NCBI GenBank assembly: GCA_013815325.1
Contig: JACDGM010000002.1
Location: forward strand, 1-64,000
Source: Chthoniobacterales bacterium
Lineage (GTDB): Bacteria > Verrucomicrobiota > Verrucomicrobiia > Chthoniobacterales > UBA10450
Length of the DNA: 64,000 bases
Direction: 5' to 3'
The position numbers were made by a program, and so were the translations under genes. This document shows, piece by piece, positions 1 through 64,000 of this stretch (within the stretch, counting starts at the first letter, position 1; each line of letters opens with the position of its first letter). The notes beneath the pieces were generated by a model, which ran no database searches, was not told where the DNA came from, and saw only the letters and a list, made by a program, of their open reading frames with translations.

Positions 1-3000
1 GCAGTTGTTTGCCCGGCGGCTTCGCGATGATGTCGATGCCGCTGTTAAGCGCATCGTTTTCGTCGAGCAGCGCGAGGTCGGCGCGCCCGCCGCCAAAGAG
101 CTCGGCGAACATTTCGCGAAAGTTGATCCGCACCTGCGCGAAGGTTTCGGCGAAGAGTTTTTCGGTCGTTTGATTGATACGGGCGATGACGTCGAGCAGC
201 TCGCGGCGCGAGTTCGTTAGGTCGTTGTTTTGGGTTTCAAGGAAAGTGTGGCGCTCTTCCAGTTCGTCGTATTCGTGCACGGCATCGAGATTCACTGGGC
301 CCATGTTGTCGAGCTGGCGGGTGAGGTCGGCGATGATTTCGATGAGCTGTTCTTCGTCCCCATCGGAGGCGAGGGCGTTTTCGTCTTCCGGTTTTTGGTT
401 GCGCTTTAGTTGCGCGCGTAGCGTCTTGTTGAAGGAATAACGATCGGGCGCGAAATCGCCCAGATCGATCTGGTAACGGCGCATCGCGTGCTCGACGATG
501 TTTTCGATTTTCAGCTGTACCTGCGTCTGGCGCACTTCCTCTTTGCTGCGGGCATCGTGCAGATCACTCAGTGATTTGCGGTCCGCGCGCAGTTCGCTTT
601 CGAGCGTGTTCACTTCCGCGAGGCGCGCGGCGCGAGTGGCGGTGATCTCGTTTACGGCTGCTTCCGCGACGGTCAGTTCGGCGCCGTCGGCGGCAATTGA
701 CTCTTCGGCGGCAGCCGTTTCGATCGCCTGTTGTTCGCGGCGCGATTGGTAGGCGGCGATGTCGGAGCGGCGGGTCGCGATCACTTCGGCGAGTTCCGCC
801 TGCCGGGCGGTCATCGGCTGGCGCTGGCTGCGCAGCCCCTCGTGACGCTGCCGTTCGGTTGCGACCGCGAGACGCAGTTCGTTCAACTGCTCGATCAACT
901 CCGTGTCGCGCAACCGCGCTGCTTCCGCAGCGGATTCCGTGGCGGTGCGTTGCTCGTGGTTAGTTTCGCAGGTTTCTCGGAAATCGGTCGCTTCGCTTTC
1001 GAGGTGGGCGATCCGCTCGGCCGAAGTCGCCAGTTGCTGATCGAGCGTCGTCTTTTCCCATTCGATGGCATCGGCTCGGCGATTAGTCTCGTGCAGTTCG
1101 CGTTCGCGCGCCGCAACTTCGAGCGCGGTGGCGGAATGTTCGGCGCGCGCCTGTTGCTGATGCCCGCGGATTTCTTCCAGATGCTCGGTTGCGGATTTGT
1201 GCGCGCGCTCGCCTGCCTCGCGGCGACTGCGCAGATTTTCGCGGGTCTCGAGGAAGCGGCGCAGCTCCGCGCCTAACAAAGATATCTGCGCTTTGCGTGC
1301 GAAGAGCGAGCTGCTCTCTTCGCTGACGCGTCCGCCGTAAATGACGCCCTGGGCGGAAATGAATTCGCCGGTGACGGTGGCGAAGGCGATCTCCGGCGCC
1401 TGCTTTTTCAACTCGCGCGCCTCCGCCAGGTCGTCGACAAAAACGATTCCGCCTAACAACTGCCTAACGAGCGCTTGCAGCTCGGGCGGCGCCTGCACCT
1501 TTTCTGTTGCCCAGCCGAGCGCGCCTTTCGGCAACGGGCGCTCTTCCATTGCGGTCGAGCGGAGCAGCTCTGGCGCGATCAGCGCGGTCTGGCCGAGTTT
1601 TTGATTCGTTAATTTCGAGATGATTTCGGCGGCGAGGGCATCGTCCTGAAGAACTATGGCGTGCAGGTTGCGCCCAAGCGCCGCTTCGATCGCGGGGATA
1701 AACTTTTCCTCGACTTCGATCAGTGAAGCGAACGCCCCGGCGAGCGCGGGAAGGAATCGTTCGGGGTCGCCCAGCCCCTTGAGCAGCGCCTGCGAACCTT
1801 GCGCGAGACCTTCGCCTTCGTCGTTGAGCTGCTGCAAAATTTCGAGGCGCGATTGCCGTTCCGCGACGGCGCGTTCGCCCACGAGGAGGTCGGCGTCGGC
1901 GTCACGCAACGCTTGCTGCTGGCTCGCGACTTCTTCTTCCGCGGCCGGAAGCTTCGCGGTCAATTCCTGGACGTTTTGGCTTTGCTCGGTGGCGGTGGCG
2001 CGAATGGCCTCGAGTCGTTCCGCCAATTGATTTCGCGCGGAGGCCGCCGCGCCTAACGACGCTTCCAGCTCTGCCAGACGCGGGGCGGTGGCGCTTCGCC
2101 GTGTCGTGATACCGGCGATTTCCGCCTCCAGATCGTCCAGCCGGTTTTCCGCTTTCGCGATCGAAAGTTCGAGAGTCTGAAGCGCTTGATCCTGCGCCTG
2201 GCGCTCGCGGCGAACTTCCCCAGCGCGTTCGATCGCTTCCGCCAGTTCGGTTTTCTTGGTGGCAAGGAGCCGATCCGTTTCTTTGAGGAGCGCGTCGGTA
2301 TCGTGGATCTCGCTTTCCTGCTGCGCGAGCTTCGCTTCGGCGGCCGTGATATCGCGCTCGTAACGCTCGATCAGCGCGCTCAATTCCTGCGCCCGCTCGT
2401 GATTGAAATCGATCCGGTTGCGATGCGACGCGATTTGGTTTTGCAGCCGCTGCACATCCGTTCGGGCCTCGTTGATTCGCGCGTCGACTTCTTCCAGCTT
2501 TGCGCGCTGCGCGGCGACGGCGTTTTCCTGCTCTTCGATCTCGCGCTCGGTCGTGCGTTGTTGCTCGTCGAAGCGGCCAGTCGCAGCGCGCGAGGTTTCC
2601 AATTCCGCGCCTAACGAATCGAGTTGGGCGCGGGAATGATGCGTATCGAGCACCTGCAAATCGCCCATCAATGCCTGATATCTTCTCGCTTTTCCGGCCT
2701 GGCGCTGGAGCGAGCCGATTTGGCGTTTTACTTCCTTGATGATGTCGCCGAGCCGAAGCAGGTTCGCTTCCGTCGCTTCGAGCTTGCGCAGAGCCTCGCG
2801 CTTTTGCCCTTTGTATTTCGTGATCCCGGCGGCTTCTTCGAAGACCGCGCGCCGATCTTCCGGACGGGAGCTGAGAATCTGGTCGATCCGGCCTTGCTCC
2901 ATAATCGAGTAGGCGCTGCGGCCGACGCCGGTGTCGGCGAAGAGGGCCTGGATGTCTTTAAGCCGGCAGACGGTTTTGTTGAGCAGATACTCCGAAAGCC

Positions 3001-3322
3001 CGTCGCGATAAACACGCCGCGAAACCCGCACCTCGTGCCAATCGACGCCGAGTTCCGTCGCGCAATCGGTAAACGTTAGGGAGACTTCCGCATAACCGAC
3101 CGGCTTGCGTGAGTCGGTGCCGTTGAAAATAACATCAGCCATCTCGCCGCCGCGGAGCGCCTTGGCCGATTGTTCGCCGAGGACCCAGCGGACGGCGTCG
3201 AGGACGTTCGATTTCCCGCAGCCGTTAGGTCCGACAATCGCAGTGACGCCTTCATGAAAATTGAAAACCGTTTTATCGGCGAAGGATTTGAAGCCAAAAA
3301 GTTCGAGCGATTGGAGGTGCAT
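1..3322 (-). CDS. smc: chromosome partition protein SMC (3' end outside window)
   Basis: Structural maintenance of chromosomes ATPase that binds and organises DNA with ScpAB. The reverse strand is open from an ATG at 3322 to the window edge, about 1107 codons; the track misses it because it has no stop inside the window. Translation begins MHLQSLELFGFKSFADKTV, with Walker A GPNGCGKSN at about residues 31-39 and then MADVIFNGTDSRKP. Next come a long coiled coil, a hinge around residues 540-670 (VTGEFISAQGVIYGG), a second coiled coil and the C-terminal head entry FREMFAELFGGGRADL. The C-terminal signature and Walker B lie beyond base 1, so roughly 100 residues are missing. The octamer CCTAACGA or a near variant recurs within the gene, including a CCTAACGG variant in the Walker A codons. 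Confidence 0.96.
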   Translation of the reverse strand, partial: MHLQSLELFGFKSFADKTVFNFHEGVTAIVGPNGCGKSNVLDAVRWVLGEQSAKALRGGEMADVIFNGTDSRKPVGYAEVSLTFTDCATELGVDWHEVRVSRRVYRDGLSEYLLNKTVCRLKDIQALFADTGVGRSAYSIMEQGRIDQILSSRPEDRRAVFEEAAGITKYKGQKREALRKLEATEANLLRLGDIIKEVKRQIGSLQRQAGKARRYQALMGDLQVLDTHHSRAQLDSLGAELETSRAATGRFDEQQRTTEREIEEQENAVAAQRAKLEEVDARINEARTDVQRLQNQIASHRNRIDFNHERAQELSALIERYERDITAAEAKLAQQESEIHDTDALLKETDRLLATKKTELAEAIERAGEVRRERQAQDQALQTLELSIAKAENRLDDLEAEIAGITTRRSATAPRLAELEASLGAAASARNQLAERLEAIRATATEQSQNVQELTAKLPAAEEEVASQQQALRDADADLLVGERAVAERQSRLEILQQLNDEGEGLAQGSQALLKGLGDPERFLPALAGAFASLIEVEEKFIPAIEAALGRNLHAIVLQDDALAAEIISKLTNQKLGQTALIAPELLRSTAMEERPLPKGALGWATEKVQAPPELQALVRQLLGGIVFVDDLAEARELKKQAPEIAFATVTGEFISAQGVIYGGRVSEESSSLFARKAQISLLGAELRRFLETRENLRSRREAGERAHKSATEHLEEIRGHQQQARAEHSATALEVAARERELHETNRRADAIEWEKTTLDQQLATSAERIAHLESEATDFRETCETNHEQRTATESAAEAARLRDTELIEQLNELRLAVATERQRHEGLRSQRQPMTARQAELAEVIATRRSDIAAYQSRREQQAIETAAAEESIAADGAELTVAEAAVNEITATRAARLAEVNTLESELRADRKSLSDLHDARSKEEVRQTQVQLKIENIVEHAMRRYQIDLGDFAPDRYSFNKTLRAQLKRNQKPEDENALASDGDEEQLIEIIADLTRQLDNMGPVNLDAVHEYDELEERHTFLETQNNDLTNSRRELLDVIARINQTTEKLFAETFAQVRINFREMFAELFGGGRADLALLDENDALNSGIDIIAKPPGKQL

Positions 3323-3441
3323 GGTAAATTGACGGTACCTGAAGGATTAACCGCACCTTAACGGCCTACCGCAAGCAAAATCATACCAAATGCGGTGTGG
3401 GAACAAGCTCGCGCCACTAAATGTAGAGCGGACCGCAACGT

Positions 3442-4764
3442 TCAGCTCCGCTGCTGCGGAACCGCCACTCTGAGGAGATACAACAAAGTGCCGACCAGGA
3501 ACACCGCGCCGGCGATCTTGAATTCGCGTGCGGTCGCCTGCGCCAGAATCCAGATGATGAGTACGATCGAGATCAGCGGAATGATGCGCGCGCCGCGGAA
3601 ATTGAATGGCGGCGCGTCGGTCTGCACGTCGCGGCGCATCAGGACGAAAGCCGCGGCGCAGCAGACAAGGTAAAGCAGGAGCGCGGCGACGTTCGCCATC
3701 ACGGCGAGCGATTCGAAAGTGGAGCTGAGCGAAAACAAAAACGCGAGCAAGGCGTAGATGATGATCGCGACGTCCGGCGTGCGGAACCGCGGATGCACAT
3801 GCGTGAGACTGCGCGGGAGAATCCCATCGCGCCCGAGCGCAAAGAGAATCCGCGGCGAGCTCAGAATGTCGCTCGCGATAAAGCCGAATCCGGAAATCGT
3901 CGCCCCGCCTAACAAGAGCAGGCGTCCGGCGTTCCCGAGGAAAGTTGAGGCCGCGGCGGCGAGCGGTGCGTTGGTCTCCTGCCCGAGGCGCGGGCCTAAC
4001 GAACCTTGCGCGACGAGTTGAATCAAAAGGTAAAGCATGGTCGTGATGGCGAGTGCGAGATAGATCGCGCGCGGAACGGTGCGAGCGGGATTTTTTACTT
4101 CGCCGCTCGGGATAAGCGCGACCTCGATGCCGAAAAAAGCGAAAAGCAAAAGCAGGACCGAATGGCCGAGCGCTCCAGTCCCGGGCCAGCCAGGCCAGGC
4201 GAGATTTGCCGGGTGAATGAAGAAAATCCCAACTGCGATCAGAATCAGCAATGGAATCAACTTCGCGACCGTTACGACTCCGACCGCGCCGGTGCCTTCG
4301 CGCACGCCGCGGACGTTGATCGCCGCGAGTCCCGCGTAAACGAGGAAGAGAATCGCGAAACGTCCACCCGTTCCGCCTAACGAGGGAAGGAACGCCGCCA
4401 CCGTGCCGGCGAAAAAATTCACGACTGCCGCGACGCTCAGAACGGCGGTGGTATAAAAGAAGAGGCCGGTGATAAAACCGACATAGCGGCCAAAGGCGAC
4501 CTCGGCATAAGCGTAAAGGCCGCCGGTGAGCGAGACGCGGCTTCCCGCGAGCGCGAAGCTGGTGACAAAGAACGCCATCGCAATCGCGCAGACCACGAAT
4601 GCAAGCGGCGCGGCGGCGCCGAGTTGTTGCGACATGTCGGCCGGAAGTTTGAAAATGCTCGCGCCAACGGTGGTGTTAACAATGTTCGCGGTGAGCCCGA
4701 GGACGCCAATGGCGCGGAGCAATTGCTCATCGACCCGTTGCGGTTTGGGAGGCAGGCTCGCCAC
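3442..4764 (-). CDS. APC-superfamily amino acid permease
   Basis: Predicted inner-membrane amino acid transporter of the APC superfamily. It is 440 residues long with about 12 hydrophobic segments. The family-typical first helix reads GLTANIVNTTVGASIFKLP (unwound TM1 with a GASIF motif), and a GGLYAYAEVAFGR stretch follows in TM2-3. Substrate cannot be told from sequence. The gene is single; upstream lie two direct copies of CCTAACGA (4821 and 4849) and then a REPIN-like repeat. The neighbouring ggt and M20 dipeptidase genes make amino acid or small-peptide uptake a reasonable but unproven role. Confidence 0.9.
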   Translation of the reverse strand: MASLPPKPQRVDEQLLRAIGVLGLTANIVNTTVGASIFKLPADMSQQLGAAAPLAFVVCAIAMAFFVTSFALAGSRVSLTGGLYAYAEVAFGRYVGFITGLFFYTTAVLSVAAVVNFFAGTVAAFLPSLGGTGGRFAILFLVYAGLAAINVRGVREGTGAVGVVTVAKLIPLLILIAVGIFFIHPANLAWPGWPGTGALGHSVLLLLFAFFGIEVALIPSGEVKNPARTVPRAIYLALAITTMLYLLIQLVAQGSLGPRLGQETNAPLAAAASTFLGNAGRLLLLGGATISGFGFIASDILSSPRILFALGRDGILPRSLTHVHPRFRTPDVAIIIYALLAFLFSLSSTFESLAVMANVAALLLYLVCCAAAFVLMRRDVQTDAPPFNFRGARIIPLISIVLIIWILAQATAREFKIAGAVFLVGTLLYLLRVAVPQQRS

Positions 4765-4873
4765 GGGCGCACCGTGCGTGAAGTCGCGCGGCGAGACAAG
4801 CGCGAAAGACGCGATGGGCCCCTAACGAGCGCGGAGACTACCGATTCGCCTAACGACGTGGCGGAAATCCTCC

Positions 4874-5018
4874 GGGTAGCGCATGCGTCCCGCGTGCTGG
4901 CGACGGTGTTCCACCGTTGCGAACTTTCTTGAACCCAGATACTTCGTGGCGCCCGCGCGGTCAGGAAAGTTCGTCGCGCTGGAACAGCGCGACCAGCACA
5001 CGAGACGTGTGCGCACCC
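4874..5018. repeat. REPIN/MITE-like palindromic element, family A copy 1
   Basis: About 145 bp bounded by inverted arms. The left arm is GGGTAGCGCATGCGTCCCGC and the right arm is a diverged complement ending ACGTGTGCGCACCC. Inner inverted arms GCGAACTTTCTTG and CAGGAAAGTTCGTCGC are also present. It has the same architecture as the elements at 9080 and 20330, with more mismatches in the right arm. It has no coding capacity and lies between the permease and ggt. Confidence 0.85.
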
Positions 5019-5037
5019 GACAGGCTCCGCCACGCGA

Positions 5038-6774
5038 TCAGTAGCCCGCGGCCTGTCCGTCTTTGCGGCTTTCGCTCGCTCCGTCATAGACGCGCTCGCC
5101 GTCGTGCATCTCCACCTTTATAGCCTGGTAGCCGCCATAGCCGCCAACGTCGAAACGCATGTCGTGGCCTTTGTCCCGCAACGCCCGCACGGTCGCGTAG
5201 GGCACGCCGCTCTCGACCTCGACGTAGCCGCCGTTAGGCAAAAGCTTTTCGCCGGTGGGTTCGTTATCGCCTTCGTGTTGCCAGCGCGACGCGTCGCCCG
5301 CCTCCTGCACATTCATTCCGAAATCGATCAGGTTTGTCAGCACTTCGACGTGGCCTTGCGGCTGCATGTCGCCACCCATTACCCCAAACGCGAGCCACGG
5401 TTTTTTGTCCTTCATGACGAACCCGGGAATGATGGTGTGAAACGGCCGTTTGCCGGGCGTATAGACATTCGCGTGTCCCGGTTCCATCGAGAAAAGCTGG
5501 CCGCGATCCTGAAACATGAAGCCGAGTCCCGGCACGACGATGCCGCTGCCCATGCCGCGGAAATTGCTCTGGATCAGGCTCACCATGTTGCCTTCGTCAT
5601 CGGCTGTGCAGAGATAGATGGTGTCGCTCTGGCCTAACGAGGGATTGCCTGGCGCCACGCTCTTCGCGGCGTGATCGGGGTCGATGAGTTTGCGACGCTC
5701 CGCCGCGTAGCTTTTCGAGAGCAAGCCGGCGAGCGGGACCTTCGCGAAATCAGGGTCGGCGTAATATTTTGCGCGGTCCGCGAAGGCGAGCTTCTTCGCT
5801 TCGACCATGGTGTGGAGGGTTTCAGGCGAATTAAAACCCATGGTCTTGAGGTCGTAGCCTTCGAGGAGATTCAACATCTCCAGCGCGGCCAGGCCTTGCC
5901 CGTTAGGCGGAAGCTCGAAGACATCGTAGCCGCGGTAATTGGTCGAGACGGGATCGACCCAAGTTGAGGTGTGCTGCTCGAAATCGGCCTTCCGAAGGTA
6001 GCCGCCATTCGCCTGCATGAAGGCGTCGATCTTATCGGCGATCTCGCCTTTGTAATATGCATCGCGGCCCTTTTCACCGATCAGGCGCAAGCTATGCGCT
6101 AGCGCGGGGTTCTTGAAAATGTCGCCCTTCCCCGGTGCGCGGCCTTTGCCGTCGAGGGTGTAGGTCTCGAGATAAGCGCCCGGCAGACCTTTGAAAAGCG
6201 GCAGATTGCGGCTCCAATAATAGGAGATCAACTCCGTCACCGGGAAACCTTCCTCCGCGTAATGGATCGCCGGCGCGAGGTCGTCGCCTAACGACAGCTT
6301 GCCGAACTTTTTGTGCAACTCGGCCCAGGCATCGACGGTGCCGGGCACACTGATCGGCAGCATTCCCGTCGGCGGGATGAACTCGCGATGGAGCTTCGCC
6401 AGCTCGTTTTTCATCTGCTCGTAGCTGAGGCCGCGTGGCGAACGGCCGCTGCCGTTGAGTCCGTAAAGCTTGTGATCGCTGGCGCTGTAGACGATCGCAA
6501 AAAGATCGCCGCCGATGCCGTTCGAGATCGGTTCCATTAAGCCGAGGGTGGCGTTCGCCGCGATCGCGGCATCGACTGCGCTGCCCCCACGTTTCAAAAC
6601 GTCGAGCCCGACTTGCGTGGCCGCGGGAACGCTTGTGCAAACGATCCCGTGGCGCGCCAGAATCTCGGACCGCGTCGCCCAGGTCTTGCCGGTGATGCGG
6701 TCGATTTGGCCGTGAAGAGAGCCGGCCGCGCCTAACGAGGCCACGGCAAGGAGAAGCTGCGCGCGAACTTTCAT
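5038..6774 (-). CDS. ggt: gamma-glutamyltransferase (gamma-glutamyltranspeptidase)
   Basis: Ntn-hydrolase that cleaves or transfers the gamma-glutamyl group of glutathione and related peptides, normally in the periplasm. The 578-residue precursor begins with a signal peptide (MKVRAQLLLAVASLGAAGSLHG). The autoproteolysis and nucleophile site fits Thr385 in GQSDTIYLCT, followed by the substrate-loop region FRGMGSGIVVPGLGF. The N-terminal large-subunit motif NGIGGDLFAIVY and the C-terminal GVMGGDMQPQGHVEVLTN are typical of the family. It is transcribed divergently from the M20 peptidase, which could process the released dipeptides. Confidence 0.95.
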   Translation of the reverse strand: MKVRAQLLLAVASLGAAGSLHGQIDRITGKTWATRSEILARHGIVCTSVPAATQVGLDVLKRGGSAVDAAIAANATLGLMEPISNGIGGDLFAIVYSASDHKLYGLNGSGRSPRGLSYEQMKNELAKLHREFIPPTGMLPISVPGTVDAWAELHKKFGKLSLGDDLAPAIHYAEEGFPVTELISYYWSRNLPLFKGLPGAYLETYTLDGKGRAPGKGDIFKNPALAHSLRLIGEKGRDAYYKGEIADKIDAFMQANGGYLRKADFEQHTSTWVDPVSTNYRGYDVFELPPNGQGLAALEMLNLLEGYDLKTMGFNSPETLHTMVEAKKLAFADRAKYYADPDFAKVPLAGLLSKSYAAERRKLIDPDHAAKSVAPGNPSLGQSDTIYLCTADDEGNMVSLIQSNFRGMGSGIVVPGLGFMFQDRGQLFSMEPGHANVYTPGKRPFHTIIPGFVMKDKKPWLAFGVMGGDMQPQGHVEVLTNLIDFGMNVQEAGDASRWQHEGDNEPTGEKLLPNGGYVEVESGVPYATVRALRDKGHDMRFDVGGYGGYQAIKVEMHDGERVYDGASESRKDGQAAGY

Positions 6775-6844
6775 CGGCCAATCTAGTGCAGGACGCCATG
6801 CCGCAAAACCTTTGCCCGCGCCGCCGCCGTCGCTAAGCTGCCCG

Positions 6845-8179
6845 ATGCGCCAGGATCATCTCGACGATTTCTTCACTTTTCTTCGCTTCCCCAGCATCTC
6901 GACCGACGACGCCTATAGCGAAAAGCTGGGCGAATGCGCCCATTGGCTGGTGGAAAAGCTCACTCGCATCGGGCTCGAGGCCCAGCTAGTTTCCACCCCC
7001 GGGCATCCGGTCGTTTGGGCGAAAAACAAGCATCAACCCGGCCGCAAGACGGTTATGCTTTACGGGCATTATGACGTGCAACCACCCGATCCGCTCGATC
7101 TCTGGGACTCGCCGCCCTTCGATCCCGTTCTAAAGAACGGCTTCGTCTTCGCGCGCGGCGCGACCGACAACAAAGGCCAGGTCCTCGCGCACATTCTCGG
7201 GATCGAAGAAACGATGGCGGAAAAGGGCGACCTGCCCGTTAACCTGCATCTCATCGTCGAAGGCGAAGAGGAAATTGGCAGCGGCAATCTTCCCGGATTC
7301 CTGAAGGAGAATCGCGACTCGTTAGGCTGTGACGTGGCGGTCGTCTCCGACACGGGAATGATCGCGCGCGGCGTTCCGACGCTCAGCTACGGGCTCCGCG
7401 GGGTGACCGCGCTCGAGATCAAAATCAGCGGCGCGAAGATGGATTTGCACTCCGGCGTCTTCGGCGGAGCGGTCGCGAATCCGGTCACGGCGCTGGCGCA
7501 ATTGCTCGCGAGTTTGCACGACAAAAACGGCCGCGTCGCGATCGATGATTTCTACGACAAAGTGAAGCCGCTTGAAGAATGGGAACGCGAGGCGTGGCGT
7601 AAATTGCCGATCGACGGTGACAAAGAAATCCTCGCGGAAACCGGCGCCCCGGGGCTCTTTGGCGAGCAAGGTTTCAGCACGCTCGAGCGACTCTGGGCGC
7701 GACCGACCGCGGAGATCAACGGCATCGGCGGCGGCTATCAAGGGAAGGGGACAAAGACCGTGATCGCGAGTCACGCCATGGCCAAGATCACGTTTCGCCT
7801 CGTGCCGAATCAAGACGGCGATGAAATCCTGAAGCTGGCGCACAAGCATTTGGAAAAACATCTGCCGCCTGGCGTCCGCATGGAGATTACCGATGGGCAC
7901 AGCGGTCCCTGGTATTTGACCGATCCGCATTCGAGCTTTGGCGAAGCGGCGCAGCACGCGCTCAAAGAGGCTTTCGGCAAGGCGCCGGCGCTCATCCGCG
8001 AGGGCGGGAGCATCCCGATCGTCTCGCAATTCCGCGACATTCTTGGGGTCGAAACTCTGCTCCTCGGTCTGGCGCTGCCCGATTGCCGGGCGCATTCGCC
8101 TAACGAGAACTTCCCGGTCGAAAACCTGGAAGCGGGGGTCAAGATGAACAAGGCGATCCTTCAAGGACTCGCTTCCTGA
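6845..8179 (+). CDS. M20-family dipeptidase / peptidase
   Basis: Zinc metallopeptidase of the M20 (PepV/CNDP dipeptidase) type, cytosolic by lack of a signal peptide. Visible metal-site motifs are MLYGHYDVQP, the ARGATDNKGQ aspartate, VEGEEEIGSGN with the catalytic Glu pair, VVSDTG and the late His in ALPDCRAHSPNENFPVEN. The track starts at 6812, but MRQDHLDDFFTFLRFPSIS from the ATG at 6845 is the conserved N-terminus and is preferred. The motif octamer reads as DSLGCD and SPNEN in two different orientations inside the protein. The next gene starts 4 bp after the stop, so the two are probably co-transcribed. Confidence 0.93.
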   Translation: MRQDHLDDFFTFLRFPSISTDDAYSEKLGECAHWLVEKLTRIGLEAQLVSTPGHPVVWAKNKHQPGRKTVMLYGHYDVQPPDPLDLWDSPPFDPVLKNGFVFARGATDNKGQVLAHILGIEETMAEKGDLPVNLHLIVEGEEEIGSGNLPGFLKENRDSLGCDVAVVSDTGMIARGVPTLSYGLRGVTALEIKISGAKMDLHSGVFGGAVANPVTALAQLLASLHDKNGRVAIDDFYDKVKPLEEWEREAWRKLPIDGDKEILAETGAPGLFGEQGFSTLERLWARPTAEINGIGGGYQGKGTKTVIASHAMAKITFRLVPNQDGDEILKLAHKHLEKHLPPGVRMEITDGHSGPWYLTDPHSSFGEAAQHALKEAFGKAPALIREGGSIPIVSQFRDILGVETLLLGLALPDCRAHSPNENFPVENLEAGVKMNKAILQGLAS

Positions 8180-8182
8180 TCT

Positions 8183-9076
8183 GTGCGTCGCCCCCTTCTG
8201 CTCCTGCTCCTGCTCCTGCTCCTGCCCGCGGGCAGGGCGCGAGCTGAAGAAGACTCGTTAGGCGAGAAGGTCAAAAAAATCTTCACCACGCCGACGCCAA
8301 CCCCAGAGCGGCGGCATCGGACGCACACGACGAAGAAGAAAAGCACGCCGACGCCGAGCCCTTCGCCGACGCCAAAGCGAAAGAAGAAGAAGTCGCCCAC
8401 GCCTTCGCCGACCGCGACCGAAACGCCTATTCCGAGCCCGAGCGAAACGCCGACCGCGACTCCGCCTGAAACGCCTTCTCCCTCGCCAACCGCTTCGCCG
8501 GAAAAGGAATCAACGGTTGCCACGATCTCGCCGGATGAAATCAAGGGCTACGAAGACATCCCGCCGCCGATCCGCAAATTGTTGGAGACTGGACTTGCCC
8601 TAACGAACCGGAATTTAAAATACACCTACGGCTCGGCCGATCCGGAGACTGGTGGGATGGATTGCTCCGGCTTCATTTACTATGTGCTGCGCGAGAACGG
8701 CGTGAAGGACGTGCCACGCGACGCCAGCGGGCAATACGTCTGGGTGCGCAAAGCAGGGAATTTTCGCGCGGTCCTGAGTCGCGATCTTGATTCCTTCGAA
8801 CTCGAGGAGCTGAAGGCGGGTGACCTGCTTTTCTGGACCGGGACCTACGATGTGGAGAAGGATCCGCCGGTCACGCACACGATGATTTACCTCGGCAAGA
8901 ACAAGGAAACGGGCAAGCAAGTCATGCTGGGCGCGAGTGATGGGCGCAGCTTTGAAGGCAAACAGATGTTCGGCGTGAGCGTCTTCGATTTCAAAACCTC
9001 CGGAGCGAAAGAGGATACCAGCTCGGGGCGTCATCCGCGCTTTGTCGGCTACGGCCGCATTCCAGGACTGCCGTGA
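8183..9076 (+). CDS. NlpC/P60-family cell-wall peptidase with P/T/S-rich linker
   Basis: Secreted or periplasmic cysteine peptidase likely to cut peptidoglycan stem peptides. From a GTG start 3 bp beyond the upstream TGA it reads a polyleucine signal segment encoded by CTCCTG repeats. A low-complexity Pro/Thr/Ser/Lys linker of about 90 residues (TPTPSPSPTPKRKKKK) follows, then the NlpC/P60 domain from about residue 130. Catalytic Cys161 lies in MDCSGF and His232 in VTHTMIYLG. The linker suggests a domain held away from the membrane. The GTG start and the repetitive leader make the exact N-terminus uncertain. Confidence 0.9.
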   Translation: MRRPLLLLLLLLLLPAGRARAEEDSLGEKVKKIFTTPTPTPERRHRTHTTKKKSTPTPSPSPTPKRKKKKSPTPSPTATETPIPSPSETPTATPPETPSPSPTASPEKESTVATISPDEIKGYEDIPPPIRKLLETGLALTNRNLKYTYGSADPETGGMDCSGFIYYVLRENGVKDVPRDASGQYVWVRKAGNFRAVLSRDLDSFELEELKAGDLLFWTGTYDVEKDPPVTHTMIYLGKNKETGKQVMLGASDGRSFEGKQMFGVSVFDFKTSGAKEDTSSGRHPRFVGYGRIPGLP

Positions 9077-9079
9077 TCC

Positions 9080-9226
9080 GGGTAGCGCATGCGTCTCGGG
9101 TGCTGGTCGACGCGTCTCGCGGCGGCGAACTTTTCCTACCGTGTGAAGGGCACGAGAATGTCTGCTTCGAGGAAAGTTCGTTGCGGTGAAACACCGCAAC
9201 CAGCACGCGAGACGCATGCGCTACCC
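9080..9226. repeat. REPIN/MITE-like palindromic element, family A copy 2
   Basis: 147 bp with nearly perfect 27-bp terminal inverted repeats, left GGGTAGCGCATGCGTCTCGG and right the complement ending GACGCATGCGCTACCC. Inner inverted arms GCGAACTTTTCC and GGAAAGTTCGTTGC flank a variable centre. The right end overlaps the stop codon of the small membrane protein gene at 9221. Confidence 0.9.
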
Positions 9227-9415
9227 GGAGCGGGGCGACGCTTGGACCGACGGCGAGGGCTGCACGTGTTCGTTAGGCGAAGACGCGGGAGGCGCGTGGT
9301 GCGCGCGGTAATGTTTCGTCAGCAGCCCGAGCACGAGCATGAGGACGACGAAGGCGATCGTGCGCTGCTCCTGCTTCGTGAGCACGAACATCTGCAGCTT
9401 GTCGCGCCATTTCAT
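9221..9415 (-). CDS. small single-pass membrane protein, queuosine operon
   Basis: About 64 residues beginning [19 protein letters not shown], one hydrophobic helix ([13 protein letters not shown]) and a Pro/Ser-rich tail. I do not recognise a named family; the [14 protein letters not shown] start resembles the membrane anchor of ComEA-like proteins, but no helix-hairpin-helix domain follows. The start ATG overlaps the queC stop as ATGA, so translation is coupled to queC. The longer ORF in the track extends into queC and is less likely. The stop codon (TAG) falls inside the terminal arm of repeat family A. Confidence 0.6.
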
Positions 9416-10095
9416 CCGGCGTAGCCGATCGGGTCTTCGAGCCCGGCTTCGCGAAAACCTTTTAAGCGCAACTGGCAGGAATCGCAGGCGCCGCAAGCGC
9501 GGCCGTCCGCGGCCGGATCGTAGCAGCTATGCGTGAGCGAAAAATTTACGCCCAGCTCGAGGCCGCGGCGGATGATCTGCCCTTTCGTTAGGCTGATGAG
9601 CGGAGTGTGAACGCGAAACCGCGAACCTTCCACGCCGGCACGCGTGGCGAGGTTGGCCAGCTGCTCGAACACGTGAATGAACTCGGGCCGGCAATCCGGA
9701 TAACCGCTGTAATCGACCGCGTTCACGCCGAGAAAAATATCCGACGCCTCGAGAACTTCGGCCCAAGCCAGAGCGTAAGAGAGAAAAATCGTGTTTCGCG
9801 CCGGGACGTAGGTGATCGGAATGCCGGTCGTCATCTCTCCTGCGTCCCGATTTTTCGGAACTTCGATTTCAGCGGTGAGCGCCGACCCTCCGAAGAGCCG
9901 GAGATCGATCGCGGCGATGCGATGTTCGACCGCGCCTAACGATTGGGCGACGAGCCCGGCAGCGTTGAGTTCCTGGGCATGCCGCTGACCGTAGCGGAAG
10001 CTGAGCGCGTAACTCTCGAAGCCTTCGGCGCGCGCCAGTGCCAGTGTGACAGCGGAGTCGAGTCCGCCGCTCAGGAGCACGACCGCACGCTTCAT
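9412..10095 (-). CDS. queC: 7-cyano-7-deazaguanine synthase QueC
   Basis: Makes preQ0 from 7-carboxy-7-deazaguanine with ammonia and ATP in queuosine biosynthesis. The PP-loop is [17 protein letters not shown] at the N-terminus, and a C-terminal zinc site appears as HSCYDP...[14 protein letters not shown]. The start is set at the ATG of [11 protein letters not shown] (10095); the track ORF reads 31 residues too far upstream, into queF. ATGA overlaps join it to queF upstream and to the small membrane protein downstream. Confidence 0.96.
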
Positions 10096-10505
10096 TCTAC
10101 CGGGTCGGGAAACTTCGCCGTCACGGTAAGCGCGATGCCGCCGCGCAAGGCGAACTCGGCTTTGATGAGCATCTCCCGCGGCCGGCACGCCCTAACGAGA
10201 TCATCCAGAATGCGGTTGGTGACCTTTTCGTTAAAAGCCTTTTCGTTGCGGTAGGAAGCGAGATAGAACTTGAGCGACTTCGTTTCGAGGCAGTGCTGCG
10301 CGGGCACGTAGTCGATCGTGATCTCGGCGAAATCCGCCTGACCAGTGATCGGACAGAGTGAGGTGAAATCGGCGGAGTGAAACTGAATCCAGTAGGGGCG
10401 TTGTGACGGGTTTTCGAAGGTCTCGAGCGTTTTGGCAGAGGGCTCCGCAGGAAGCTTGTTTTCACTTTTGCCCAGCAGCTTCAAACCTTTTCTGCGCTTA
10501 CCCAT
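10092..10505 (-). CDS. queF: NADPH-dependent 7-cyano-7-deazaguanine reductase QueF
   Basis: Reduces the preQ0 nitrile to preQ1, the step after QueC. It is 137 residues, matching the short unimodular QueF type. The active-site region [21 protein letters not shown] holds the covalent Cys and the catalytic Asp, and [17 protein letters not shown] is the conserved substrate Glu segment. It is first gene of the queF-queC-small-ORF operon, with an ATGA overlap into queC. Confidence 0.96.
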
Positions 10506-10604
10506 GCGCCAGTAAACGGGGTTCCCCTCTGTGGTTCAATTGTTTTCGCCCGGCCTGCGGAGAGGGACGGCCGAGAAAAGCAGGAACGCGATTCAGCGGA
10601 GCAC

Positions 10605-10722
10605 TGTCATCCCGAGCGGAGCAGAGCGAAGTCGAGGGATCTCGCGGAGTCTGCTTCGGGTGGGCACGTCTTTGGTTGCCCGTGAAGTCCCTCGACTCCG
10701 CTTCACTCCGCTCGGGATGACA
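10605..10722. repeat. palindromic repeat family B, copy 1
   Basis: 118 bp element bounded by TGTCATCCCGAGCGGAGC and its complement CTCCGCTCGGGATGACA, with a second inner match TCGAGGGA / TCCCTCGA. It is non-coding, upstream of queF and downstream of the convergent-side 10739 gene. Two relatives occur at 21926 and 25079. Confidence 0.85.
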
Positions 10723-10738
10723 AGTCGGGAGCGGCTCG

Positions 10739-11602
10739 TTAGTCCGGATGCTGCAGCATCGGGTCGGCCAGCGCCCGCTCGCGGTCGCCGAGCTTGTGAT
10801 AGTTCCAATAATCGACCTTCAAACTCCGCTTCAGTTTCAGGTGACTCCCGTCCGCGGCATGCCATTCACGCAGGAGGTGCGGGAAATCGCGATCGAGCAC
10901 GAACTCGTCCGAGCCGCGATCGTGTTTCACTGTGACGGTGATGAACTTTTCTCCGGTTTTGAATGCCACCTGCGCCGGTTTCCAGATGAGCTTGTCTTTT
11001 TTCGAATTGATGATCGTCGGCGCGAGCTGAATCTGGAAGGCGCCGCTCGGTTTTGAGAAATCGATCGTGCGGACGCGGAGCGGCAATTCGTCGTAAAAGA
11101 ATCCGTTAGGCGGAAGCGTCACCTGCTCGCTGCCATCGGCCATCCCGTCCCAATAGGTGTGCCATTGGCAGGCGAACTCTTCGCCGCTGCGCCGCCCTTC
11201 CTTGAAGGTGTTGCCGCAGCTGTCGTTGCTCGTTAGGGAAAACTTCGCGAGGCGCGCGTTATCGGCCCGCCAGAAATTTGAGTGCATCTGTTGATAGACG
11301 TAGAGGCCAGTCGGGACGTGCAGGATCTGGTTCATCTTCAAGACCTGCACGACGCCCGGGCGCTGCCAGTCATCGGCTTTGACGAGCTGCTGCAAGTCGA
11401 ACGGTTCGCGGACGAGGATGTGGAGCACCTCGGTCTGACGCGCCTGCCCGTAGCGGACGATCTGCGCGTCGTAAATATCGAACTCAGCTTTGCCGTCGTT
11501 CCAGTAACTGCTGTTCTGCACGAAGCTGGGAGTGAACTGGGCGAAGACGCCGCTGATCGCGCCGCCGAGGAAGAGGATCGCGACGCAGATTGATTTCCTC
11601 AT
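10739..11602 (-). CDS. secreted protein of unknown function
   Basis: 287 residues with a clear signal peptide (MRKSICVAILFLGGAISGVFAQ). The mature part, starting FTPSFVQNSSYWNDGKAEFDIYDAQIV, is rich in beta-type and aromatic segments, with two cysteines (DSCGNTF and EFACQWHTYW) that could pair in the periplasm. I do not recognise the domain. It is a single gene, with repeat family B copy 1 directly downstream. Confidence 0.8.
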   Translation of the reverse strand: MRKSICVAILFLGGAISGVFAQFTPSFVQNSSYWNDGKAEFDIYDAQIVRYGQARQTEVLHILVREPFDLQQLVKADDWQRPGVVQVLKMNQILHVPTGLYVYQQMHSNFWRADNARLAKFSLTSNDSCGNTFKEGRRSGEEFACQWHTYWDGMADGSEQVTLPPNGFFYDELPLRVRTIDFSKPSGAFQIQLAPTIINSKKDKLIWKPAQVAFKTGEKFITVTVKHDRGSDEFVLDRDFPHLLREWHAADGSHLKLKRSLKVDYWNYHKLGDRERALADPMLQHPD

Positions 11603-11674
11603 GATTGACGCCTAACCGGCACCGCCAGTTTCCAGCTTGCGCCCCCCCATCGCAAGCCGGATGCTCGCGCGACG

Positions 11675-12061
11675 ATGGAACCAGCGGCCGAACAAAGTCG
11701 GAGCGGCGTCGCGCAGACCGGCGTCATCGATTTTTTTGCGCACGACACGAGAGCCGACGAGTTGCTCCTCGCGATGTTCGAAGCGCGACCGTGGGATGAT
11801 TCCGACCTCCAGCTTTTTCAGCTCCAGGAAAAATTCAACGCTTACGTTTCTTTCCTGCTCGATGGCGAACTGGCGGAGGCGCATCCGGAGCTAACCGGGA
11901 AAAATGCGCGCATCGAGCTGCGGTGCGCGACGATGCCGGAAGGCCGCGCACTCGACTTGCTAAGCGCGATTCACGACCAGCTCGCGCTCCAGGAAATTCG
12001 TCTCGAAGTGATCGCTGGAAACGAAGGCGGCGGCTGCGACGGGGACTGCTCTTGTCACTGA
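11675..12061 (+). CDS. DUF6572-type protein
   Basis: 128 residues. The core VIDFFAHDTRADELLLAMFEARPWDDSDLQLFQLQEKFNAYVSFLLDGELAEAHPEL followed by IELRCATMPEG matches my memory of the DUF6572 family, of unknown function. The C-terminus ends in a Gly/Cys/His cluster (GGGCDGDCSCH) that could bind a metal; this is inference. It is cytosolic by lack of a signal. The start at 11675 keeps the conserved core intact. Confidence 0.75.
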   Translation: MEPAAEQSRSGVAQTGVIDFFAHDTRADELLLAMFEARPWDDSDLQLFQLQEKFNAYVSFLLDGELAEAHPELTGKNARIELRCATMPEGRALDLLSAIHDQLALQEIRLEVIAGNEGGGCDGDCSCH

Positions 12062-12367
12062 TCGAGAGGAGAGCGAGCCGCGGTCTTATTCTCGACCGCC
12101 TGCCCATGTCGCGGTCTCAAACCGCATCGCCGCATTCCGACCGCTACAGCACGGACATGCCCCGCGCAAAACCCCGTCGCAACGGTGGAAGAAAAGCTTG
12201 CACTCAACGTGATCGGACGGATAACTGGGGCAGATTTCAACACGCTCGAGAAACGGCTGCGGGCTTGCGGGCTCTCTAAGTTTGTCGGGTATCGTAACGG
12301 ATGCGAAGCAACGGCCGGGCTTTCAAATCTGCGGTGAACTTTGCGGCTGACACAGCCGCCGCGACAG
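12062..12367. other. gap without a confident gene
   Basis: About 300 bp between the DUF6572 gene and the acyltransferase. It holds short open frames without recognisable content and a GC-rich stretch (CGGTCTCAAACCGCATCG) that looks like a decayed inverted repeat. I see no RNA gene. Confidence 0.5.
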
Positions 12368-12937
12368 ATGCTGGACGTCGAACAGAACCGCCACGCGCAG
12401 AAGTATTCGCCTAACGAGATGCGGCGACGCGTCTGTTGGATGCTGCTCCAGCCGCTCTTCCGGTTCAGTCCGCGGCCTTGTTTCGCCTGGCGTAATTTTT
12501 TGCTGCGGTTGCTCGGCGCGCAGGTCGGCCGCGATGTGCATATCTACAATTCGGCCACGATTTATTATCCTTGGGAGCTCGTCGCGGGTGATGAATGCGC
12601 GATTGGGGAGCAGGCGTTCATCTATAATCTCGGGCGGGTGACGATCGGCGCGCGCGCGACAGTCTCGCATCGGGCGCATCTTTGCGCGGGCACGCATGAT
12701 TATACGCAGTTGCACTTCCCGTTGTTGAGGCCGCCGATTGTCATTGGCGAGCGGGCCTGGATCTGTGCCGAGGCTTTTGTCGGCCCCGGAGTTACGGTCG
12801 GCGAGGGGGCGATCGTCGGCGCTGGCGCGGTGGCGATGACGGACGTGGAGCCGTGGATGATCGCCGTCGGCAATCCCGCCCGCGCAATCAAACGGCGCGA
12901 GGAAAGCGAAGGCGCAAGGATGAAGGCCGAAGGATGA
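12368..12937 (+). CDS. WcaF-like hexapeptide acetyltransferase
   Basis: Left-handed beta-helix acyltransferase of the colanic-acid WcaF type, expected to O-acetylate a surface polysaccharide or its precursor. Hexapeptide turns are visible as VGRDVHIYNSATI, IGEQAFIYNLGRVTIGARATVSHRAHLCAGTHDY and VTVGEGAIVGAGAVAMTDVEPWMIAVGNPARAIKRR. HDY provides the usual catalytic His region. The ATG at 12368 is preferred over the TTG at 12341. It is the first of three polysaccharide genes on this strand. Confidence 0.88.
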   Translation: MLDVEQNRHAQKYSPNEMRRRVCWMLLQPLFRFSPRPCFAWRNFLLRLLGAQVGRDVHIYNSATIYYPWELVAGDECAIGEQAFIYNLGRVTIGARATVSHRAHLCAGTHDYTQLHFPLLRPPIVIGERAWICAEAFVGPGVTVGEGAIVGAGAVAMTDVEPWMIAVGNPARAIKRREESEGARMKAEG

Positions 12938-13020
12938 AGGCGGAAAATGAAGAATGCCTCTCACCTTAATCCTCTCTCTGTCAGATGGAGTGAGTCGGAG
13001 GTCCCGAAAAAGCGGATGAG

Positions 13021-13914
13021 GTGGCTAGGGTGAACGAGTCCACAGCTTTATCCTTGTCGGTGTTGATCCCGGTAAAGAATGACGCCGACAATCTGCGCGA
13101 GTGCCTGCCGACGGTGGCGTTTGCCGCGGAGATCGTGGTCGTGGATTCGGCGAGCACTGATGGTACGGCGCAGTGCGCGCAAGCCGCCGGCGCGCGGGTC
13201 GTGCAATTCGAGTGGAATGGCAATTTCCCGCGAAAGAAAAACTGGGCGCTCGAGAATATGGAGTGGCGGCATGAATGGGTGCTGATCGTCGATGCGGATG
13301 AGCGTATTACGCCGGAGCTGGAGCGCGAGATTCGTTCGGCGATTCAGAGGAAAGATGTCGACGGCTTCTACCTCAACCGCCGGTTCTGGTTCCTCGGTGG
13401 CTGGATCAATCATTGCGGGTATTTCCCGAGCTGGAACCTGCGCTTGTTCAAACATCGAAAGGGACGTTATGAGAAAATGGAGGCGGGTGGCGGCGCGGGC
13501 TCAGGGGACAATGAGGTTCACGAACACGTGCTGCTCAAGGGGCGGGCCGAGTATCTCGCCGCCCCGATGGAACATTACGCGTTTCCGGATATCGCCACGT
13601 TTGTCGAGAAGCATATTCGGTACGCCACCTGGGAAGCGGTGGTGCGCGGGCAATTTACATCGATAGGCGCGGAAAGGATGCGCGGTTCGCCTTTTGGTAA
13701 CGCGCTGCAGCGCAGGCGATGGTTAAAGCGGGTGACGCTGCGGATGCCATTCCGACCTACGCTGCGGTTCCTCTACGGTTATGTGGTTAAACAAGGATAT
13801 CGCGATGGCTACCGAGGTTGGGTCTTATGCCGTTTGTTGGCGTGGTATGAGTCATTGATCGTGGCGAAAATATGGGAGCGACGGAGAGAGCGGGGAATGT
13901 CTGCCGCTACCTGA
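13021..13914 (+). CDS. family 2 glycosyltransferase (WaaE/KdtX-like)
   Basis: GT-A inverting glycosyltransferase acting on lipopolysaccharide core or exopolysaccharide. The 297 residues start at a GTG. The nucleotide-binding start is LSVLIPVKNDADNLRECLPTV, the DXD motif is VLIVDADERITPE, and the family features NFPRKKNWAL and PSWNLRLFKHRKGRYE follow, as in WaaE/KdtX-type enzymes. A GTG nine bases further in is an equal start candidate. The gene contains no CCTAACGA copy, unlike most neighbours. Confidence 0.9.
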   Translation: MARVNESTALSLSVLIPVKNDADNLRECLPTVAFAAEIVVVDSASTDGTAQCAQAAGARVVQFEWNGNFPRKKNWALENMEWRHEWVLIVDADERITPELEREIRSAIQRKDVDGFYLNRRFWFLGGWINHCGYFPSWNLRLFKHRKGRYEKMEAGGGAGSGDNEVHEHVLLKGRAEYLAAPMEHYAFPDIATFVEKHIRYATWEAVVRGQFTSIGAERMRGSPFGNALQRRRWLKRVTLRMPFRPTLRFLYGYVVKQGYRDGYRGWVLCRLLAWYESLIVAKIWERRRERGMSAAT

Positions 13915-13958
13915 GAGCTTCATCGCCGTCATCTGAGCTTTGGCGTCTGACTCTGCTT

Positions 13959-13975
13959 GCGGGCGACACGCCCGC
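13959..13975. terminator. short GC hairpin between polysaccharide genes
   Basis: GCGGGCG-ACA-CGCCCGC, a perfect 7-bp stem with a 3-base loop just after the GT2 gene. It has no T-run, so it may be a pause site or a remnant of a dispersed repeat rather than a working terminator. Confidence 0.35.
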
Positions 13976-14034
13976 CTCTACAGTGCAAAATAAGGCCTCA
14001 CAGTTTTGCCTGACGAGCGAATACCGACTCCCTC

Positions 14035-15558
14035 ATGGCTAACGACAAATTTGTTTCCACATTGCGTCTGGGTTTCCGGCTTCGCAACGAGCCTCTCGCA
14101 GACCATGCCGGCCGAGTAGAAGCGGCGGCAAGAAGACCGAGGCCGCGCCGGCGAAGCCTGCTCGCCCGGGCTTCGGATCAGGAATGGTCGGCTACGGCGT
14201 TTTTGGTCCTGCTCGATGTAGCCGGATGGTTCATTGTCTACGGGTTCACCAGTTTCGTCCGCGGCGACGCGTATTATTCATCGCCCTTCGTTTTCCTGGT
14301 GATCGATCTGCTTCAGGTGACGGTGATCGTGATGGCGCTGTTTGCCGTCGGCGGTTATGACCGCAGTACCGAAACCCGCAGCCTGGTCTACGCGACCGAG
14401 CATCTCCTGGCCATCATCGTGGCAGCGGTGGTAAGCAGTGCGGTAATATACTCCGCCGCCACTTACGATCAGACGATGAAGCCGAGCCGCGGGGTTATTC
14501 TGGTGAGCTTCATTATTTTTCTGCCGGTCTCGTTGGAATACCGGCGGTGGCTTCGCGGCCGCGTCGTTGCGACGATCGCGGAGCGCGCCTTCCTCGTGAT
14601 CGGGAGCGGCGAGTTGGCGCAGCGTTTTTATCAAGCTTATAAAAACTCACCCAATCGGCAGCGTCTCGAGTTCGTCGATGTGCAGCACGAGCGCATCGGG
14701 GGCCACATCGCCGGGACGGGGTCGCCCATCGTCGAGGGCGACATTGAGACGAAGCTAGGGCGGATGGGGGGTAACTACAGCGGCGTCATTCTGGCCGACC
14801 GGATCGATCTTATCCCGCCCGCGCTGGTCGAGCGCCTGGTGCGGACGCAGTTTCAAAAGACGCGGGTTTATTCGATCGAGTCGTTTTATGAGTCGCAGTG
14901 GCGTTATGTGCCGGTGGATGTGATCGATCAGGTCTGGCCCTTGCAGGCCGGTTTCCAATTGGCGCGCAACTCGCCTTATCACTATCTCAAACGCCTCTGC
15001 GACCTGCTTGGATCGATCAGCGGTCTCATCCTTTTCCTGCCGGTCCTGGCGCTCTGCGCCGCGCTCGTCTGGCTGGAGAGTGGCCGGCCGATCCTTTATT
15101 GTCAGAACCGAGTTGGGCGCGGCGGCGGAGAGTTTACTCTCTACAAGCTCCGCACGATGCGGGCGCGCGAGGAGGACGACTCGGATGATATCTACACCCG
15201 CAAGGATGACCCGAGGATTACGCGGGTCGGGCGTTGGCTGCGCAAGTTGCGGCTCGATGAGCTGCCGCAACTCTGGAACGTTTGCTCCGGCGAGATGAGC
15301 CTGATTGGGCCGCGCGCGGAATGGACGAAATGCGCGAACCGATATGAGAAGCAGATTCCATTTTACCATTTCCGGCATCTGGTCAAGCCGGGCATCACGG
15401 GGTGGGCGCAGGTAAATTATCCCTATGGGGAGAGCGATCAGGACGCGATCGAGAAGCTGAAGTTCGATCTCTATTATATCCGTCGCTACTCACTCCAGCT
15501 CGATGCCATGATCGCGCTCAAAACCGTGCATGTGATGCTGTTTGGCGGAGGACGCTAG
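14035..15558 (+). CDS. polyprenyl-phosphate sugar-1-phosphate transferase (WbaP/WcaJ type)
   Basis: Initiates polysaccharide repeat-unit assembly by moving a sugar-1-phosphate onto undecaprenyl phosphate. The 507 residues comprise an N-terminal block of about four membrane helices, a CoA-binding-like domain and a C-terminal bacterial sugar transferase domain. The last domain carries [65 protein letters not shown] and a C-terminal [16 protein letters not shown]. All match the family. It follows the GT2 and acyltransferase genes and supports an exopolysaccharide locus. Confidence 0.93.
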
Positions 15559-15754
15559 GCGGTCACGCCAAAACCCGAAAGGCAATCGCTCACCGGCACC
15601 CCTTCGTTATCGAGCCGAATGGTTTGGTGTGGTCCGGTCCCGATGCTCCACCACTCGACAGATCGTGCGCTCCGGGGTGGCAAAGACCCACAACTGCGCA
15701 CGCGACGCTAAACAGATGCCTGCGCAGACCGAAGCGTCTACAGTCGCAACCTCG

Positions 15755-18559
15755 TCAGCGCGGCGGAAATTCGAACTCGGCTCGCTTTTTGTCTTTCGAC
15801 ATCGTTAGGTAAGCGCTGAAATTCGAGCCCCGCTTTGAGACGAAGCCTTCGATTAAACCGGTCTTGCCTAACTCCACCAAACGCTCCGCCTCCTCGGCGG
15901 GAATTTCCCTGCCGCAGAGGTTGCGCTTCAGTTGAAAGACGACCCGTGGCGAGCCATCCGCCTGCGGCTTCGCCACGATGAAGGCATCATCCGTTTGATA
16001 AAGATCGCCGTCGTGAATTCTGCTTTCGCTCAGCTTCAGCGCTTTCGTTAGGTCAAGCAGCGCCTTCGCCTTGCGTGGCGCGCCGTGGCCATTTTTGCCG
16101 GCGCCTTCGCGCGGCTTTCGCGGGGGAAATTCCCAGTTGATCTTGGGACCTTGCCTAACGAGAAAAGCATCAAAAGGCCGGCCTTTCTTCGAGGTGAATT
16201 TCTCGATCAAGTCGGTTTTGCCGCGCGTCACCAGCTCGATCGCCCGCTCCCGCGTGATCTCTTTCTGGCACATCAAGCGGCCGACCTTGAATGTCTCCTT
16301 CCAATCGCCCCCCGCGCGCTCACGCAGGACGTAGCTGGTCGGCGCTTCGCACAGCTCCGCGCCGGTGGTGGGATCTGTCCAGAAGGGCACGAGCGTGCTC
16401 ATGTCCACTTTGTTGCCGAAATCCAACTCCGCTTTCTTGCGGCCGGGATTTTTCTCGTCGTTGACGATTTTGATTTTCGAGGGAAAACGATTGCCCGTTT
16501 TCGCGGAAACGAATCCATCGAGCGGGCCGATCTCGCCACGCGCGACGAGGTCGCGCGCTTCCGCTTCCTCTATCTTGCGACCGCTCATGACCTTGTAGAT
16601 CATGAGGATACCGTCCTGCGATTTGAAGCCGCGCAAGGTCTCGACCATCGGCTGCTTGTCAGTGGGCGATATGATGTCTGTCAGGCGCGAACTGGAGTCG
16701 TCCTCTTCGAAATTTTTCGTCCGAGCGACGATGCCTTTCGTAACCTCGACAATCTCCGACATAAAGTCGCGCCGCTGAAATTTGCCCTGCTCCATCTGGC
16801 GCAGCTTGTATTCCCACTCACCGGTCATGTCCGGTTTCGTTAGGGCATCGGCCTGGACCGCGGAGAGAAACTGGAGGAGCGATTCCGCCTTCGTCGTCGG
16901 CACCAGCTCGCGCTGATTTCGCTCCAGGTATTTTTGATTGATCAAGCCGTCGATCGTGTCGGCCCGCGTCGCCGGCGTGCCGAGGCCGCGCTCTTTCATG
17001 GCTTCCGCCATTTCCTCGTCGTCGACCAGTTTGCCGGCGCGCTCCATCGCGGAGAGGAGCGTCGCTTCGGTGTAGCGCGGAGGCGGCCTGGTCGTTTCGG
17101 CGTGGAGTTCGGCGGAAAGCGTTTTGGCCTGAGCGTTGTCTTCGTTCGTTAGGGCAGGCAACGCTTGCGCGTCGGCGGAATCATCGACCGTGGTCTTGCC
17201 GTAAACCGCGAGCCAGCCGGCCGAGGTGAGGACTTTGCCCTCGGTCTTGAAATCATGCGCGGGCGCGACGGTGCTGATGCGCGTGGTGACGTCGAATTCC
17301 GCCGCCGGAAAAAACGTGGCGACGAAACGGCGCGCGATCATGTCGTAAATCCGGCTCTCCATTTCATCGAGATTCTTCGGCTCGGTGCCGGTCGGGATGA
17401 TGGCGAAGTGATCGGAGATTTGCGCGTTGTTGAAAATGCGTTTGTTCTGCCGCACCCAACCGTTGTCGAGAGCGGTCCGGCCGTGCTTTGCCAAGTCGCC
17501 CCCGAGGTTGCCTAACGTTTGCCGGCAGGTGGCGATGTAGTCCTCCGGGAGCGCGCGCGAATCGGTCCGCGGATAGGTGATGACTTTGTGGCGTTCGTAA
17601 AGCGCCTGGGCGATCTGGAGGGTGCGCTTGGCCGACAGGCTGAAGCGGCCGTTCGCTTCCCGTTGCAAAGTGGTGAGATCGTAGAGACGCGGCGAAGCCT
17701 GGCTGGATGATTTTTTCTCTTCGCGGACCTTCGCCAGCGGCTGGCCCCGGCAGGCGGCGAGAGCGGCTTCCGCGATCGCTTTCTCCCAGACCCGATCGAC
17801 GCGGTCGTGCTCGTCGTTCGCGTTCTTCTTAAAGTCCGGCCGCTGATAAACCCCTTCATAGGCGCCTTTCGCGACCCCGAATTTTGCAGTCACGCGCCAG
17901 TAAGCGCGCGGTCTGAAATTGCGGATTTCCAGCTCTCGATTGAAGACAATCGCGAGAGTAGGTGTTTGCACGCGACCAACGCTGGCGACGTTGCCGGCGC
18001 GTGAGCCAAAGATGCGTTTCGTTAGGGCGCGGGTGCCGTTGATCCCGATGAGCCAATCGCTCTCACTGCGGGAGCGCGCGGCGTCCGCAAGCCCGGCCAA
18101 TTGCTCACCGTCACGGAGTTTTTTGAATGCTTCGCGTATGCCTTCCGTGGTCATGGTCTGCATCCAGGCGCGTTTTACGGGGAGCTTTGACTTCGAAAGT
18201 TCGTAGAGGTTCCGGAAGATGAGCTCGCCTTCGCGGCCGGCGTCGCAGGCGTTTATCACCGTGTCGACGTCCTTGCGGTGGAGAAGTTTTTTTAGCTGCT
18301 CGTAGCGGCTCTTGGAATCGGCAATTGGCTTCAATCCGAATTTTTTCGGGATGATGGGAAGCGTCTCCAATCGCCAGTAGCCGTATTTCTTTTTGTCGAT
18401 GTCTTCGGGCATTTCCAACTCAACGACATGACCCACGGCCGAGGAGATGACGTATTGCTCGTTCTCGTAGTAGTCGCCCTTTTTCGGGACCTTGCCGAGA
18501 GCGTGGGCGAGGTCGCCGGCGACGCTGGGTTTCTCCGCGATGATGAGGGTTTTGGCCAT
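15755..18559 (-). CDS. topB: DNA topoisomerase III-type (type IA) enzyme
   Basis: Type IA topoisomerase that passes and decatenates single strands. It begins MAKTLIIAEKPSVAGDLAHALG (Toprim). The acidic DXE region is INACDAGREGELIFR, the DNA gate GRVQTPTLAIVFNRE, and the active-site Tyr lies in HKVITYPRTDSRALPEDY. The roughly 935 residues exceed classical TopB because the C-terminus carries several repeated Toprim-associated segments (FTSKKGRPFDAFLVR, GFVSKRGSNFSAYL). The start is at 18559, not the track's 18598. dprA ends 65 bp upstream and is probably in the same transcript. Confidence 0.94.
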   Translation of the reverse strand: MAKTLIIAEKPSVAGDLAHALGKVPKKGDYYENEQYVISSAVGHVVELEMPEDIDKKKYGYWRLETLPIIPKKFGLKPIADSKSRYEQLKKLLHRKDVDTVINACDAGREGELIFRNLYELSKSKLPVKRAWMQTMTTEGIREAFKKLRDGEQLAGLADAARSRSESDWLIGINGTRALTKRIFGSRAGNVASVGRVQTPTLAIVFNRELEIRNFRPRAYWRVTAKFGVAKGAYEGVYQRPDFKKNANDEHDRVDRVWEKAIAEAALAACRGQPLAKVREEKKSSSQASPRLYDLTTLQREANGRFSLSAKRTLQIAQALYERHKVITYPRTDSRALPEDYIATCRQTLGNLGGDLAKHGRTALDNGWVRQNKRIFNNAQISDHFAIIPTGTEPKNLDEMESRIYDMIARRFVATFFPAAEFDVTTRISTVAPAHDFKTEGKVLTSAGWLAVYGKTTVDDSADAQALPALTNEDNAQAKTLSAELHAETTRPPPRYTEATLLSAMERAGKLVDDEEMAEAMKERGLGTPATRADTIDGLINQKYLERNQRELVPTTKAESLLQFLSAVQADALTKPDMTGEWEYKLRQMEQGKFQRRDFMSEIVEVTKGIVARTKNFEEDDSSSRLTDIISPTDKQPMVETLRGFKSQDGILMIYKVMSGRKIEEAEARDLVARGEIGPLDGFVSAKTGNRFPSKIKIVNDEKNPGRKKAELDFGNKVDMSTLVPFWTDPTTGAELCEAPTSYVLRERAGGDWKETFKVGRLMCQKEITRERAIELVTRGKTDLIEKFTSKKGRPFDAFLVRQGPKINWEFPPRKPREGAGKNGHGAPRKAKALLDLTKALKLSESRIHDGDLYQTDDAFIVAKPQADGSPRVVFQLKRNLCGREIPAEEAERLVELGKTGLIEGFVSKRGSNFSAYLTMSKDKKRAEFEFPPR

Positions 18560-18623
18560 GAAGGGATGCCAACTAGACCTCGTTGGCGATCTTTGCAAGT
18601 CGGAGCAGCACGGAGCGTGCTCG

Positions 18624-19724
18624 CTACGACAGCTTCACGAAATATTTGCCGGGAAGCTGTTTCACCAGCCGTTTCAACTCGAGGCGGAGGAGAACGGAAG
18701 AGACGGTCGCGGCGGGCAAATCGCAGCTCGTCGAGATCTGATCGATGGGCGTTTCGGTGGGGAGGATAGCGTCATAAACGCGGCGTTCGGCGTCCGACAA
18801 CTCCGGCAACACCCGCGCCGCGTCGATCGGGAATTTTTGTTTTTCGGGAAGAAGAATTTGCAGGTCGTCGAGAATGTCGCTCGCATCCATGACGAGCTTC
18901 GCGCCCTGTTGGATGAGGCGGTTGGAGCCATGCGCAGTCGGCGCGTTGATGTGGCCTGGAACCGCATAAACCGATCGGCCCTGCTCGATCGCCTGCGACG
19001 CGGTGATGAGCGCGCCGCTATTCAGGCCGGCCTCGACGACGAGAATGCCGTGGCTCCAACCGCTGATGATGCGGTTGCGCATCGGGAAGGTCTGGCGGTC
19101 GGGTTCGATTTCCATCGAGAACTCGGAGACAACGGCGCCGTGGCCGTCGTGAATTTTTTCGGCGAGCGCGGCATTTTCCGGCGGATAAAGCTTCGTTAGG
19201 CCGGAACCAATCACGGCAATTGTTCGCCCTTTCGCGGCGAGCGCGCCCTGATGCGCGGCCGTGTCGATGCCGCGGGCGAGCCCGCTTACGATCGTTAGGC
19301 CGGAATAGGCGAGCTGATAAGAGAGCTTCTTCGCGCTTTCCGCGCCGTAATGGCTGGTGCGCCGCGAACCAATCACGGCAATGGCGTGTTGATCGCGCTC
19401 CGTCAGTTCGCCCCAGACGTAAAGAACGATAGGCGGCGCGTGAATTTCACGCAGCTGCCGCGGGTAGCTGGGCGAACTGGCCGTGATCACTTCCGCGCCG
19501 AAATCGCGAATGCGCTTCAGTTCCCCCGGTAGGTCGACCGCGCTTTCCCAGTTGGCGATCTGCTCGGCGACTTCACTGCCGATGCCGTCGACTTTGCGCA
19601 GGTCGCCGTGTTTCGCAGAAAGAATGCGCTCTGGTGACTCGAAAACTTCGAGTAACTTGCGCAAGCGCACCGGCCCCATTTTCGCGACCATATTGAGCGC
19701 GATGCAGGCTTCTGTGCTGTTCAT
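18624..19724 (-). CDS. dprA: DNA processing protein DprA
   Basis: Loads RecA on incoming single-stranded DNA during natural transformation. Of the 366 residues, the N-terminal helical/HhH part (LRKVDGIGSEVAEQIANW) precedes the Rossmann domain with IAVIGSRRTSHYG, SGLARGIDTAAHQGAL, AVIGSGLTKLYPPEN and SEFSMEIEPDRQTFPMRNRIISGWS. A C-terminal winged-helix-like segment ends the protein. Its start overlaps the RelE-type toxin stop as ATGA. Presence of dprA matches the idea that the dispersed CCTAACGA octamer is an uptake signal; two copies lie in this gene. Confidence 0.96.
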   Translation of the reverse strand: MNSTEACIALNMVAKMGPVRLRKLLEVFESPERILSAKHGDLRKVDGIGSEVAEQIANWESAVDLPGELKRIRDFGAEVITASSPSYPRQLREIHAPPIVLYVWGELTERDQHAIAVIGSRRTSHYGAESAKKLSYQLAYSGLTIVSGLARGIDTAAHQGALAAKGRTIAVIGSGLTKLYPPENAALAEKIHDGHGAVVSEFSMEIEPDRQTFPMRNRIISGWSHGILVVEAGLNSGALITASQAIEQGRSVYAVPGHINAPTAHGSNRLIQQGAKLVMDASDILDDLQILLPEKQKFPIDAARVLPELSDAERRVYDAILPTETPIDQISTSCDLPAATVSSVLLRLELKRLVKQLPGKYFVKLS

Positions 19725-20011
19725 GGTTCGAGAAGCTCGTGAAGATGCTGGGCAAATACTTCGTAGACGAGCGTGCGATGGGCGGCGTAGACACAGCGAA
19801 TCTGACGCGTCCGTCGCTCCGAGCGATAGAAAAAAATAATGCGATAACGTCCGACGCGCAGCCGGTAGAAACCTTCCAGATCGCCTTCCAGCGCCCGGAT
19901 ACTGCCTTTCTCTTGGACGAGTTTTCTGAGCCCTTCCCGCAAGGCGCGGCGAGGTTCCGGCGCCAGTGATCCGACAAAATTGAGGACCTGCTGCTCGAGC
20001 TCAATTTTCAT
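19721..20011 (-). CDS. RelE/ParE-family toxin
   Basis: 96-residue toxin of the RelE/ParE fold, either an mRNA interferase or a gyrase poison. The family pattern is visible as QQVLNFVGSLAPEPRRALREGLRKL, FYRLRVGRYRIIFFYRSERR and IRCVYAAHRTLVYEVF. It overlaps the antitoxin by 11 bp and overlaps the dprA start by ATGA. A toxin placed directly in frame-coupled position with dprA is unusual. Confidence 0.88.
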   Translation of the reverse strand: MKIELEQQVLNFVGSLAPEPRRALREGLRKLVQEKGSIRALEGDLEGFYRLRVGRYRIIFFYRSERRTRQIRCVYAAHRTLVYEVFAQHLHELLEP

Positions 20012-20249
20012 CTAAGGCGGCGAGCGGAAAATATTTCCCTTTCCCGCCGCGCGCCCGCCGCACCGCTTCCATAGCTTTAGGATCAGCCATGATTTCCAAG
20101 GTCTCTGCGATCGCGGCCATTCGCTCAGCCGACACGATATAAGCCACGGCTTTTTCGCGACGCGTAATGAGGATCAATTCACCATGCGCCTTTTTCAAAA
20201 GCGCCGGCAACGCAGACTGCGCTTCGGTAACAGAATACGTAGATGGCAT
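20001..20249 (-). CDS. Phd/YefM-family antitoxin
   Basis: 82 residues. The N-terminal dimer and DNA-binding part reads YSVTEAQSALPALLKKAHGELILITRREKAVAYIVSAERM, typical of Phd/YefM, and the C-terminal tail should neutralise the overlapping RelE-type toxin. It probably represses its own promoter, located in the short gap between 20250 and the repeat element starting at 20330. Confidence 0.88.
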   Translation of the reverse strand: MPSTYSVTEAQSALPALLKKAHGELILITRREKAVAYIVSAERMAAIAETLEIMADPKAMEAVRRARGGKGKYFPLAALDEN

Positions 20250-20329
20250 GAGGTAAAACCGTAATCTCGAATACGCAGAATGCCACTTTCTTCGATTTCA
20301 TGGAACGTGGCGGCGGAAGAATCGGGGCT

Positions 20330-20477
20330 GGGTAGCGCATGCGTCTCGCGTGCTGGTGAAGGGGTACCGCGTTCGCGAACCTTTCTTGCATGACAGTGTT
20401 GTCATGGCGTCCACGCGGTCAGGAAAGTTCGTCGCCGCGAGACGCGTCGACCAGCACGCGAGACGCATGCGCTACCC
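20330..20477. repeat. REPIN/MITE-like palindromic element, family A copy 3
   Basis: 148 bp with a near-perfect 27-bp terminal inverted repeat (GGGTAGCGCATGCGTCTCGC on the left; the complement ends ACGCATGCGCTACCC). Inner arms GCGAACCTTTCTTG and CAGGAAAGTTCGTCGC are present, as in copies 1 and 2. It lies between the TA module and the end of ssb. Confidence 0.9.
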
Positions 20478-20499
20478 GAACAAGGCGACTCGCGCCGCG

Positions 20500-20979
20500 C
20501 TAGAACGGAATCTCGTCGTCGTCCGGTTCGGAAGGTGGGGCGCTCTTCGGCGCGGACGCTCCGCGTGAACTGCTGCCGCTGCTCGACTGTCCGCGCGGCG
20601 GCTCTTCGGGTTCAGCGCTGGCGCCGCTTCCACCTCCCCCGGGACGGCTGCCGAGCATTTGCATCATCTCGCCGATGACCTTCAGTTTGGTCCGCTTTTG
20701 GCCCGACTGTTTGTCGTCCCAACTATCGAGCTGGAGCCGGCCTTCGATAAAAACGGAGCGGCCTTTTTTCAGGTATTCGCCCGCGACCTCAGCGGTGCGA
20801 CCCCAAAACGTCACGTCCACGAATGTGACTTCCTCGCGCTTTTCTCCGTTATCGAGCGTGTATTGCCGGTTGACGGCGATGCCGAGATCGGTGACTGCGC
20901 TCCCCTTCGGCGTGTAGCGCACCTCGGGATCACGCGTCACGTTTCCAAGCAGGAAAACCTTGTTGTAGCTGGCGGACAT
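20500..20979 (-). CDS. ssb: single-stranded DNA-binding protein
   Basis: 159-residue SSB that protects single-stranded DNA in replication, repair and transformation. It has the OB fold (YNKVFLLGNVTRDPEVRYTPKGSAVTDLGIAVNRQ, VTFWGRTAEVAGEYLKKGRSVFIEGRLQ), a Gly/Ser-rich linker and the canonical acidic tip DDDEIPF that recruits partner proteins. It is the last gene of the prs-rplY-pth-rpsF-ssb run, 18 bp after rpsF. Confidence 0.97.
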   Translation of the reverse strand: MSASYNKVFLLGNVTRDPEVRYTPKGSAVTDLGIAVNRQYTLDNGEKREEVTFVDVTFWGRTAEVAGEYLKKGRSVFIEGRLQLDSWDDKQSGQKRTKLKVIGEMMQMLGSRPGGGGSGASAEPEEPPRGQSSSGSSSRGASAPKSAPPSEPDDDEIPF

Positions 20980-20997
20980 GCGGCGGGTTTAGCGAAA

Positions 20998-21330
20998 CTA
21001 CTTCGCCTCGGCCAGTCTCTTCTTCGCCGGCTGTTCTTTTTTCTCCTGCAACTTTTGGTAATGCTGCCGGTAAACTTCCGGGTCGAGCTTGAACTTTGAA
21101 CGCAGCTTTGTGATGAGCTGCGAGTCGGCGTGGAAAATAAAGTTCACGAAGAAGCCCGCTTCGAGCTCGCCCGCGACGTAGGAAAACGGCCGTTTGTCCA
21201 TCTTCTGGACCTGCTCGACGGTCGCGCCTTCTTTCTGAAATTCGGACTCCAGACGGTCCACAATGTCCTTCACTGCATCTTCTTTGCCCTGCGTGTTGAG
21301 CACGATTAGAGCTTCATAACGATTGGTCAT
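20998..21330 (-). CDS. rpsF: 30S ribosomal protein S6
   Basis: Small-subunit ribosomal protein. It begins MTNRYEALIVLNTQG, with KMDKRPFSYVAGELEAGFFVNFIFHAD in the core, as in S6. The start at 21330 overlaps the pth stop by ATGA; the track ORF extends upstream into pth and is rejected. Order pth-rpsF-ssb is conserved in many bacteria. Confidence 0.95.
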   Translation of the reverse strand: MTNRYEALIVLNTQGKEDAVKDIVDRLESEFQKEGATVEQVQKMDKRPFSYVAGELEAGFFVNFIFHADSQLITKLRSKFKLDPEVYRQHYQKLQEKKEQPAKKRLAEAK

Positions 21331-21905
21331 ATTTCGGGTGTTTTGTTGAAAGCATTCATCGCAGCATTTGCTCCTTTGTCGATGGCGCACCGCACCGCTT
21401 CCGCCGCACGCACGAGCGTCTCGTCGAGCAGCTTTTTTTCTTCTTCAAAAAATCTGCCGAGCACGTAATCGACCGCGCCCTCGACAGGCGCAGCGCCGAT
21501 TCCGACGCGCAACCTGGGTACTGACTCGGTGCCGAAATGCTGGAAAATTGATTCGAGGCCGTTGTGCCCGCCGGAGCTGCCGTGCAAGCGGATGCGCAGC
21601 CGGCCGAGCGGTAGAGCGAAATCGTCGATGACGACGAGAATTTCCGAGGCCGCTATTTTGTAAAAATTGGCGATCGCGGAAAGCGCTTCGCCGCTGCGGT
21701 TCATAAAGGTGGCCGGCTTCACTAGAATCACTTCACTCTTCGCCCAGGCCGCGCCCCATTTTTCGGAGTAATCCCATGGCAATTTGCGATCGGCCGCGAG
21801 CCGGTCGAGAACCATGAAACCAACGTTGTGGCGCGTTCGCTGATATTCGCGACCGGGATTTCCCAGGCCGGCGACCAGGCGAATCGGCGCGACTTCTTCG
21901 TTCAC
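21327..21905 (-). CDS. pth: peptidyl-tRNA hydrolase
   Basis: Releases tRNA from peptidyl-tRNA dropped by ribosomes. Visible motifs are RLVAGLGNPGREYQRTRHNVGFMVLD with the catalytic His, ILVKPATFMNRSG, LVVIDDFALPLGRLRIR and GSSGGHNGLESIFQHFG. A GTG start at 21905 (VNEEVAPIRLVAGLGNPG) is preferred, because the longer track ORF translates into repeat family B. It overlaps rpsF by ATGA. Confidence 0.94.
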   Translation of the reverse strand: MNEEVAPIRLVAGLGNPGREYQRTRHNVGFMVLDRLAADRKLPWDYSEKWGAAWAKSEVILVKPATFMNRSGEALSAIANFYKIAASEILVVIDDFALPLGRLRIRLHGSSGGHNGLESIFQHFGTESVPRLRVGIGAAPVEGAVDYVLGRFFEEEKKLLDETLVRAAEAVRCAIDKGANAAMNAFNKTPEI

Positions 21906-21925
21906 GACTGCTCCGGCGCAGCGGT

Positions 21926-22032
21926 TGTCATTCTGAGCGCAGCGAAGAATCTCACAAGCCAGGATCAAGGTGGTCCAGAGCGAATCGGGTCGAGCGACGC
22001 TTGTGAGGTCCCTCGCTTCACTCGGGATGACA
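21926..22032. repeat. palindromic repeat family B, copy 2
   Basis: 107 bp with outer arms TGTCATTCTGAGCGCAGCGA and the complement CACTCGGGATGACA, plus inner CTCACAAGC / GCTTGTGAG. It sits between rplY and pth and is transcribed as part of that mRNA, where it would fold into a long hairpin. Confidence 0.85.
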
Positions 22033-22062
22033 AGCTGGGGCGACTCGGGAAAGGGATTGCTG

Positions 22063-22740
22063 CTACTTCTTCGTTTCCTTCGCGCCGCCCGCGGCCGCTT
22101 CCGGCTCTTCCTTCTTCGCGGTGATGACTTCCGGCGCTGTCGGCGCTTCGGCCGTGGCCGCAGGCGCTTCTTCTACCGTCGGTGCGAGCACCGAGAAGGC
22201 AGTCAGATCGGCTGGGACACTGGTGGTGACCCCTTCGGGCAGCTTGATTTCGCGCACATGAATCGCGTCACCAATGTTGAGGTGCGACACGTCCACGGTG
22301 ATGACATCGGGGAGATCGCGGGGCAGACATTCGATCTCGAGCGAACGCACGTTCTGCTCGAGCAAGCCGCCAAAAGTTTTGACACCTTCCGCGGTACCGG
22401 TCGGCTCCAGCGGCACCTCGGCTTCGATCATTTCATCCATCGAGACGGCGTGAAAATCGACGTGCAAAATGTCGCCGCCGAGCGGGGAATGCTGCACTTC
22501 CTGCACGAGCGCCAAGCGGCCGCCACTCTCACCATCGATTTCTAGCTCGACGAGAATATTCTCCCCGGACGCGCGGCTCAGCATGTTTGAAATGTCGCGT
22601 TTGGCGACCTGCAGCAGCTCGGGCTGAGTCTTGCCGCCATAGATGACCGCTGGCACAGAGCCTTGCGCTTTGATCTTGCGAACGGCGGAGCGCCCGATGC
22701 CGGAACGGCGGGTCGCGGTGAGTTTTACTTGTTTGGCCAT
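22063..22740 (-). CDS. rplY: 50S ribosomal protein L25 (TL5/Ctc form)
   Basis: 5S rRNA-binding ribosomal protein of the long Ctc type, 225 residues. The L25 domain reads KQVKLTATRRSGIGRSAVRKIKAQGSVPAVIYGGKTQPELLQV, the beta domain includes VLVELEIDGE-like and HVDFHAVSMDEMIEAEVPLE segments, and the Ala/Glu-rich tail is variable. It follows prs by 4 bp, a common pairing. Confidence 0.95.
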   Translation of the reverse strand: MAKQVKLTATRRSGIGRSAVRKIKAQGSVPAVIYGGKTQPELLQVAKRDISNMLSRASGENILVELEIDGESGGRLALVQEVQHSPLGGDILHVDFHAVSMDEMIEAEVPLEPTGTAEGVKTFGGLLEQNVRSLEIECLPRDLPDVITVDVSHLNIGDAIHVREIKLPEGVTTSVPADLTAFSVLAPTVEEAPAATAEAPTAPEVITAKKEEPEAAAGGAKETKK

Positions 22741-22744
22741 GGTA

Positions 22745-23716
22745 TCAGTTGGTTGTTTTTTTGCCGTTATCGATCTTGAAGAGCGACGAGACGGATTCGT
22801 CCTGATGAATCCGTTTAATGCTTTCGCCGAGCAGCTCCGAGACGGAAAGCACCGTGGTGGTAAATCCTGCCACCGCGCGAACAGGCGTGCTGTTGGTCGT
22901 AATCAATTCCTTAATCTGGGACTTTTGCAACCGCTCGATCGCCATATCGGCGAGCACGGCATGGGCGACTCCGGCGTAAACATCGAGGGCGCCGTTCCTT
23001 TTCAAAATCTCCGTCGCAGAGGTGAGCGTGCCCGCGGTCTCGGTGAGGTCGTCGACCAAAAGCACATCGTGACCTTCCACTTCGCCGATGAGATATTGCG
23101 CCTCGGTCTCGGTCGCGCTTTTGCGCTGCTTGGCCACGATTGCCAGATTCACCCCGAGCGCTTGCGAGTAAGCGGAGGCCATTTTCAAACCGCCGACGTC
23201 GGGCGAAACGACGACCGTTTTGCGCTTCAGGCGATCCCGCAGGTATCGGATCAAGACCGGCAGCGAATACAAATGATCGACCGGGATATCGAAAAATCCC
23301 TGCACCTGCTGCGCGTGCAGATCCATCGTGAGCACGCGGCTCACGCCCGCAGCGGTGAGGAGATTCGCAACCAGCTTCGCGGTGATCGGGACGCGCGGCT
23401 GATCTTTACGATCCTGCCGGGCATAACCGAAAAACGGAATCACCGCCGTGATGCGATCGGCGCTGGCGCGGCGCGCCGCATCCACCATGATGAGCAGCTC
23501 CATGAGGTGCTGGTTCGTCGGCGGGCAGGTCGGCTGCACGATGAAGACGTCGCGACCGCGAATGTTCTCGTCGATCTTGATGTAAGTCTCGCCGTCGGGA
23601 AACGAGCTGATCGTCGCCTGGCCGAGGGGCACGCCGATGACCGCGCAAATTTGCTGCGCCAACTCGCGATTCGCGGAGCCAGAGAAAACTTTGAGCTCGG
23701 GTTGGACGGCAAACAT
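22745..23716 (-). CDS. prs: ribose-phosphate pyrophosphokinase
   Basis: Makes PRPP from ribose-5-phosphate and ATP for nucleotide, His and Trp synthesis. It is 323 residues, the normal length. Motifs are FSGSANRELAQQICAVIGVPLGQATISSFPDGETYIKI, the ATP-binding YFGYARQDRK equivalent FFGYARQDRKDQPRVPITAKLVA, and the PRPP loop VLLVDDLTETAGTL. It is first gene of the housekeeping run ending in ssb. Confidence 0.97.
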   Translation of the reverse strand: MFAVQPELKVFSGSANRELAQQICAVIGVPLGQATISSFPDGETYIKIDENIRGRDVFIVQPTCPPTNQHLMELLIMVDAARRASADRITAVIPFFGYARQDRKDQPRVPITAKLVANLLTAAGVSRVLTMDLHAQQVQGFFDIPVDHLYSLPVLIRYLRDRLKRKTVVVSPDVGGLKMASAYSQALGVNLAIVAKQRKSATETEAQYLIGEVEGHDVLLVDDLTETAGTLTSATEILKRNGALDVYAGVAHAVLADMAIERLQKSQIKELITTNSTPVRAVAGFTTTVLSVSELLGESIKRIHQDESVSSLFKIDNGKKTTN

Positions 23717-23795
23717 GGGTCGCGGGTCGCGGGGCGCTACCTTAGGCGCGAGCGCTCACCGTTGGCAAAAGAAGATTCGGGCGCTCCAATAAAAA

Positions 23796-23827
23796 CGGAG
23801 GCGACGGAATCTCTCCCGTCGCCTCCG
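23796..23827 (-). terminator. rho-independent terminator of the 23944 gene
   Basis: A perfect 12-bp stem CGGAGGCGACGG / CCGTCGCCTCCG with an 8-base loop, followed on the minus strand by TTTTTATTGG. It is downstream of the minus-strand coiled-coil gene and upstream of prs, so it isolates the two transcripts. Confidence 0.9.
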
Positions 23828-23943
23828 ACAAACACCAACCAAAATTAACGACCAGAGCTTTTGGCGGCGCGCTCTGTTCCAGTCTTTTGGTTTTAGCAAA
23901 AACCTCATCGAGCCGTCAACGAAAAGCTTCGGGCGGCTGAAAT

Positions 23944-24228
23944 TTATTTCGCGAAGGATGCGCGCAGCTTGCTTTTTTTCTCCTCGCAATCTTCGTGCAA
24001 GCGACGCAGCTCGACAGATAATTGCTTCTCCAGCTTTTCGGTTTCGCCGAAGTTGCCGCTCTGCTGTGTCTCGCGGATTTGGCCTTGCAGGAAGAGCTCC
24101 TTCTCGGCGATACGCGCCTTGAAAGTGGAATCGATCTCTGCGATTGCCGCTTTCTGCGCATCGGTCAGCGAGACGGTCGGCGCTTTTTTTTCGAGGCGCT
24201 CCATGGCGAGTTCGTAGGCCGATTTCAT
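23944..24228 (-). CDS. small coiled-coil protein of unknown function
   Basis: 94 residues starting MKSAYELAMERLEKKAPTVSLTDAQKAAIAEID, highly charged and almost entirely helical (heptads through KLEKQLSVELRRLHEDCEEKKSKL). Proteins of this look are frequent in Verrucomicrobiota, but I know no function. The start at 24228 avoids overlap with the divergent HAD gene, and a canonical terminator follows. Confidence 0.7.
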   Translation of the reverse strand: MKSAYELAMERLEKKAPTVSLTDAQKAAIAEIDSTFKARIAEKELFLQGQIRETQQSGNFGETEKLEKQLSVELRRLHEDCEEKKSKLRASFAK

Positions 24229-24278
24229 TCCAAGGATCAGTCTGGACTTGGCCGCCCGGCGAGGCAAGTTGCCGTTCC

Positions 24279-25049
24279 ATGGCCGGTAAGATTCAACTCA
24301 TCAGCACCGATTTCGACGGAACGCTCGTTTCGCATGCCAATGATCCGGTCTTCAATCGCGACTGCATGGAATTGATCGGGCAGCTGCAAAAAGAGGGAAC
24401 GATTTGGGCGATCAATACGGGGCGTTCGGTGGGCTTGCTCGAGGAAGGGCTCGAGGATTTCGCATTCCCGCTTCTGCCCGATTTCATCCTCACGAGCGAA
24501 CGCGACGTTTTTCGCCCGTCGGCGCGGGGATGGGAACCATGGGGCGACTGGAACGCGCGCTGCGCTCAAGCCCACGCGGAGCTTTACAACAATGCGTCGT
24601 CGGTCCTCGCGGAGGTGGTCGATTTTGTCGGGCAGAAAACAAAGGCGCGCGTCATTTATGAAGCAGAGGGAGCTGCGGGATTGATCGCGACGAGCGAGGA
24701 GGAGATGGACCTTCTCACGGCATTCATCGACCGGGCAAAAGCGAAGGAACCGAAGTTCCATTATCAGCGAAACACGATTTATTTGCGCTTCTGCCATGCT
24801 GATTACCACAAGGGAGCGGCGCTCGCGGAACTCTCGCGCCTAACGAATACGCCGAAGCAAGCGATCTTTGCCTGCGGCGATCATCACAATGATCTCTCGA
24901 TGCTCGATGGCCGTTACGCGGCGCTGCCCGCCTGTCCCGCGAACGCGATCGCGGAGGTGAAGGAAGCGGTGCGCCGCGGGGGCGGTTGGGTGTCAGAAAA
25001 CGAATTCGGCGCCGGCGTTCACGAAGCCCTGCGGCATTTTCTCGCCTAG
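24279..25049 (+). CDS. HAD-superfamily hydrolase (Cof/sucrose-phosphatase-like)
   Basis: 256-residue HAD phosphatase with a C2-type cap. Motif I is LISTDFDGTLV, motif II the NTGR threonine, motif III the Lys of DYHKGAALAELSR, and motif IV CGDHHNDLSMLD. The substrate is probably a sugar phosphate but cannot be fixed from sequence. The ATG at 24279 is chosen, since upstream residues in the track ORF read through the divergent gene's start region. Confidence 0.9.
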   Translation: MAGKIQLISTDFDGTLVSHANDPVFNRDCMELIGQLQKEGTIWAINTGRSVGLLEEGLEDFAFPLLPDFILTSERDVFRPSARGWEPWGDWNARCAQAHAELYNNASSVLAEVVDFVGQKTKARVIYEAEGAAGLIATSEEEMDLLTAFIDRAKAKEPKFHYQRNTIYLRFCHADYHKGAALAELSRLTNTPKQAIFACGDHHNDLSMLDGRYAALPACPANAIAEVKEAVRRGGGWVSENEFGAGVHEALRHFLA

Positions 25050-25078
25050 CGAAGCCGGATAACGGCGCATTCTTAAAT

Positions 25079-25183
25079 TGTCATCCCGAGCGCAGCGAGG
25101 GACCTCACGAGCCACTCGAGACGGCCATCAGATCGCGACCCGGGGAGTTATCCGTGAGGTCCCTCGCTCCGCTCGGGATGACA
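25079..25183. repeat. palindromic repeat family B, copy 3
   Basis: 105 bp with arms TGTCATCCCGAGCGCAGCGA and TCGCTCCGCTCGGGATGACA, inner GGGACCTCACG / CGTGAGGTCCC. It lies between the convergent HAD and 25212 genes and may act as a two-way terminator. The arms agree with copies 1 and 2. Confidence 0.9.
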
Positions 25184-25211
25184 GATAGCGAAGGCGGGGG
25201 CGCGTCTCGGG

Positions 25212-25718
25212 CTAACGAACGCCCAACTGCAGCCGCTCGTCTTCCGCGAGGATTTCGCCTAACGGCGGCCAGCTCACTTCGCTGTCCATGTCATGGAAGG
25301 CGTGCAGATATACCGCGACCGCTTCCGCTGGATATTTTTCGATCAATTGGGTGACCGCTTCGGTGAGCTTTTCTTTCGGCGGCGACTCCGGCAGATTTTC
25401 CACGGTGCCGTCCTCGTCCCGCTTGATCCCGACCGAGTCGAGCAAATCGCAAAGCATCGGCTTTTGCGCGCCGAGCAGCCAGGCCTGGAGCAGATGGGCG
25501 GCGAGGGTGTCGCTGATTTTACGGCTGAGCGCGCTTTGCAACCAAATGGTTCGTTCGTTAGGCGGCTTGCGCTCGACGAAGACGGCGCGCAGGTTGCGCT
25601 GATTCGCCAGTCCCTGGATGGCAGCTTTCAAGACCGGCTTCTGCTCTTTCTGCAGATAGCTGAAAATTTCTCCGGCCAAAGCGGGCGACATCTGCTGGAA
25701 GATTTCGTGCGATTTCAT
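25212..25718 (-). CDS. conserved hypothetical protein
   Basis: 168 residues, mainly helical, without signal or membrane helices: MKSHEIFQQMSPALAGEIFSYLQKEQKPVLKAAIQGLANQR at the start and an acidic C-terminus (EVSWPPLGEILAEDERLQ). I do not recognise a family. It overlaps the upstream Mpv17-like gene by ATGA, so the two are expressed together. One TCGTTAGG copy lies inside. Confidence 0.75.
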   Translation of the reverse strand: MKSHEIFQQMSPALAGEIFSYLQKEQKPVLKAAIQGLANQRNLRAVFVERKPPNERTIWLQSALSRKISDTLAAHLLQAWLLGAQKPMLCDLLDSVGIKRDEDGTVENLPESPPKEKLTEAVTQLIEKYPAEAVAVYLHAFHDMDSEVSWPPLGEILAEDERLQLGVR

Positions 25719-26476
25719 CGGATTGATTCTGGGACCGCTGGCGACACAACAGCGGGAGCGCCTTCCGTGCGACTCTTTTTCGCCGCGAAGCTATTCGTCA
25801 TATAAGTGAGCAGGAGCACCCAAAAAACGAGCGCGAGGCTGAAGAGCGGGAACTGCAAAGCGAGCGGCAGGGAGTAAATGATCGCCATGAGCGGAATCCA
25901 AACGGCCCAGGTGGCGAGCAGGGTGGGCACGATTTTGTCCCGGTAATGCGCCCAAGTAAAGCCCCGGCCTAACGACTCCCGGCTGAATCCGCTGTTTTTC
26001 CATTCGTAGGTAAGGACGCCGAAAGGCGCGGCGAAAAATGGGTTGTAGCCAAATTGGTCAACGCAGATTTTGGCGAGCACCACCGGCACAGTGACGACGT
26101 TGCCGAACCAGGCCGCTTCGCTTCGATAGAGGAGATCGACCAACGAACCATCGAGCGCCCAAATCGGAATTGTAAAAAGAAGATTGTGGAGGTTTCGCCG
26201 CGTCGGATGCGCGCGCTGAAAAAAGATGATGAGGAAAAGTTCAGGTAAAATCGCGCCGGCGAGGACGGCCGCGCCGACGACGAAGAGGACTCCATGTCTC
26301 GCTTTGTAATCCGCGATCCCCTGGAGCGTCCGACTCGCCGCGGGCATCCAATAATAAGCCGCGAGCAAGCCGAACATGAGCGCCTGGATCAGCAACGCCG
26401 GCCAAAGATTCGCCCGCGCCGCTTCCCAGCCGAGTGCGAGGGAGGTGCGATGATGCGCGCGAGCAGCCGCCGTCAT
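25715..26476 (-). CDS. Mpv17/PMP22-like integral membrane protein
   Basis: 253 residues with five or six hydrophobic segments. The core VLAKICVDQFGYNPFFAAPFGVLTYEW followed by KIVPTLLATWAVWIPLMAIIYSLPLALQFPLFSLALVFWVLLLTYMTN resembles the Mpv17/PMP22 signature, in which a DQ...P stretch precedes W.VW...N..PL..R.....W..YLS. That family is best known from eukaryotic peroxisomes and mitochondria; bacterial members are less familiar. Function unknown. It is coupled to the 25212 gene by ATGA. Confidence 0.65.
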   Translation of the reverse strand: MTAAARAHHRTSLALGWEAARANLWPALLIQALMFGLLAAYYWMPAASRTLQGIADYKARHGVLFVVGAAVLAGAILPELFLIIFFQRAHPTRRNLHNLLFTIPIWALDGSLVDLLYRSEAAWFGNVVTVPVVLAKICVDQFGYNPFFAAPFGVLTYEWKNSGFSRESLGRGFTWAHYRDKIVPTLLATWAVWIPLMAIIYSLPLALQFPLFSLALVFWVLLLTYMTNSFAAKKSRTEGAPAVVSPAVPESIR

Positions 26477-26484
26477 CCGTAGCC

Positions 26485-28890
26485 TCAGAAGAGTTGCGGC
26501 TGATCGTCGTCGGCATTTGGCTGTCCGATGATCGAACGGATTTTCTCGAGCATCTCGCGAAAATCATACGGTTTCTGGATCGTGTCGATGACGCCGGCTT
26601 TCAAAATCTCGGAGCGAATATTTGGCTCGAGATAACCGCTCGCCACGATCGCGCGCACGTTAGGTTTGAGCTCTTTCATCTTCAGAAAAACCTCACGGCC
26701 GCCGAGCCGAGGTAAGCCGAGATCGCAGAGGACGAGACCAATCTCGTCCTTATGTTCGGTGAACATTTCCACCGCCTCCACGCCGTCCTTGGCCGCGAGT
26801 ACGCGATAACCGTCGCCCTCGAGCATGATGACCCCGAGCCCGCGCAACATCTCTTCGTCCTCCACCAGCATGATGGTGCGCGCGGGATCGTTAGGCCGAG
26901 CCGGAGCATTCTCGCCCTCCCCCGCGGCGGGTTCAGCGACGTGCTCCAGCGGCAGATAAACACTGAAGGTGGTGCCGTAGCCAGGCTCACTATCCACCTG
27001 CACGAAACCGCGGTGATTATTGACCACGCCGTAAACGACCGACAGCCCCAGCCCCGTCCCTTTGCCGCGCTCCTTCGTCGTATAGAACGGCTCGAAAATA
27101 TGCGGCTTCACCTGTTTGCTGATGCCACCGCCGGTGTCGACAACGCGGATGCAGGCGTAGCGCTCGGCCGTCACGCCGGTAAAATGTTCGCCGAGCTCCG
27201 CACCAGGCGTGGTGGCGCTCTCGAGCGTAATCGTGCCTCCGTCCGGCATGGCGTCGCGCGCATTCACGCAGAGATTCAGGAGCACTTGATGAATCTGGCT
27301 GCGATCGGCCTTCGCCAGCGGCAGGTTTGGTTGCAGATGGAGCACGAAATTAATCGTCTTCGGGAAAGTCGCTCCGAGCATGTTGTCCATTTCGCGGAGC
27401 ACGGCATTGAGATCGAGCGGGGCAACCTGCGCTTCGGTTTGGCGGGCTGAAGTGAGTAATTGCTGGACCAGCGCAGCGCCGCGCTCGACCGCCTCGCGGA
27501 TGACACGGATCGCCTCCGAGACGCGCTCGGGGTGCGACTGCCATTCCTCGATGCGCGTGGTGTAGCCGAGGATGATGGCGAGAATGTTATTGAAGTCGTG
27601 CGCAATGCCGCCAGCAAGCGTGCCGAGCCCCTCCATCTTCTGCGCCTGGATGAGCTGCTGCTCGAGCCGCTTGCGTTTGGTATCATTAAAAAGATAACCC
27701 TTCAGCTCGGTCGGATGGCCCGCGGGGTCGAAACTCCCGGTGAATCTGGCGGCGACATAAACCGCGTCCCCATCGCGTTGCCGCATCTCCAGTTCGTCGC
27801 GCTCCACACTCTCGTTAGGCCGGATCTCCGCAAGCAGGTCGAGCCCTTCCTTTTTCGTGCGCAAGAGCGACATAAAGTTCGCCCTCTTCGCTTCCTCGAT
27901 GGAATCAAAACCAAAAATCCGGACGAACGCCGGGTTGCAGGTCAGGATTGCGCCATCGGGTTTCATCATGAGGTTGCCGGTCAGATCTTCATCGACAAAA
28001 CGGCGATAGCGTTCCTCGCTCCGGCGCAGCGCCTCCGCTGCGCGGACGCGATCGGTCACGTCGGCGTTGATTTGCAACCAGGGCGCATCCGGCTTCGTAT
28101 CGGTCAGCGTCCAACTGCTCGCGACCACGATCTCGCCACCGTCGCGGCGGGTTTGCCAGAGTTCGCCTTCCCAATGGTCTTCCGCGCGGAAAGTCGCTTG
28201 GAGCCAGCCGAGGGTTTCGGCGGCGCGAGTTTTTAGCAACTCGTCCACGTTCTCACCGAGCGCCTCCTCGCGTTTCCAGCCATAGATGCGCTCGGCCCCG
28301 CGATTCCAATAAGTGATCCCGCCGGTCGAGTCGCAGATGACGATGGCGTCGCTCGCCAGATCGAGCAGCTCGGCGTGTTGCAGAAGGTCCCGCCGGACAT
28401 TTTGCAGGTCGCGTTCGGCACGCGCCTCGCGCAGCGCGCGCCGGACAGCCGGGCCAAGTTTCGAGAGATATTCTTTGCGGACGAAATCATTCGCACCCGC
28501 GTTCAAGATGGCGATGCCTTCGTCGGGAGTGAGCTTGCCGACGACAAAGATGAAGGGCACTCCGGGCCGTTTCGCTTGAGCAAGCGCGAGAGCGTGAAGT
28601 CCATCAAGCTCTGGGAGGAATCGCTCCGCGAGAATGAGGTCGAGCTCCGGCGCGTCCAGCGCCCTAACGAACTCTTCCTCCGTCCGCACGCGCTGGGCGG
28701 CGGACTCGATGCCGTTGCGTTCGAGCTCCGCGCGAACGACCGCGGCGTCGGCCGCGCTGGCCTCCAGATGAACGATCTGCAATGGCGACATGGAGGGTGG
28801 ACGTTGAGACGACCGCCGATTGGCCGCCGGGGTCCTTTCCTCGTTCACTCGTCCCACGTTCGCCAAGGCGCTGCCAGTTTCTTGAAGCAT
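26485..28890 (-). CDS. hybrid sensor histidine kinase (REC-like, PAS, PAS, HisKA, HATPase, REC)
   Basis: 801-residue cytosolic sensor kinase. In order it has an N-terminal receiver-like domain (about 35-150), two PAS domains (about 165-300 and 300-430) and HisKA with the phospho-His in LAGGIAHDFNNILA. The HATPase follows with NLCVNARDAMPDGG, VDTGGGI and GTGLGLSVVYG, then a C-terminal receiver with LVLCDLGLPRLGG. The N-terminal receiver reads LDLILAERFLPELDG, with Glu where the phosphorylated Asp should be, so it may be a permanent mimic or a ligand domain. No partner regulator is adjacent. Confidence 0.92.
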   Translation of the reverse strand: MLQETGSALANVGRVNEERTPAANRRSSQRPPSMSPLQIVHLEASAADAAVVRAELERNGIESAAQRVRTEEEFVRALDAPELDLILAERFLPELDGLHALALAQAKRPGVPFIFVVGKLTPDEGIAILNAGANDFVRKEYLSKLGPAVRRALREARAERDLQNVRRDLLQHAELLDLASDAIVICDSTGGITYWNRGAERIYGWKREEALGENVDELLKTRAAETLGWLQATFRAEDHWEGELWQTRRDGGEIVVASSWTLTDTKPDAPWLQINADVTDRVRAAEALRRSEERYRRFVDEDLTGNLMMKPDGAILTCNPAFVRIFGFDSIEEAKRANFMSLLRTKKEGLDLLAEIRPNESVERDELEMRQRDGDAVYVAARFTGSFDPAGHPTELKGYLFNDTKRKRLEQQLIQAQKMEGLGTLAGGIAHDFNNILAIILGYTTRIEEWQSHPERVSEAIRVIREAVERGAALVQQLLTSARQTEAQVAPLDLNAVLREMDNMLGATFPKTINFVLHLQPNLPLAKADRSQIHQVLLNLCVNARDAMPDGGTITLESATTPGAELGEHFTGVTAERYACIRVVDTGGGISKQVKPHIFEPFYTTKERGKGTGLGLSVVYGVVNNHRGFVQVDSEPGYGTTFSVYLPLEHVAEPAAGEGENAPARPNDPARTIMLVEDEEMLRGLGVIMLEGDGYRVLAAKDGVEAVEMFTEHKDEIGLVLCDLGLPRLGGREVFLKMKELKPNVRAIVASGYLEPNIRSEILKAGVIDTIQKPYDFREMLEKIRSIIGQPNADDDQPQLF

Positions 28891-28900
28891 TGAAGCGTTA

Positions 28901-28938
28901 GATCGTTAGGTAAAAGACGACAATTTTGCCTAACGATT
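28901..28938. terminator. hairpin made of two inverted CCTAACGA motifs
   Basis: GATCGTTAGGTAAAA-(loop)-TTTTGCCTAACGATT. The two octamers (28903-28910 and 28929-28936) face each other and form a 14-bp stem with one G-T type mismatch and an 8-base loop. It lies just after the POT transporter (minus strand) and before the kinase start, so it is placed as a terminator. The same use of paired uptake sequences is known in Neisseria and Haemophilus. Confidence 0.75.
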
Positions 28939-28971
28939 AACTGACCTGAGTTATGCGGCCCGATTCTCCGT

Positions 28972-30396
28972 TCACGGCATCCCGAGTTCGGTCGCCATCT
29001 CAGGCGGGCCGTGAATCCCAGGCTCCTGCGATTGGAGATACGTCCGTTCGCGGTAGTGACGCGAGACGAAGACGTAAATGACGGCAGCAGCAAACATGAG
29101 CAGGGTGAAGAAACGGAAGTAATTCGCCCCTTCCAGATTCATGCCCGCCGCTTTCAGTTTCGGGAGGAGGAAACTAATGAGCGACGGTATTTGATTTCCG
29201 AGCGCGATGGAGAGCAGCCACATCGCCATGAGCAAACTCTTCATGCGGTTCGGCGCCTGCGTGTAGGAGAATTCCAAGCCGGTGATCGAAACCATGACTT
29301 CGCCCGCGCTCAGGATGATGTAGGCGAGGAATTGCCAGCCGACGTTCGGGTGGCCGCCGTGATCGATGCTGAGTTGGATTCCCCAGATGACGACGAAGGA
29401 AAGGGCGGTGAGGAACAAGCCGATGCCGATCTTGCGCAAAGGCGTGAGGGGGAAGACGCGGCTGATCGCCGGATAGAGCCAGTAATTGAACAACGGAATC
29501 ATCGCCAGGATGAAAATCCCGTTTACGACGTTTACCTGCTCGGGCAGAAAATTGATCCCGAAGAAATGGAGATCCATATGCTGGCATTGGAGGGTCCATT
29601 CGCCGCCGCTGCTCTGATCCCAGAGCGCCCAGAAAATCATGGTGAAGGCAAAGATCTTCCAGACACGCGCGAGCACGCTCCGCCCTTCCTTGCTCTTCAG
29701 GTCGCGCAGAAAGCCAAGCCCGGCCGGCGGGATGTGCACCATCTTCTTGCGGCCGAGCCAGAAGATGATCGTGGCGATAAACATCAACACGCCGGGAAGC
29801 CCAAAGGCGTAACGAGGTCCCCACTTCTCGCTACGGAGCAGAACCGGACAAAGCCAGATCGAAAAAGCCGAGCCGAGGTTGATAGAAAAATAGAACCAGC
29901 CAAAAACGCGGGCGAGCAAATGCTTGTTCGACTCGCCGAACTGGTCGCCGACGTTCGCCGAGACGCACGGCTTGATCCCGCCAGCGCCGGCGGCGATCAG
30001 GATCAGCCCGATCGCGAGCACCCATTTCTGTCCGAAAGCGATCGCAAATGATGTATCCATCAACGCTAGGGTGAAATGGCCGAAGCAGTAAACGATGGAG
30101 AGATAAAGGATCGTCCGATATTTCCCCAGCCAGCCATCCGAAATGATCGCGCCGAAGAACGGCATCCAGTAAACCGAGGAAACGAATTGATGAAACCAGC
30201 CTTGCGCTTCGTTTTGCGGCATGCCCTCGAGCACGCCGGATTTATTCACCAGAAACTGCGTCATGAATCCGATGAGGATGGTCCGCATCCCATAAAAGCT
30301 GAAGCGCTCCGCGCCTTCGTTCCCGATGATGTAAGGCACGCCCGGCGGCATCGTCGTGATGTTGGGCGGAGTGCGCAGGTATTTATCGTCGGCCAT
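28972..30396 (-). CDS. POT-family proton-dependent oligopeptide transporter
   Basis: 474-residue MFS-fold di/tripeptide importer of the POT/PTR2 group. The N-terminus carries the ERFSFYGMRTILIGFMTQFL motif, which corresponds to the family ExxER region; FGWFYFSINLGSAFSIWLCP is the PTR2 signature 2. About 12-14 membrane helices are seen. A TCGTTAGG copy lies 12 bp upstream of the start and an inverted pair follows the stop. It could supply peptides to the several peptidases in the window. Confidence 0.93.
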   Translation of the reverse strand: MADDKYLRTPPNITTMPPGVPYIIGNEGAERFSFYGMRTILIGFMTQFLVNKSGVLEGMPQNEAQGWFHQFVSSVYWMPFFGAIISDGWLGKYRTILYLSIVYCFGHFTLALMDTSFAIAFGQKWVLAIGLILIAAGAGGIKPCVSANVGDQFGESNKHLLARVFGWFYFSINLGSAFSIWLCPVLLRSEKWGPRYAFGLPGVLMFIATIIFWLGRKKMVHIPPAGLGFLRDLKSKEGRSVLARVWKIFAFTMIFWALWDQSSGGEWTLQCQHMDLHFFGINFLPEQVNVVNGIFILAMIPLFNYWLYPAISRVFPLTPLRKIGIGLFLTALSFVVIWGIQLSIDHGGHPNVGWQFLAYIILSAGEVMVSITGLEFSYTQAPNRMKSLLMAMWLLSIALGNQIPSLISFLLPKLKAAGMNLEGANYFRFFTLLMFAAAVIYVFVSRHYRERTYLQSQEPGIHGPPEMATELGMP

Positions 30397-30443
30397 GGCG
30401 CTGCTTTTCGTTAGGCTGGTTTTTTGTCTGCGCTTTTGCAGCG

Positions 30444-30520
30444 CGGATTACACGGATAGGGAAGCTCGATTCGGGCCCTCCTGGATCTCTGCTCTCCATC
30501 CGTGGCGTCAGTGTAATCCG
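30444..30520. repeat. imperfect inverted repeat
   Basis: CGGATTACACGGAT on the left pairs with ATCCGTGGCGTCAGTGTAATCCG on the right, apart from an inserted stretch, giving a long imperfect hairpin upstream of the POT gene and downstream of the small lipoprotein gene. It looks like a dispersed intergenic repeat; only one copy is in this window. Confidence 0.65.
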
Positions 30521-30538
30521 TTGTTCAAACTTTTTTCG

Positions 30539-30760
30539 TTAGGGCGTTTGACCTGGAAAAAAATTGGCGGGCGTGGGCGAAAGAGGCGGGGTGGGGATGG
30601 CGGCCTTCACTTCCTCTCTTCCGGGCTGGAGCGGGTGGAAATGTTCCCGTTGCAATTCGGGCAGCTCGCCCGGGTGATGACGTTCGCAGGAGGTGAAAAC
30701 GAGAAGCAAACCGGCGAGCACGCCGAGCGGAGAGAGCCGAGGACGAAACATGCGCGGCAA
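30539..30760 (-). CDS. small putative lipoprotein
   Basis: 73 residues: a signal peptide ending in a lipobox (VLAGLLLVFTSCERHH), then a short Pro-rich tail. No domain. The stop codon TAA is formed by the octamer CCTAACGA, a placement also seen in confident genes, which supports this ORF. It is divergent from the lipoprotein gene at 30838. Confidence 0.5.
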   Translation of the reverse strand: MPRMFRPRLSPLGVLAGLLLVFTSCERHHPGELPELQREHFHPLQPGREEVKAAIPTPPLSPTPANFFPGQTP

Positions 30761-30837
30761 GAGTAAGGGGCCAGTCGCGCGCCGCGCAACAAAAAGATTG
30801 GCGCGGCGCAGCCCGGGCTCCTAGCCTTCTGCGCACG

Positions 30838-31254
30838 ATGCGATCTGCTCGGACGCTCCTCTGTCTCATCGCACTCGGCCTTTCCTCTTGCCGCACGACA
30901 CCGGAGATGCCGGCGAATATTCCTCCGACCATTGACGGCTACAAAAAGGTTGTCGAAGACCAGCTCGGGCCCGTTTGGTATCGCGAGGTCGCGGCGAACC
31001 CGGGAACGACAACCGGAACAGTGAAATTGACCTTCGAATTACCCGCTGCGGGCGGACGGGCGCGCAATCTCAAAACCGTTTCCAACGACAGCGGAGTCGC
31101 GGACGAGAGAATTGCCCGCGCGGCGGTCGGGCGGCTGCGTGTGCCGCCCATCCCAGCGGCTATTCTCAAGGCAGCGCGCAAAGACTATCTCGCGTTCGAC
31201 GAGAGTTCACCGTTTACCCGAACCCGCCAGCTTCGCCGGCGCCCGCACCGCTGA
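30838..31254 (+). CDS. TonB-C-like lipoprotein, probable 3' frameshift
   Basis: Signal peptide with lipobox (LLCLIALGLSSCRTT), then a domain resembling the C-terminal TonB-like fold found in verrucomicrobial lipoproteins (YKKVVEDQLGPVWYREVAANPGTTTGTVKLTFELPAAG...AVGRLRVPPIPAAILKAARKDYLAFDE). After DYLAFDE this frame reads an Arg-rich tail, whereas the neighbouring frame continues as EFTVYPNPPASPAPAPLKR and stops inside the motif CGTTAGG at about 31260. A one-base loss near 31203 is the simplest explanation, real or from sequencing. Confidence 0.65.
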   Translation: MRSARTLLCLIALGLSSCRTTPEMPANIPPTIDGYKKVVEDQLGPVWYREVAANPGTTTGTVKLTFELPAAGGRARNLKTVSNDSGVADERIARAAVGRLRVPPIPAAILKAARKDYLAFDESSPFTRTRQLRRRPHR

Positions 31255-31256
31255 AA

Positions 31257-31281
31257 CGTTAGGCGCGACTTTGGCCTAACG
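31257..31281. terminator. second hairpin of inverted motifs
   Basis: CGTTAGGC-(9 bases)-GCCTAACG, a perfect 8-bp inverted pair of the core motif between the TonB-C-like gene and the S9 peptidase. It has no T-run but is placed as a terminator for the upstream gene. Confidence 0.6.
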
Positions 31282-31316
31282 GATTGCGCGACCGGCGGGC
31301 AGTGCCAGTTTAGCGC

Positions 31317-33536
31317 ATGTTGAACCGACTCCTGCGGACCGCTCTTCTTCCATTGGTTTGCCTAACGATCGCGCCGCTGGGCCACGCCGCCGCGGAAAAG
31401 AAACGCAACATCACTGAGAAAGATCTTTTCGATTTCGTCTGGATCGGCAACCCGCAGGTTTCGCCCGATGGCGCGCGCGTTGTTTACGTCCGCGTGGTCG
31501 TGAACGAAAAGAAGGAGGGCTACGACACGTCCCTCTGGATGCTAGCGACGGCCGGTGGCGAGGCGCCGCGGCAACTCACGAACGGCCCGCACGATGGCGG
31601 CGCGCGCTGGTCGCCGGATGGGAAGCTCCTCGTTTTCACCCGCGCAGACGAGAAGGACGGGAAGCCGCAGCCACCTCAGCTTTGCCTGCTCTCGATGGCC
31701 GGCGGCGACGCTTTTGTTTTCACTGATCTGCCGAAGGGAGCGGGCGATCCGAAGTGGTCGCCGGATGGGAAATGGATCGTCTTCACCGAAAGTTCGAATC
31801 CCGAGGATCTCGCGAAACAGGCGGCGAAGAAAAAGAAGGAGAAAGCAGGAGAAAAGGCAGAGGAAGAGCACGAGAGTGACGTGCACGTTATCACGCAGGC
31901 AGTCTACCGCGAAAACGACGAAGGCTATCTCGACCCGAAACGTCCGCAGCATCTTTGGATTATCCAGGCACTGCAGAGTGCGGACGAAAAGCGCGAGCCC
32001 CGCCAGCTCACGAGCGGTCGCTTCGACGAGGGCAACGCCTTTTGGTCGAAGGACGGCGCGCAGATTTACTTCACCTCGCTGCACGTGGTCGAGCCGTATT
32101 ACGAGCTGCCCAAGACAGAGCTCTACGTCATCCCCGCGAAAGGTGGCGACGCGAAACTGTTGCTCACCATTCCGATGGACACCGGTGCACTCGCGCTCAG
32201 CCCGGACGGCAAGAGCGCGGCCTTTGTCGCCTCCGTGGACGAGCCGGTGAACTCCTATACGCAGCCCGATCTCTGGACGATCGATCTCACGCCGGGCGCG
32301 CAGGCGCGCAACCTAACGAGTGGATTTGATGACGACGCGGGCGCCGGCGTTTTCGGCGATAACGCCGCGCCGCGCGGGTTGGGCGGCAACGCGCCTGTCT
32401 GGTCAGCCGATGGCAAAACCATCATCGATATTTACGCCAAGGAAGGGCAGACACAGCTCGCCGCCTTCGACGTCGCGAACAGTGCCGTCACGGACCTGAC
32501 GCATGGCAAACAGGCGATCATTCGTTATTCCGCGGCGGCCGATGGGAAAAAAACCGTTTGCCTCGTTTCCACTCCGACGCGCATCAACGACTTGTTCTGC
32601 ATCGACCAGCCGGGAGCGGAGCCGCGCCAGCTCACGCACGTTAACGATACCCTCTTCGCCCAGCTTAACCTGACCGAGCCGGAGGAAATCTGGTACGAGA
32701 GCTTCGACGGCAAACGCGTTCAGGCCTGGGTGCAAAGGCCGCCGGGATTCGACCCGACGAAAAAATATCCACTCATTCTCAACATCCACGGCGGGCCGCA
32801 CGCCGCCTACGGCTACATCTTCGAACACGAGTTCCAGTGGATGGCAGCGAAGGGTTACGTCGTGCTTTATCCAAACCCGCGCGGAAGCACGAGCTACGGC
32901 CAGCAATTCGGGAACATCATCCAATACAAATATCCCGGCGACGATTTCAAGGACCTGATGGCGAGCGTGGATGAGGTCGTTAGGCGCGGAGGGATCGACG
33001 AGAAAAAACTGGGTGTGACGGGCGGAAGCGGCGGCGGGCTGCTGACCGATTGGGTCGTCGGTCACACCGACCGCTTCGCCGCTGCGGTGGCCCAGCGCGA
33101 CATCGCAGATTGGGCGGACTGGTGGTACACGGCGGATTTCACGCTCTTCCAGCCGAGCTGGTTCAAGACGCCGCCGTTCCTCGATACGGAAGGCGACTAC
33201 AAAGCGCGTTCGCCGATCACTTCCATCAACAACGTCAAGACGCCGCTCATGCTCGTGCTCGGCGAAGACGACACGCGCACCCCGCCGGGAGCGGGCGGCG
33301 AGCAGATGTTTCGCGCGCTCAAGTTCCGCAAAATCCCGACGGTGATGGTGAAGTTCCCTAACGAGACCCACGAGCTCTCACGCTCCGGTCAGCCTTGGCA
33401 TCGGGTCGAGCGGCTCGAGCACATCGTTGGCTGGTTCGATCACTGGCTGCTCGGCGTGGCGAAACCGGAATACGAGGTCGCCCCGAAGGATGAAGTGTCG
33501 GCGAAACCGAAACCGCCGGCGGAGAAAAGGCCTTAG
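31317..33536 (+). CDS. S9-family (prolyl oligopeptidase-like) peptidase
   Basis: 739-residue secreted serine peptidase of the acylaminoacyl-peptidase/DPP group. Signal peptide MLNRLLRTALLPLVCLTIAPLGHAAA; an N-terminal seven-bladed propeller with repeated WSPDGK and LSPDGK strands; then an alpha/beta-hydrolase domain. The catalytic Ser is in GVTGGSGGGLL, the Asp in LGEDDTRTPPG and the His in FPNETHELS. A Lys/Glu-rich insertion lies near residues 175-190. The TAG stop lies within the inverted repeat that follows. Confidence 0.94.
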   Translation: MLNRLLRTALLPLVCLTIAPLGHAAAEKKRNITEKDLFDFVWIGNPQVSPDGARVVYVRVVVNEKKEGYDTSLWMLATAGGEAPRQLTNGPHDGGARWSPDGKLLVFTRADEKDGKPQPPQLCLLSMAGGDAFVFTDLPKGAGDPKWSPDGKWIVFTESSNPEDLAKQAAKKKKEKAGEKAEEEHESDVHVITQAVYRENDEGYLDPKRPQHLWIIQALQSADEKREPRQLTSGRFDEGNAFWSKDGAQIYFTSLHVVEPYYELPKTELYVIPAKGGDAKLLLTIPMDTGALALSPDGKSAAFVASVDEPVNSYTQPDLWTIDLTPGAQARNLTSGFDDDAGAGVFGDNAAPRGLGGNAPVWSADGKTIIDIYAKEGQTQLAAFDVANSAVTDLTHGKQAIIRYSAAADGKKTVCLVSTPTRINDLFCIDQPGAEPRQLTHVNDTLFAQLNLTEPEEIWYESFDGKRVQAWVQRPPGFDPTKKYPLILNIHGGPHAAYGYIFEHEFQWMAAKGYVVLYPNPRGSTSYGQQFGNIIQYKYPGDDFKDLMASVDEVVRRGGIDEKKLGVTGGSGGGLLTDWVVGHTDRFAAAVAQRDIADWADWWYTADFTLFQPSWFKTPPFLDTEGDYKARSPITSINNVKTPLMLVLGEDDTRTPPGAGGEQMFRALKFRKIPTVMVKFPNETHELSRSGQPWHRVERLEHIVGWFDHWLLGVAKPEYEVAPKDEVSAKPKPPAEKRP

Positions 33537-33614
33537 ACAGGATTAACAGGATGGGAAGAATCCGCTGCGCAGTTCTTCTCTCTTAATCCCAATAATCCTG
33601 TTGATCCTGTCTAA
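33533..33614. repeat. inverted repeat TTAGACAGGATTAACAGGAT
   Basis: Arms TTAGACAGGATTAACAGGAT (33533-33552) and ATCCTGTTGATCCTGTCTAA (33595-33614) match at 19 of 20 positions. It carries the stop codon of the S9 peptidase and lies before glpX, so it may act as a terminator. Similar sequences are widespread intergenic elements in several bacterial phyla. Confidence 0.8.
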
Positions 33615-33664
33615 TAAACACAGCAGGCCTTGTCACGGCCGCGGCCTTTTGCGAACGTCACTCG

Positions 33665-34729
33665 ATGCGGATCCCAAAGCAGAACTACGCCGACATCGAG
33701 CGCATCATCGAATTCGATTTCGTCCGCGCGACCGAAGCCGCCGCCCTCAATGCGCTCGCCTGGCTCGGCCGCGGCGAAAAGGAAAAAGCCGACGCGGCCG
33801 CCTGCGACGCGATCCGCGGGATGTTCGACCTCATGAACATCTGCGGCGAAGTCGTCATCGGCGAGGGGATCAAAGACGACGCGCCCGGTATTTTCAAAGG
33901 CGAACAACTCGGCATGTGGCTGCCGGGCGCGCCGCAATTCGACATCGCCCTCGACCCGATCGACGGGACCACGAACATCGCCAAAGGCGCGCCGAACTCG
34001 ATCACCTGCATCGCGGCGGCGAGTCCGGAAAAAGGAGTCAACGTCGCGCTCCGCGACATCCCGTCGTTCTATATGATGAAGCTGGCTTACGGCCCAGCCG
34101 TCATTCGCAGCATGAAGGTCGCGGGGATCGAGACTTTGAAACTCGAGAGCCCGATCGAGGAGACGCTCATTACTGTGGCGAAGGCCTCTAACAAGCGCGT
34201 GCAGGACGTCGTCGTCATGATGCTTGACCGGCCGCGCCACAAAAAAATCGTCGCGGAAATACGGCGCGTTGGCGCGTCGTTGCGCATGATCAGCGATGGA
34301 GACATCGCAGCGGCGATGGCCCCGTCTTATCCGGAGAGCGGGATCGATCTTTACGTTGGCATCGGTGGTTCGCCTGAAGCCGTTCTGGCCGCGGCGGGAA
34401 TCAAGTGTCTCGGCGGCGATATGCAATGCATGATGTGGCCGCGGGATGAAAACGAGCGCACGGAGTTGATCGCCGCGGGCCATGAAGCGGATCTGGGCCG
34501 CGTCTTTTTCGTCGACGACCTCGCGAACGGAAAAAACATTATCTTCTGCGCGACTGGCATCAGCGACAGCGCGCTGTTGCGCGGAGTGAAATCACAAGGC
34601 GCGAACGCGATTACTCATTCAGTCTTGATGCGCGCGAAAAGTAAAACCGTCCGCTTCATCCGCGCTTCGCACGATTTGCAAAGCAAGACGATCCGGCTGC
34701 GCTCCGATAATCGCGAACACGGACTTTGA
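33665..34729 (+). CDS. glpX: class II fructose-1,6-bisphosphatase (GlpX type)
   Basis: 354 residues, close to the cyanobacterial FBP/SBPase form. Metal and substrate motifs: VVIGEGIKDDAPG, FDIALDPIDGTTNIAKG, then VGIGGSPEAVLAAAGIKCLGGDMQ. It hydrolyses fructose-1,6-bisphosphate in gluconeogenesis and possibly sedoheptulose bisphosphate. No CCTAACGA copy is inside. A single gene flanked by two inverted repeats. Confidence 0.95.
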   Translation: MRIPKQNYADIERIIEFDFVRATEAAALNALAWLGRGEKEKADAAACDAIRGMFDLMNICGEVVIGEGIKDDAPGIFKGEQLGMWLPGAPQFDIALDPIDGTTNIAKGAPNSITCIAAASPEKGVNVALRDIPSFYMMKLAYGPAVIRSMKVAGIETLKLESPIEETLITVAKASNKRVQDVVVMMLDRPRHKKIVAEIRRVGASLRMISDGDIAAAMAPSYPESGIDLYVGIGGSPEAVLAAAGIKCLGGDMQCMMWPRDENERTELIAAGHEADLGRVFFVDDLANGKNIIFCATGISDSALLRGVKSQGANAITHSVLMRAKSKTVRFIRASHDLQSKTIRLRSDNREHGL

Positions 34730-34796
34730 AGAAGAATGAAGGATGAAATTAAACCTCGTTGGAGCCACTCCTTTCATGTTTCATCCTTTCTTCAAA
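34725..34796. terminator. inverted repeat after glpX
   Basis: TTTGAAGAAGAATGAAGGATGAAA pairs with TTTCATCCTTTCTTCAAA with a small bulge, starting inside the glpX stop region. It is a probable transcript end, but there is no T-run. Confidence 0.55.
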
Positions 34797-34852
34797 TCTC
34801 CTGCTCGACATGCGAGACGTCTCCTGTTCAAATCAGATAACCAACGCCGCTT

Positions 34853-35251
34853 ATGAGACAAATACCGAAATCTGAACTGTCGCCAGATAATGGCGCGATC
34901 ATCGACACGAAATGGAAATTGGAACCGCTGAGTTACCACTCTTGCGCCGCGGGTCCCTCCCACGAGAAACCGACGGACGGGAACCTCCACTTGCCCGAGG
35001 TTATTATCTACGACCACGTCGGCTTCAAAGGCGCCTACGCGCGGACGAACTTGAGCTTCCATTTTCTCGGGACCTTTTGGAACGATCGTATCAGCTCTTT
35101 GATCGTCGTTAGCGGCGTCTGGCGCTTTTATCGCGACGAGTACTACAAGGGCGATCACTGGGATCTTGGTCCGGGCTTTTACGAATGCTTCTTCACCGAC
35201 GCCGGCCCGGATGACGTCGTCAGTTCATTTAAGGCTATTTCGTTAACCTAA
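34853..35251 (+). CDS. beta/gamma-crystallin-domain protein
   Basis: 132 residues with two Greek-key motifs: VIIYDHVGFKGAYARTNLSFHFLGTFWNDRISSLIVVSG and VWRFYRDEYYKGDHWDLGPGFYECFFTDAGPDDVVSSFKAI. Each ends with the N/D-N/D-x-x-S/T-S calcium site (NDRISS and DDVVSS), so calcium binding is likely. No signal peptide is seen. Microbial members are linked to calcium binding, stress and dormancy. The TAA stop is formed by a CCTAACGA copy within a short palindrome TTCGTTA-ACC-TAACGAA. Confidence 0.82.
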   Translation: MRQIPKSELSPDNGAIIDTKWKLEPLSYHSCAAGPSHEKPTDGNLHLPEVIIYDHVGFKGAYARTNLSFHFLGTFWNDRISSLIVVSGVWRFYRDEYYKGDHWDLGPGFYECFFTDAGPDDVVSSFKAISLT

Positions 35252-35273
35252 CGAACGGGCAAATCGCGATGTG

Positions 35274-35293
35274 CGCGGGTGTCTTCACCCGCG
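35274..35293. terminator. CGCGGGTG hairpin after the crystallin gene
   Basis: CGCGGGTG-TCTT-CACCCGCG, a perfect 8-bp stem with a four-base loop about 23 bp after the stop. No T-run follows. The remaining ~200 bp up to mqnC show no gene. Confidence 0.5.
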
Positions 35294-35497
35294 TCGAAGG
35301 GGCGATATGGGACCGGACGAGCGCGCGCGCGGCATTTCGATCTGGAATCACTGTTTGCCCTCGTCACCCTCGCGGGTCTCTCGTCGAGAACCGCTTCATC
35401 ATTCTACGGGAGGACGCCGTCGATGGCATATTCCTTTTATTTTGCCTCCGAATGATCCAGATGCAGAGCTCGGGGCACTCGTCTAAGTTGCCCTCCG

Positions 35498-36586
35498 ATG
35501 GTCGCGCTGGGGCAGATATCGCTGGAGCAAAAAATCCTCACGGGAGAGCGAATCTCCGCCACGGAAGCGCTCGAGATATATCGCTGGCCACTCGCCGAAC
35601 TGGGGGCGCTGGCTGATGAGCGGCGCGACCTGGCGAAGGCGAAAAGTTACGACGGCAGCGGACGCGAGATCGTCACGTACATCGTCGATCGCAACATCAA
35701 TTACACGAACGTTTGCAATGTTTATTGCAAATTCTGCGCGTTTTACCGGACGGAAAGGGATGAGGATCATTACGTCCTCACGCGCGAGCAATTTGACCAG
35801 AAGCTCGATGAGCTGACCGCCGCCGGCGGAGTGCAAATCCTCATGCAGGGCGGACATCATCCCAAGCTCGGCTTTGATTGGTACCTCGAGCTGCTCCATC
35901 ACATCCGGGAGAAATATCCGCACATCAACATCCACGGTTTCAGCCCGCCGGAGTTTCAGCATTTCGCGGAGACGTTCGCAATGCCGCTGCGCGAGGTGAT
36001 TTCCCGCTTCAAGGAGGCCGGGCTCGGATCGATCCCGGGCGGTGGCGGGGAGATCCTCGTCGATTCCGTTAGGAAACGGATCGCGCCGCTCAAGTGCAAG
36101 AGCGATCAATGGCTCGAAGTGATGCAGGTCGCGCACGAGCTGGGTTTGAAATCGAGCGCCACGATGATGTTCGGCCATGTCGAGACGGTCGAGGATCGGG
36201 TGCAGCATTTGCAGCGGCTGCGCGACCAGCAAGACGCGAGCGGCGGCTTCACCGCGTTCATCTGCTGGACGTTTCAGCCCCAGCACACAGTGTTAAGAGT
36301 CGAGCATCCAACCGGCTCTGCCGAGTATCTGCGGATGCAGGCGCTGGCGCGGATTTTTCTCGATAACATTCCCAACATCCAAAGCTCCTGGGTGACGCAA
36401 GGGCCGAAGATCGGGCAGGTCGCGCTCAAGTATGGCGCGAATGATTTCGGCTCGGTCATGATGGAAGAAAACGTCGTGAGCAGCGCGGGCACGACCTTCC
36501 AGCTCGACGCGGAGAAGATCGAAGCGCTGATTCGCGGGGCCGGTTACGAGCCGCGACGGCGCAACAACTGGTATGAGCTCATTTGA
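35498..36586 (+). CDS. mqnC: cyclic dehypoxanthinyl futalosine synthase MqnC
   Basis: Radical-SAM enzyme of the futalosine route to menaquinone, cyclising dehypoxanthine futalosine. It is 362 residues. The cluster motif is INYTNVCNVYCKFCAFYR (CxxxCxxC), followed by QILMQGGHHPKLGFDWYLELL, IHGFSPPEFQHFA and GLGSIPGGGGEILVDSVRK, all typical of MqnC rather than MqnE. The C-terminal MMEENVVSSAGTTF is also characteristic. Partner mqn genes are not in the window. Confidence 0.95.
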   Translation: MVALGQISLEQKILTGERISATEALEIYRWPLAELGALADERRDLAKAKSYDGSGREIVTYIVDRNINYTNVCNVYCKFCAFYRTERDEDHYVLTREQFDQKLDELTAAGGVQILMQGGHHPKLGFDWYLELLHHIREKYPHINIHGFSPPEFQHFAETFAMPLREVISRFKEAGLGSIPGGGGEILVDSVRKRIAPLKCKSDQWLEVMQVAHELGLKSSATMMFGHVETVEDRVQHLQRLRDQQDASGGFTAFICWTFQPQHTVLRVEHPTGSAEYLRMQALARIFLDNIPNIQSSWVTQGPKIGQVALKYGANDFGSVMMEENVVSSAGTTFQLDAEKIEALIRGAGYEPRRRNNWYELI

Positions 36587-36599
36587 TTGCCGACTGATG

Positions 36600-36637
36600 A
36601 TTGCTGATTGCTGATTGGAAGAGCAGCAATCAGCAAT
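36600..36637. terminator. 14-bp hairpin after mqnC
   Basis: ATTGCTGATTGCTG / CAGCAATCAGCAAT, a perfect 14-bp inverted repeat with a 10-base loop between mqnC and bamA. The arm is itself a short tandem repeat. There is no T-run, but it is the only strong structure in the gap. Confidence 0.6.
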
Positions 36638-36732
36638 TCTTCCAACTCCTGCCTTGACGTTGCCGTCCGCATTACCCATCTAGTACGCGAAATTCTCCGT
36701 AACTTTCTTCCGGCTTAGCGGTCGTTTTTTCT

Positions 36733-39042
36733 ATGACAAATCTCATTTCGTTAGGCCGCCTTGCGGCTTTTTCTCTTCTGTTAAGCCTGGCCGTCGCTTT
36801 TCCGCAAGGAGCGCGGGCGCAGAGCGTGGAAGGCGCGACCATTACCGGGATCGACGTCAGCTATGTCGGGCCGCAAACGGTGAGCAAGGAGCGGGTCCTC
36901 GCGAACATGCGCACGAAAGTCGGCACTCGTTATTCCGAGACGACGGTGGAAGAGGACATCCGCGGGCTCTACGATACCGGCAAAATCCAGAACGTGCGCA
37001 TCTTTGGCGAGCCCTCGGGCGCGGGCGTGCGCGTGCAGGTGATCCTCGCGACCCGGGCGCTCATCACCGAAATCGAGATCGACGGGGCGCAGAAGCTCAG
37101 CGCCGCTGCGGTGCGCAAGCGAGTCAAATTCAAACTCCCGGGCCCCTCCGATGCGGAGAAGCTCGAGGAAGGTCGCGAGTCGATTAACGATTATTACCAA
37201 GGCAAAGGGTTTACCGACGTGAAGGTGGACCTCCAAGTCGTGAACAACGAAGAGCGCGGGACTGCGCGCGCCGTTTACACGGTCAACGAAGGCGAAAAGG
37301 GTGCGGTGCGCGCGATTCGCTTCGAGGGAAACAAGACTTTTAGCGATCGCAAACTGCGCAAGCAGATGAAGACGAAGGCGAAGACAGTGCTCGCCCTTTT
37401 CGATAAGTCGGGGCGGCTCGATCAGGCGCAGTTGCAGCAGGATCTCGACAGCATCCGTGAGTTTTACCAAAACAAGGGCTACATCGACGTCGCGATCCCG
37501 GAGGTGCGGCAGGAGCGGTCGGCGGACGGTTTGCGTCTTGTCATCGTTATCAAAGAGGGCGCGCAATATCACGTGCGCCAACTCACTTTCTCCGGCCAGG
37601 AGGTGACAGACGAGAAAAGGTTGCGCGCGATCCTGAAGATGAAGGAAGGAGCGGTTTATAGTCCCGAAGCGCTCGCCGCGGACACGAAATCGATGAACGA
37701 CGGCTATGGCGCCGGCGGTTTCGTGGATGTCGATGTTCACCCCGAAGGAACGGCGGCCGGGCCGGGGCTGGTCGACCTTCATTACACGATCACGGAGGGC
37801 GAACGCTCCTTTGTCGAGCGAGTCAATATTGTTGGCAACACGCGCACGAAGGACAAGGTGATTCGCCGTGAGGTTCTGGTCTTGCCGGGCGACGTCTATA
37901 ATACCGTCCGCGTCGATGTCTCGAAGCAGCGACTCCAAAACCTCGGTTATTTCGAGAAGGTCGACACTTTCCCAGAGCAAACCGGCATCCCAAGTCGGCG
38001 GAATCTTCTCGTGCAGGTCGAGGAAAAGCGCACCGGCTCGCTCCAGTTCGGCGCCGGCTACAGCACGATCGACAGCATCATCGGATTCGTGGAATTTTCG
38101 CAGGGCAACTTCGATTTGTTCAACTGGCCCTCCTTTACCGGTGCTGGCCAAAAATTCCGCGCCCGGGCGCAGTTCGGATCGCAGCGCCAGGATTACGAGC
38201 TCTCGCTCACCGAACCCTACTTTCTCGGTTATCGTTTCTCGTTAGGCGGGGAATTGTTCTATCACGGGGCGAGCTTTCTCAGCTCGATTTACGATGAGCG
38301 CGATTACGGTTTCTCGATCAGCACGCGCTTGCCACTGACCCCGTTTTCCTACACCAGCCTGACCTATCGGTTGGAAGAGGTGGAGATTTTCAACGTCGAC
38401 GCCACGGCTTCTCCTTTTATCCAGATCGAAGCGGGCACCCGTTTGAAGAGCGAGCTCACGCCTTCCTACGTGTACGACACGCGCGACAATGTCTTTCTCA
38501 CCCGCCGCGGCCACCGTTTCATCCTGACGCCGCACGTCGCCGGTGGTTTCCTCGGCGGCGACGTCCAGACCTACGGATTTGATTTCCAAGCCTCGCAATA
38601 CTTCTTGCTCCCGCTCGACAACATCCTTCTCCTCAACGGAGAGGTGGCGGTCATTGACAGCTGGGGCGGCAGCGGTGAGGTGCCGATTTTCGATCGTCTT
38701 TTCCTCGGCGGCTCGAACGATCTGCGCGGCTTCAACTACCGGGATGTCGGTCCGAGGGATTCCAATGGTGAGCCGCTCGGCGGCCGGTCGCTGGCGCGTT
38801 TTACGATCGAAGACACCTTTCCCATCATTCCCAAAGTGCGCGTCGCCGTCTTCTACGACACCGGTTTTGTGCATTCCGACGCGTATGATTTCGACACTGC
38901 GGGCCTCGCAGGGGATGTCGGCGTCGGCATCCGTCTCGACCTGCCGGTTGGGCCGCTGCGGCTTGACTACGGCTTCCCCATCAAAGGCAATCAGGGATCG
39001 AGCAGCGGCAAGTTCAACTTCAGCGTCGGCTATCAATTTTGA
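36733..39042 (+). CDS. bamA: outer membrane protein assembly factor BamA
   Basis: Omp85 insertase that folds beta-barrel proteins into the outer membrane. The 769 residues comprise a signal peptide (LAAFSLLLSLAVAFPQGARAQ), five POTRA repeats (about 30-430) and a 16-stranded barrel. The barrel includes the lid-loop VRGF-type motif as LFLGGSNDLRGFNYRDVGPRD and ends KFNFSVGYQF with the terminal aromatic. It is followed by the OmpH/Skp chaperone gene, the usual order. Confidence 0.96.
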   Translation: MTNLISLGRLAAFSLLLSLAVAFPQGARAQSVEGATITGIDVSYVGPQTVSKERVLANMRTKVGTRYSETTVEEDIRGLYDTGKIQNVRIFGEPSGAGVRVQVILATRALITEIEIDGAQKLSAAAVRKRVKFKLPGPSDAEKLEEGRESINDYYQGKGFTDVKVDLQVVNNEERGTARAVYTVNEGEKGAVRAIRFEGNKTFSDRKLRKQMKTKAKTVLALFDKSGRLDQAQLQQDLDSIREFYQNKGYIDVAIPEVRQERSADGLRLVIVIKEGAQYHVRQLTFSGQEVTDEKRLRAILKMKEGAVYSPEALAADTKSMNDGYGAGGFVDVDVHPEGTAAGPGLVDLHYTITEGERSFVERVNIVGNTRTKDKVIRREVLVLPGDVYNTVRVDVSKQRLQNLGYFEKVDTFPEQTGIPSRRNLLVQVEEKRTGSLQFGAGYSTIDSIIGFVEFSQGNFDLFNWPSFTGAGQKFRARAQFGSQRQDYELSLTEPYFLGYRFSLGGELFYHGASFLSSIYDERDYGFSISTRLPLTPFSYTSLTYRLEEVEIFNVDATASPFIQIEAGTRLKSELTPSYVYDTRDNVFLTRRGHRFILTPHVAGGFLGGDVQTYGFDFQASQYFLLPLDNILLLNGEVAVIDSWGGSGEVPIFDRLFLGGSNDLRGFNYRDVGPRDSNGEPLGGRSLARFTIEDTFPIIPKVRVAVFYDTGFVHSDAYDFDTAGLAGDVGVGIRLDLPVGPLRLDYGFPIKGNQGSSSGKFNFSVGYQF

Positions 39043-39100
39043 ACGACACCCGGCACTTGCAGTCTAACGCCTTCCCGATTACCAGTCTGACCCTACATCT

Positions 39101-39712
39101 ATGAAAACACCTACCCTCATGGCCCTTTTCGCCGCCTTTGCATTGCCCGCCGCGGCTTTTTCGCAAGGCATGAAAGTCGGCACCATCGACATGAATCGCG
39201 CGTTCAAGGAATATAACAAAACCAAGGACGCCGAGACGAAAATCAACGAAGCCAAGAACTCCGCGAAGAAGGAATACGACGATCGCGCGGACGCCTACAA
39301 AAAGGCGCTGGACGAAATCAACAAGCTCAACCAGCAACTCGAAGCGCCGGCTTTGAGCGCCGACGCGAAGACGCAAAAGGCGAAAGACCGCGATGAGAAA
39401 ATCGCCAGCATTAAGAACATGGAGCGCGAGATCAACGAGTTCCGCCAAACGCGCGAGAAGCAGTTGCAAGAGCAGGCTGTGCGGATGCGTGACGGGATCG
39501 TGAAGGAGATCACGGACGTCGTCATGACTAGGGTGCGCGCCGATAGCATGGACCTCGTTTTTGACAAATCGGGCGTGAGCTTGAACGGCGTCCCGACGGT
39601 CATGTTTGCGAAGGACAGCTTCGATTTCACAACCGACGTGATCACGCAATTGAATAAGCCAGGCGCCGCCGCCCCGAAGACCTCGGCCAGCCCAAGCAAG
39701 TCCAAGCCCTGA
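39101..39712 (+). CDS. OmpH/Skp-family periplasmic chaperone
   Basis: 203 residues: signal peptide (MKTPTLMALFAAFALPAAAFSQG), a short strand KVGTIDMNRAFKEYNKTKDAE, then a long coiled coil (KINEAKNSAKKEYDDRADAYKKALDEINKLNQQLE...REINEFRQTREKQLQEQA) and a Ser/Lys-rich tail. The architecture is that of Skp, which holds unfolded outer-membrane proteins for BamA, encoded 58 bp upstream. Confidence 0.9.
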   Translation: MKTPTLMALFAAFALPAAAFSQGMKVGTIDMNRAFKEYNKTKDAETKINEAKNSAKKEYDDRADAYKKALDEINKLNQQLEAPALSADAKTQKAKDRDEKIASIKNMEREINEFRQTREKQLQEQAVRMRDGIVKEITDVVMTRVRADSMDLVFDKSGVSLNGVPTVMFAKDSFDFTTDVITQLNKPGAAAPKTSASPSKSKP

Positions 39713-39799
39713 TCCGCATTCGTTAGGCGTATCGGTCCTATAGCGCCTATCCGCTGCCCTCCGGGTTGCAACCGGCCGGCTCGCACAGAAGGTTGCAAA

Positions 39800-40603
39800 A
39801 TGCGTGGCGTCACCTTCCTCGCGATCGGGATTGGGGTGGCTCTAGCGTGTGGCAAGGCGTCGGCCGCTTCCGACTGGGAGAAGACTGTCACCCGGACGGA
39901 GCGCGGCGTTTTCCCGAATCCCCGCCCGATGCGGGCCACCTATCAGTTCGGGTGGAACGACGTCGCCGCCGCCACCGCCGAGATCAGCTTCGGCAAAAGC
40001 GGCGGTCATCTGCAACTGATCGGCACCGGCCAGACCACTGGTGTCGTGCGCGCGCTCTGGCGATTTGACGTGCAACATCGCGCGACCGCCGACGCCGCCA
40101 CGCTGCGTCCGCTGCTCATGAATCAGGTGGATGAGTTGCGAAGCAAGACAGTGACGACCGATTTGGTCTTCAATGCCGGTGGCGTCGTCCGCACGCGCAC
40201 CGATACGAAGACAAAGAAGCCGCCGACGCCCAAGGCTTTTAACTTTCCGGGCCTGCTCGACCTGCACTCCGCGCTTCTCCTCCTTCGCAGCCAGCCGCTC
40301 ACAGACGGCACCGTGCATCGGCTCGTCGTCTATCCGGCCACCAACGGATATCTCGCCACCATTACGGTTGCGGGGCACGAGAGTGTGAAAGTCGGCGCCG
40401 GCACTTACAACGCGATAAAGCTCAATTTGCAGCTGAGCAAGATCAACAAAAAGCGCCAACTGGAGCCGCACGAGAAATTCCGCCAGGCCAGCGCCTGGAT
40501 TTCTGACGATGCCGATCGGCTCCTGCTCCGGATCGAGGCGCGCGTCTTTGTGGGCACGGTTTTTGCCGACATGCAGTCTGTGCAATTCACAAGCGAACGG
40601 TAG
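39800..40603 (+). CDS. DUF3108-type exported protein
   Basis: 267 residues with a signal peptide. The body (MRATYQFGWNDVAAATAEISFGKSGGHLQLIGTGQTTGVVRALWRFDV...GLLDLHSALLLLRSQPLTDGT...RQASAWISDDADRLLLRIEARVFVGTVFADMQSV) matches the DUF3108 pattern. Function unknown; its place after bamA and skp suggests envelope work. One motif copy lies 72 bp upstream. Confidence 0.8.
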   Translation: MRGVTFLAIGIGVALACGKASAASDWEKTVTRTERGVFPNPRPMRATYQFGWNDVAAATAEISFGKSGGHLQLIGTGQTTGVVRALWRFDVQHRATADAATLRPLLMNQVDELRSKTVTTDLVFNAGGVVRTRTDTKTKKPPTPKAFNFPGLLDLHSALLLLRSQPLTDGTVHRLVVYPATNGYLATITVAGHESVKVGAGTYNAIKLNLQLSKINKKRQLEPHEKFRQASAWISDDADRLLLRIEARVFVGTVFADMQSVQFTSER

Positions 40604-40688
40604 CGTGTCGCCGCAATCAAGACGGCGCGCTAACTCTCCTTGAGCGCGCGGCACGCCCGCCTCTACGTCGCCTAACGAGACAAGTTCC

Positions 40689-41432
40689 TTACCACGGGAT
40701 CCACTGCCCGCGATAAACCGGCCGGCGCAGCAGAGGCCGGCGTCGTAATTGGATGCGTGGCGCGTGCTGGCCCGGAAGCAGACCGAGCGCCGACAGCGTT
40801 TCCATGTTCAACCGGCCATTCGGCAGAATTCCCGTCTGGCTTTGAAAAGCGCGCACCGCCGTTGCCGTGCCCGGCCCAAAATGCCCGTCAATTCCGCTGC
40901 GAAAATAGCCGGCCCGGGCGAGAAGTGCCTGCGCGCCGACGATCACATGCCGTCGCACATCCGGCGGCGCGAGCTCATATGGCGTGCCGACAAAAACCCC
41001 ACTCACTTCTGGTTGCGATCCGCGCGGCCCCGGCGCGTAATCTCCATCAGGCGCCGGCGCCGGCGCTTCGTTCGAGGGCGCTCGTTCGGGCGAAATTTCG
41101 GCCGATTGACCTACATTGTCCTCATCCGAGAAGCTCTCCGCAGGAGTCGCAACCGCCTCGGGCGGCGGCGCGGGCGCGGCTCCGCCACTGTTCCCCACGC
41201 CTAACGAACGCAATGTTTCGGCATCGATCGCGCCCGTGATTTGGAGTCCGTTGCGAATCTGATAACGCCGGATCGCCGCTGTGGTGTCGGCATTTTTTTG
41301 GCCGGAGACGTCGCCATAATAAAATCCCTGGTCCTTCAAAACCTGCTGCACCGTGGCGGTGGTCTGATCTGCGCGGGCGGCGACGGGGCTCAGGAGGAGC
41401 ATGGCGAAAAATGCGAAACAGATGCGTTTCAT
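40689..41432 (-). CDS. secreted protein with two peptidoglycan-binding domains
   Basis: 247 residues: signal peptide (MKRICFAFFAMLLLSPVAARAD) and a PG_binding_1 domain (VQQVLKDQGFYYGDVSGQKNADTTAAIRRYQIRNGLQITGAIDAETLRSLG). A Pro/Ala/Glu-rich linker follows, then a second PG_binding_1 domain (AQALLARAGYFRSGIDGHFGPGTATAVRAFQSQTGILPNGRLNMETLSALG) and a basic tail. No catalytic domain. It may anchor to the wall; the amidase gene lies 30 bp upstream in the same direction. Confidence 0.88.
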   Translation of the reverse strand: MKRICFAFFAMLLLSPVAARADQTTATVQQVLKDQGFYYGDVSGQKNADTTAAIRRYQIRNGLQITGAIDAETLRSLGVGNSGGAAPAPPPEAVATPAESFSDEDNVGQSAEISPERAPSNEAPAPAPDGDYAPGPRGSQPEVSGVFVGTPYELAPPDVRRHVIVGAQALLARAGYFRSGIDGHFGPGTATAVRAFQSQTGILPNGRLNMETLSALGLLPGQHAPRIQLRRRPLLRRPVYRGQWIPW

Positions 41433-41462
41433 AGACGGAATTCGACGCTCCAGCGAGAACAG

Positions 41463-42239
41463 TTATTCAGCGGGCGCGGCCCAGGCCAGCGTCGGTTCGT
41501 TAGGCGAAAGCACCTCCCGATAACGCTCAACGCCGTCACTGATCGCCGAGGCGATCTGCTGCCGATACTCGGCCGTCGCCAGCTTCGTGAGATCGGAGGG
41601 ATTGGTGATGAAGCCGCCTTCCACGAGCGCGGCCGGGTGCCGGACATTGGCGATGACGTAAAATTGCTCGGACTTGATTCCGCGATTTACCGCCCGCGTC
41701 CGCTCCACCAGAGCGGCCTGGAGAAAGCGCGCCAGACTCTCGCTTTTTGCGAGGAGCGGTTTGGATTCCGCCGGGCGCAAAAACGGGAGCCAGGCAAAAA
41801 TTCCCGGACTCATCGCGGATTGCCGCACCGCAAAATAGGTTTCCACTCCGGAAGCCGCCGCCCGTTCGCCGTCGTTAAAATGGATGCTGACAAAGAGCGA
41901 ATTTCTCTCGTGATTCCCAACTGCCGCGCGCTCAGCGAGCGAGAGGTAACGATCCGAATCCCGCGTCAGCAATGTCGTGTAGCCGGCGCTGCGCAGGAGC
42001 AACTCCGCGCGCATGGCGACGTCGAGCGTCAGCTCTTTTTCCATCACCGCCCCGCAGATCGCGCCCGAGTCCTTTCCGCCGTGTCCGGGATCCAGCACCA
42101 CGACGACCGGTTCGTTTTTCCCGTGGACAGCCCTCCGCGGCTGCGCCACCGGACGCACCGGCGGTGCGAGCAGGACAAAGCAGAGAAACGAGATCGACAG
42201 GAGAAATAACCCGATCCAGGAAAGGATGCACCGCATCAT
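41463..42239 (-). CDS. N-acetylmuramoyl-L-alanine amidase (Amidase_3)
   Basis: Zinc amidase that removes stem peptides from peptidoglycan. 258 residues with an N-terminal membrane or signal helix (WIGLFLLSISFLCFVLLAP). Motifs: VVVLDPGHGGKDSGAICGAVMEKELTLDVA (first His and Glu), ERNSLFVSIHFNDGE (second His) and VEGGFITNPSD near the end. It is followed by the PG-binding protein, with which it may cooperate, and preceded by prcA. Confidence 0.93.
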   Translation of the reverse strand: MMRCILSWIGLFLLSISFLCFVLLAPPVRPVAQPRRAVHGKNEPVVVVLDPGHGGKDSGAICGAVMEKELTLDVAMRAELLLRSAGYTTLLTRDSDRYLSLAERAAVGNHERNSLFVSIHFNDGERAAASGVETYFAVRQSAMSPGIFAWLPFLRPAESKPLLAKSESLARFLQAALVERTRAVNRGIKSEQFYVIANVRHPAALVEGGFITNPSDLTKLATAEYRQQIASAISDGVERYREVLSPNEPTLAWAAPAE

Positions 42240-42253
42240 TTTTTTCGGATTCG

Positions 42254-43021
42254 TTAGGCAGAGAGCGCTTGCAACTCGTCACCCGCCAGCTGGCGGTAAC
42301 GAATCGACGTCGCTGCGCTTCGTTCCAGCACACACGCTTCGAGCGTCGCGCTGACCAGCTTTTCCTGCCGGTATGCGAGCAACGCAGGGCGTCCGGGCAG
42401 TCCGCTGGGAAGGTCATCCGCCGGCGGCATGCTTCCTATGCTCCACGCATCGAGCGCGACCTTCATTGCTCCATGCAACGTCGCCTTCGGGTCGTGATCG
42501 CGTTGTAGCAGTTCTTCCATCAGCTCCGTCGCGCGGGCCGTGCCGCTGATCGCGCAAAAACCGGCTCGCTTCACGCCTCCCTCTGCCGCGATCGCGCCAT
42601 CATATTCCACTCGCAAATAGAGATCCCCCTCCGGCGCCGCGCCTACTTCCGCAAAAATCATCCGCGCCAGATAAGGCGCGCCGTAAACCTGCTCAAAAGC
42701 CGTTTTCAAAAGCGGGCTGAGGGAATAAAAAGCCAGCCGTCGCAACGACACGTCCGCGGCAGAACGCGTGAACCCCTCCGCGCTTGCCAGCTCGATTGCC
42801 GCCATGCGCAGCCGCTCGATGTCGCCCGGATGCCCGATCGCTCCCAGCGCGATCCGGTCGTAAATCTCGAAAAGCTTTTGCCGCGCCTGTCCCACGGTCA
42901 CGAACAAAATCCCACCGCCATAACTGAGCGCGGCGATCGGGCTCCCCGGCGCGAGTTGCGTCTCGATGTATTCGCGCCGATTGGCGATCGCCTCGACCCA
43001 ACGATACGGCTCTTCAATCAT
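42254..43021 (-). CDS. prcA: proteasome subunit alpha
   Basis: Alpha-type subunit of the bacterial 20S proteasome, forming the outer gating rings. 255 residues. It begins MIEEPYRWVEAIANRREYIETQLAPGSPIAALSYGGGILFVTVGQARQKLFEIYDRIALGAIGHPGDIERLRMAAIELASAEGF, matching PrcA of Actinobacteria and of UBact-bearing phyla. No N-terminal catalytic Thr, as expected for alpha. It overlaps prcB by ATGA. Confidence 0.93.
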   Translation of the reverse strand: MIEEPYRWVEAIANRREYIETQLAPGSPIAALSYGGGILFVTVGQARQKLFEIYDRIALGAIGHPGDIERLRMAAIELASAEGFTRSAADVSLRRLAFYSLSPLLKTAFEQVYGAPYLARMIFAEVGAAPEGDLYLRVEYDGAIAAEGGVKRAGFCAISGTARATELMEELLQRDHDPKATLHGAMKVALDAWSIGSMPPADDLPSGLPGRPALLAYRQEKLVSATLEACVLERSAATSIRYRQLAGDELQALSA

Positions 43022-43824
43022 GCGACGGTGCTTTTGAAACGCGCGGCGATCTGCTCTTCCGGCAGAGTTTTAATCCCGGCAGCGGAAATGATTTTGATGA
43101 TCGGAAAAATCCGCGCCTGCCGGTCTACGCCGCCGGTCGCGGTATCCGCCTCCGCGGCGGTGTCGAGCGCGCGCAAGGCAAGCGTGACTGCGTCGTCCTC
43201 GCGCAATTTTCCCAGGAGTTTTTTCCCCCAGCGATTTTCGTAAAACAAAACGCCCCGCACCGCCGGCGACCCGGAGCCGGTTGCGGCGTATTCCGCCACC
43301 TCAAATTGCGCGCCCATTGCGTCATAAAAATAGAGGCGCGCCTGTCCATCGCCCGCGAAATCGTAGGTCGCAAAAATCGGCACGACCACGCCGACGCCCT
43401 GCATGACGAAGCCAAAATTATCGCGCAAGAGTTTAGAGAGCGCGCGCACTTTCCCATCCACGCTCATCTCTTGCAGTTGCGTGCGTCGAAAATATTGCAG
43501 TGAATGCTCGAGCACCCGCGCCATCTCCCAAGCAGTTGCTGGCACCCCGGCGATCGCCATTATGGAATGCCTATCGATCTCGAGCACCTTGTCCGCGCGA
43601 TCGTAAACCACCGTGTTTCCCGCCGTCGCACGCCGATCACCAGCGACGAGCACGCCGCCGCTAAACTTGAAGGCGAGAATCGTGGTGGAGTGCGTTGGGA
43701 CGAAGACCGCACCCGCGGAGCTGACGCCCACCGCCGGTGATTGCGCAGCCTCATTCAGCAAGCCGCGCCGCCGCAAAAGCGCCGGAAAATCGGCCGCCGC
43801 CGCGCCTAACGAGTCGCCCGTCAC
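43018..43824 (-). CDS. prcB: proteasome subunit beta
   Basis: Catalytic beta subunit. A propeptide of about 46 residues precedes the mature N-terminus: PTHS|TTILAFKFSGGVLVAGDRRATAGN, giving Thr47 as nucleophile; Lys and Asp of the site are in this segment (FKF, GDRRAT). Further family marks are SIMAIAGVPATAWEMARVLEHSLQYF and GSGSPAVRGVLF. The GTG start overlaps the UBact stop as GTGA, so UBact, PrcB and PrcA are translated from one coupled mRNA. Confidence 0.94.
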   Translation of the reverse strand: MTGDSLGAAAADFPALLRRRGLLNEAAQSPAVGVSSAGAVFVPTHSTTILAFKFSGGVLVAGDRRATAGNTVVYDRADKVLEIDRHSIMAIAGVPATAWEMARVLEHSLQYFRRTQLQEMSVDGKVRALSKLLRDNFGFVMQGVGVVVPIFATYDFAGDGQARLYFYDAMGAQFEVAEYAATGSGSPAVRGVLFYENRWGKKLLGKLREDDAVTLALRALDTAAEADTATGGVDRQARIFPIIKIISAAGIKTLPEEQIAARFKSTVA

Positions 43825-43997
43825 TGGCCGGTGCGCTGCCGGTAGCGCTTCGATTGGTTCGGATCCACCTTGCGCATTTTCTTGAGCAAATCGCGCGTGT
43901 CCGGTTTCGAAACATCAGGCGATTTTGGGCCGCCGCCGTCCCCTGGTTGGGGTCCCCACGGCACAGGCGTCACCGGTTTTTCCGTCCGCTCAGGCAT
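43821..43997 (-). CDS. ubact: UBact, Pup-like protein modifier
   Basis: 58 residues, below the track cut-off, read on the minus strand from an ATG at 43997: MPERTEKPVTPVPWGPQPGD at the start and SKRYRQRTGQ at the end. The middle SPDVSKPDTRDLLKKMRKVDPNQ matches the conserved UBact pattern (RPDTRDLLKKMR.VDP.Q..RYRQR.G). A flexible Pro/Gly-rich front and a C-terminal GQ mean the Gln would need deamidation to Glu by a Dop-type enzyme before PafA-type ligation to lysines. It is the first gene of the prcB-prcA operon, overlapping prcB by 4 bp. Ligase, Dop and ARC ATPase genes are not in this window. Confidence 0.9.
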   Translation of the reverse strand: MPERTEKPVTPVPWGPQPGDGGGPKSPDVSKPDTRDLLKKMRKVDPNQSKRYRQRTGQ

Positions 43998-44078
43998 GAA
44001 AAAATGCTACGGCGAAAGCGCCGAAACGCAAGCCGCGGCGAGCTTGCCAGCCTCGGAGAGAGGTGCCAAGCTTCGCCC

Positions 44079-44537
44079 ATGACGCGCGCCTTTTTCGCTC
44101 TCCCGCTTCTCTTCCTGGGCCTTCTCCTCGCGCCTCTTTCCCCGGCTCAAACTCCAGCCTCCGAGAACAACGAACTACTCGCCCTAACGAAAAAGATCGA
44201 CGAACAGAACACAAAAATCGACGCACTCTCGCAACAGATTCTCAAACTTCAGCAGACGCTCGAGCAAGGGAAGCCAACTCCTTCTCCGACCACGGTGGGC
44301 GTCGCCTCGGACGAAAATGCAACGGCTACTCCCGTGCCCGCCGTTGGCGGCAACAGTCACGTCGTGACTCGCGGCGAAACGCTCACCTCCATCGCGAAGC
44401 AGCACAAAGTGGGCATCGAAGAGCTGCAGAAATTCAATCACATCGAAAACGATCGGAAGCTGCAGATCGGCCAGACGCTCGCCATCCCCGGTCCCGGCAA
44501 TTCCGCGCCCAGCGCCACGCCCTCGCCTAACGAGTAA
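44079..44537 (+). CDS. LysM-domain secreted protein
   Basis: 152 residues: signal peptide (MTRAFFALPLLFLGLLLAPLSPAQ), a short coiled coil (ELLALTKKIDEQNTKIDALSQQILKLQQTLEQ), a Ser/Thr/Pro linker and one LysM domain (HVVTRGETLTSIAKQHKVGIEELQKFNHIENDRKLQIGQTLAIP). It should bind peptidoglycan. Divergent from the UBact operon, so both promoters lie in the 81-bp gap. Its stop and the next start overlap (TAATG). Confidence 0.9.
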   Translation: MTRAFFALPLLFLGLLLAPLSPAQTPASENNELLALTKKIDEQNTKIDALSQQILKLQQTLEQGKPTPSPTTVGVASDENATATPVPAVGGNSHVVTRGETLTSIAKQHKVGIEELQKFNHIENDRKLQIGQTLAIPGPGNSAPSATPSPNE

Positions 44538-45067
44538 TGGAAACGGCCGGCCAGCAAAACTGGTTTTTGCGCAAGCACGTTGACGGCAGCGTTTTTGGTC
44601 CTCTACCCTTTGAGCAGATGCGGCGCTGGGCCGACGGCGCCCAGATCGCGCCGCACGACCAAATTTCCCACGACCAGGAAACCTGGCTGAAGGCGCCGAT
44701 GTTTCCGGAACTGGAGATGGACTGGCTTGTCGAAGTGACAAGGGAGCATTACTACGGACCGACCACGTTAGGCGCAATCCAGGAATTTCTTCGCCTCGGC
44801 GAGATCGGCGAAGCGAACTTCATCATCAACTCTTGCAACGGCTCCCGCCGCCAGATCAAAGGGCTGCCCGAGCTGGCGCGCGAGCCTAACGAACCTTTCG
44901 ATGTCTCTGACCACGCGCCTCCGCCCAGCCCGATGGCGATCAACCTGCGCGACCGGATCGATGATCTAGAACAGAGCCTGTTCGAAGAGCGCCGGGCTCT
45001 CGAGGAATGCGAAGCGCGCTACCGCGACCTCGAAGCGCAATACCTCGAACTGCAAAAGCAGTCGTAG
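44537..45067 (+). CDS. GYF_2 (DUF4339)-domain protein with C-terminal coiled coil
   Basis: 176 residues. The N-terminal GYF_2 fold is seen as WFLRKHVDGSVFGPLPFEQMRRWADGAQIAPHDQISHDQETWLKAP, a second possible half domain as YYGPTTLGAIQEFLRLGEIGEANFI, and a C-terminal coiled coil (IDDLEQSLFEERRALEECEARYRDLEAQYLEL). Soluble, probably a protein-interaction module. Coupled to the LysM gene. Confidence 0.85.
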   Translation: METAGQQNWFLRKHVDGSVFGPLPFEQMRRWADGAQIAPHDQISHDQETWLKAPMFPELEMDWLVEVTREHYYGPTTLGAIQEFLRLGEIGEANFIINSCNGSRRQIKGLPELAREPNEPFDVSDHAPPPSPMAINLRDRIDDLEQSLFEERRALEECEARYRDLEAQYLELQKQS

Positions 45068-45161
45068 GATGCCTCCCGCTGGGTTGGTGCGGGTAATCGC
45101 AGCGGCGGCCCGAACTGCAGGCGTGCGGCGCAAGCCCCTCTTTGGCAGAGGGCGAAGCGCT

Positions 45162-46916
45162 CTACAGCCGCGTCGCCAGCTCTGCTTCGCCTTCCGGCGC
45201 CTCAAGAAAACTCTGCTCACAGAGCCGCGCGTATTTTCCGCCTAACGACAGCAGCTCTTCATGCGTCCCCCGCTCGATGATGCGCCCGTGATCGAGCACC
45301 AAAATTTGATCCGCGCGCACGATCGTCGAGAGCCGGTGCGCAATCACGATGCACGTGCGATGGAACATCAAGTTCTCCAGTGCCTGCTGAATCAGCCGCT
45401 CCGTCGCCGTGTCCACGCTCGCGGTCGCTTCATCGAGAATCAGAATCGGCGGGTCCTTGAGCAGTGCCCGCGCAATTGAGAGGCGTTGCTTTTCGCCCAC
45501 GCTCAGCTTCACTCCACGCTCGCCCACCAGGCTCCCGAGTCCGTTAGGCAAACGATCAATAAAGGCGCGGGCATTGGCCGCCTCGGCCGCTTCGAAAAGT
45601 TCCTCATCCGTCGCTTCCGGTTTCCCGAGAAGTAAATTTTCGCGAATCGTCCCGTTAAAGAGAAAACTCTCCTGCGCCACCACGCCGATCATTTCGCGCA
45701 AAGCGTGCACGCGGAAATCGCGGATCGGCTTCGCATCGATCATGATTTCTCCCGAGGTGAATTCATAAAAGCGAGTCAGCAGATTCACCATGGTCGACTT
45801 CCCCGCACCGGTCGCGCCGACTAGCGCAATCGTCTCGCCCGGCTCCGCGTGGAAGCTGACGTTGCTCAAGGCCGCGAGACCTCGGGCATAACTAAAACTG
45901 ACGTCGTCATAATGAATTTCGCCCTCGATCTGGCCGATCGATTCGCCCTCGTGCAGCCCCGGCTCCTCCGCTTCATCGAGAATCTCAAAGACACGCTCAC
46001 CGGCGGCGCGACCTGCCTGCACGAGCTGATTGAGCTGATGCAACCGCGTCACTGGTTCGTAGAGGAATCTCGTTAGGGTAATAAATGCGACGAGCGAGCC
46101 GACCTGCATTTCACCGCGCAAAACCGCGCGCCCGCCGAAGCCGATCGCGAGGACCAGACCTAACGAATTCACAAAATCCATCGACGGGCTGTAAAGCGCC
46201 CAAGCCCGCATAATGCGCAGCGTCGCCTGCCGCAAGGCGTCGCTCGCCCGGTTGAAGCGCGCGTGCTCCTGCGCTTCCCTAACGAACGATTTGATCTGAC
46301 GGATACCGGCGAGATCGTCGAGCAGGAGCGCGTTCAAGGCGGAGGCGGCGCGCCGCTGCGGACGATAACGGCTCGGCCCGCTCAGCGTGTAAGCTATCGC
46401 GCCGCCCGCCAGCAACGGCACTGGGGCGAGGACGCACCAAGCGAGGCTGCCGTTAAAATAAAAGAGCGTCACGATCACGATCGCGACCTGCAGGACCGCG
46501 ACGACGCCTTGCTCGATGCCATCGATCAGGACGCGCTCGACCGAGTTCACATCCTCGACCACGCGGGTGATGAGGTCGCCGGTCGCGCGATTATCAAACC
46601 AGCGCAGCGGCAGCAATTCGATGTGCTGAAAAAGGTCGCTCCGCAGATCGAAGATAACTTTTTGTTCGAAGCTGTTGTTGAGCAAAATCCGCAATCCGTT
46701 GAGCAGGTCCTGAAGGAAAAACGAGAGGAGCGCGAGGCCCACCATGGGCAGGAGCAGCTCCGGCCGATGACCCGCGATCACGTCGTCGATGATGAACTTC
46801 GTGACCGCCGGAAAGACGATGATCATGAGCGTGCTCACGACCGCGCAGCTGAGCGTGCCGGCCGCCATCCAAGGGTAGCGTTTGAGATATGCGAAGACGC
46901 GCCAGACGGTTCTCAT
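45162..46916 (-). CDS. ABC exporter, fused permease and ATPase (MsbA-like)
   Basis: 584-residue half-transporter. Six N-terminal membrane helices (ABC_membrane) precede a nucleotide-binding domain with Walker A LVGATGAGKSTMVN, Q-loop VVAQESFLFNGTIRENLLLG, signature LSVGEKQRLSIARALL and Walker B ILILDEATASVDT, and H-loop IAHRLSTI. The variant signature LSVGE is common in MsbA-like proteins. Lipid A or another lipid is a plausible cargo, inferred only from family. Confidence 0.93.
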   Translation of the reverse strand: MRTVWRVFAYLKRYPWMAAGTLSCAVVSTLMIIVFPAVTKFIIDDVIAGHRPELLLPMVGLALLSFFLQDLLNGLRILLNNSFEQKVIFDLRSDLFQHIELLPLRWFDNRATGDLITRVVEDVNSVERVLIDGIEQGVVAVLQVAIVIVTLFYFNGSLAWCVLAPVPLLAGGAIAYTLSGPSRYRPQRRAASALNALLLDDLAGIRQIKSFVREAQEHARFNRASDALRQATLRIMRAWALYSPSMDFVNSLGLVLAIGFGGRAVLRGEMQVGSLVAFITLTRFLYEPVTRLHQLNQLVQAGRAAGERVFEILDEAEEPGLHEGESIGQIEGEIHYDDVSFSYARGLAALSNVSFHAEPGETIALVGATGAGKSTMVNLLTRFYEFTSGEIMIDAKPIRDFRVHALREMIGVVAQESFLFNGTIRENLLLGKPEATDEELFEAAEAANARAFIDRLPNGLGSLVGERGVKLSVGEKQRLSIARALLKDPPILILDEATASVDTATERLIQQALENLMFHRTCIVIAHRLSTIVRADQILVLDHGRIIERGTHEELLSLGGKYARLCEQSFLEAPEGEAELATRL

Positions 46917-47008
46917 TGCGGGAACGAAACGTCAGCGACGGGGTAGGGGAGTCAAGTTGCACGGCGCGGCGGGCACTAGCATGGTGCGGACGCAACGCGT
47001 TTCCTGCG

Positions 47009-47497
47009 ATGATCATCGAGCAGATTTTCACTTCCCCGGGCCACAATTATTTCGGCCATTACGGCAAGGCGCCCGACGTTTTCTCGATCCAGGAAACGAG
47101 CGAGATCGAGTGTCTCGCGGGCCACGGAATTCGCGGCGACCGCTTCTTCGATTATCGCGACGATTACAAAGGGCAAATCACCTTCTTTGCCCGGGAGGTC
47201 TTCGACGAACTCGCGCGCGCGCTCAGCCTAACGACGAAATCTCCGGGCGTTTTGCGCCGCAATGTCATCGTCTCCGGCGTCCAATTGAACAACCTGATTG
47301 GCGCTGACTTCGAGGTGCAGGGCGTGCACTTTCATGGGGCCGCGCACTGCAAGCCGTGCGCCTGGATGGACATCGCCTTCGCCCCCGGGACGGAAGAGTT
47401 TCTCGCCGGCCAGGGCGGATTGCGCGCGAGGGTTCTGAGCGACGGCCGGATCAGCGTGGGCGAGGCGCAGCTAAAAATTCTCGAGGCCGCGGCCTAA
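47009..47497 (+). CDS. MOSC-domain protein
   Basis: 162 residues, a stand-alone MOSC fold involved in sulfur transfer to molybdenum cofactor or related enzymes. Visible: CLAGHGIRGDRFF, RRNVIVSGVQLNNLIG and the conserved Cys motif FHGAAHCKPCAWMD. The start is at 47009 rather than the track's 46889. The TAA stop is part of a CCTAACGA copy whose final A begins the mobA ATG, so spacing is minimal. First gene of a Moco operon. Confidence 0.9.
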   Translation: MIIEQIFTSPGHNYFGHYGKAPDVFSIQETSEIECLAGHGIRGDRFFDYRDDYKGQITFFAREVFDELARALSLTTKSPGVLRRNVIVSGVQLNNLIGADFEVQGVHFHGAAHCKPCAWMDIAFAPGTEEFLAGQGGLRARVLSDGRISVGEAQLKILEAAA

Positions 47498-47499
47498 CG

Positions 47500-48045
47500 A
47501 TGCGCTTCAGCGCGGTGTTGCTGGCGGGCGGGAAGTCAACGCGCATGGGCCGCGATAAAGCATTGCTCGAAATCGAGGGCGAGCCGCTCTGGCGCCGGCA
47601 GCTCGCGACGTTGCGCCGGTTGTCGCCTGAGCGAATGATAATTTCCGGTCCCCCACGCGATGGGTGCATTGCGGTTGAGGATGAAATCGAGGGCGCAGGT
47701 CCGCTCGCCGGGGTCGCCGTTGCGCTGCAAAAATGCACTTCGCCCCTCCTCGTTGTGCTGGCGGTGGATCTGCCGAGGATGACGACAGATTTCTTGCAGT
47801 CGCTTCTCGCCCTCTGCCGCGATGGAAAAGGCGCCGTGCCGCGTGGACCCGGATTCTTTGAGCCGCTCGCGGCGGTTTACCCGGCGGCCTGCGCCGGGCT
47901 GGCAGCCGCGGCTTTGCACAGTGCGGATTTTTCAATGGCAAGTTTCGTCCGGGCTGCGATGGAGCAGAAACTGCTCGTGTCGCGAACGATCCTGCCGTCG
48001 GAAGTCTCCCTCTTCACCAACCTCAACACTCCGGCCGATCTGTGA
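47500..48045 (+). CDS. mobA: molybdenum cofactor guanylyltransferase
   Basis: Attaches GMP to molybdopterin, giving the dinucleotide cofactor of formate dehydrogenases and related enzymes. 181 residues, with the N-terminal FSAVLLAGGKSTRMGRDKALLEIEGEPLWRRQ and the metal-binding VVLAVDLPRMTTDFL. It lies between MOSC and fdhD genes with overlaps on both sides, a coherent cofactor operon. Confidence 0.93.
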   Translation: MRFSAVLLAGGKSTRMGRDKALLEIEGEPLWRRQLATLRRLSPERMIISGPPRDGCIAVEDEIEGAGPLAGVAVALQKCTSPLLVVLAVDLPRMTTDFLQSLLALCRDGKGAVPRGPGFFEPLAAVYPAACAGLAAAALHSADFSMASFVRAAMEQKLLVSRTILPSEVSLFTNLNTPADL

Positions 48046-48923
48046 ACGCGAATCGCGAAGCGGCTCGAGACGTTGCCATCGTTAGGTATCGCGAAGGTGC
48101 GCTGCGGCCCGCGCAACCCGATGAAGTCGCGGTCGAGGAACCACTCGAAATTCGCGTGGAAGGCCGCAGCGTTGCGGTCGTAATGCGCACTCCGGGCCAC
48201 GATCGAGAACTGGCTGCGGGCTTCGCTTTGAGCGAAGGGATCGTGCGCCGGAGATCCGATATTTTCGAGATTACTTCCTGCCTAACGACTGCTCCAGCGG
48301 GCGGCGACGTCGTCGATATTGCCCTGACCGATCCGGCCAGTTTCGACGCCACTAAACTCAGCCGCCATGTCTTCAGCTCGTCCAGCTGCGGCATCTGCGG
48401 CAAGGCTACGATCGAGGCGGCGATGCAGCAGTTCCCGCCAATCGGTAGTGCGCCTCGAATCCGCGCCGAACTTCTTCTCGGGCTGCCGCAGAAATTGGCC
48501 GCAGCTCAGGAAACTTTTCAGCGGACCGGCGGGCTGCACGCCTGCGCGTTCTTCACTGCGGAGGGCGAGCTGCTGCTCCTGCGCGAGGATGTCGGCCGGC
48601 ATAATGCGCTCGACAAGTTGATCGGGCACGAGCTGCTCGCGAAGCGCCTCCCGTTAGGGGACTGCATCCTTCTGCTCAGCGGCCGCGTTTCGTTTGAGAT
48701 GGCGCAGAAGGCGCTCGCGGCTGGCATCGCGATTATCGCCGCGGTCTCCGCGCCGACTAGTCTCGCGGTTGAATTTGCGCGGGCGAACGGTCAAACGCTC
48801 GTCGGGTTTCTGCGTGGCGAGACGATGAATGTGTACAGCGGCGCAGAGCGGCTAACCGATCATGGTCATGTCTATACGCGAGGTGATGCTGAATTCGGTG
48901 CCGGTGATCCAGCGCCCCATTAA
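48042..48923 (+). CDS. fdhD: formate dehydrogenase accessory sulfurtransferase FdhD
   Basis: Transfers sulfur to the Mo-bisPGD cofactor of formate dehydrogenase. 293 residues from a GTG that overlaps the mobA stop (GTGA). Motifs: RTPGHDRELAAGFALSEGI, the essential Cys pair in SSSSCGICGKA, GGLHACAFFTAEGELLLLREDVGRHNALDKLIG and SAPTSLAVEFARANGQTLVGFLRGETMNVYSG. Formate dehydrogenase itself is not in the window. Confidence 0.96.
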   Translation: MNANREAARDVAIVRYREGALRPAQPDEVAVEEPLEIRVEGRSVAVVMRTPGHDRELAAGFALSEGIVRRRSDIFEITSCLTTAPAGGDVVDIALTDPASFDATKLSRHVFSSSSCGICGKATIEAAMQQFPPIGSAPRIRAELLLGLPQKLAAAQETFQRTGGLHACAFFTAEGELLLLREDVGRHNALDKLIGHELLAKRLPLGDCILLLSGRVSFEMAQKALAAGIAIIAAVSAPTSLAVEFARANGQTLVGFLRGETMNVYSGAERLTDHGHVYTRGDAEFGAGDPAPH

Positions 48924-49018
48924 AACACCGGCGCGAGCAACCCCATCGCGAGGATGGCGACCCGGGAAGCTCTCGTGGAGAAACAAAGGAGCATGAAAAC
49001 GAGCAATCGGGATGATCG

Positions 49019-49261
49019 TTAGGCCTCTGAAAGCAGGATCTGCTGCTGCTCGTGAAGTTCGCCTAACGTGTGTGGGACGGGATTGAGCAGAAATCGTTTT
49101 TGATCGCGCCTGCCTGCTTCTTCACCAAAATCTCGCACCGTGACCGCGCACGAGCGCTGCGGCGCAATCTCGGGAGCAGCGGCGATACTTCCGTCGCACT
49201 CGCCCATCCTACACGTGATCGTCGGCGCCGGGCTTTTCGCCGCTGCGATTCTTCCGCTCAT
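49019..49261 (-). CDS. possible small protein of unknown function
   Basis: 80-codon ORF without recognised domain; its C-terminus FLLNPVPHTLGELHEQQQILLSEA looks protein-like, and the TAA stop is formed by a CCTAACGA copy, as in several confident genes. It could be the end of a decayed gene. The rest of the 48924-49309 gap shows nothing else I can support. Confidence 0.3.
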   Translation of the reverse strand: MSGRIAAAKSPAPTITCRMGECDGSIAAAPEIAPQRSCAVTVRDFGEEAGRRDQKRFLLNPVPHTLGELHEQQQILLSEA

Positions 49262-49309
49262 TGAGATCGCCTCCCAAGCTATGCAAAGAAGTCGTTATGC
49301 AGCGAAACG

Positions 49310-51457
49310 TCACTGCCCAAAGCCGGGCGGCGGCGGCACGATGACGCGTCGGTCCGACGAAGCGAGTGAGAGGATCCACTTGCCGTCGGAAGTGGTCCCA
49401 ATCAATTCTGCCCGGGTCGAACCGACACGCAAAGTCGGAAGCTTTCGGGCACGCGGCACGTTCTTCGCGACGCCCGCCTTATTGCGCCTGCTGGTGTGGG
49501 CGATTTTCGCTTGCGCCTTGTTGCGCTTTTTGCGGCTGGCCGAAGCAGCGGCGACCGATCGATTTGCAGATTTTTTCGGGGCGACTTCCTCAACCAGCTT
49601 GGTTTCTTCCGTTTTCGGCTCGGTTGCGGATTGCGCGGCAGAGTCCTCGTCAGCGATGGGCGGGGAATTCGCGGCTGTGCCGGTGATCGAGGAAGGTTCG
49701 TCCACAAGGAAGTGCGAGGCCGAATCAGAGGATTCAGCTACCGATCCGTCGGATGTATCTGTTTCTGTCGGGACTGCTGGCGCTTCTTCTTTTGGGAAAT
49801 TGTTTTGGGAATTCGCCGAAGGCGATGCGGTAACAACCTCCGGACCATCCTCGGGCGGTGGTGTTTCCGCGCTGGGCTCGGTTGCGGCTTGCGCGGCAGA
49901 GTCGTCGCTGGCTACGGGCGGGGGGCTTGCGGCTGCGTAGGCGATCGCGGGAGGTTGGCCCGCAGGAAAATGCGAAGGTGCATCAGAGGACTCAGCTACC
50001 GACCCGTTCGGAGTGTCCCTTTGCGTTGAGCCAGCCGTCGTTTTCTCCTCTGCGAAACTTTGTTTGGAATTCGTTGACGGCGATGCGGCAGCAACCTTCG
50101 GGCCTTCCTCAGGAGGTGCCGGTTCAGCGGCGATTTCGGAGCCCGTCTTCTCCCGCGCGACGGAGACTGCATGGGTCGCCGCGGCGATCGGTTGCTCCGG
50201 TGGGGGCTTCGCCACCGTAGGACTTGTAACTGACATCATGTCGGTTTGCCTTGGTCTGCGGGCGTTCGTTTCCGCCGTTAGTTGATTAGGCGGAAGTTCC
50301 GCGCGAGCAGAATTTGCGGTCAAGACAGGTGATGTCGTTTTAGGTTGTTGTGCCGACGCTTTCTTCGCTGGGCGCGCCGGAGAATCTTCAAGTCCGCTCC
50401 CAAGCTGACTGACTGCCGGTGTGTTCGCCTGAGCGATGGTTGGAGCATGGAAATATTGCGGCATCGCGAGCGCCGCGAACGCTGCGCAAAGGAGCAGGAT
50501 CGCAGCGGCCGCCAGAGATTTTGTTGGCCACCTTCGAGTGGTACCCGCCTCGGCCAGCCGCGGCCGGGCGCCCGCTGGTAGTCCGAGCCGGCGATTAAGC
50601 GCGCCCCGCCTCTCGACTCGCGCAAGACAGGTTTGCAGATAGGCTGAGAGCGCGACCGGATCTTGCGGCCGCTCGTCGGGATTGTGTCGCAACATGCGGC
50701 CCAGCAGGTGGCGGACGATCTTGGGCACACCCCGCAGTTTTTCCACATCGGCGGGCGCCGACGTCGTTCCTTCCTTCATCGGCACCGAAACAGCGGGCCG
50801 AGCGCCGGTAAGGAGAAACCACATCGTGCAGCCGAGCGAATAAGTTGCCGAAGGAAAATCCACCTTCTTTCCACGGAGCTGCTCGGGACTCGCGAAACGC
50901 GCCGCGGCGGCAAGACGCGCGTCGCCTTCCCGTGCTTCCGCAAAATCCGTTGGGAGGCCGAGCCAGTGCAGCACTTTGATGGCGGGCCACTCGCGCAGCG
51001 CATTCTCATCCGGCACGAAAACAATATTCGCCGGGCAAAGAGCGCGGTGGGAGAGATGATGGAAGCTCGCGGCGCGCAGCGCATCGGCGATTTGCACGGC
51101 GACGCGCAGAGCAGCCGCAGCTGGCAAAGGCCCCCGCGCTGCCACCCAGGCCTCGGCGGTGTGGCCATCGAAATACTCGGTGACGTAAATCAGTTGGCCG
51201 TCTTCAATGCCAAAGTCGTAAAGCTTCGGGATGTTGATGTGGCTGATCTGCTTGGCGGCGGTGGCTTCAGCTTCCAACTGCTCCCAGGCCCCGGGATCTG
51301 TCGAACTCCACGGCACCAATTCAATCGCCATTTCCCGTCCCGATTCCAACTCCTGGCCGCGATACATAGTGGCGGTCGGCGTGCGATGCAGTTCCACCGG
51401 CAAACTATTCCAGCCGCGCGAAAGGCGATAGCGATTGAGAAAGATTTTGTTTTCCAT
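49310..51457 (-). CDS. membrane-anchored protein kinase-like protein (probable pseudokinase)
   Basis: About 715 residues with an N-terminal kinase fold (about 1-290), one membrane helix (LAAAAILLLCAAFAALAMP) and a long Pro/Ala/Glu/Ser-rich exterior part. The kinase fold lacks key residues: the beta-3 Lys is Glu (EMAIELVPW), HRDLKPxN is HRALCPAN, and no DFG is found (KVLHWLGLP), while ASPEQLRG and the late Arg remain. This suggests a scaffold or signalling pseudokinase. The external part holds two copies of an 86-residue repeat. An alternative start is the ATG at 51547. Confidence 0.85.
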   Translation of the reverse strand: MENKIFLNRYRLSRGWNSLPVELHRTPTATMYRGQELESGREMAIELVPWSSTDPGAWEQLEAEATAAKQISHINIPKLYDFGIEDGQLIYVTEYFDGHTAEAWVAARGPLPAAAALRVAVQIADALRAASFHHLSHRALCPANIVFVPDENALREWPAIKVLHWLGLPTDFAEAREGDARLAAAARFASPEQLRGKKVDFPSATYSLGCTMWFLLTGARPAVSVPMKEGTTSAPADVEKLRGVPKIVRHLLGRMLRHNPDERPQDPVALSAYLQTCLARVERRGALNRRLGLPAGARPRLAEAGTTRRWPTKSLAAAAILLLCAAFAALAMPQYFHAPTIAQANTPAVSQLGSGLEDSPARPAKKASAQQPKTTSPVLTANSARAELPPNQLTAETNARRPRQTDMMSVTSPTVAKPPPEQPIAAATHAVSVAREKTGSEIAAEPAPPEEGPKVAAASPSTNSKQSFAEEKTTAGSTQRDTPNGSVAESSDAPSHFPAGQPPAIAYAAASPPPVASDDSAAQAATEPSAETPPPEDGPEVVTASPSANSQNNFPKEEAPAVPTETDTSDGSVAESSDSASHFLVDEPSSITGTAANSPPIADEDSAAQSATEPKTEETKLVEEVAPKKSANRSVAAASASRKKRNKAQAKIAHTSRRNKAGVAKNVPRARKLPTLRVGSTRAELIGTTSDGKWILSLASSDRRVIVPPPPGFGQ
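49618..50133. repeat. tandem duplication of 258 bp inside the pseudokinase gene
   Basis: GCTCGGTTGCGGATTGCGCGG at 49618 recurs as GCTCGGTTGCGGCTTGCGCGG at 49876, and TCAGAGGATTCAGCTA at 49725 recurs as TCAGAGGACTCAGCTA at 49983, both 258 bp apart. The unit encodes 86 residues in frame (DGSVAESSD... and EDGPEV/EEGPKV). Confidence 0.85.
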
Positions 51458-51612
51458 GGGCAGGGGTTGACGCGCTCCGGCGAGCCGCATTCTGCGCGAA
51501 ACTCCCGGGCCTTCTGTTTTAGACTTCGTTTTTCGCGACTTGTTCACGTGTTTTACATGCGCAGAAAATCGTCCGGCACCGCGAGCCCGATGCGGCTCGA
51601 AAAGTCCGAAGA

Positions 51613-52416
51613 TTATTCGGCCGGATGGATGAAATAGCCGCCCGCGTTTTTGTCGCTGTCGAGTTTCAGCAGCGCGCGCTTTTGCGCTTCCAGGAGCAGA
51701 TCGCTGAAGGTTCGGAATCCATACGCGCGTTCGTTGAATCCGGGATGCCGACGCTTAATCGCCTGCTTTACCCGCGAACCATGGACCGGATAATCCTCAC
51801 CGCGCTCCGCACGCAGGGCATCGAGCGTGTTGTCCAGCAGGTCGAGCGCTTCTTCGATCGGCGGCCCCTGATTTTTTTCCTGGGCGGCCTTCGCCGGCAC
51901 CGAGGGGGCGGTCGCAATGGGACGTTTGCGCGTCGCTCCAGTCCGCACCAAATCGTCGTAATAAATAAATTCGTCGCAGTTGGTGATAAAGAGATCGGAG
52001 GTCGATTTTTTCACACCGATGCCGATGACGGTCTTGTCGTTTTCGCGCAGCTTGCTCACGAGTGGAGAGAAATCCGAGTCGCCACTGATGATGACGAAGC
52101 TATCGACGTGGCTCTTGGTGTAACAAAGGTCGAGCGCATCGACCACCATCCGGATGTCGGCGGAGTTCTTGCCCGATTGGCGGACGTGCGGGATCTCGAT
52201 CAACTCGAAGGCGGCCTCGTGCAGACCACGTTTAAAGGCCTTGTAGCGCTCGAAATCACAATAGGCCTTTTTCACCACGATGTGGCCTTTGAGCAGGAGA
52301 CGTTCGAGGACCTTGCCGATATCGAATGCCGGGAACTGCGCGTCGTGCGCCCCAAGGGCGATGTTCTCCAGGTCGAGAAAAACCGCCATCGTAGCGTCGG
52401 AATCGGATGCGCTCAT
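51613..52416 (-). CDS. NYN-domain (LabA/DUF88) nuclease-like protein
   Basis: 267 residues. The PIN-like NYN domain begins MAVFLDLENIALG, with acidic residues also in SGKNSADIRMVVDALDLCYTKSHVDSFVIISGDSDFSPLVSKLRENDKTVIGIG, the expected metal site. A C-terminal OST-HTH/LOTUS-like segment follows (GSRVKQAIKRRHPGFNERAYGFRTFSDLLLEAQ). It is probably an RNA-processing or RNA-binding protein in the cytosol. Confidence 0.9.
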   Translation of the reverse strand: MSASDSDATMAVFLDLENIALGAHDAQFPAFDIGKVLERLLLKGHIVVKKAYCDFERYKAFKRGLHEAAFELIEIPHVRQSGKNSADIRMVVDALDLCYTKSHVDSFVIISGDSDFSPLVSKLRENDKTVIGIGVKKSTSDLFITNCDEFIYYDDLVRTGATRKRPIATAPSVPAKAAQEKNQGPPIEEALDLLDNTLDALRAERGEDYPVHGSRVKQAIKRRHPGFNERAYGFRTFSDLLLEAQKRALLKLDSDKNAGGYFIHPAE

Positions 52417-52454
52417 AGCTCCGAAGGATAGTAGCGAGATGGCTTGCCCGAGAA

Positions 52455-53017
52455 AGCGACAATTGACTCTGACGGTGCTCGAAATTGTTTCTCGCCAATC
52501 GACAGCATTATCCTCCTCTCGCTCTCGTGAATGATTGGCCTAACGAGACCGCTCTTTGTCGTGTGGAGTCTCGAAGTCAGCGGCAAATCCTGATTCTGAT
52601 CGTCGGCGGATTGTTCCTGCTCGCCAGGAGCACGCGCGAAGTTCACGAGAAGCTCAAGGGCGATGAGAAGAAGGGAAAGCGGCTGGCCGCTCCCTTCCCC
52701 CAGCTCCGTTCGATTCAGATCATGCTGCTCAATGTCATCTTCTCGCTCGATTCGGTCATCACCGCGGTCGGCATGGTCGATCAGATTCCGGTGATGATCG
52801 CGGGGTCGTCATCGCCTTCATCGTGATGATGTTTTTTTCGGAGCGATCAGCGCTTTTATCGAGCGTCATCCGCCGATCAAGGTAATGGCGCTGAGTTTTC
52901 TTTTCCTCACCGGCGGGTCTCTCATTGCGGAAGGGGCCGGTTTTCACATCCCGAAAGGCGGCACGTACTTCGCGATCGGGTGTGCGGTTTTCGTCGAGAT
53001 GCTCAATCTAAATTGAG
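52455..53017 (+). pseudogene. decayed TerC-family membrane protein gene
   Basis: Fragments of TerC appear in order but in different frames: LTLTVLEIV, a shifted IDSIIILLSLS (TerC IDNIIFISILS), QRQILILIVGGLFLLARSTREVHEKLKG, QIMLLNVIFSLDSVITAVGMVDQIPVMIA, a shifted VVIAFIVMMFF/SAFIERHPPIKVMALSFLFLTGGSLIAEGAGFHIPKGGTYFAIGCAVFVEMLN. At least three frameshifts and an internal deletion after the first segment show that it is not functional. A CCTAACGA copy is still intact at 52540. Confidence 0.85.
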
Positions 53018-53148
53018 AACGTATCGCCTGCGGAAAGTCGGTCGTTGGTTGGCCACCTCATCTCTGGCATGTAGGCGAGGTCGCGTCCGCGAAATCGAAA
53101 ATGTTCGGGCTTTACAGGCCGGCAATTCATCTGCACTCTTCGCTCATT

Positions 53149-53400
53149 ATGACAATACTCTGGACTCTAATTATTGGTCTCATCGTCGGGGCGATCGCGA
53201 AACTTTTGATGCCGGGGAAAGACCCGGGCGGCTTCATCATCACGATTCTTCTCGGCATTGCCGGCGCGTTTATCGCGGGCTTTCTTGGCCGTGCCTTGCA
53301 TTGGTATCGCGAAGGCGAACCGGCAGGCTTTATCGCCTCGGTCATTGGCGCCATCATCCTCCTCATCATCTACCGGATGTTTAGGAGTAAAACTGCCTAA
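53149..53400 (+). CDS. GlsB/YeaQ/YmgE-family small membrane protein
   Basis: 83 residues, three membrane helices, starting MTILWTLIIGLIVGAIAKLLMPGKDPGGFIITILLGIAGAFIAGFLG, the hallmark of the GlsB/transglycosylase-associated family (stress-linked, function unclear). The preferred start is ATG 53149. The TAA stop is formed by a CCTAACGA copy. Confidence 0.92.
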   Translation: MTILWTLIIGLIVGAIAKLLMPGKDPGGFIITILLGIAGAFIAGFLGRALHWYREGEPAGFIASVIGAIILLIIYRMFRSKTA

Positions 53401-53909
53401 CGACCATCGCAACGTGGTGCCGCCCGAAGCGGTAGCAGCCGATGCAGTTTCAGCAGGACTAGATCTCGCGCCCTTCGCGAGCATCTTGACTCTGTCAGCC
53501 CTCCCAAATGCTGCCCGTAGGCACCGGTTCTGAAACAGAACAGGCGATGGCCCGCGCCGATAGCGTTCCGCCACCGGCGCGAAATCATTATTCGAGCTAT
53601 TTTGCCGGGCATGATCGCCCGCGCCGCTGCCCGATGTGAAAGGCTGGGTTAGGTCGGATCGGCGACGAGGGGGAAGATACTTTAAGACAGCTTTTTGTTC
53701 GCGTCGACTGGATTTGTTCTGACTGTTGCTCTGAAACCGCCGGCTGGATCACTCAAGTAAGTCTTCCAGTCGCTGCCGCCGAAGCGCCCGTATTCGCGTA
53801 AGCGAGCCTTTGGGCCCTTACCACCAAGATCTTTCAACCGATATTACTTTTACCCCCTGCAGGGTAGCGACTGGGGTTGGAGTCGGCGTGGAAAAGTGAG
53901 GGCGAAATT
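53401..53909. other. gap without a confident gene
   Basis: About 500 bp. On the minus strand a stretch of about 47 codons (ending near 53682) reads protein-like text such as KARLREYGRFGGSDWKTYLSDPAGGF, without a recognised family or ATG. It may be gene debris. No RNA gene seen. Confidence 0.4.
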
Positions 53910-55649
53910 TCAGTTTCTTGGAACGCGAAACACGTTCGGCTGCAATTCCGTTGTGATCGGGGTATTGCGTCGGATGATGTTCGCGAGCGTTGTCGCCTCG
54001 AGAGATTGTACCGTTGCCGCATCGAGATACGATTGGTACCAGAACCGGTCGCCGTCGCGAAGACGTTCGAATTGATCTTTGAGTATGGTGAAGATTGTTT
54101 CGCCAACCATCTTGCCGGTCATGTGCTTTTCCGCCAGCGCACCCACCCAAATATCGATGTCGTCCGGCGTAGCGTAGGCGGAAGCCAGTTTGGCCTGCAA
54201 GCTCGTATCGCGCGTTATTTGTCTAAAGCTCGTAATGGGCGCCAGACCATAAGCGATACGGACCTGATTATAGCGGGGCAGCCCGTGATCGCGCCCGCGT
54301 TGCATGTTGAGTGCTGCCAAGTCAAAGCCGCTAGCAGGACCGAAAAGGAAATTTCGCATCTCATCTACGATAAAGGCGTCGACCTGCTGTGCCGGCTGCT
54401 TGGCCAATCCACGCAGATAGGGCTCAATGCCAGGTCCCGTGATAGTGGACGGGCTGAAATGCGTATCGTGCAGATTAAGGTCGCCAATGGATACGCCATT
54501 CGCATCAAATCGGAGCAGTTGTTCCGATAGCATGGTATGCCCCACCCGGAATGCCGCCGTCGAAAACTCGTTTGCGATACCGGGATCAACATCTGGATTG
54601 TATCCAGCGTAGGGAGTGAGCGCATTCGCGCCGAGCAGAAGAGGAATAAAGTCGCGATACGTGATGACCTCAATTTCCGCGCCAACCATCGCGCGCGCCC
54701 GGAAGTAAATCCCATCATCATCCAGAGTCGGGTCGGCATTTTTGAAGCTATCGGCCCAGAAATTGTGTTCGCGCATGAACAGCGTTTGAAGAACCGTAAG
54801 CCCCGTGGTTTCATTAGCCCGGACGTCGCCTGTCAGGAAAAAGGCGGACGTGGTGTCCGGCTGGTTGTCGAAGCCGTTTAAATTGAAAGGCAGCAGGTTG
54901 TTGGCGCTGCTTTTTAATTTGCCGCTGCCATCGAGCATTCGTAGCTCCTGCGCGCGTGCTTCGTCCGACCCGTAAACCTGAGACGCGTCGATATAGGCCG
55001 TGTTTACGTTAACCTGTTGCCGCACGTTATTCACAAGCACGAAAAGTGACCGCTTAAAGCCAAGGCTCTTGGTGCCGGTGCCGGTGGGATCGAAGACGGG
55101 ATCGCCTAGCGGCACAGGGATGACAAAGTTTTGGGCGGGAGTGGCCACAGGCGTAAGACTCATGTCGTGGTCGAGGAATTGGCCCCACTGCCACAGATAA
55201 TCGGAAGCGTTTTTCGTGTTGGGAATCGGTGCTGCCTGTGCGACCACAAGATTGCTGATCTCGCGCGGGCTTTTCTGACCCACGCCACCTGGCGTGCCAA
55301 CTCCGTCAGCGTAACCGACCGGGCTAATGCGCAAAAGAGGGATATCAGCGGCGCCGCGCAGCAGGTCGGTCTCGTTGTTGCCCGACCCATCGATCGAACG
55401 AAATTCACTCGGAAATACTGCCGGCCCGTTAAAAAACGGGAAGAGCGTAGATCGTTCTGAATGCCTCAACTCAGATAGCCCCATTGCCGTATGAAAGGCG
55501 TCAAAGGCTGCGGCTGACTGGGGGGTTACCCCGAGGTTGTCGTCGGCTCGTAATGGAGGGTGGAAGGGTTCCTGCGCAGCGACCGGGGCGGAGGCACAAA
55601 CACAGAAGAGGAGGGAACAAGTGAGATGTATTTTGATGGGGATTTTCAT
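53910..55649 (-). CDS. secreted animal-type heme peroxidase
   Basis: 579 residues of the peroxidase-cyclooxygenase (An_peroxidase) superfamily with signal peptide (LTCSLLFCVCASAPVAAQ). Distal site WQWGQFLDHDMSLTP (His), catalytic Arg in FMREHNFWADSF, proximal His in AAFRVGHTMLSEQLLRF; also IDASQVYGSDEARAQELR and LNMQRGRDHGLPRYN. Bacterial relatives oxidise halides or phenolics outside the cell. Motif-free and lower in GC than neighbours, so probably acquired. Confidence 0.93.
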   Translation of the reverse strand: MKIPIKIHLTCSLLFCVCASAPVAAQEPFHPPLRADDNLGVTPQSAAAFDAFHTAMGLSELRHSERSTLFPFFNGPAVFPSEFRSIDGSGNNETDLLRGAADIPLLRISPVGYADGVGTPGGVGQKSPREISNLVVAQAAPIPNTKNASDYLWQWGQFLDHDMSLTPVATPAQNFVIPVPLGDPVFDPTGTGTKSLGFKRSLFVLVNNVRQQVNVNTAYIDASQVYGSDEARAQELRMLDGSGKLKSSANNLLPFNLNGFDNQPDTTSAFFLTGDVRANETTGLTVLQTLFMREHNFWADSFKNADPTLDDDGIYFRARAMVGAEIEVITYRDFIPLLLGANALTPYAGYNPDVDPGIANEFSTAAFRVGHTMLSEQLLRFDANGVSIGDLNLHDTHFSPSTITGPGIEPYLRGLAKQPAQQVDAFIVDEMRNFLFGPASGFDLAALNMQRGRDHGLPRYNQVRIAYGLAPITSFRQITRDTSLQAKLASAYATPDDIDIWVGALAEKHMTGKMVGETIFTILKDQFERLRDGDRFWYQSYLDAATVQSLEATTLANIIRRNTPITTELQPNVFRVPRN

Positions 55650-55807
55650 GGGGTTTTCAGTTGAGCGTCTCTGATCGCGAACAAGCTGGTCAATAAGATT
55701 CTAGCCCTGTCGATTCATGAGGATTTTCCCTAGAGACGGGCTGTCCAATTTCGGTCGAATTTGGCGCGCCATCTGCTGCCATTAACAGCGGTCTTACAAA
55801 ATCGCAG

Positions 55808-56815
55808 ATGAAACAACCGCCTCTAACAACACAGATTCTCCGAACTTTGATCGTAGCCGCTCTCCTAAGCGTGACGTCGCTTGCCTTAGCAAAGCCTTTC
55901 CCAGCAGGCATTATCCGACTCTTCAGCACAGGTGTGGCGAAGCCGGCTAACAGCCCGTCGTGGTTCAACGCCAACCTGGACGGCATGCGCCTCAGACCGG
56001 CCTGGCGCGATGTGCAGACGGGACCCGAAACTTATGACTGGAGTGCGATTGACACGATCCTGGGTTTGGGCGCCCAGTACGGCAAGACGATCGGGTTGTC
56101 GGTTGGGGCTGGAGTGAATTCTCCGCAATGGTTGTACGATGCTGGCGCGATCAAATATAGCTTGCAGGACCGCTCCGATCTCTCCATGCCGATCCCGTGG
56201 GACCCTACTTTTCAAACGAACTGGCTCGCGTTCATTCGCACAATGGGTGCCCGCTACGATGGGAACCCAGCCCTCGGGTATGTTGTGATTTCTGGACTAG
56301 GACAAAACGTTGAGACGTATCTCTCCAAAACTGTCGCGGACGACGCTGCGCTGACTGCGATGGGCGGAACGACTGCTTGGGTGGCCGCGGCCGAGGAAAT
56401 TATCTCCACGTACGCGGAGGCATTCCCGACCACACCATTCTTTATCACCGCCGCACGACCATTTACCCCTGTCGAGGCAATATCAGCTTTGCAGCAGGTG
56501 ATCGATTGGGGAGTAGCTACTTATCCAGGGAGATTTGGGATAATGAATGCAACATTGAACGCACACTCCTCGACAGGTTACTATCCGAATTTGGCTCTTT
56601 ATACCTATAGAGGTACTCAGCCAGTGGGGCTCCAAATGCTGTGCTCGTCTATCTCGGACCCCGTTCGGCTTGGTGGCACACTGAATCTAGCTCTACTGCA
56701 GGGTGTAGGATTGGGCGCCGAGTTTGTTGAGGTGTACCAAAACGACGCTGATTCACCAGGCAACCAGACTGTTCTGGCGGGTAATGGGGCTGCGCTGGAG
56801 GCAAATCTCCCTTAG
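55808..56815 (+). CDS. secreted TIM-barrel (glycoside hydrolase-like) protein
   Basis: 335 residues with signal peptide (ILRTLIVAALLSVTSLALAKPF). The beginning GMRLRPAWRDVQTGPETYDWSAIDTILGLGAQYGKTIGLSVGAG resembles the first strands of GH42/GH5-like barrels (R..W...E...G.YDW...D). No clear pair of catalytic Glu residues can be assigned, so enzymatic activity is open. Divergent from the heme peroxidase. Confidence 0.7.
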   Translation: MKQPPLTTQILRTLIVAALLSVTSLALAKPFPAGIIRLFSTGVAKPANSPSWFNANLDGMRLRPAWRDVQTGPETYDWSAIDTILGLGAQYGKTIGLSVGAGVNSPQWLYDAGAIKYSLQDRSDLSMPIPWDPTFQTNWLAFIRTMGARYDGNPALGYVVISGLGQNVETYLSKTVADDAALTAMGGTTAWVAAAEEIISTYAEAFPTTPFFITAARPFTPVEAISALQQVIDWGVATYPGRFGIMNATLNAHSSTGYYPNLALYTYRGTQPVGLQMLCSSISDPVRLGGTLNLALLQGVGLGAEFVEVYQNDADSPGNQTVLAGNGAALEANLP

Positions 56816-57099
56816 TGAGCGCCTTTTGCTCGTTAGTCGTATTGTTGACGGCTGGTCGAACTGCTGGAGAGCGCACCCTGACCGCTAGCGGTGGGAAGAG
56901 AGGGAGACTGGAGGCAAGAGCCTTCGCGTCTTGGCCCACTCATCCTTGATGCGTTTCTGCGGCTCGATCCCAGCCGACCGCTTGCGCCGACACTGTGTGA
57001 GCGTTGTTGCCCATACTCCAACGCGCCTCTTGAGCAATTTCGCCAGAACACTTACGGCGCAGGCCCGCGGTGACGAGCTTGTTAAGGTCCCGGCGGCCA
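56816..57099. other. gap without a gene
   Basis: 284 bp between the barrel protein and the anti-sigma gene. Only short shadow ORFs. Contains a near-motif TCGTTAGT. Confidence 0.4.
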
Positions 57100-57852
57100 T
57101 CAGGAGCTGCTAAGGTATTTCTCTAGCTTTGCGCGATTGCCCTCGACCGTCATCAGATAGGCTTGGTCACCTTCCACCCAGGTAGCAGTCATCCACTCTC
57201 CGACGGCCTGGTAGCGCAGAGCTTTGTCACTCTCGCGCAAGTGCGATAAAGCCGCGCGACGGATGACAAAAAGGTGGATGAGCTCGCCCTGTTCGCGTCC
57301 GAAACAAATCAGCGTCACGTCCTGGCCACGAAATCGCAAAGTGCGACAACCGAGCGGATGCTGCATCTGTTGGAGCTTCTGCGGAAGGTCCAGGCGCGAG
57401 GGGGCGCCAGCCTTTTTAAGAAAGGCAGTAATGCGCGAAAGTTGCGGCGTCTCCATCTCGAGCACGGGATCAATCCTGATGAAGCTCACCATCTCATCGC
57501 GATAATCTCCGAGGGATACGGCCGGTTGGAAGGGGCCCTGCCATGAGCTGAAGTAAACTGTCAGGACGACGATGGCGGCCGCGACGAGTGTGAGTTTACG
57601 AGTCCATCGTGCAGAGGAGGGAATCACCGGCCGCGGCAGATTGAGCAGGCGCGCCTTGAGACCGGCCGGCGCCGGCGCGCTCTGGAGTTTTAGCCCGATG
57701 ACTCGATCTAACTCATCTTCTTCGACTGCGCCTGGCGCGAAAGATGGTTCCGTTTCACTTAGTTTCCCGGCCCCCGCGGGATGCGCGTCGTGCACGCCCG
57801 AGTCACCGGGGCGATAGATTCTTAAGGTTGAGTAGTTAGCTCCCTTATCCAT
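57100..57852 (-). CDS. putative anti-sigma factor, single-pass membrane protein
   Basis: 250 residues. A cytosolic N-terminal part (EEDELDRVIGLKLQSAPAPAGLKARLLNLPRP), one helix (KLTLVAAAIVVLTVYFSSW) and a periplasmic domain (VLEMETPQLSRITAFLKKAGAPSRLDLPQKLQQMQHPLGCRTLRFRGQDVTLICFGREQGELIHLFVI) match the common anti-sigma layout with DUF3379/RsgI-type ends; no zinc HxxxCxxC motif. It overlaps the ECF sigma gene by 8 bp, the main reason for the call. Confidence 0.7.
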   Translation of the reverse strand: MDKGANYSTLRIYRPGDSGVHDAHPAGAGKLSETEPSFAPGAVEEDELDRVIGLKLQSAPAPAGLKARLLNLPRPVIPSSARWTRKLTLVAAAIVVLTVYFSSWQGPFQPAVSLGDYRDEMVSFIRIDPVLEMETPQLSRITAFLKKAGAPSRLDLPQKLQQMQHPLGCRTLRFRGQDVTLICFGREQGELIHLFVIRRAALSHLRESDKALRYQAVGEWMTATWVEGDQAYLMTVEGNRAKLEKYLSSS

Positions 57853-58375
57853 GACTTTTACTGATTTTGGGAAGGTCCTCGACAGCGTTGATCTTAATAA
57901 GACGCGCGCGTAACTCCGCCCGCCCTCGATGGATCCGGGACATCACCGTGCCGATGGGGATTCCCAAGATCACGGCGATCTCACGATACGAATGTTGCTT
58001 TAGGTAAAACAGAGTGACCGGAGCACGGTAATGATCAGCCAGGGCATGCAATGCCTCTTGCACGGTGCTGGCATCGAGGGCATCCGCGGCGGAGGATGAG
58101 ACGTGCGCTGGGGCGACGAAGAGCGAGTCTGCTTCCACCTCGACAAAACGGGCAGCCTCCCGCTTCATCGAGAGAAATTTGCGATATAGAGTGGTGAAGA
58201 GCCAGGTCTTCACCTTCAACGGATCGCGTAACTGATGGCCTTTTGACGCCCAAGTATAGAACGTGTGCTGCGTGAGATCCGCTGCTTCGGATGGCTGCCG
58301 ACTTAACGACAAGCCGAAGCGATAAAGCGGCATGTAAAATTCCGTAACCAACGTTTCGAAATCAATCTCGGCCAC
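57845..58375 (-). CDS. ECF RNA polymerase sigma factor
   Basis: 176 residues of the sigma-70 ECF group. Region 2: FYMPLYRFGLSLSRQPSEAADLTQHTFYTWASKGHQLRDPLKVKTWLFTTLYRKFLSMKR. Region 4: ALADHYRAPVTLFYLKQHSYREIAVILGIPIGTVMSRIHRGRAELRARL. It is downstream of the DUF4331 and lactonase-type genes on the same strand and probably controls this secreted-protein set together with the anti-sigma factor. Confidence 0.93.
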   Translation of the reverse strand: MAEIDFETLVTEFYMPLYRFGLSLSRQPSEAADLTQHTFYTWASKGHQLRDPLKVKTWLFTTLYRKFLSMKREAARFVEVEADSLFVAPAHVSSSAADALDASTVQEALHALADHYRAPVTLFYLKQHSYREIAVILGIPIGTVMSRIHRGRAELRARLIKINAVEDLPKISKSHG

Positions 58376-58448
58376 AACCCATCACTACAAAACTGACGGA
58401 CCCGAAGCAAGCAAAAAGTCCGACCAGGAGAAAGAACTGAACAGAACC

Positions 58449-59675
58449 CTAGTAGGCGGCGAGACCCGAGGCGCCATCGGCGACAGGAAGAGCCTTCCCA
58501 ACACCAAAGATGCCGAGGGAGATCAGGCTTCCGTCCGGTTCGACCCGGAAAGCGGCCACGCCGCCGGTTCCGCGAAGAAGGTTATAGAGATACCTACTAT
58601 GCGTGCTAAAAGCCAGGTCCGTCGGCTGGCTGTCTATTCCGGAAAAGGCCGCAGCTCCTCTTATGAGCGTGACGCTTCCATTAGCGTCGAGCTGATAGCT
58701 GGAAATCGTGCCGCTGGCGAAGTTTGCCGTAAAAGCATACTTCTGATCGTCCGTGATCACGATCCAGCAACCATCTTCCTGCCCATTTTTCTCTGATCCG
58801 GTGATGACAGAGAGCGCGCCACTCGGTTGATCCAAGTTGTAGGAAGAAACTCCGGCGTTGTTCGGGATTGGCAGCCCGGATTCGACCACTAACAGACGAC
58901 CATCGTTGCGGAATGCTTCTGAGAAAGGTCGCCGGCCGAACGACGGATTTTGGATAGGATTGCTAACCAGTCCATCCGAGCTGACTTTAAAGACATCAAG
59001 GATGCTGCCCACTTTCCCTGTGACCACGATGGTCTGGCCATCCGGACTGAATTTTACATCGCCAGGGACGGCGATCGGCGAGCTTAGCGCCTTGAACGAG
59101 TCTGGGATCGCCCTAAGCGTGCCGTCGGCCCGAACTGTGAATCCGGTGATCCCGTTGCCAGCGACTGAACCATCAAGCACATAGGCCAGGTCTCCCGAGA
59201 GAGCTATGCTTAGTGGTTGATCTCCGGCGTAAACGCGTTGAAGCAAAGTCAACCTGTCCGCATTGACGGCGAAAACAGTCACGTTATCGCTGCCGGGATT
59301 ACAGGCATAGAGGAAGCGATGATCCGTACTAAGGGTCAAGCCATCCTGCGTATCGAAATCTACTCCGATACCACTGCCTCCCGTCGAGTAACGGTTCGTC
59401 TGCCTAAGAGTGCCATCGGCCTCCCGTCTGAAGGCGACCACTTCGTTGTTCCGTGCTCTGTTTGTCATCGCAAAAACCGCTCCTCCGCCATTGGTATTCC
59501 CGTTTGCGCCTGCCGAATCGGGCGCCTGAGCCTGAGTGTCTTGAGTCATACTGGCAATCGCAAGAAGGATAGCCATGGTCACACGACACAAATTTTTATA
59601 AGAGGAGAGAATATCTTCCTGTGTTTTTTCTTTCTTTGAATTTGTTTTCAGTTGGTTCATGCCGGTGCGAAGCAA
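58449..59675 (-). CDS. secreted lactonase-type seven-bladed beta-propeller
   Basis: 408 residues, an internal signal helix (VTMAILLAIASMTQDTQAQ) and repeated propeller strands of the 6-phosphogluconolactonase/muconate-cyclase family: GLTLSTDHRFLYACNPGSDNVTVFAVN, DVKFSPDGQTIVVTGKVGSILDVFKV, VITDDQKYAFTANFASGTISSYQLD. Substrate unknown. The start could be the Met within LCRVTMAILL, giving a tighter signal peptide. Lies between DUF4331 and ECF sigma genes. Confidence 0.82.
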   Translation of the reverse strand: MLRTGMNQLKTNSKKEKTQEDILSSYKNLCRVTMAILLAIASMTQDTQAQAPDSAGANGNTNGGGAVFAMTNRARNNEVVAFRREADGTLRQTNRYSTGGSGIGVDFDTQDGLTLSTDHRFLYACNPGSDNVTVFAVNADRLTLLQRVYAGDQPLSIALSGDLAYVLDGSVAGNGITGFTVRADGTLRAIPDSFKALSSPIAVPGDVKFSPDGQTIVVTGKVGSILDVFKVSSDGLVSNPIQNPSFGRRPFSEAFRNDGRLLVVESGLPIPNNAGVSSYNLDQPSGALSVITGSEKNGQEDGCWIVITDDQKYAFTANFASGTISSYQLDANGSVTLIRGAAAFSGIDSQPTDLAFSTHSRYLYNLLRGTGGVAAFRVEPDGSLISLGIFGVGKALPVADGASGLAAY

Positions 59676-59830
59676 AGAGGGGCATCTTTATTCCAGGAAA
59701 CTCGCGTCTCGCGGATGTAACAGTTTTCCCGCGGAAATCTCGAAGCGTTCTTCTGCAAAAAGAAAATCCGCGCCGCGGGCTATACCCAGCGACGCAGAAT
59801 TCCTCGTCTAGTTTTCGCGGTGTGTAACGT

Positions 59831-61093
59831 TTACTGCCGCGTGTGATCGTCCGGTTCGTGGCCCGGAGGGAAGGGCTGCGTCGGATCGTGAACGAACGGA
59901 AAGACGTTGCGGAAGCGTACTTCGTTTGCATCAACATAGTCAGTCGTTGGCACATCGTTGTGGATAAGGGTGAAGGTCGCGTCGACAACATCATCTACCA
60001 GCCTGCGGCCGCCCAGATTGCCAAAGCCGCCCCCGGGATTGGTCCCGCCCTGCGGTCCGGAATTCGGCACATTCAGGTCGAGGCGAAGGATGTCGCCCTT
60101 AACTTGGACCATGTTTAGAATTTGGGTTACATGGGCCGGGTCGGTTCCGAAGTTTTGCAGGTCAACGATCAAGTCGCCGCGGAACACTCCACGCGCGTCA
60201 GCCTGCGTCGTAGCGCCATTGTATTCGTTTTTGCGCGGCGCGGGAATGAGTACGTTATTAACGAGCGGATTACCCTGCCGATCGACGTTCACAAACCCAC
60301 CTTGACCGGTGTATGCACCGTCTTCGATCTTCTGATTGGTGCGCCGCTGGGTGACCGCGTTGATTCCAATCACACTGGTATTCGCCCCGCGCAGGAAACT
60401 CGCTGGAATGCTCACCACGGTAGCCATGGTGTTGAAGCCGGCATAGGTATCCCGTCCGCGGCGGAAGCCGAGAAGGAAGAAATCGGGATGGCCGGGATTC
60501 ATCAAGGACGATGCGACCAGATTATTCGCGCCGGTGTCGTCGAGAAAGAAGGGATCATCGGAGGCACCGCCAAAGAACTTCGCGCCGGTGTTGGGATCGG
60601 TAGTGACCACCGGATTTGGTGGCGGAACCGGCCGGGGCACCTGGGTCGCGATGGTAGTCGGCCCAGTGAAGCCAAGTATCACCTGCTTGTTCAAATCCGT
60701 CAGCTTGATGGTTGCCGTCTGGTTGGTGAGACGGCCCAGCCCCGGAGAGTAAGTCACATCGACGAAGAGGTCCGGTCTGGCGTCTCCTGTATTTTCAATT
60801 TCAAAACGGTAGCGAATGTTGGAATCGAAGATCACCATCCCGAAATGTTCGCCCGAGACAATAAAGCCCTGCGTGCTCAGGACGAGAATGACTTGCGAGT
60901 TGTCGTTAGGATCGAGGAAGGCCCACAGATCGGCAATATCAGCGCCGCGGTCCTGTGCGATCGTGGGTGAATCGATGTGATCGGAGGCCTGCAGCCGCGC
61001 GGGCCCAGAGAGCGCGAGCGCGAGGAAGGCGCAAGCGCCGAGAAGATTGGGATATTTAGACCGCGAGGTGCGAATTACATTTTCATGTTGCAT
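59831..61093 (-). CDS. DUF4331-family exported protein
   Basis: 420 residues with signal peptide (LGACAFLALALSGPARLQAS) followed by the family start DHIDSPTIAQDRGADIADLWAFLDPNDNSQVILVLS. Further blocks: RYRFEIENTGDARPDLFVDVTYSPG, FFGGASDDPFFLDDTGAN, FNTMATVVSIPASFL, RRLVDDVVDATFTLIHNDVPTTDYVDANEVRFRNVFPFVHDP. Function unknown; in other soil bacteria these genes sit with ECF sigma factors and peroxidases. First gene of the putative operon ending in the anti-sigma gene. Confidence 0.88.
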   Translation of the reverse strand: MQHENVIRTSRSKYPNLLGACAFLALALSGPARLQASDHIDSPTIAQDRGADIADLWAFLDPNDNSQVILVLSTQGFIVSGEHFGMVIFDSNIRYRFEIENTGDARPDLFVDVTYSPGLGRLTNQTATIKLTDLNKQVILGFTGPTTIATQVPRPVPPPNPVVTTDPNTGAKFFGGASDDPFFLDDTGANNLVASSLMNPGHPDFFLLGFRRGRDTYAGFNTMATVVSIPASFLRGANTSVIGINAVTQRRTNQKIEDGAYTGQGGFVNVDRQGNPLVNNVLIPAPRKNEYNGATTQADARGVFRGDLIVDLQNFGTDPAHVTQILNMVQVKGDILRLDLNVPNSGPQGGTNPGGGFGNLGGRRLVDDVVDATFTLIHNDVPTTDYVDANEVRFRNVFPFVHDPTQPFPPGHEPDDHTRQ

Positions 61094-61299
61094 AAGCTGG
61101 CTTTTTCTTTGGGTTTCTAAGTTGCGAGTTCCCGAGTTCGAGTCCGCGCCTGTAAATTTATTCCCACTTTGTTCAGGAATGAATCAGCAGGCGCCTCGTT
61201 GCGGCAATCGCGGCCTTGGGCTTTTTGCGGGTGCCTATGTTTTCGCAGACGCCGTTTTCGTTTCCAACTCAACTTTGGCAGCCCTCCTCGACCTAAGTT

Positions 61300-61480
61300 T
61301 GATTCCTGTGAGGCCCGATGCAGCTGTGGGTGCCCACGACCTATGGGGCACTAGGGTAAGCCGCGACCGGGAGTAACTATCAAACTCTGATCGAACATTG
61401 GAATGGCCGGCGCTGGACCTTTGTACCGAGCTCTCCACTGGAACGGTGCGTGTGGAGCAGTGTCACGAGATCGAATGTGG
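61300..61480 (+). pseudogene. remnant of a repeat-propeller protein (IEHWNG type)
   Basis: Two frames together read AHDLWGT and then NYQTLIEHWNGRRWTFVPSSP, the pattern of propeller repeats usually written NDVWAVG...TLIEHWNGTAWSVVPSPN. The frame changes between the two pieces and neither has a proper start or end. The rest of the 61094-61785 gap holds only short frames and one CCTAACGA copy (61605). Confidence 0.45.
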
Positions 61481-61785
61481 AGAAGGCCGTTCTCTATGCG
61501 GTGGATGGAGTGGCATCGAACGAGATCCGGCGGTCGGTATTAATTCAGGCGAACGAGCGCACGTTTACCTGCATCGGGATGGGATACCTGCAGTGTGATT
61601 CCCAGCCTAACGACAGCTCGGAGGATAACTTTCCTCTTTGCGGTCCCGGCGGTCGGGTGTAGCGCGGTGTCTCTGACGCGCGAAGATGAAATGCAGGCCC
61701 TGCGTGCGAGCACGCGCATTTGCCCGGCGCCGATGGCATATTTCCTCCGCCTCACCGGCGGCTACGCCTAACGCGTTCCTCTGCC

Positions 61786-62673
61786 TCAGTACGGATTCGC
61801 GGCCATTCCGCGCGACGCCCGCACTTCGATTTGTCCCTCGCTCACACGGACCTCAAAGCAGGGCTGCGCATAGGTAGCAGGCCCGGCGAGAATGCTGCCG
61901 TCCCCGATCGCAAACGTCGAGCCATGCCACGGACAAGTCACCGCCTGCCCATCGAACTCGCCTTCGGAGAGAGGCCCACCCAGATGGGAGCATTTTTCCG
62001 CCATGGCAAAAATCCGGCGGCCGCGCCTAACGAGAAATAGAGGAACACCGTCGGCCTCCGCCTTGACCATTTTGTTATCGGGCAGCTCTGACTCTTTCAT
62101 CACCGGCACGAATCTTTCCGGCAGTGCCTCCGGCGCGTGATTGACGCCGATCCGCTCATTAAAAACCAGATGCCCGCCCAGGTACGCCCCCACCATGGAG
62201 AGAGTATAGCCGGCAAAGCCTGTCGTTAGGCCGGCACGCCGGCAGCCGTTCCGCCGCTGCCACCAAGAGCCGAGATAACAGGCGGTCGCGGCGATGTTTG
62301 TGATGGCGTGGAGCGCGCCCACGCGGCGCGGTTTATCAGAGGTGTGATTCCAATCATTGAGACCGGTGAACGCCGCCCCCGCCGCCCCGATCAAGCCGAT
62401 TCCGACCGCCACGTCGGCGCCGCGGGCAAGGCTTTTGTCGCCCGTGGAAAGCTCGTAAAGATCGAATGCCGCCGCTGCTGTCCACGCGCCCAGCGGCACG
62501 TCGGTGATGACAGGATGTAACGGATGCCCAAGCCAGGTGCCGTGGAGAAAATTCCGCACCTTCTGGCCCAGCGGAACATCCTTGAGAAAGAGAACATCGG
62601 CGACCGCGCCAAGCACTCTCTCCACCGGGCCGAGCCAATTCTGCCGACTGACTAAATCTCCGAGCTTATCCAT
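61786..62673 (-). CDS. DUF2231 membrane domain fused to Rieske [2Fe-2S] domain
   Basis: 295 residues. The N-terminal membrane part of about four helices reads LHGTWLGHPLHPVITDVPLGAWTAAAAFDLYELSTG (DUF2231). The C-terminal ferredoxin-type Rieske domain carries the ligands CSHLGGPLSEGEFDGQAVTCPWHGSTF (CxH and CxxH). Probably a membrane electron-transfer protein. The start is ATG 62673; the track's extension is rejected because MDKLGDLVSRQ is the natural N-terminus. Confidence 0.88.
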   Translation of the reverse strand: MDKLGDLVSRQNWLGPVERVLGAVADVLFLKDVPLGQKVRNFLHGTWLGHPLHPVITDVPLGAWTAAAAFDLYELSTGDKSLARGADVAVGIGLIGAAGAAFTGLNDWNHTSDKPRRVGALHAITNIAATACYLGSWWQRRNGCRRAGLTTGFAGYTLSMVGAYLGGHLVFNERIGVNHAPEALPERFVPVMKESELPDNKMVKAEADGVPLFLVRRGRRIFAMAEKCSHLGGPLSEGEFDGQAVTCPWHGSTFAIGDGSILAGPATYAQPCFEVRVSEGQIEVRASRGMAANPY

Positions 62674-62755
62674 GCTAGTGAATCGCAAGCCGTCGAGTCG
62701 GTGGCTCCCGCGAATGGCAAGTCCGGCCGCGCGGGCGGGAACGATTCTTCCTGCA

Positions 62756-63001
62756 ATGAATGCCGATGAAGTTCCGCCAGGTACCCCGCCGCCCGCCGCT
62801 CTCAATCCAGAGAAAGATCCTGATCAATGGACGACCGGCAATGAAGTCATGACCGGACCGCAGCGTTCCTATCTGCAAACCCTTTGCCGCGAAGCGGGCG
62901 AGGAATTTGATCCCAGACTAACGAAAGCGCAGGCGTCAAAAAAAATCGACGAGCTGCGCCAGAAGACCGGTCGGGGCGAAGGCGGGCCGGCAGAGAACTA
63001 A
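62756..63001 (+). CDS. DUF3072-family small protein
   Basis: 81 residues: a Pro-rich start, then DPDQWTTGNEVMTGPQRSYLQTLCREAGEEFDPRLTKAQASKKIDELRQKTGRG, which matches the DUF3072 pattern. Function unknown; members are short cytosolic proteins. Divergent from the Rieske gene. Confidence 0.82.
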   Translation: MNADEVPPGTPPPAALNPEKDPDQWTTGNEVMTGPQRSYLQTLCREAGEEFDPRLTKAQASKKIDELRQKTGRGEGGPAEN

Positions 63002-63360
63002 GAAAACGGTCCTGAGCGCGGGAGCGGAGCTGGCAGCGACTTTCGCGTCGGGCGCGGCGGACATTCGAGGATTTGTCGCGCCGTCGGCTGTTCATCGGGC
63101 ACGCGCTTTACCGGCACGCGCTGCGCCACTTCGACGAAGCATTTCGGCGGAAGGCTGAAGCGCGCGCCGGATGAGCATCGACATCCACTTATCGGCTGTC
63201 CCGGGCGCATAGCCGCAAGCTGCACTTCCTTGGAGTTCGCCACCACCCAAACCGGCGGCGGCGGAGATAGCCAATTGCACCGGACCGGATTGATTGCGTT
63301 CTGCCAGGACGATAGGTGAGGGCCGATGTCCCAGATTCCGTCCGATATTTTGCGTATCAA
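62998..63360 (-). CDS. possible hypothetical protein
   Basis: 120-codon ORF convergent with the DUF3072 gene. The middle (VVANSKEVQLAAMRPGQPISGCRCSSGARFSLPPKCF) has a shape reminiscent of short proteins with C-x-C near a basic Pro-rich tail, but I cannot assign a family. Nothing else is seen in 63002-63401. Confidence 0.3.
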   Translation of the reverse strand: MIRKISDGIWDIGPHLSSWQNAINPVRCNWLSPPPPVWVVANSKEVQLAAMRPGQPISGCRCSSGARFSLPPKCFVEVAQRVPVKRVPDEQPTARQILECPPRPTRKSLPAPLPRSGPFS

Positions 63361-63401
63361 GTATAAAATATGGCACGAATAAGGCTTCTCTGCATGCCTA
63401 C

Positions 63402-64000
63402 ATGAAAATAAATAACCGCATCAAAGCAGCCGCGCTGCTCTTTCTCTAGTCGTCGCGGGCGCGTTAGCCGCTCCTCTCCCCGCCACGCCTGTCGCAGGTG
63501 ATATCTATGTGTCGGACCCGCCTCTTCTCGTGAAGATCAGTGTCGACGGCATCCAATCGATCATCCCCACCACTATCGTCACTCCCAGCGGAGTGGTCTT
63601 CGACCAAACCGGCGATGTCTACATCGCCGACTCTGCCACCAACAGCGTGGTAAAGATCACTCCCGACGGTATCCAAACCACCATCGCGTCCGGTCTCGCT
63701 AATCCGAAGGATCTGGCGCTAGACTCTTCGGGAAATCTTTATGTCGCCAACTCCGGCACCAACTCAGTGCTTAAGATCGCGCCCGACGGCACCAAGACAA
63801 CCTTCGCAACCGGGTTGAACGGTCCTGCGGGTCTCGCTTTTGACGCCTTGGGCAATCTTTTCGTCTCCAGCAAGGGCAGTAACGCCATCTTCAAAATCTC
63901 GCCCAAGGGCACCAAAAGCACCTTCGTCAACGCGGGTTTGAACGCCCCTGGCGGTATCGCCTTTGACGCGACCGGCAACTTGCTCGTCGCCGATACTGGC
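63402..64000 (+). CDS. secreted NHL/SMP-30-type propeller protein, frameshifted leader, 3' end outside window
   Basis: From about 63412 the frame is open to the window edge and encodes repeats GDIYVSDPPLLVKISVDGIQ, GDVYIADSATNSVVKITPDG, GNLYVANSGTNSVLKIAPDG, GNLFVSSKGSNAIFKISPKG, typical of NHL propellers. The natural start ATG 63402 (MKINNRIKAAALLFL) is in another frame and meets TAG, whereas the propeller frame reads ALSLVVAGALAAPLPATPVA. One missing base in the signal-peptide region would join them. Confidence 0.7.

Follow-up and report, generated by a model that had tools for sequence, protein, structure and literature searches.

The closest described counterparts of the motif analyzed here are the DUS of the Neisseriaceae, GCCGTCTGAA and its dialects, whose receptor is ComP, and the USS of the Pasteurellaceae, AAGTGCGGT and ACAAGCGGT, whose flanks are AT-rich and for which ComN/PpdA has been proposed as the receptor. 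DUS recur once per 400 to 1100 bp (PMC7371117), and Simonsiella muelleri combines two Neisseriaceae dialects in one genome (PMC3630211). A 2025 list of families that discriminate self DNA by short words contains the Neisseriaceae and the Pasteurellaceae only (PMC12616744). Here, we analyzed a window, that is, the whole stretch of 64,000 nucleotides presented above, which belongs to a 4.15-Mb MAG of the Chthoniobacterales (Verrucomicrobiota). A first-pass annotation had noticed a highly enriched octamer in it, CCTAACGA, and had read this word as a candidate DNA uptake sequence. As detailed below, our analysis of the sequences makes it likely that the extended word GCCTAACGA (motif A), whose sequence has no relation to either DUS or USS, is a self-specifying DNA uptake sequence of one Chthoniobacterales family.

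Results

Abundance and orientation of the motif

The octamer had been estimated at about 70 copies, and the window holds exactly 70 (40 on the plus strand and 30 on the minus strand, spanning positions 214 to 62230), whereas 100 shuffles that preserved the dinucleotide composition contained 0.99 on average and never more than 5. CCTAACGA is the top over-represented 8-mer of the window when judged by a second-order Markov model (z = 71), and GCCTAACGA is its top 9-mer, with 48 copies observed versus 0.37 expected. Apart from the copies in topA and dprA, which are given below, the exact matches on the plus strand are located at 1463..1470, 2052..2059, 2610..2617, 3995..4002, 4376..4383, 4821..4828, 4849..4856, 5633..5640, 6287..6294, 6731..6738, 8099..8106, 8599..8606, 9935..9942, 10191..10198, 12410..12417, 24839..24846, 25968..25975, 28663..28670, 28929..28936, 31361..31368, 32312..32319, 33357..33364, 35247..35254, 40671..40678, 41200..41207, 43805..43812, 44183..44190, 44526..44533, 44885..44892, 45241..45248, 46159..46166, 46278..46285, 47227..47234, 47493..47500, 48281..48288, 52539..52546, 53396..53403, 61606..61613, and 62026..62033. 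Those on the minus strand are located at 214..221, 7319..7326, 8255..8262, 9270..9277, 9585..9592, 11230..11237, 25555..25562, 26888..26895, 27812..27819, 28903..28910, 30408..30415, 30536..30543, 32977..32984, 36748..36755, 38239..38246, 39720..39727, 41497..41504, 42251..42258, 46070..46077, 48079..48086, 49016..49023, 60903..60910, and 62223..62230. Pattern searches of the whole genome, with the reversed word as a control, returned 1811 + 1619 = 3430 copies of the octamer and 85 + 77 = 162 of the reversed word, a 21-fold excess over the control that is not near expectation. GCCTAACGA is a short, non-palindromic word (reverse complement, TCGTTAGGC) found far over expectation at a spacing of approximately one per kb. 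The density, the presence on both strands and the intergenic copies reported by the first-pass annotation hold, while its GC content of about 62% has to be lowered to a measured 59.5% for the window. A literature search for CCTAACGA yielded nothing beyond chance occurrences inside other sequences, and an Rfam search of the window gave zero matches.

An abundant, non-palindromic octamer could also be a polar chromosome motif of the Chi/KOPS type, guiding RecBCD/AddAB or FtsK. Yet the strands are balanced, with ratios of 150:143, 88:84, 54:64, and 40:30 on contigs of 340, 160, 160, and 64 kb, and the orientation of the copies does not correlate with GC skew, by which the replichore was judged on the contigs (rho 0.15, P 0.22), so that over contigs of 64 to 340 kb there is neither strand polarity nor the replichore skew that such a role would leave. 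We therefore regard this explanation as very unlikely.

Equally, the word could reflect a bias in mutation or codon usage, or be part of a protein motif or of a dispersed repeat, an explanation for which we found no support and which we consider extremely unlikely. Motif A is as dense outside genes as within them (1.17/kb in non-coding versus 0.97/kb in coding DNA). Genic copies lie in both orientations and occupy all four stop-free frames, encoding different peptides according to frame (PN[ED], LT, SLG, and VR; sense and antisense). The original statement that copies fall in every reading frame stands for these four frames and fails for the other two, which are empty inside genes because the motif would there create an in-frame stop codon. 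The accompanying view that neither codon usage nor a protein motif is the cause is borne out. A repeat element is further contradicted by the flanks of the aligned copies, where the core extends to GCCTAACGA and information is confined to about 5 bp on the 5′ side and about 2 bp on the 3′ side.

Core structure and spacing

Whole-genome counts apart, the statistics rest on samples of 409 kb of the window's genome (G000) and 160 to 460 kb of three other genomes (G003, G004, and G014). Within the core GCCTAACGA, the inner CTAAC is near-invariant and substitutions are tolerated mainly at positions 1, 2, 8, and 9, while the 5′ flank leans toward pyrimidines, with a preference at −3 to −4. The words that differ from motif A by one mismatch total 2.4 to 3.3 times the expected number, and two such neighbors, CCTAACAA and CCTAACGG, are enriched, in agreement with the degenerate variants noticed at first. 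A decreasing halo of mismatched words of this kind has been seen for the uptake sequences of H. influenzae and the gonococcus (PMC1939737).

Like copies also avoid each other at distances below about 200 to 300 bp, significantly so in G000, G003, and G014 and more weakly in G004: neighbor gaps of less than 100 bp number 23 versus 43 expected in G000, and gaps of less than 50 bp number 0 versus 16 expected in G014. In H. influenzae, a second USS within 100 bp gives no gain in binding (PMC7811141), so that close pairs would gain nothing.

These features bear on the possibility that motif A is an iterated word similar to the cyanobacterial HIP1 (GCGATCGC), maintained not for uptake but for a role in modifying or repairing DNA or in the structure of the chromosome. 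HIP1 is likewise a very frequent, clade-restricted octamer, and it is tied to orphan methyltransferases (PMC4390886). However, HIP1 is palindromic and motif A is not, and a near-invariant CTAAC with tolerant edges, together with the avoidance of close pairs, is expected of uptake and not specifically of a modification site. The motif-free stretches of deviating GC described below also fit a word gained through exchange. We consider the HIP1-like explanation unlikely.

Evolution by substitution and motif-free stretches

Motif A is built through point substitutions, often synonymous ones. In orthologous DNA, the motif was kept in 23 of 43 site comparisons, versus 16 to 20% for any 8-mer, and the copies in topA were often created by the synonymous change CTN ACN to CTA ACG. 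The topA copy at 16154..16161 (plus strand) is kept in all four close relatives compared (the window, L009, L010, and L031). On the minus strand, the copy at 16045..16052 is common to L031 and one base off in L009 and L010 (CCTGACGA), and that at 16837..16844 is also common to L031, the orthologues having mostly the synonymous CTC/CTG ACN. Close relatives have CTC/CTG ACG at 17146..17153, many orthologues have the synonymous CTC ACN at 18019..18026, and a further copy, at 15802..15809, was identified by exact match and orthologue comparison.

Such copies inside conserved genes speak against the proposal that the GCCTAAC words are integron attC cores, i.e., recombination sites of gene cassettes. 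The resemblance is close: the attC core is RYYYAAC / GTTRRRY, and its first 7 bases are identical to motif A. In the arrays of the order, the first 9 bases of attC are often identical as well, the sites of the G026 arrays start GCCTAACGAG, and integron integrases exceed the family cut-off in 19 of 29 relatives, the window's genome among them. Nevertheless, an inverted GTTAGGH partner 40 to 150 bp downstream accompanies none of the 70 window copies, versus 10 of 12 in a G026 array, and the 110 bp that follow the copies fold at −34.7 kcal/mol, level with random sequence (−35.3 kcal/mol) and unlike the G026 array (−53.3 kcal/mol). Genome-wide, motif A copies are without the paired arm, hairpin, and cassette spacing of attC, and attC-like sites beside the integrases of motif-rich genomes are very few. 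For the genome-wide copies, we give the attC proposal practically no credence. The word clusters of G026, which we had considered as imported uptake-sequence DNA, are actually integron cassette arrays. Nor did we find support for an adaptation by which the attC sites in motif-rich genomes would bear the complete motif A at each end: their 3′ cores are TGGTTAG, as in G026.

Motif-free stretches of at least 5 kb are more frequent than expected (10 versus 2.8 in G000 and 6 versus 0.8 in G003), and the long ones mostly have a GC content under the genome level. In the window, a 7.5-kb stretch (53404..60902) with a GC content of 0.559, versus 0.595 in the genome sample, encodes a haem peroxidase, a sigma-70-like factor, a lactonase-like protein, and a DUF4331 protein. 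Another, of 5.5 kb (19300..24838), holds part of dprA, plus ssb, together with what we take, by position and sequence, to be rpsF, pth, rplY, and prs.

Family restriction and a second motif

Among 384 genomes of the class, motif A is strongly enriched only in the family of the window, whereas other families of the order hold 0 to 27 copies of GCCTAACGA, which again argues against a bias or a repeat element. One sub-clade of the family (SH-aLRT 100) has a second motif, AAGATCGACAW (motif B), which is presumably an uptake word too, i.e., a dialect. G014 carries both motifs at high copy, like Simonsiella with its two Neisseriaceae dialects. Avoidance is seen among copies of A and among copies of B, but A-B pairs show none and are slightly attracted, so that the two motifs are not behaving like tags that a single receptor would read interchangeably. 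In a phage-like island of G014, motif B is absent and the density of motif A is near normal, so that the uptake reading needs an extra step there, namely, arrival from a motif-A donor. A pair of 9-mers in G022, ACGTCCAAC and ACGTTGGAC, was rejected as a further dialect: found in one sampled stretch only and overlapping each other, they look like a local repeat.

Competence and pilus machinery

The core machinery for transformation is present in the genome, with ComEC, DprA, PilT, PilB-like ATPases, a secretin, and pilins. In the window, Pfam confirmed the previously named dprA (18624..19724, minus strand; PF02481, E 7e-77; TIGR00732 over cut-off), whose product is a DNA-processing protein that acts downstream of DNA uptake, and ssb (20500..20979, minus strand; PF00436, E 3e-35). 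Two motif A copies lie within dprA, at 19193..19200 and 19292..19299 (both minus strand). For ComEA, the MAG of the window gave no match over the cut-off and one ComEA-type protein below it; its HHH_3 matches were discarded, as the host proteins resemble radical-SAM proteins by sequence, and the ComEA-type matches of 173 to 307 aa in other members of the genus may be GspK instead. The one secretin inspected scored best as GspD, under the curated GspD cut-off. Since ComEC and the pilus genes are spread through the whole order, they do not track the motif. Among the listed pilins, no single receptor candidate emerged and no ComP homologue was identified; a duplicated (tandem, major-type) 135-aa pilin was dropped as a specific receptor because it is family-wide and also occurs outside the family.

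Discussion

Taken together, the mismatch halo, the short-range avoidance, the synonymous construction of the topA copies, the motif-free stretches, the family restriction, and motif B support the original reading as an uptake sequence. Of the three outcomes that the first-pass annotation had named as refuting it (counts near expectation, strong replichore skew, and a genome without competence machinery), none was observed. From this genomic footprint, we infer a receptor, an uptake bias, and competence in the motif-rich bacteria. Duplex DNA with GCCTAACGA would be bound at the cell surface by a receptor, most plausibly one of the minor type IV pilins, that recognizes a 9-mer with the inner core CTAAC and a pyrimidine-leaning 5′ flank. 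PilT-driven pilus retraction through the secretin would bring the DNA into the periplasm, from where ComEC would pass one strand inwards for recombination by DprA and RecA. Because word-bearing DNA would be imported and recombined more often, point mutation together with biased copying would raise GCCTAACGA to a density of about one per kb, with copies spaced out once a fragment holds one, and a shift of receptor specificity within the family may have given rise to AAGATCGACAW in one sub-clade. A bolder version, which we think unlikely, is that self-recognition arose independently of the Proteobacteria with two unrelated uptake words, A and B, and two receptors, that within the family one word is taking the place of the other, and that GCCTAACGA may derive from an attC end, cassettes arriving pre-tagged.

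If the uptake reading is true, these bacteria would be a third, unrelated lineage with self tags besides Neisseria and Haemophilus, sequence-specific uptake would evolve repeatedly, and there would be a new system in which to study the reasons for such uptake and the co-evolution of word and receptor. Natural transformation would then take place in uncultured soil Chthoniobacterales, whose DNA exchange would be mostly among relatives. In practice, GCCTAACGA could be tried as a tag in the transformation of uncultured Chthoniobacterales, and motif A could serve as a marker for imported islands.

Compared with known systems, motif A is like the DUS in being non-palindromic and family-restricted at about one copy per kb. 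DUS also have several dialects, to which motif B would correspond if it is an uptake word, and islands that are low in the resident dialect, to which the motif-free stretches may correspond. DUS are 9- to 12-mers with the short invariant core CTG, and motif A is likewise short-cored. It differs from DUS in occurring in another phylum, in its unrelated word with the core CTAAC, in that motifs A and B, unlike DUS dialects, have no obvious common core, and in that three genomes out of the four sampled show no excess of inverted pairs. With the USS, motif A has in common a 9-mer with a strict inner core, tolerant edges, and a mismatch halo that falls off, as well as a fairly even distribution of about 1000 copies per Mb (PMC7811141, PMC1939737, PMC12616744), whereas the phylum, the word, and the 5′ pyrimidine preference set it apart.

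A highly enriched octamer restricted to one family

The first-pass annotation had described a highly enriched octamer, at about 70 copies, as a candidate DNA uptake sequence. The enrichment is real: CCTAACGA (motif A) occurs exactly 70 times in the window (40 on the plus and 30 on the minus strand, spanning 214-62230) vs 0.99 copies in dinucleotide-preserving shuffles, and it ranks first among all 8-mers under a second-order model, with its extended form GCCTAACGA first among 9-mers. Across the genome of the window (G000; 4.15 Mb in 209 contigs, 94% complete) the count is 1811 + 1619, compared with 85 + 77 for the same word read backwards. A TopA-based look-up puts the window in Chthoniobacterales (Verrucomicrobiota). 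The word is also dense in the three nearest named MAGs (LS_ISSM_2_bin.146, L009; palsa_1392, L010; MGR_bin418, L031), where stretches of 22-23 kb contain 15, 16, and 34 copies, respectively; since these come from separate records, an artefact of a single assembly is excluded. Other words exceed the Markov model as well, namely CATGCGCTACCC (5 copies in the window) and, among 9-12-mers in a sample of G000, the AGGGACCTC and AGTTGAGAG families, all of which are probably short repeat elements.

Within f1, the family of the window in Chthoniobacterales, octamer counts reach 1795-5493 in genus g1, 2672 in g2, and 2254 in g11, and are mostly 50-770 in other genera, several low-count genomes (e.g., G016 of g13 and some of g4 and g5) lying close to the reversed control. 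The other families of the order have 6-38 copies. Among 384 genomes of the class, strong enrichment of GCCTAACGA is found only in f1, and other families mostly carry 0-20 copies, under their own controls. Milder enrichment (39-212 copies overall) appears in genus g100 of family f35 (61-212; G206, G211, G224, G348, and G455) and in some f15 genera (G330, G343, and G451), where it could reflect integron arrays or another uptake lineage. Elsewhere, GCCTAACG occurs four times in 10.9 kb of an Opitutaceae UBA6669 stretch (L029; 0.1 expected) in which CCTAACGA is absent, and G022:C17:30001-50000 (L086) holds a local repeat of ACGTTGGACGTT-like units.

Placement and anatomy of the copies

In 409 kb of G000, coding DNA carries motif A at 0.97/kb and non-coding DNA at 1.17/kb, with genes called simply from their length and GC-frame. 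Genic copies lie in both sense and antisense orientation and use all four frames without an in-frame stop, encoding the unrelated peptides PN[ED], LT, SLG, and VR; G003, G004, and G014 (the last from g11) show the same coding, strand, and frame pattern. Aligned flanks show G at −1 (69-84%) and a short pyrimidine-leaning 5′ side (positions −3 and −4, in g1 genomes and more weakly in G014), plus a weak T/A preference one base past the end, with no signal farther out. Codon bias, a protein motif, or a repeat element as the source of the copies is contradicted by these frames and flanks, and such readings fail. A polar motif of the Chi/KOPS type fails likewise, contradicted by strand ratios of 150:143 (340 kb), 88:84 (160 kb), 54:64 (160 kb), and 40:30 (64 kb) in contiguous DNA; nor does motif A orientation correlate with GC skew. 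A HIP1-like word fails because motif A is not palindromic, although a role in DNA modification would be a less likely alternative.

When all single-base variants were counted, those at positions 1 (C, A), 2 (A), 8 (A), and 9 (G, T) were strongly over-represented, and variants of the inner CTAAC were mostly about or under expectation. Words with one mismatch total 2.4-3.3 times the expected number and those with two 0.7-0.8 times, a variant profile of the binding type. Copies avoid one another at short range: with local density controlled in 5-kb blocks, gaps below 100 bp number 23 vs 43 expected in G000, 14 vs 24 in G003, and 8 vs 31 in G014, with a weaker trend in the same direction in G004. 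Neighbors show no preferential inversion in G000, G004, or G014; in G003, facing pairs within 200 bp are modestly over-represented (14/36). Motif-free stretches of at least 5 kb are in excess in G000 (10 vs 2.8 expected), G003 (6 vs 0.8), and G004 (6 vs 3.0), and not in G014; their GC is mostly under that of the genome, as at 53404-60902 of the window.

The copies could also be integron attC sites, given that integron integrases are common across the order and that clustered copies in G026, from another family, are indeed attC sites, in cassette arrays at L127:6047-9732, L129:5993-8421, and L130:25-1133 (mostly starting GCCTAACGAG and ending TTGGTTAGGC). However, a paired arm and hairpin accompany 0/70 copies in the window vs 10/12 in the G026 array, and there is no sign that attC-like sites next to integrases in motif-rich genomes have adapted to the complete word, so this explanation fails. 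The G026 attC 5′ end is identical to the uptake-like motif over its first 9 bases, which may be coincidence or may reflect a shared origin.

Origin by substitution and the competence machinery

Where the window aligns with relatives, motif A sites are kept in 23/43 comparisons, which are not independent, vs 16-20% for any 8-mer. In topA, sites formed through point substitution, often synonymous: at 18019, 17146, 16837, 16045, and 15802 the window reads CTA ACG where relatives often have CTC or CTG followed by ACN. The site at 16154 is common to all four close relatives compared (the window, L009, L010, and L031), and G014 topA has its sites at different positions from those of the window. These alignments indicate that motif A accumulates by substitution, not by element insertion.

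Core machinery for uptake is encoded in G000: a 773-aa ComEC with Competence, DUF4131, and metallo-beta-lactamase domains; DprA; PilT at two loci (TIGR01420, over cut-off); ATPases of the PilB/GspE type; T2SSF; a secretin closest to GspD; and a T2SS pseudopilin set, along with 11 pilin-type N-termini. ComEC is found in 35/37 relatives. A ComEA-type HHH_3 protein is under cut-off in G000; HHH_3 matches over cut-off in G001, G003, G004, and G014 could be GspK. The gene for a 135-aa type IV pilin (C117, L169:7224-8498) is a tandem duplicate, 94% identical in G000; such copies recur in most f1 genomes and are found outside the family as well. Candidate receptors among the pilins include this PilA pair, a GspH/FimT-like pilin on C36, and pilins on C155, C66, C35, and C93.

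With its genomic footprint, origin by substitution, lineage restriction, and accompanying machinery, motif A is best supported as a DNA uptake sequence, as first proposed; a cognate receptor, biased uptake, and competence would be predicted from the genomes. Searches of open-access papers turned up no report of an uptake sequence in Verrucomicrobia.

A second word and a one-motif island

Counting k-mers de novo in samples of 20 kb from the other f1 genera brought up motif B, AAGATCGACAW, enriched only in f1 among 157 genomes of the order (4514 copies in G014, 932 in G023, 671 in G016, and 668 in G073; 11-55 in g1, g2, g3, and g7). It is strict across 10 bases and present in G014 (L079, L107-L112, and L131-L146) and in genera g5, g6, g9, g12, g13, and g14. 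In the ComEC tree, every motif-B genome falls in a single clade (SH-aLRT 100), with the motif-A-rich g1 and g2 outside. Motif B, by inference, also serves as an uptake word. G014 carries both motifs: A-A and B-B pairs are depleted under about 200 bp, whereas A-B pairs within 200 bp slightly outnumber expectation (305 vs 261), and the two words therefore behave as separate systems. Motif B pairs exactly 15 bp apart are in excess.

A phage- or transposon-like island of lowered GC on contig C4 of G014 (about 54-74 kb; L132:13900-20000 and L133:1-14700), with integrase, DNA-transposition, tape-measure-like, and superinfection-immunity genes, contains 3 copies of motif B vs about 33 expected and about 14 of motif A in 20 kb. 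Two further genes of the island, one for an ABC-3C C-terminal-domain protein and one for a DUF2326 protein, may serve in defence. The co-occurrence of two words in G014 resembles Simonsiella muelleri, whose single genome holds two dialects (PMC3630211). By analogy with Neisseriaceae, where island donors were traced through ancillary dialects (PMC7371117), the one-motif island may point to its donor, a single island being only suggestive.
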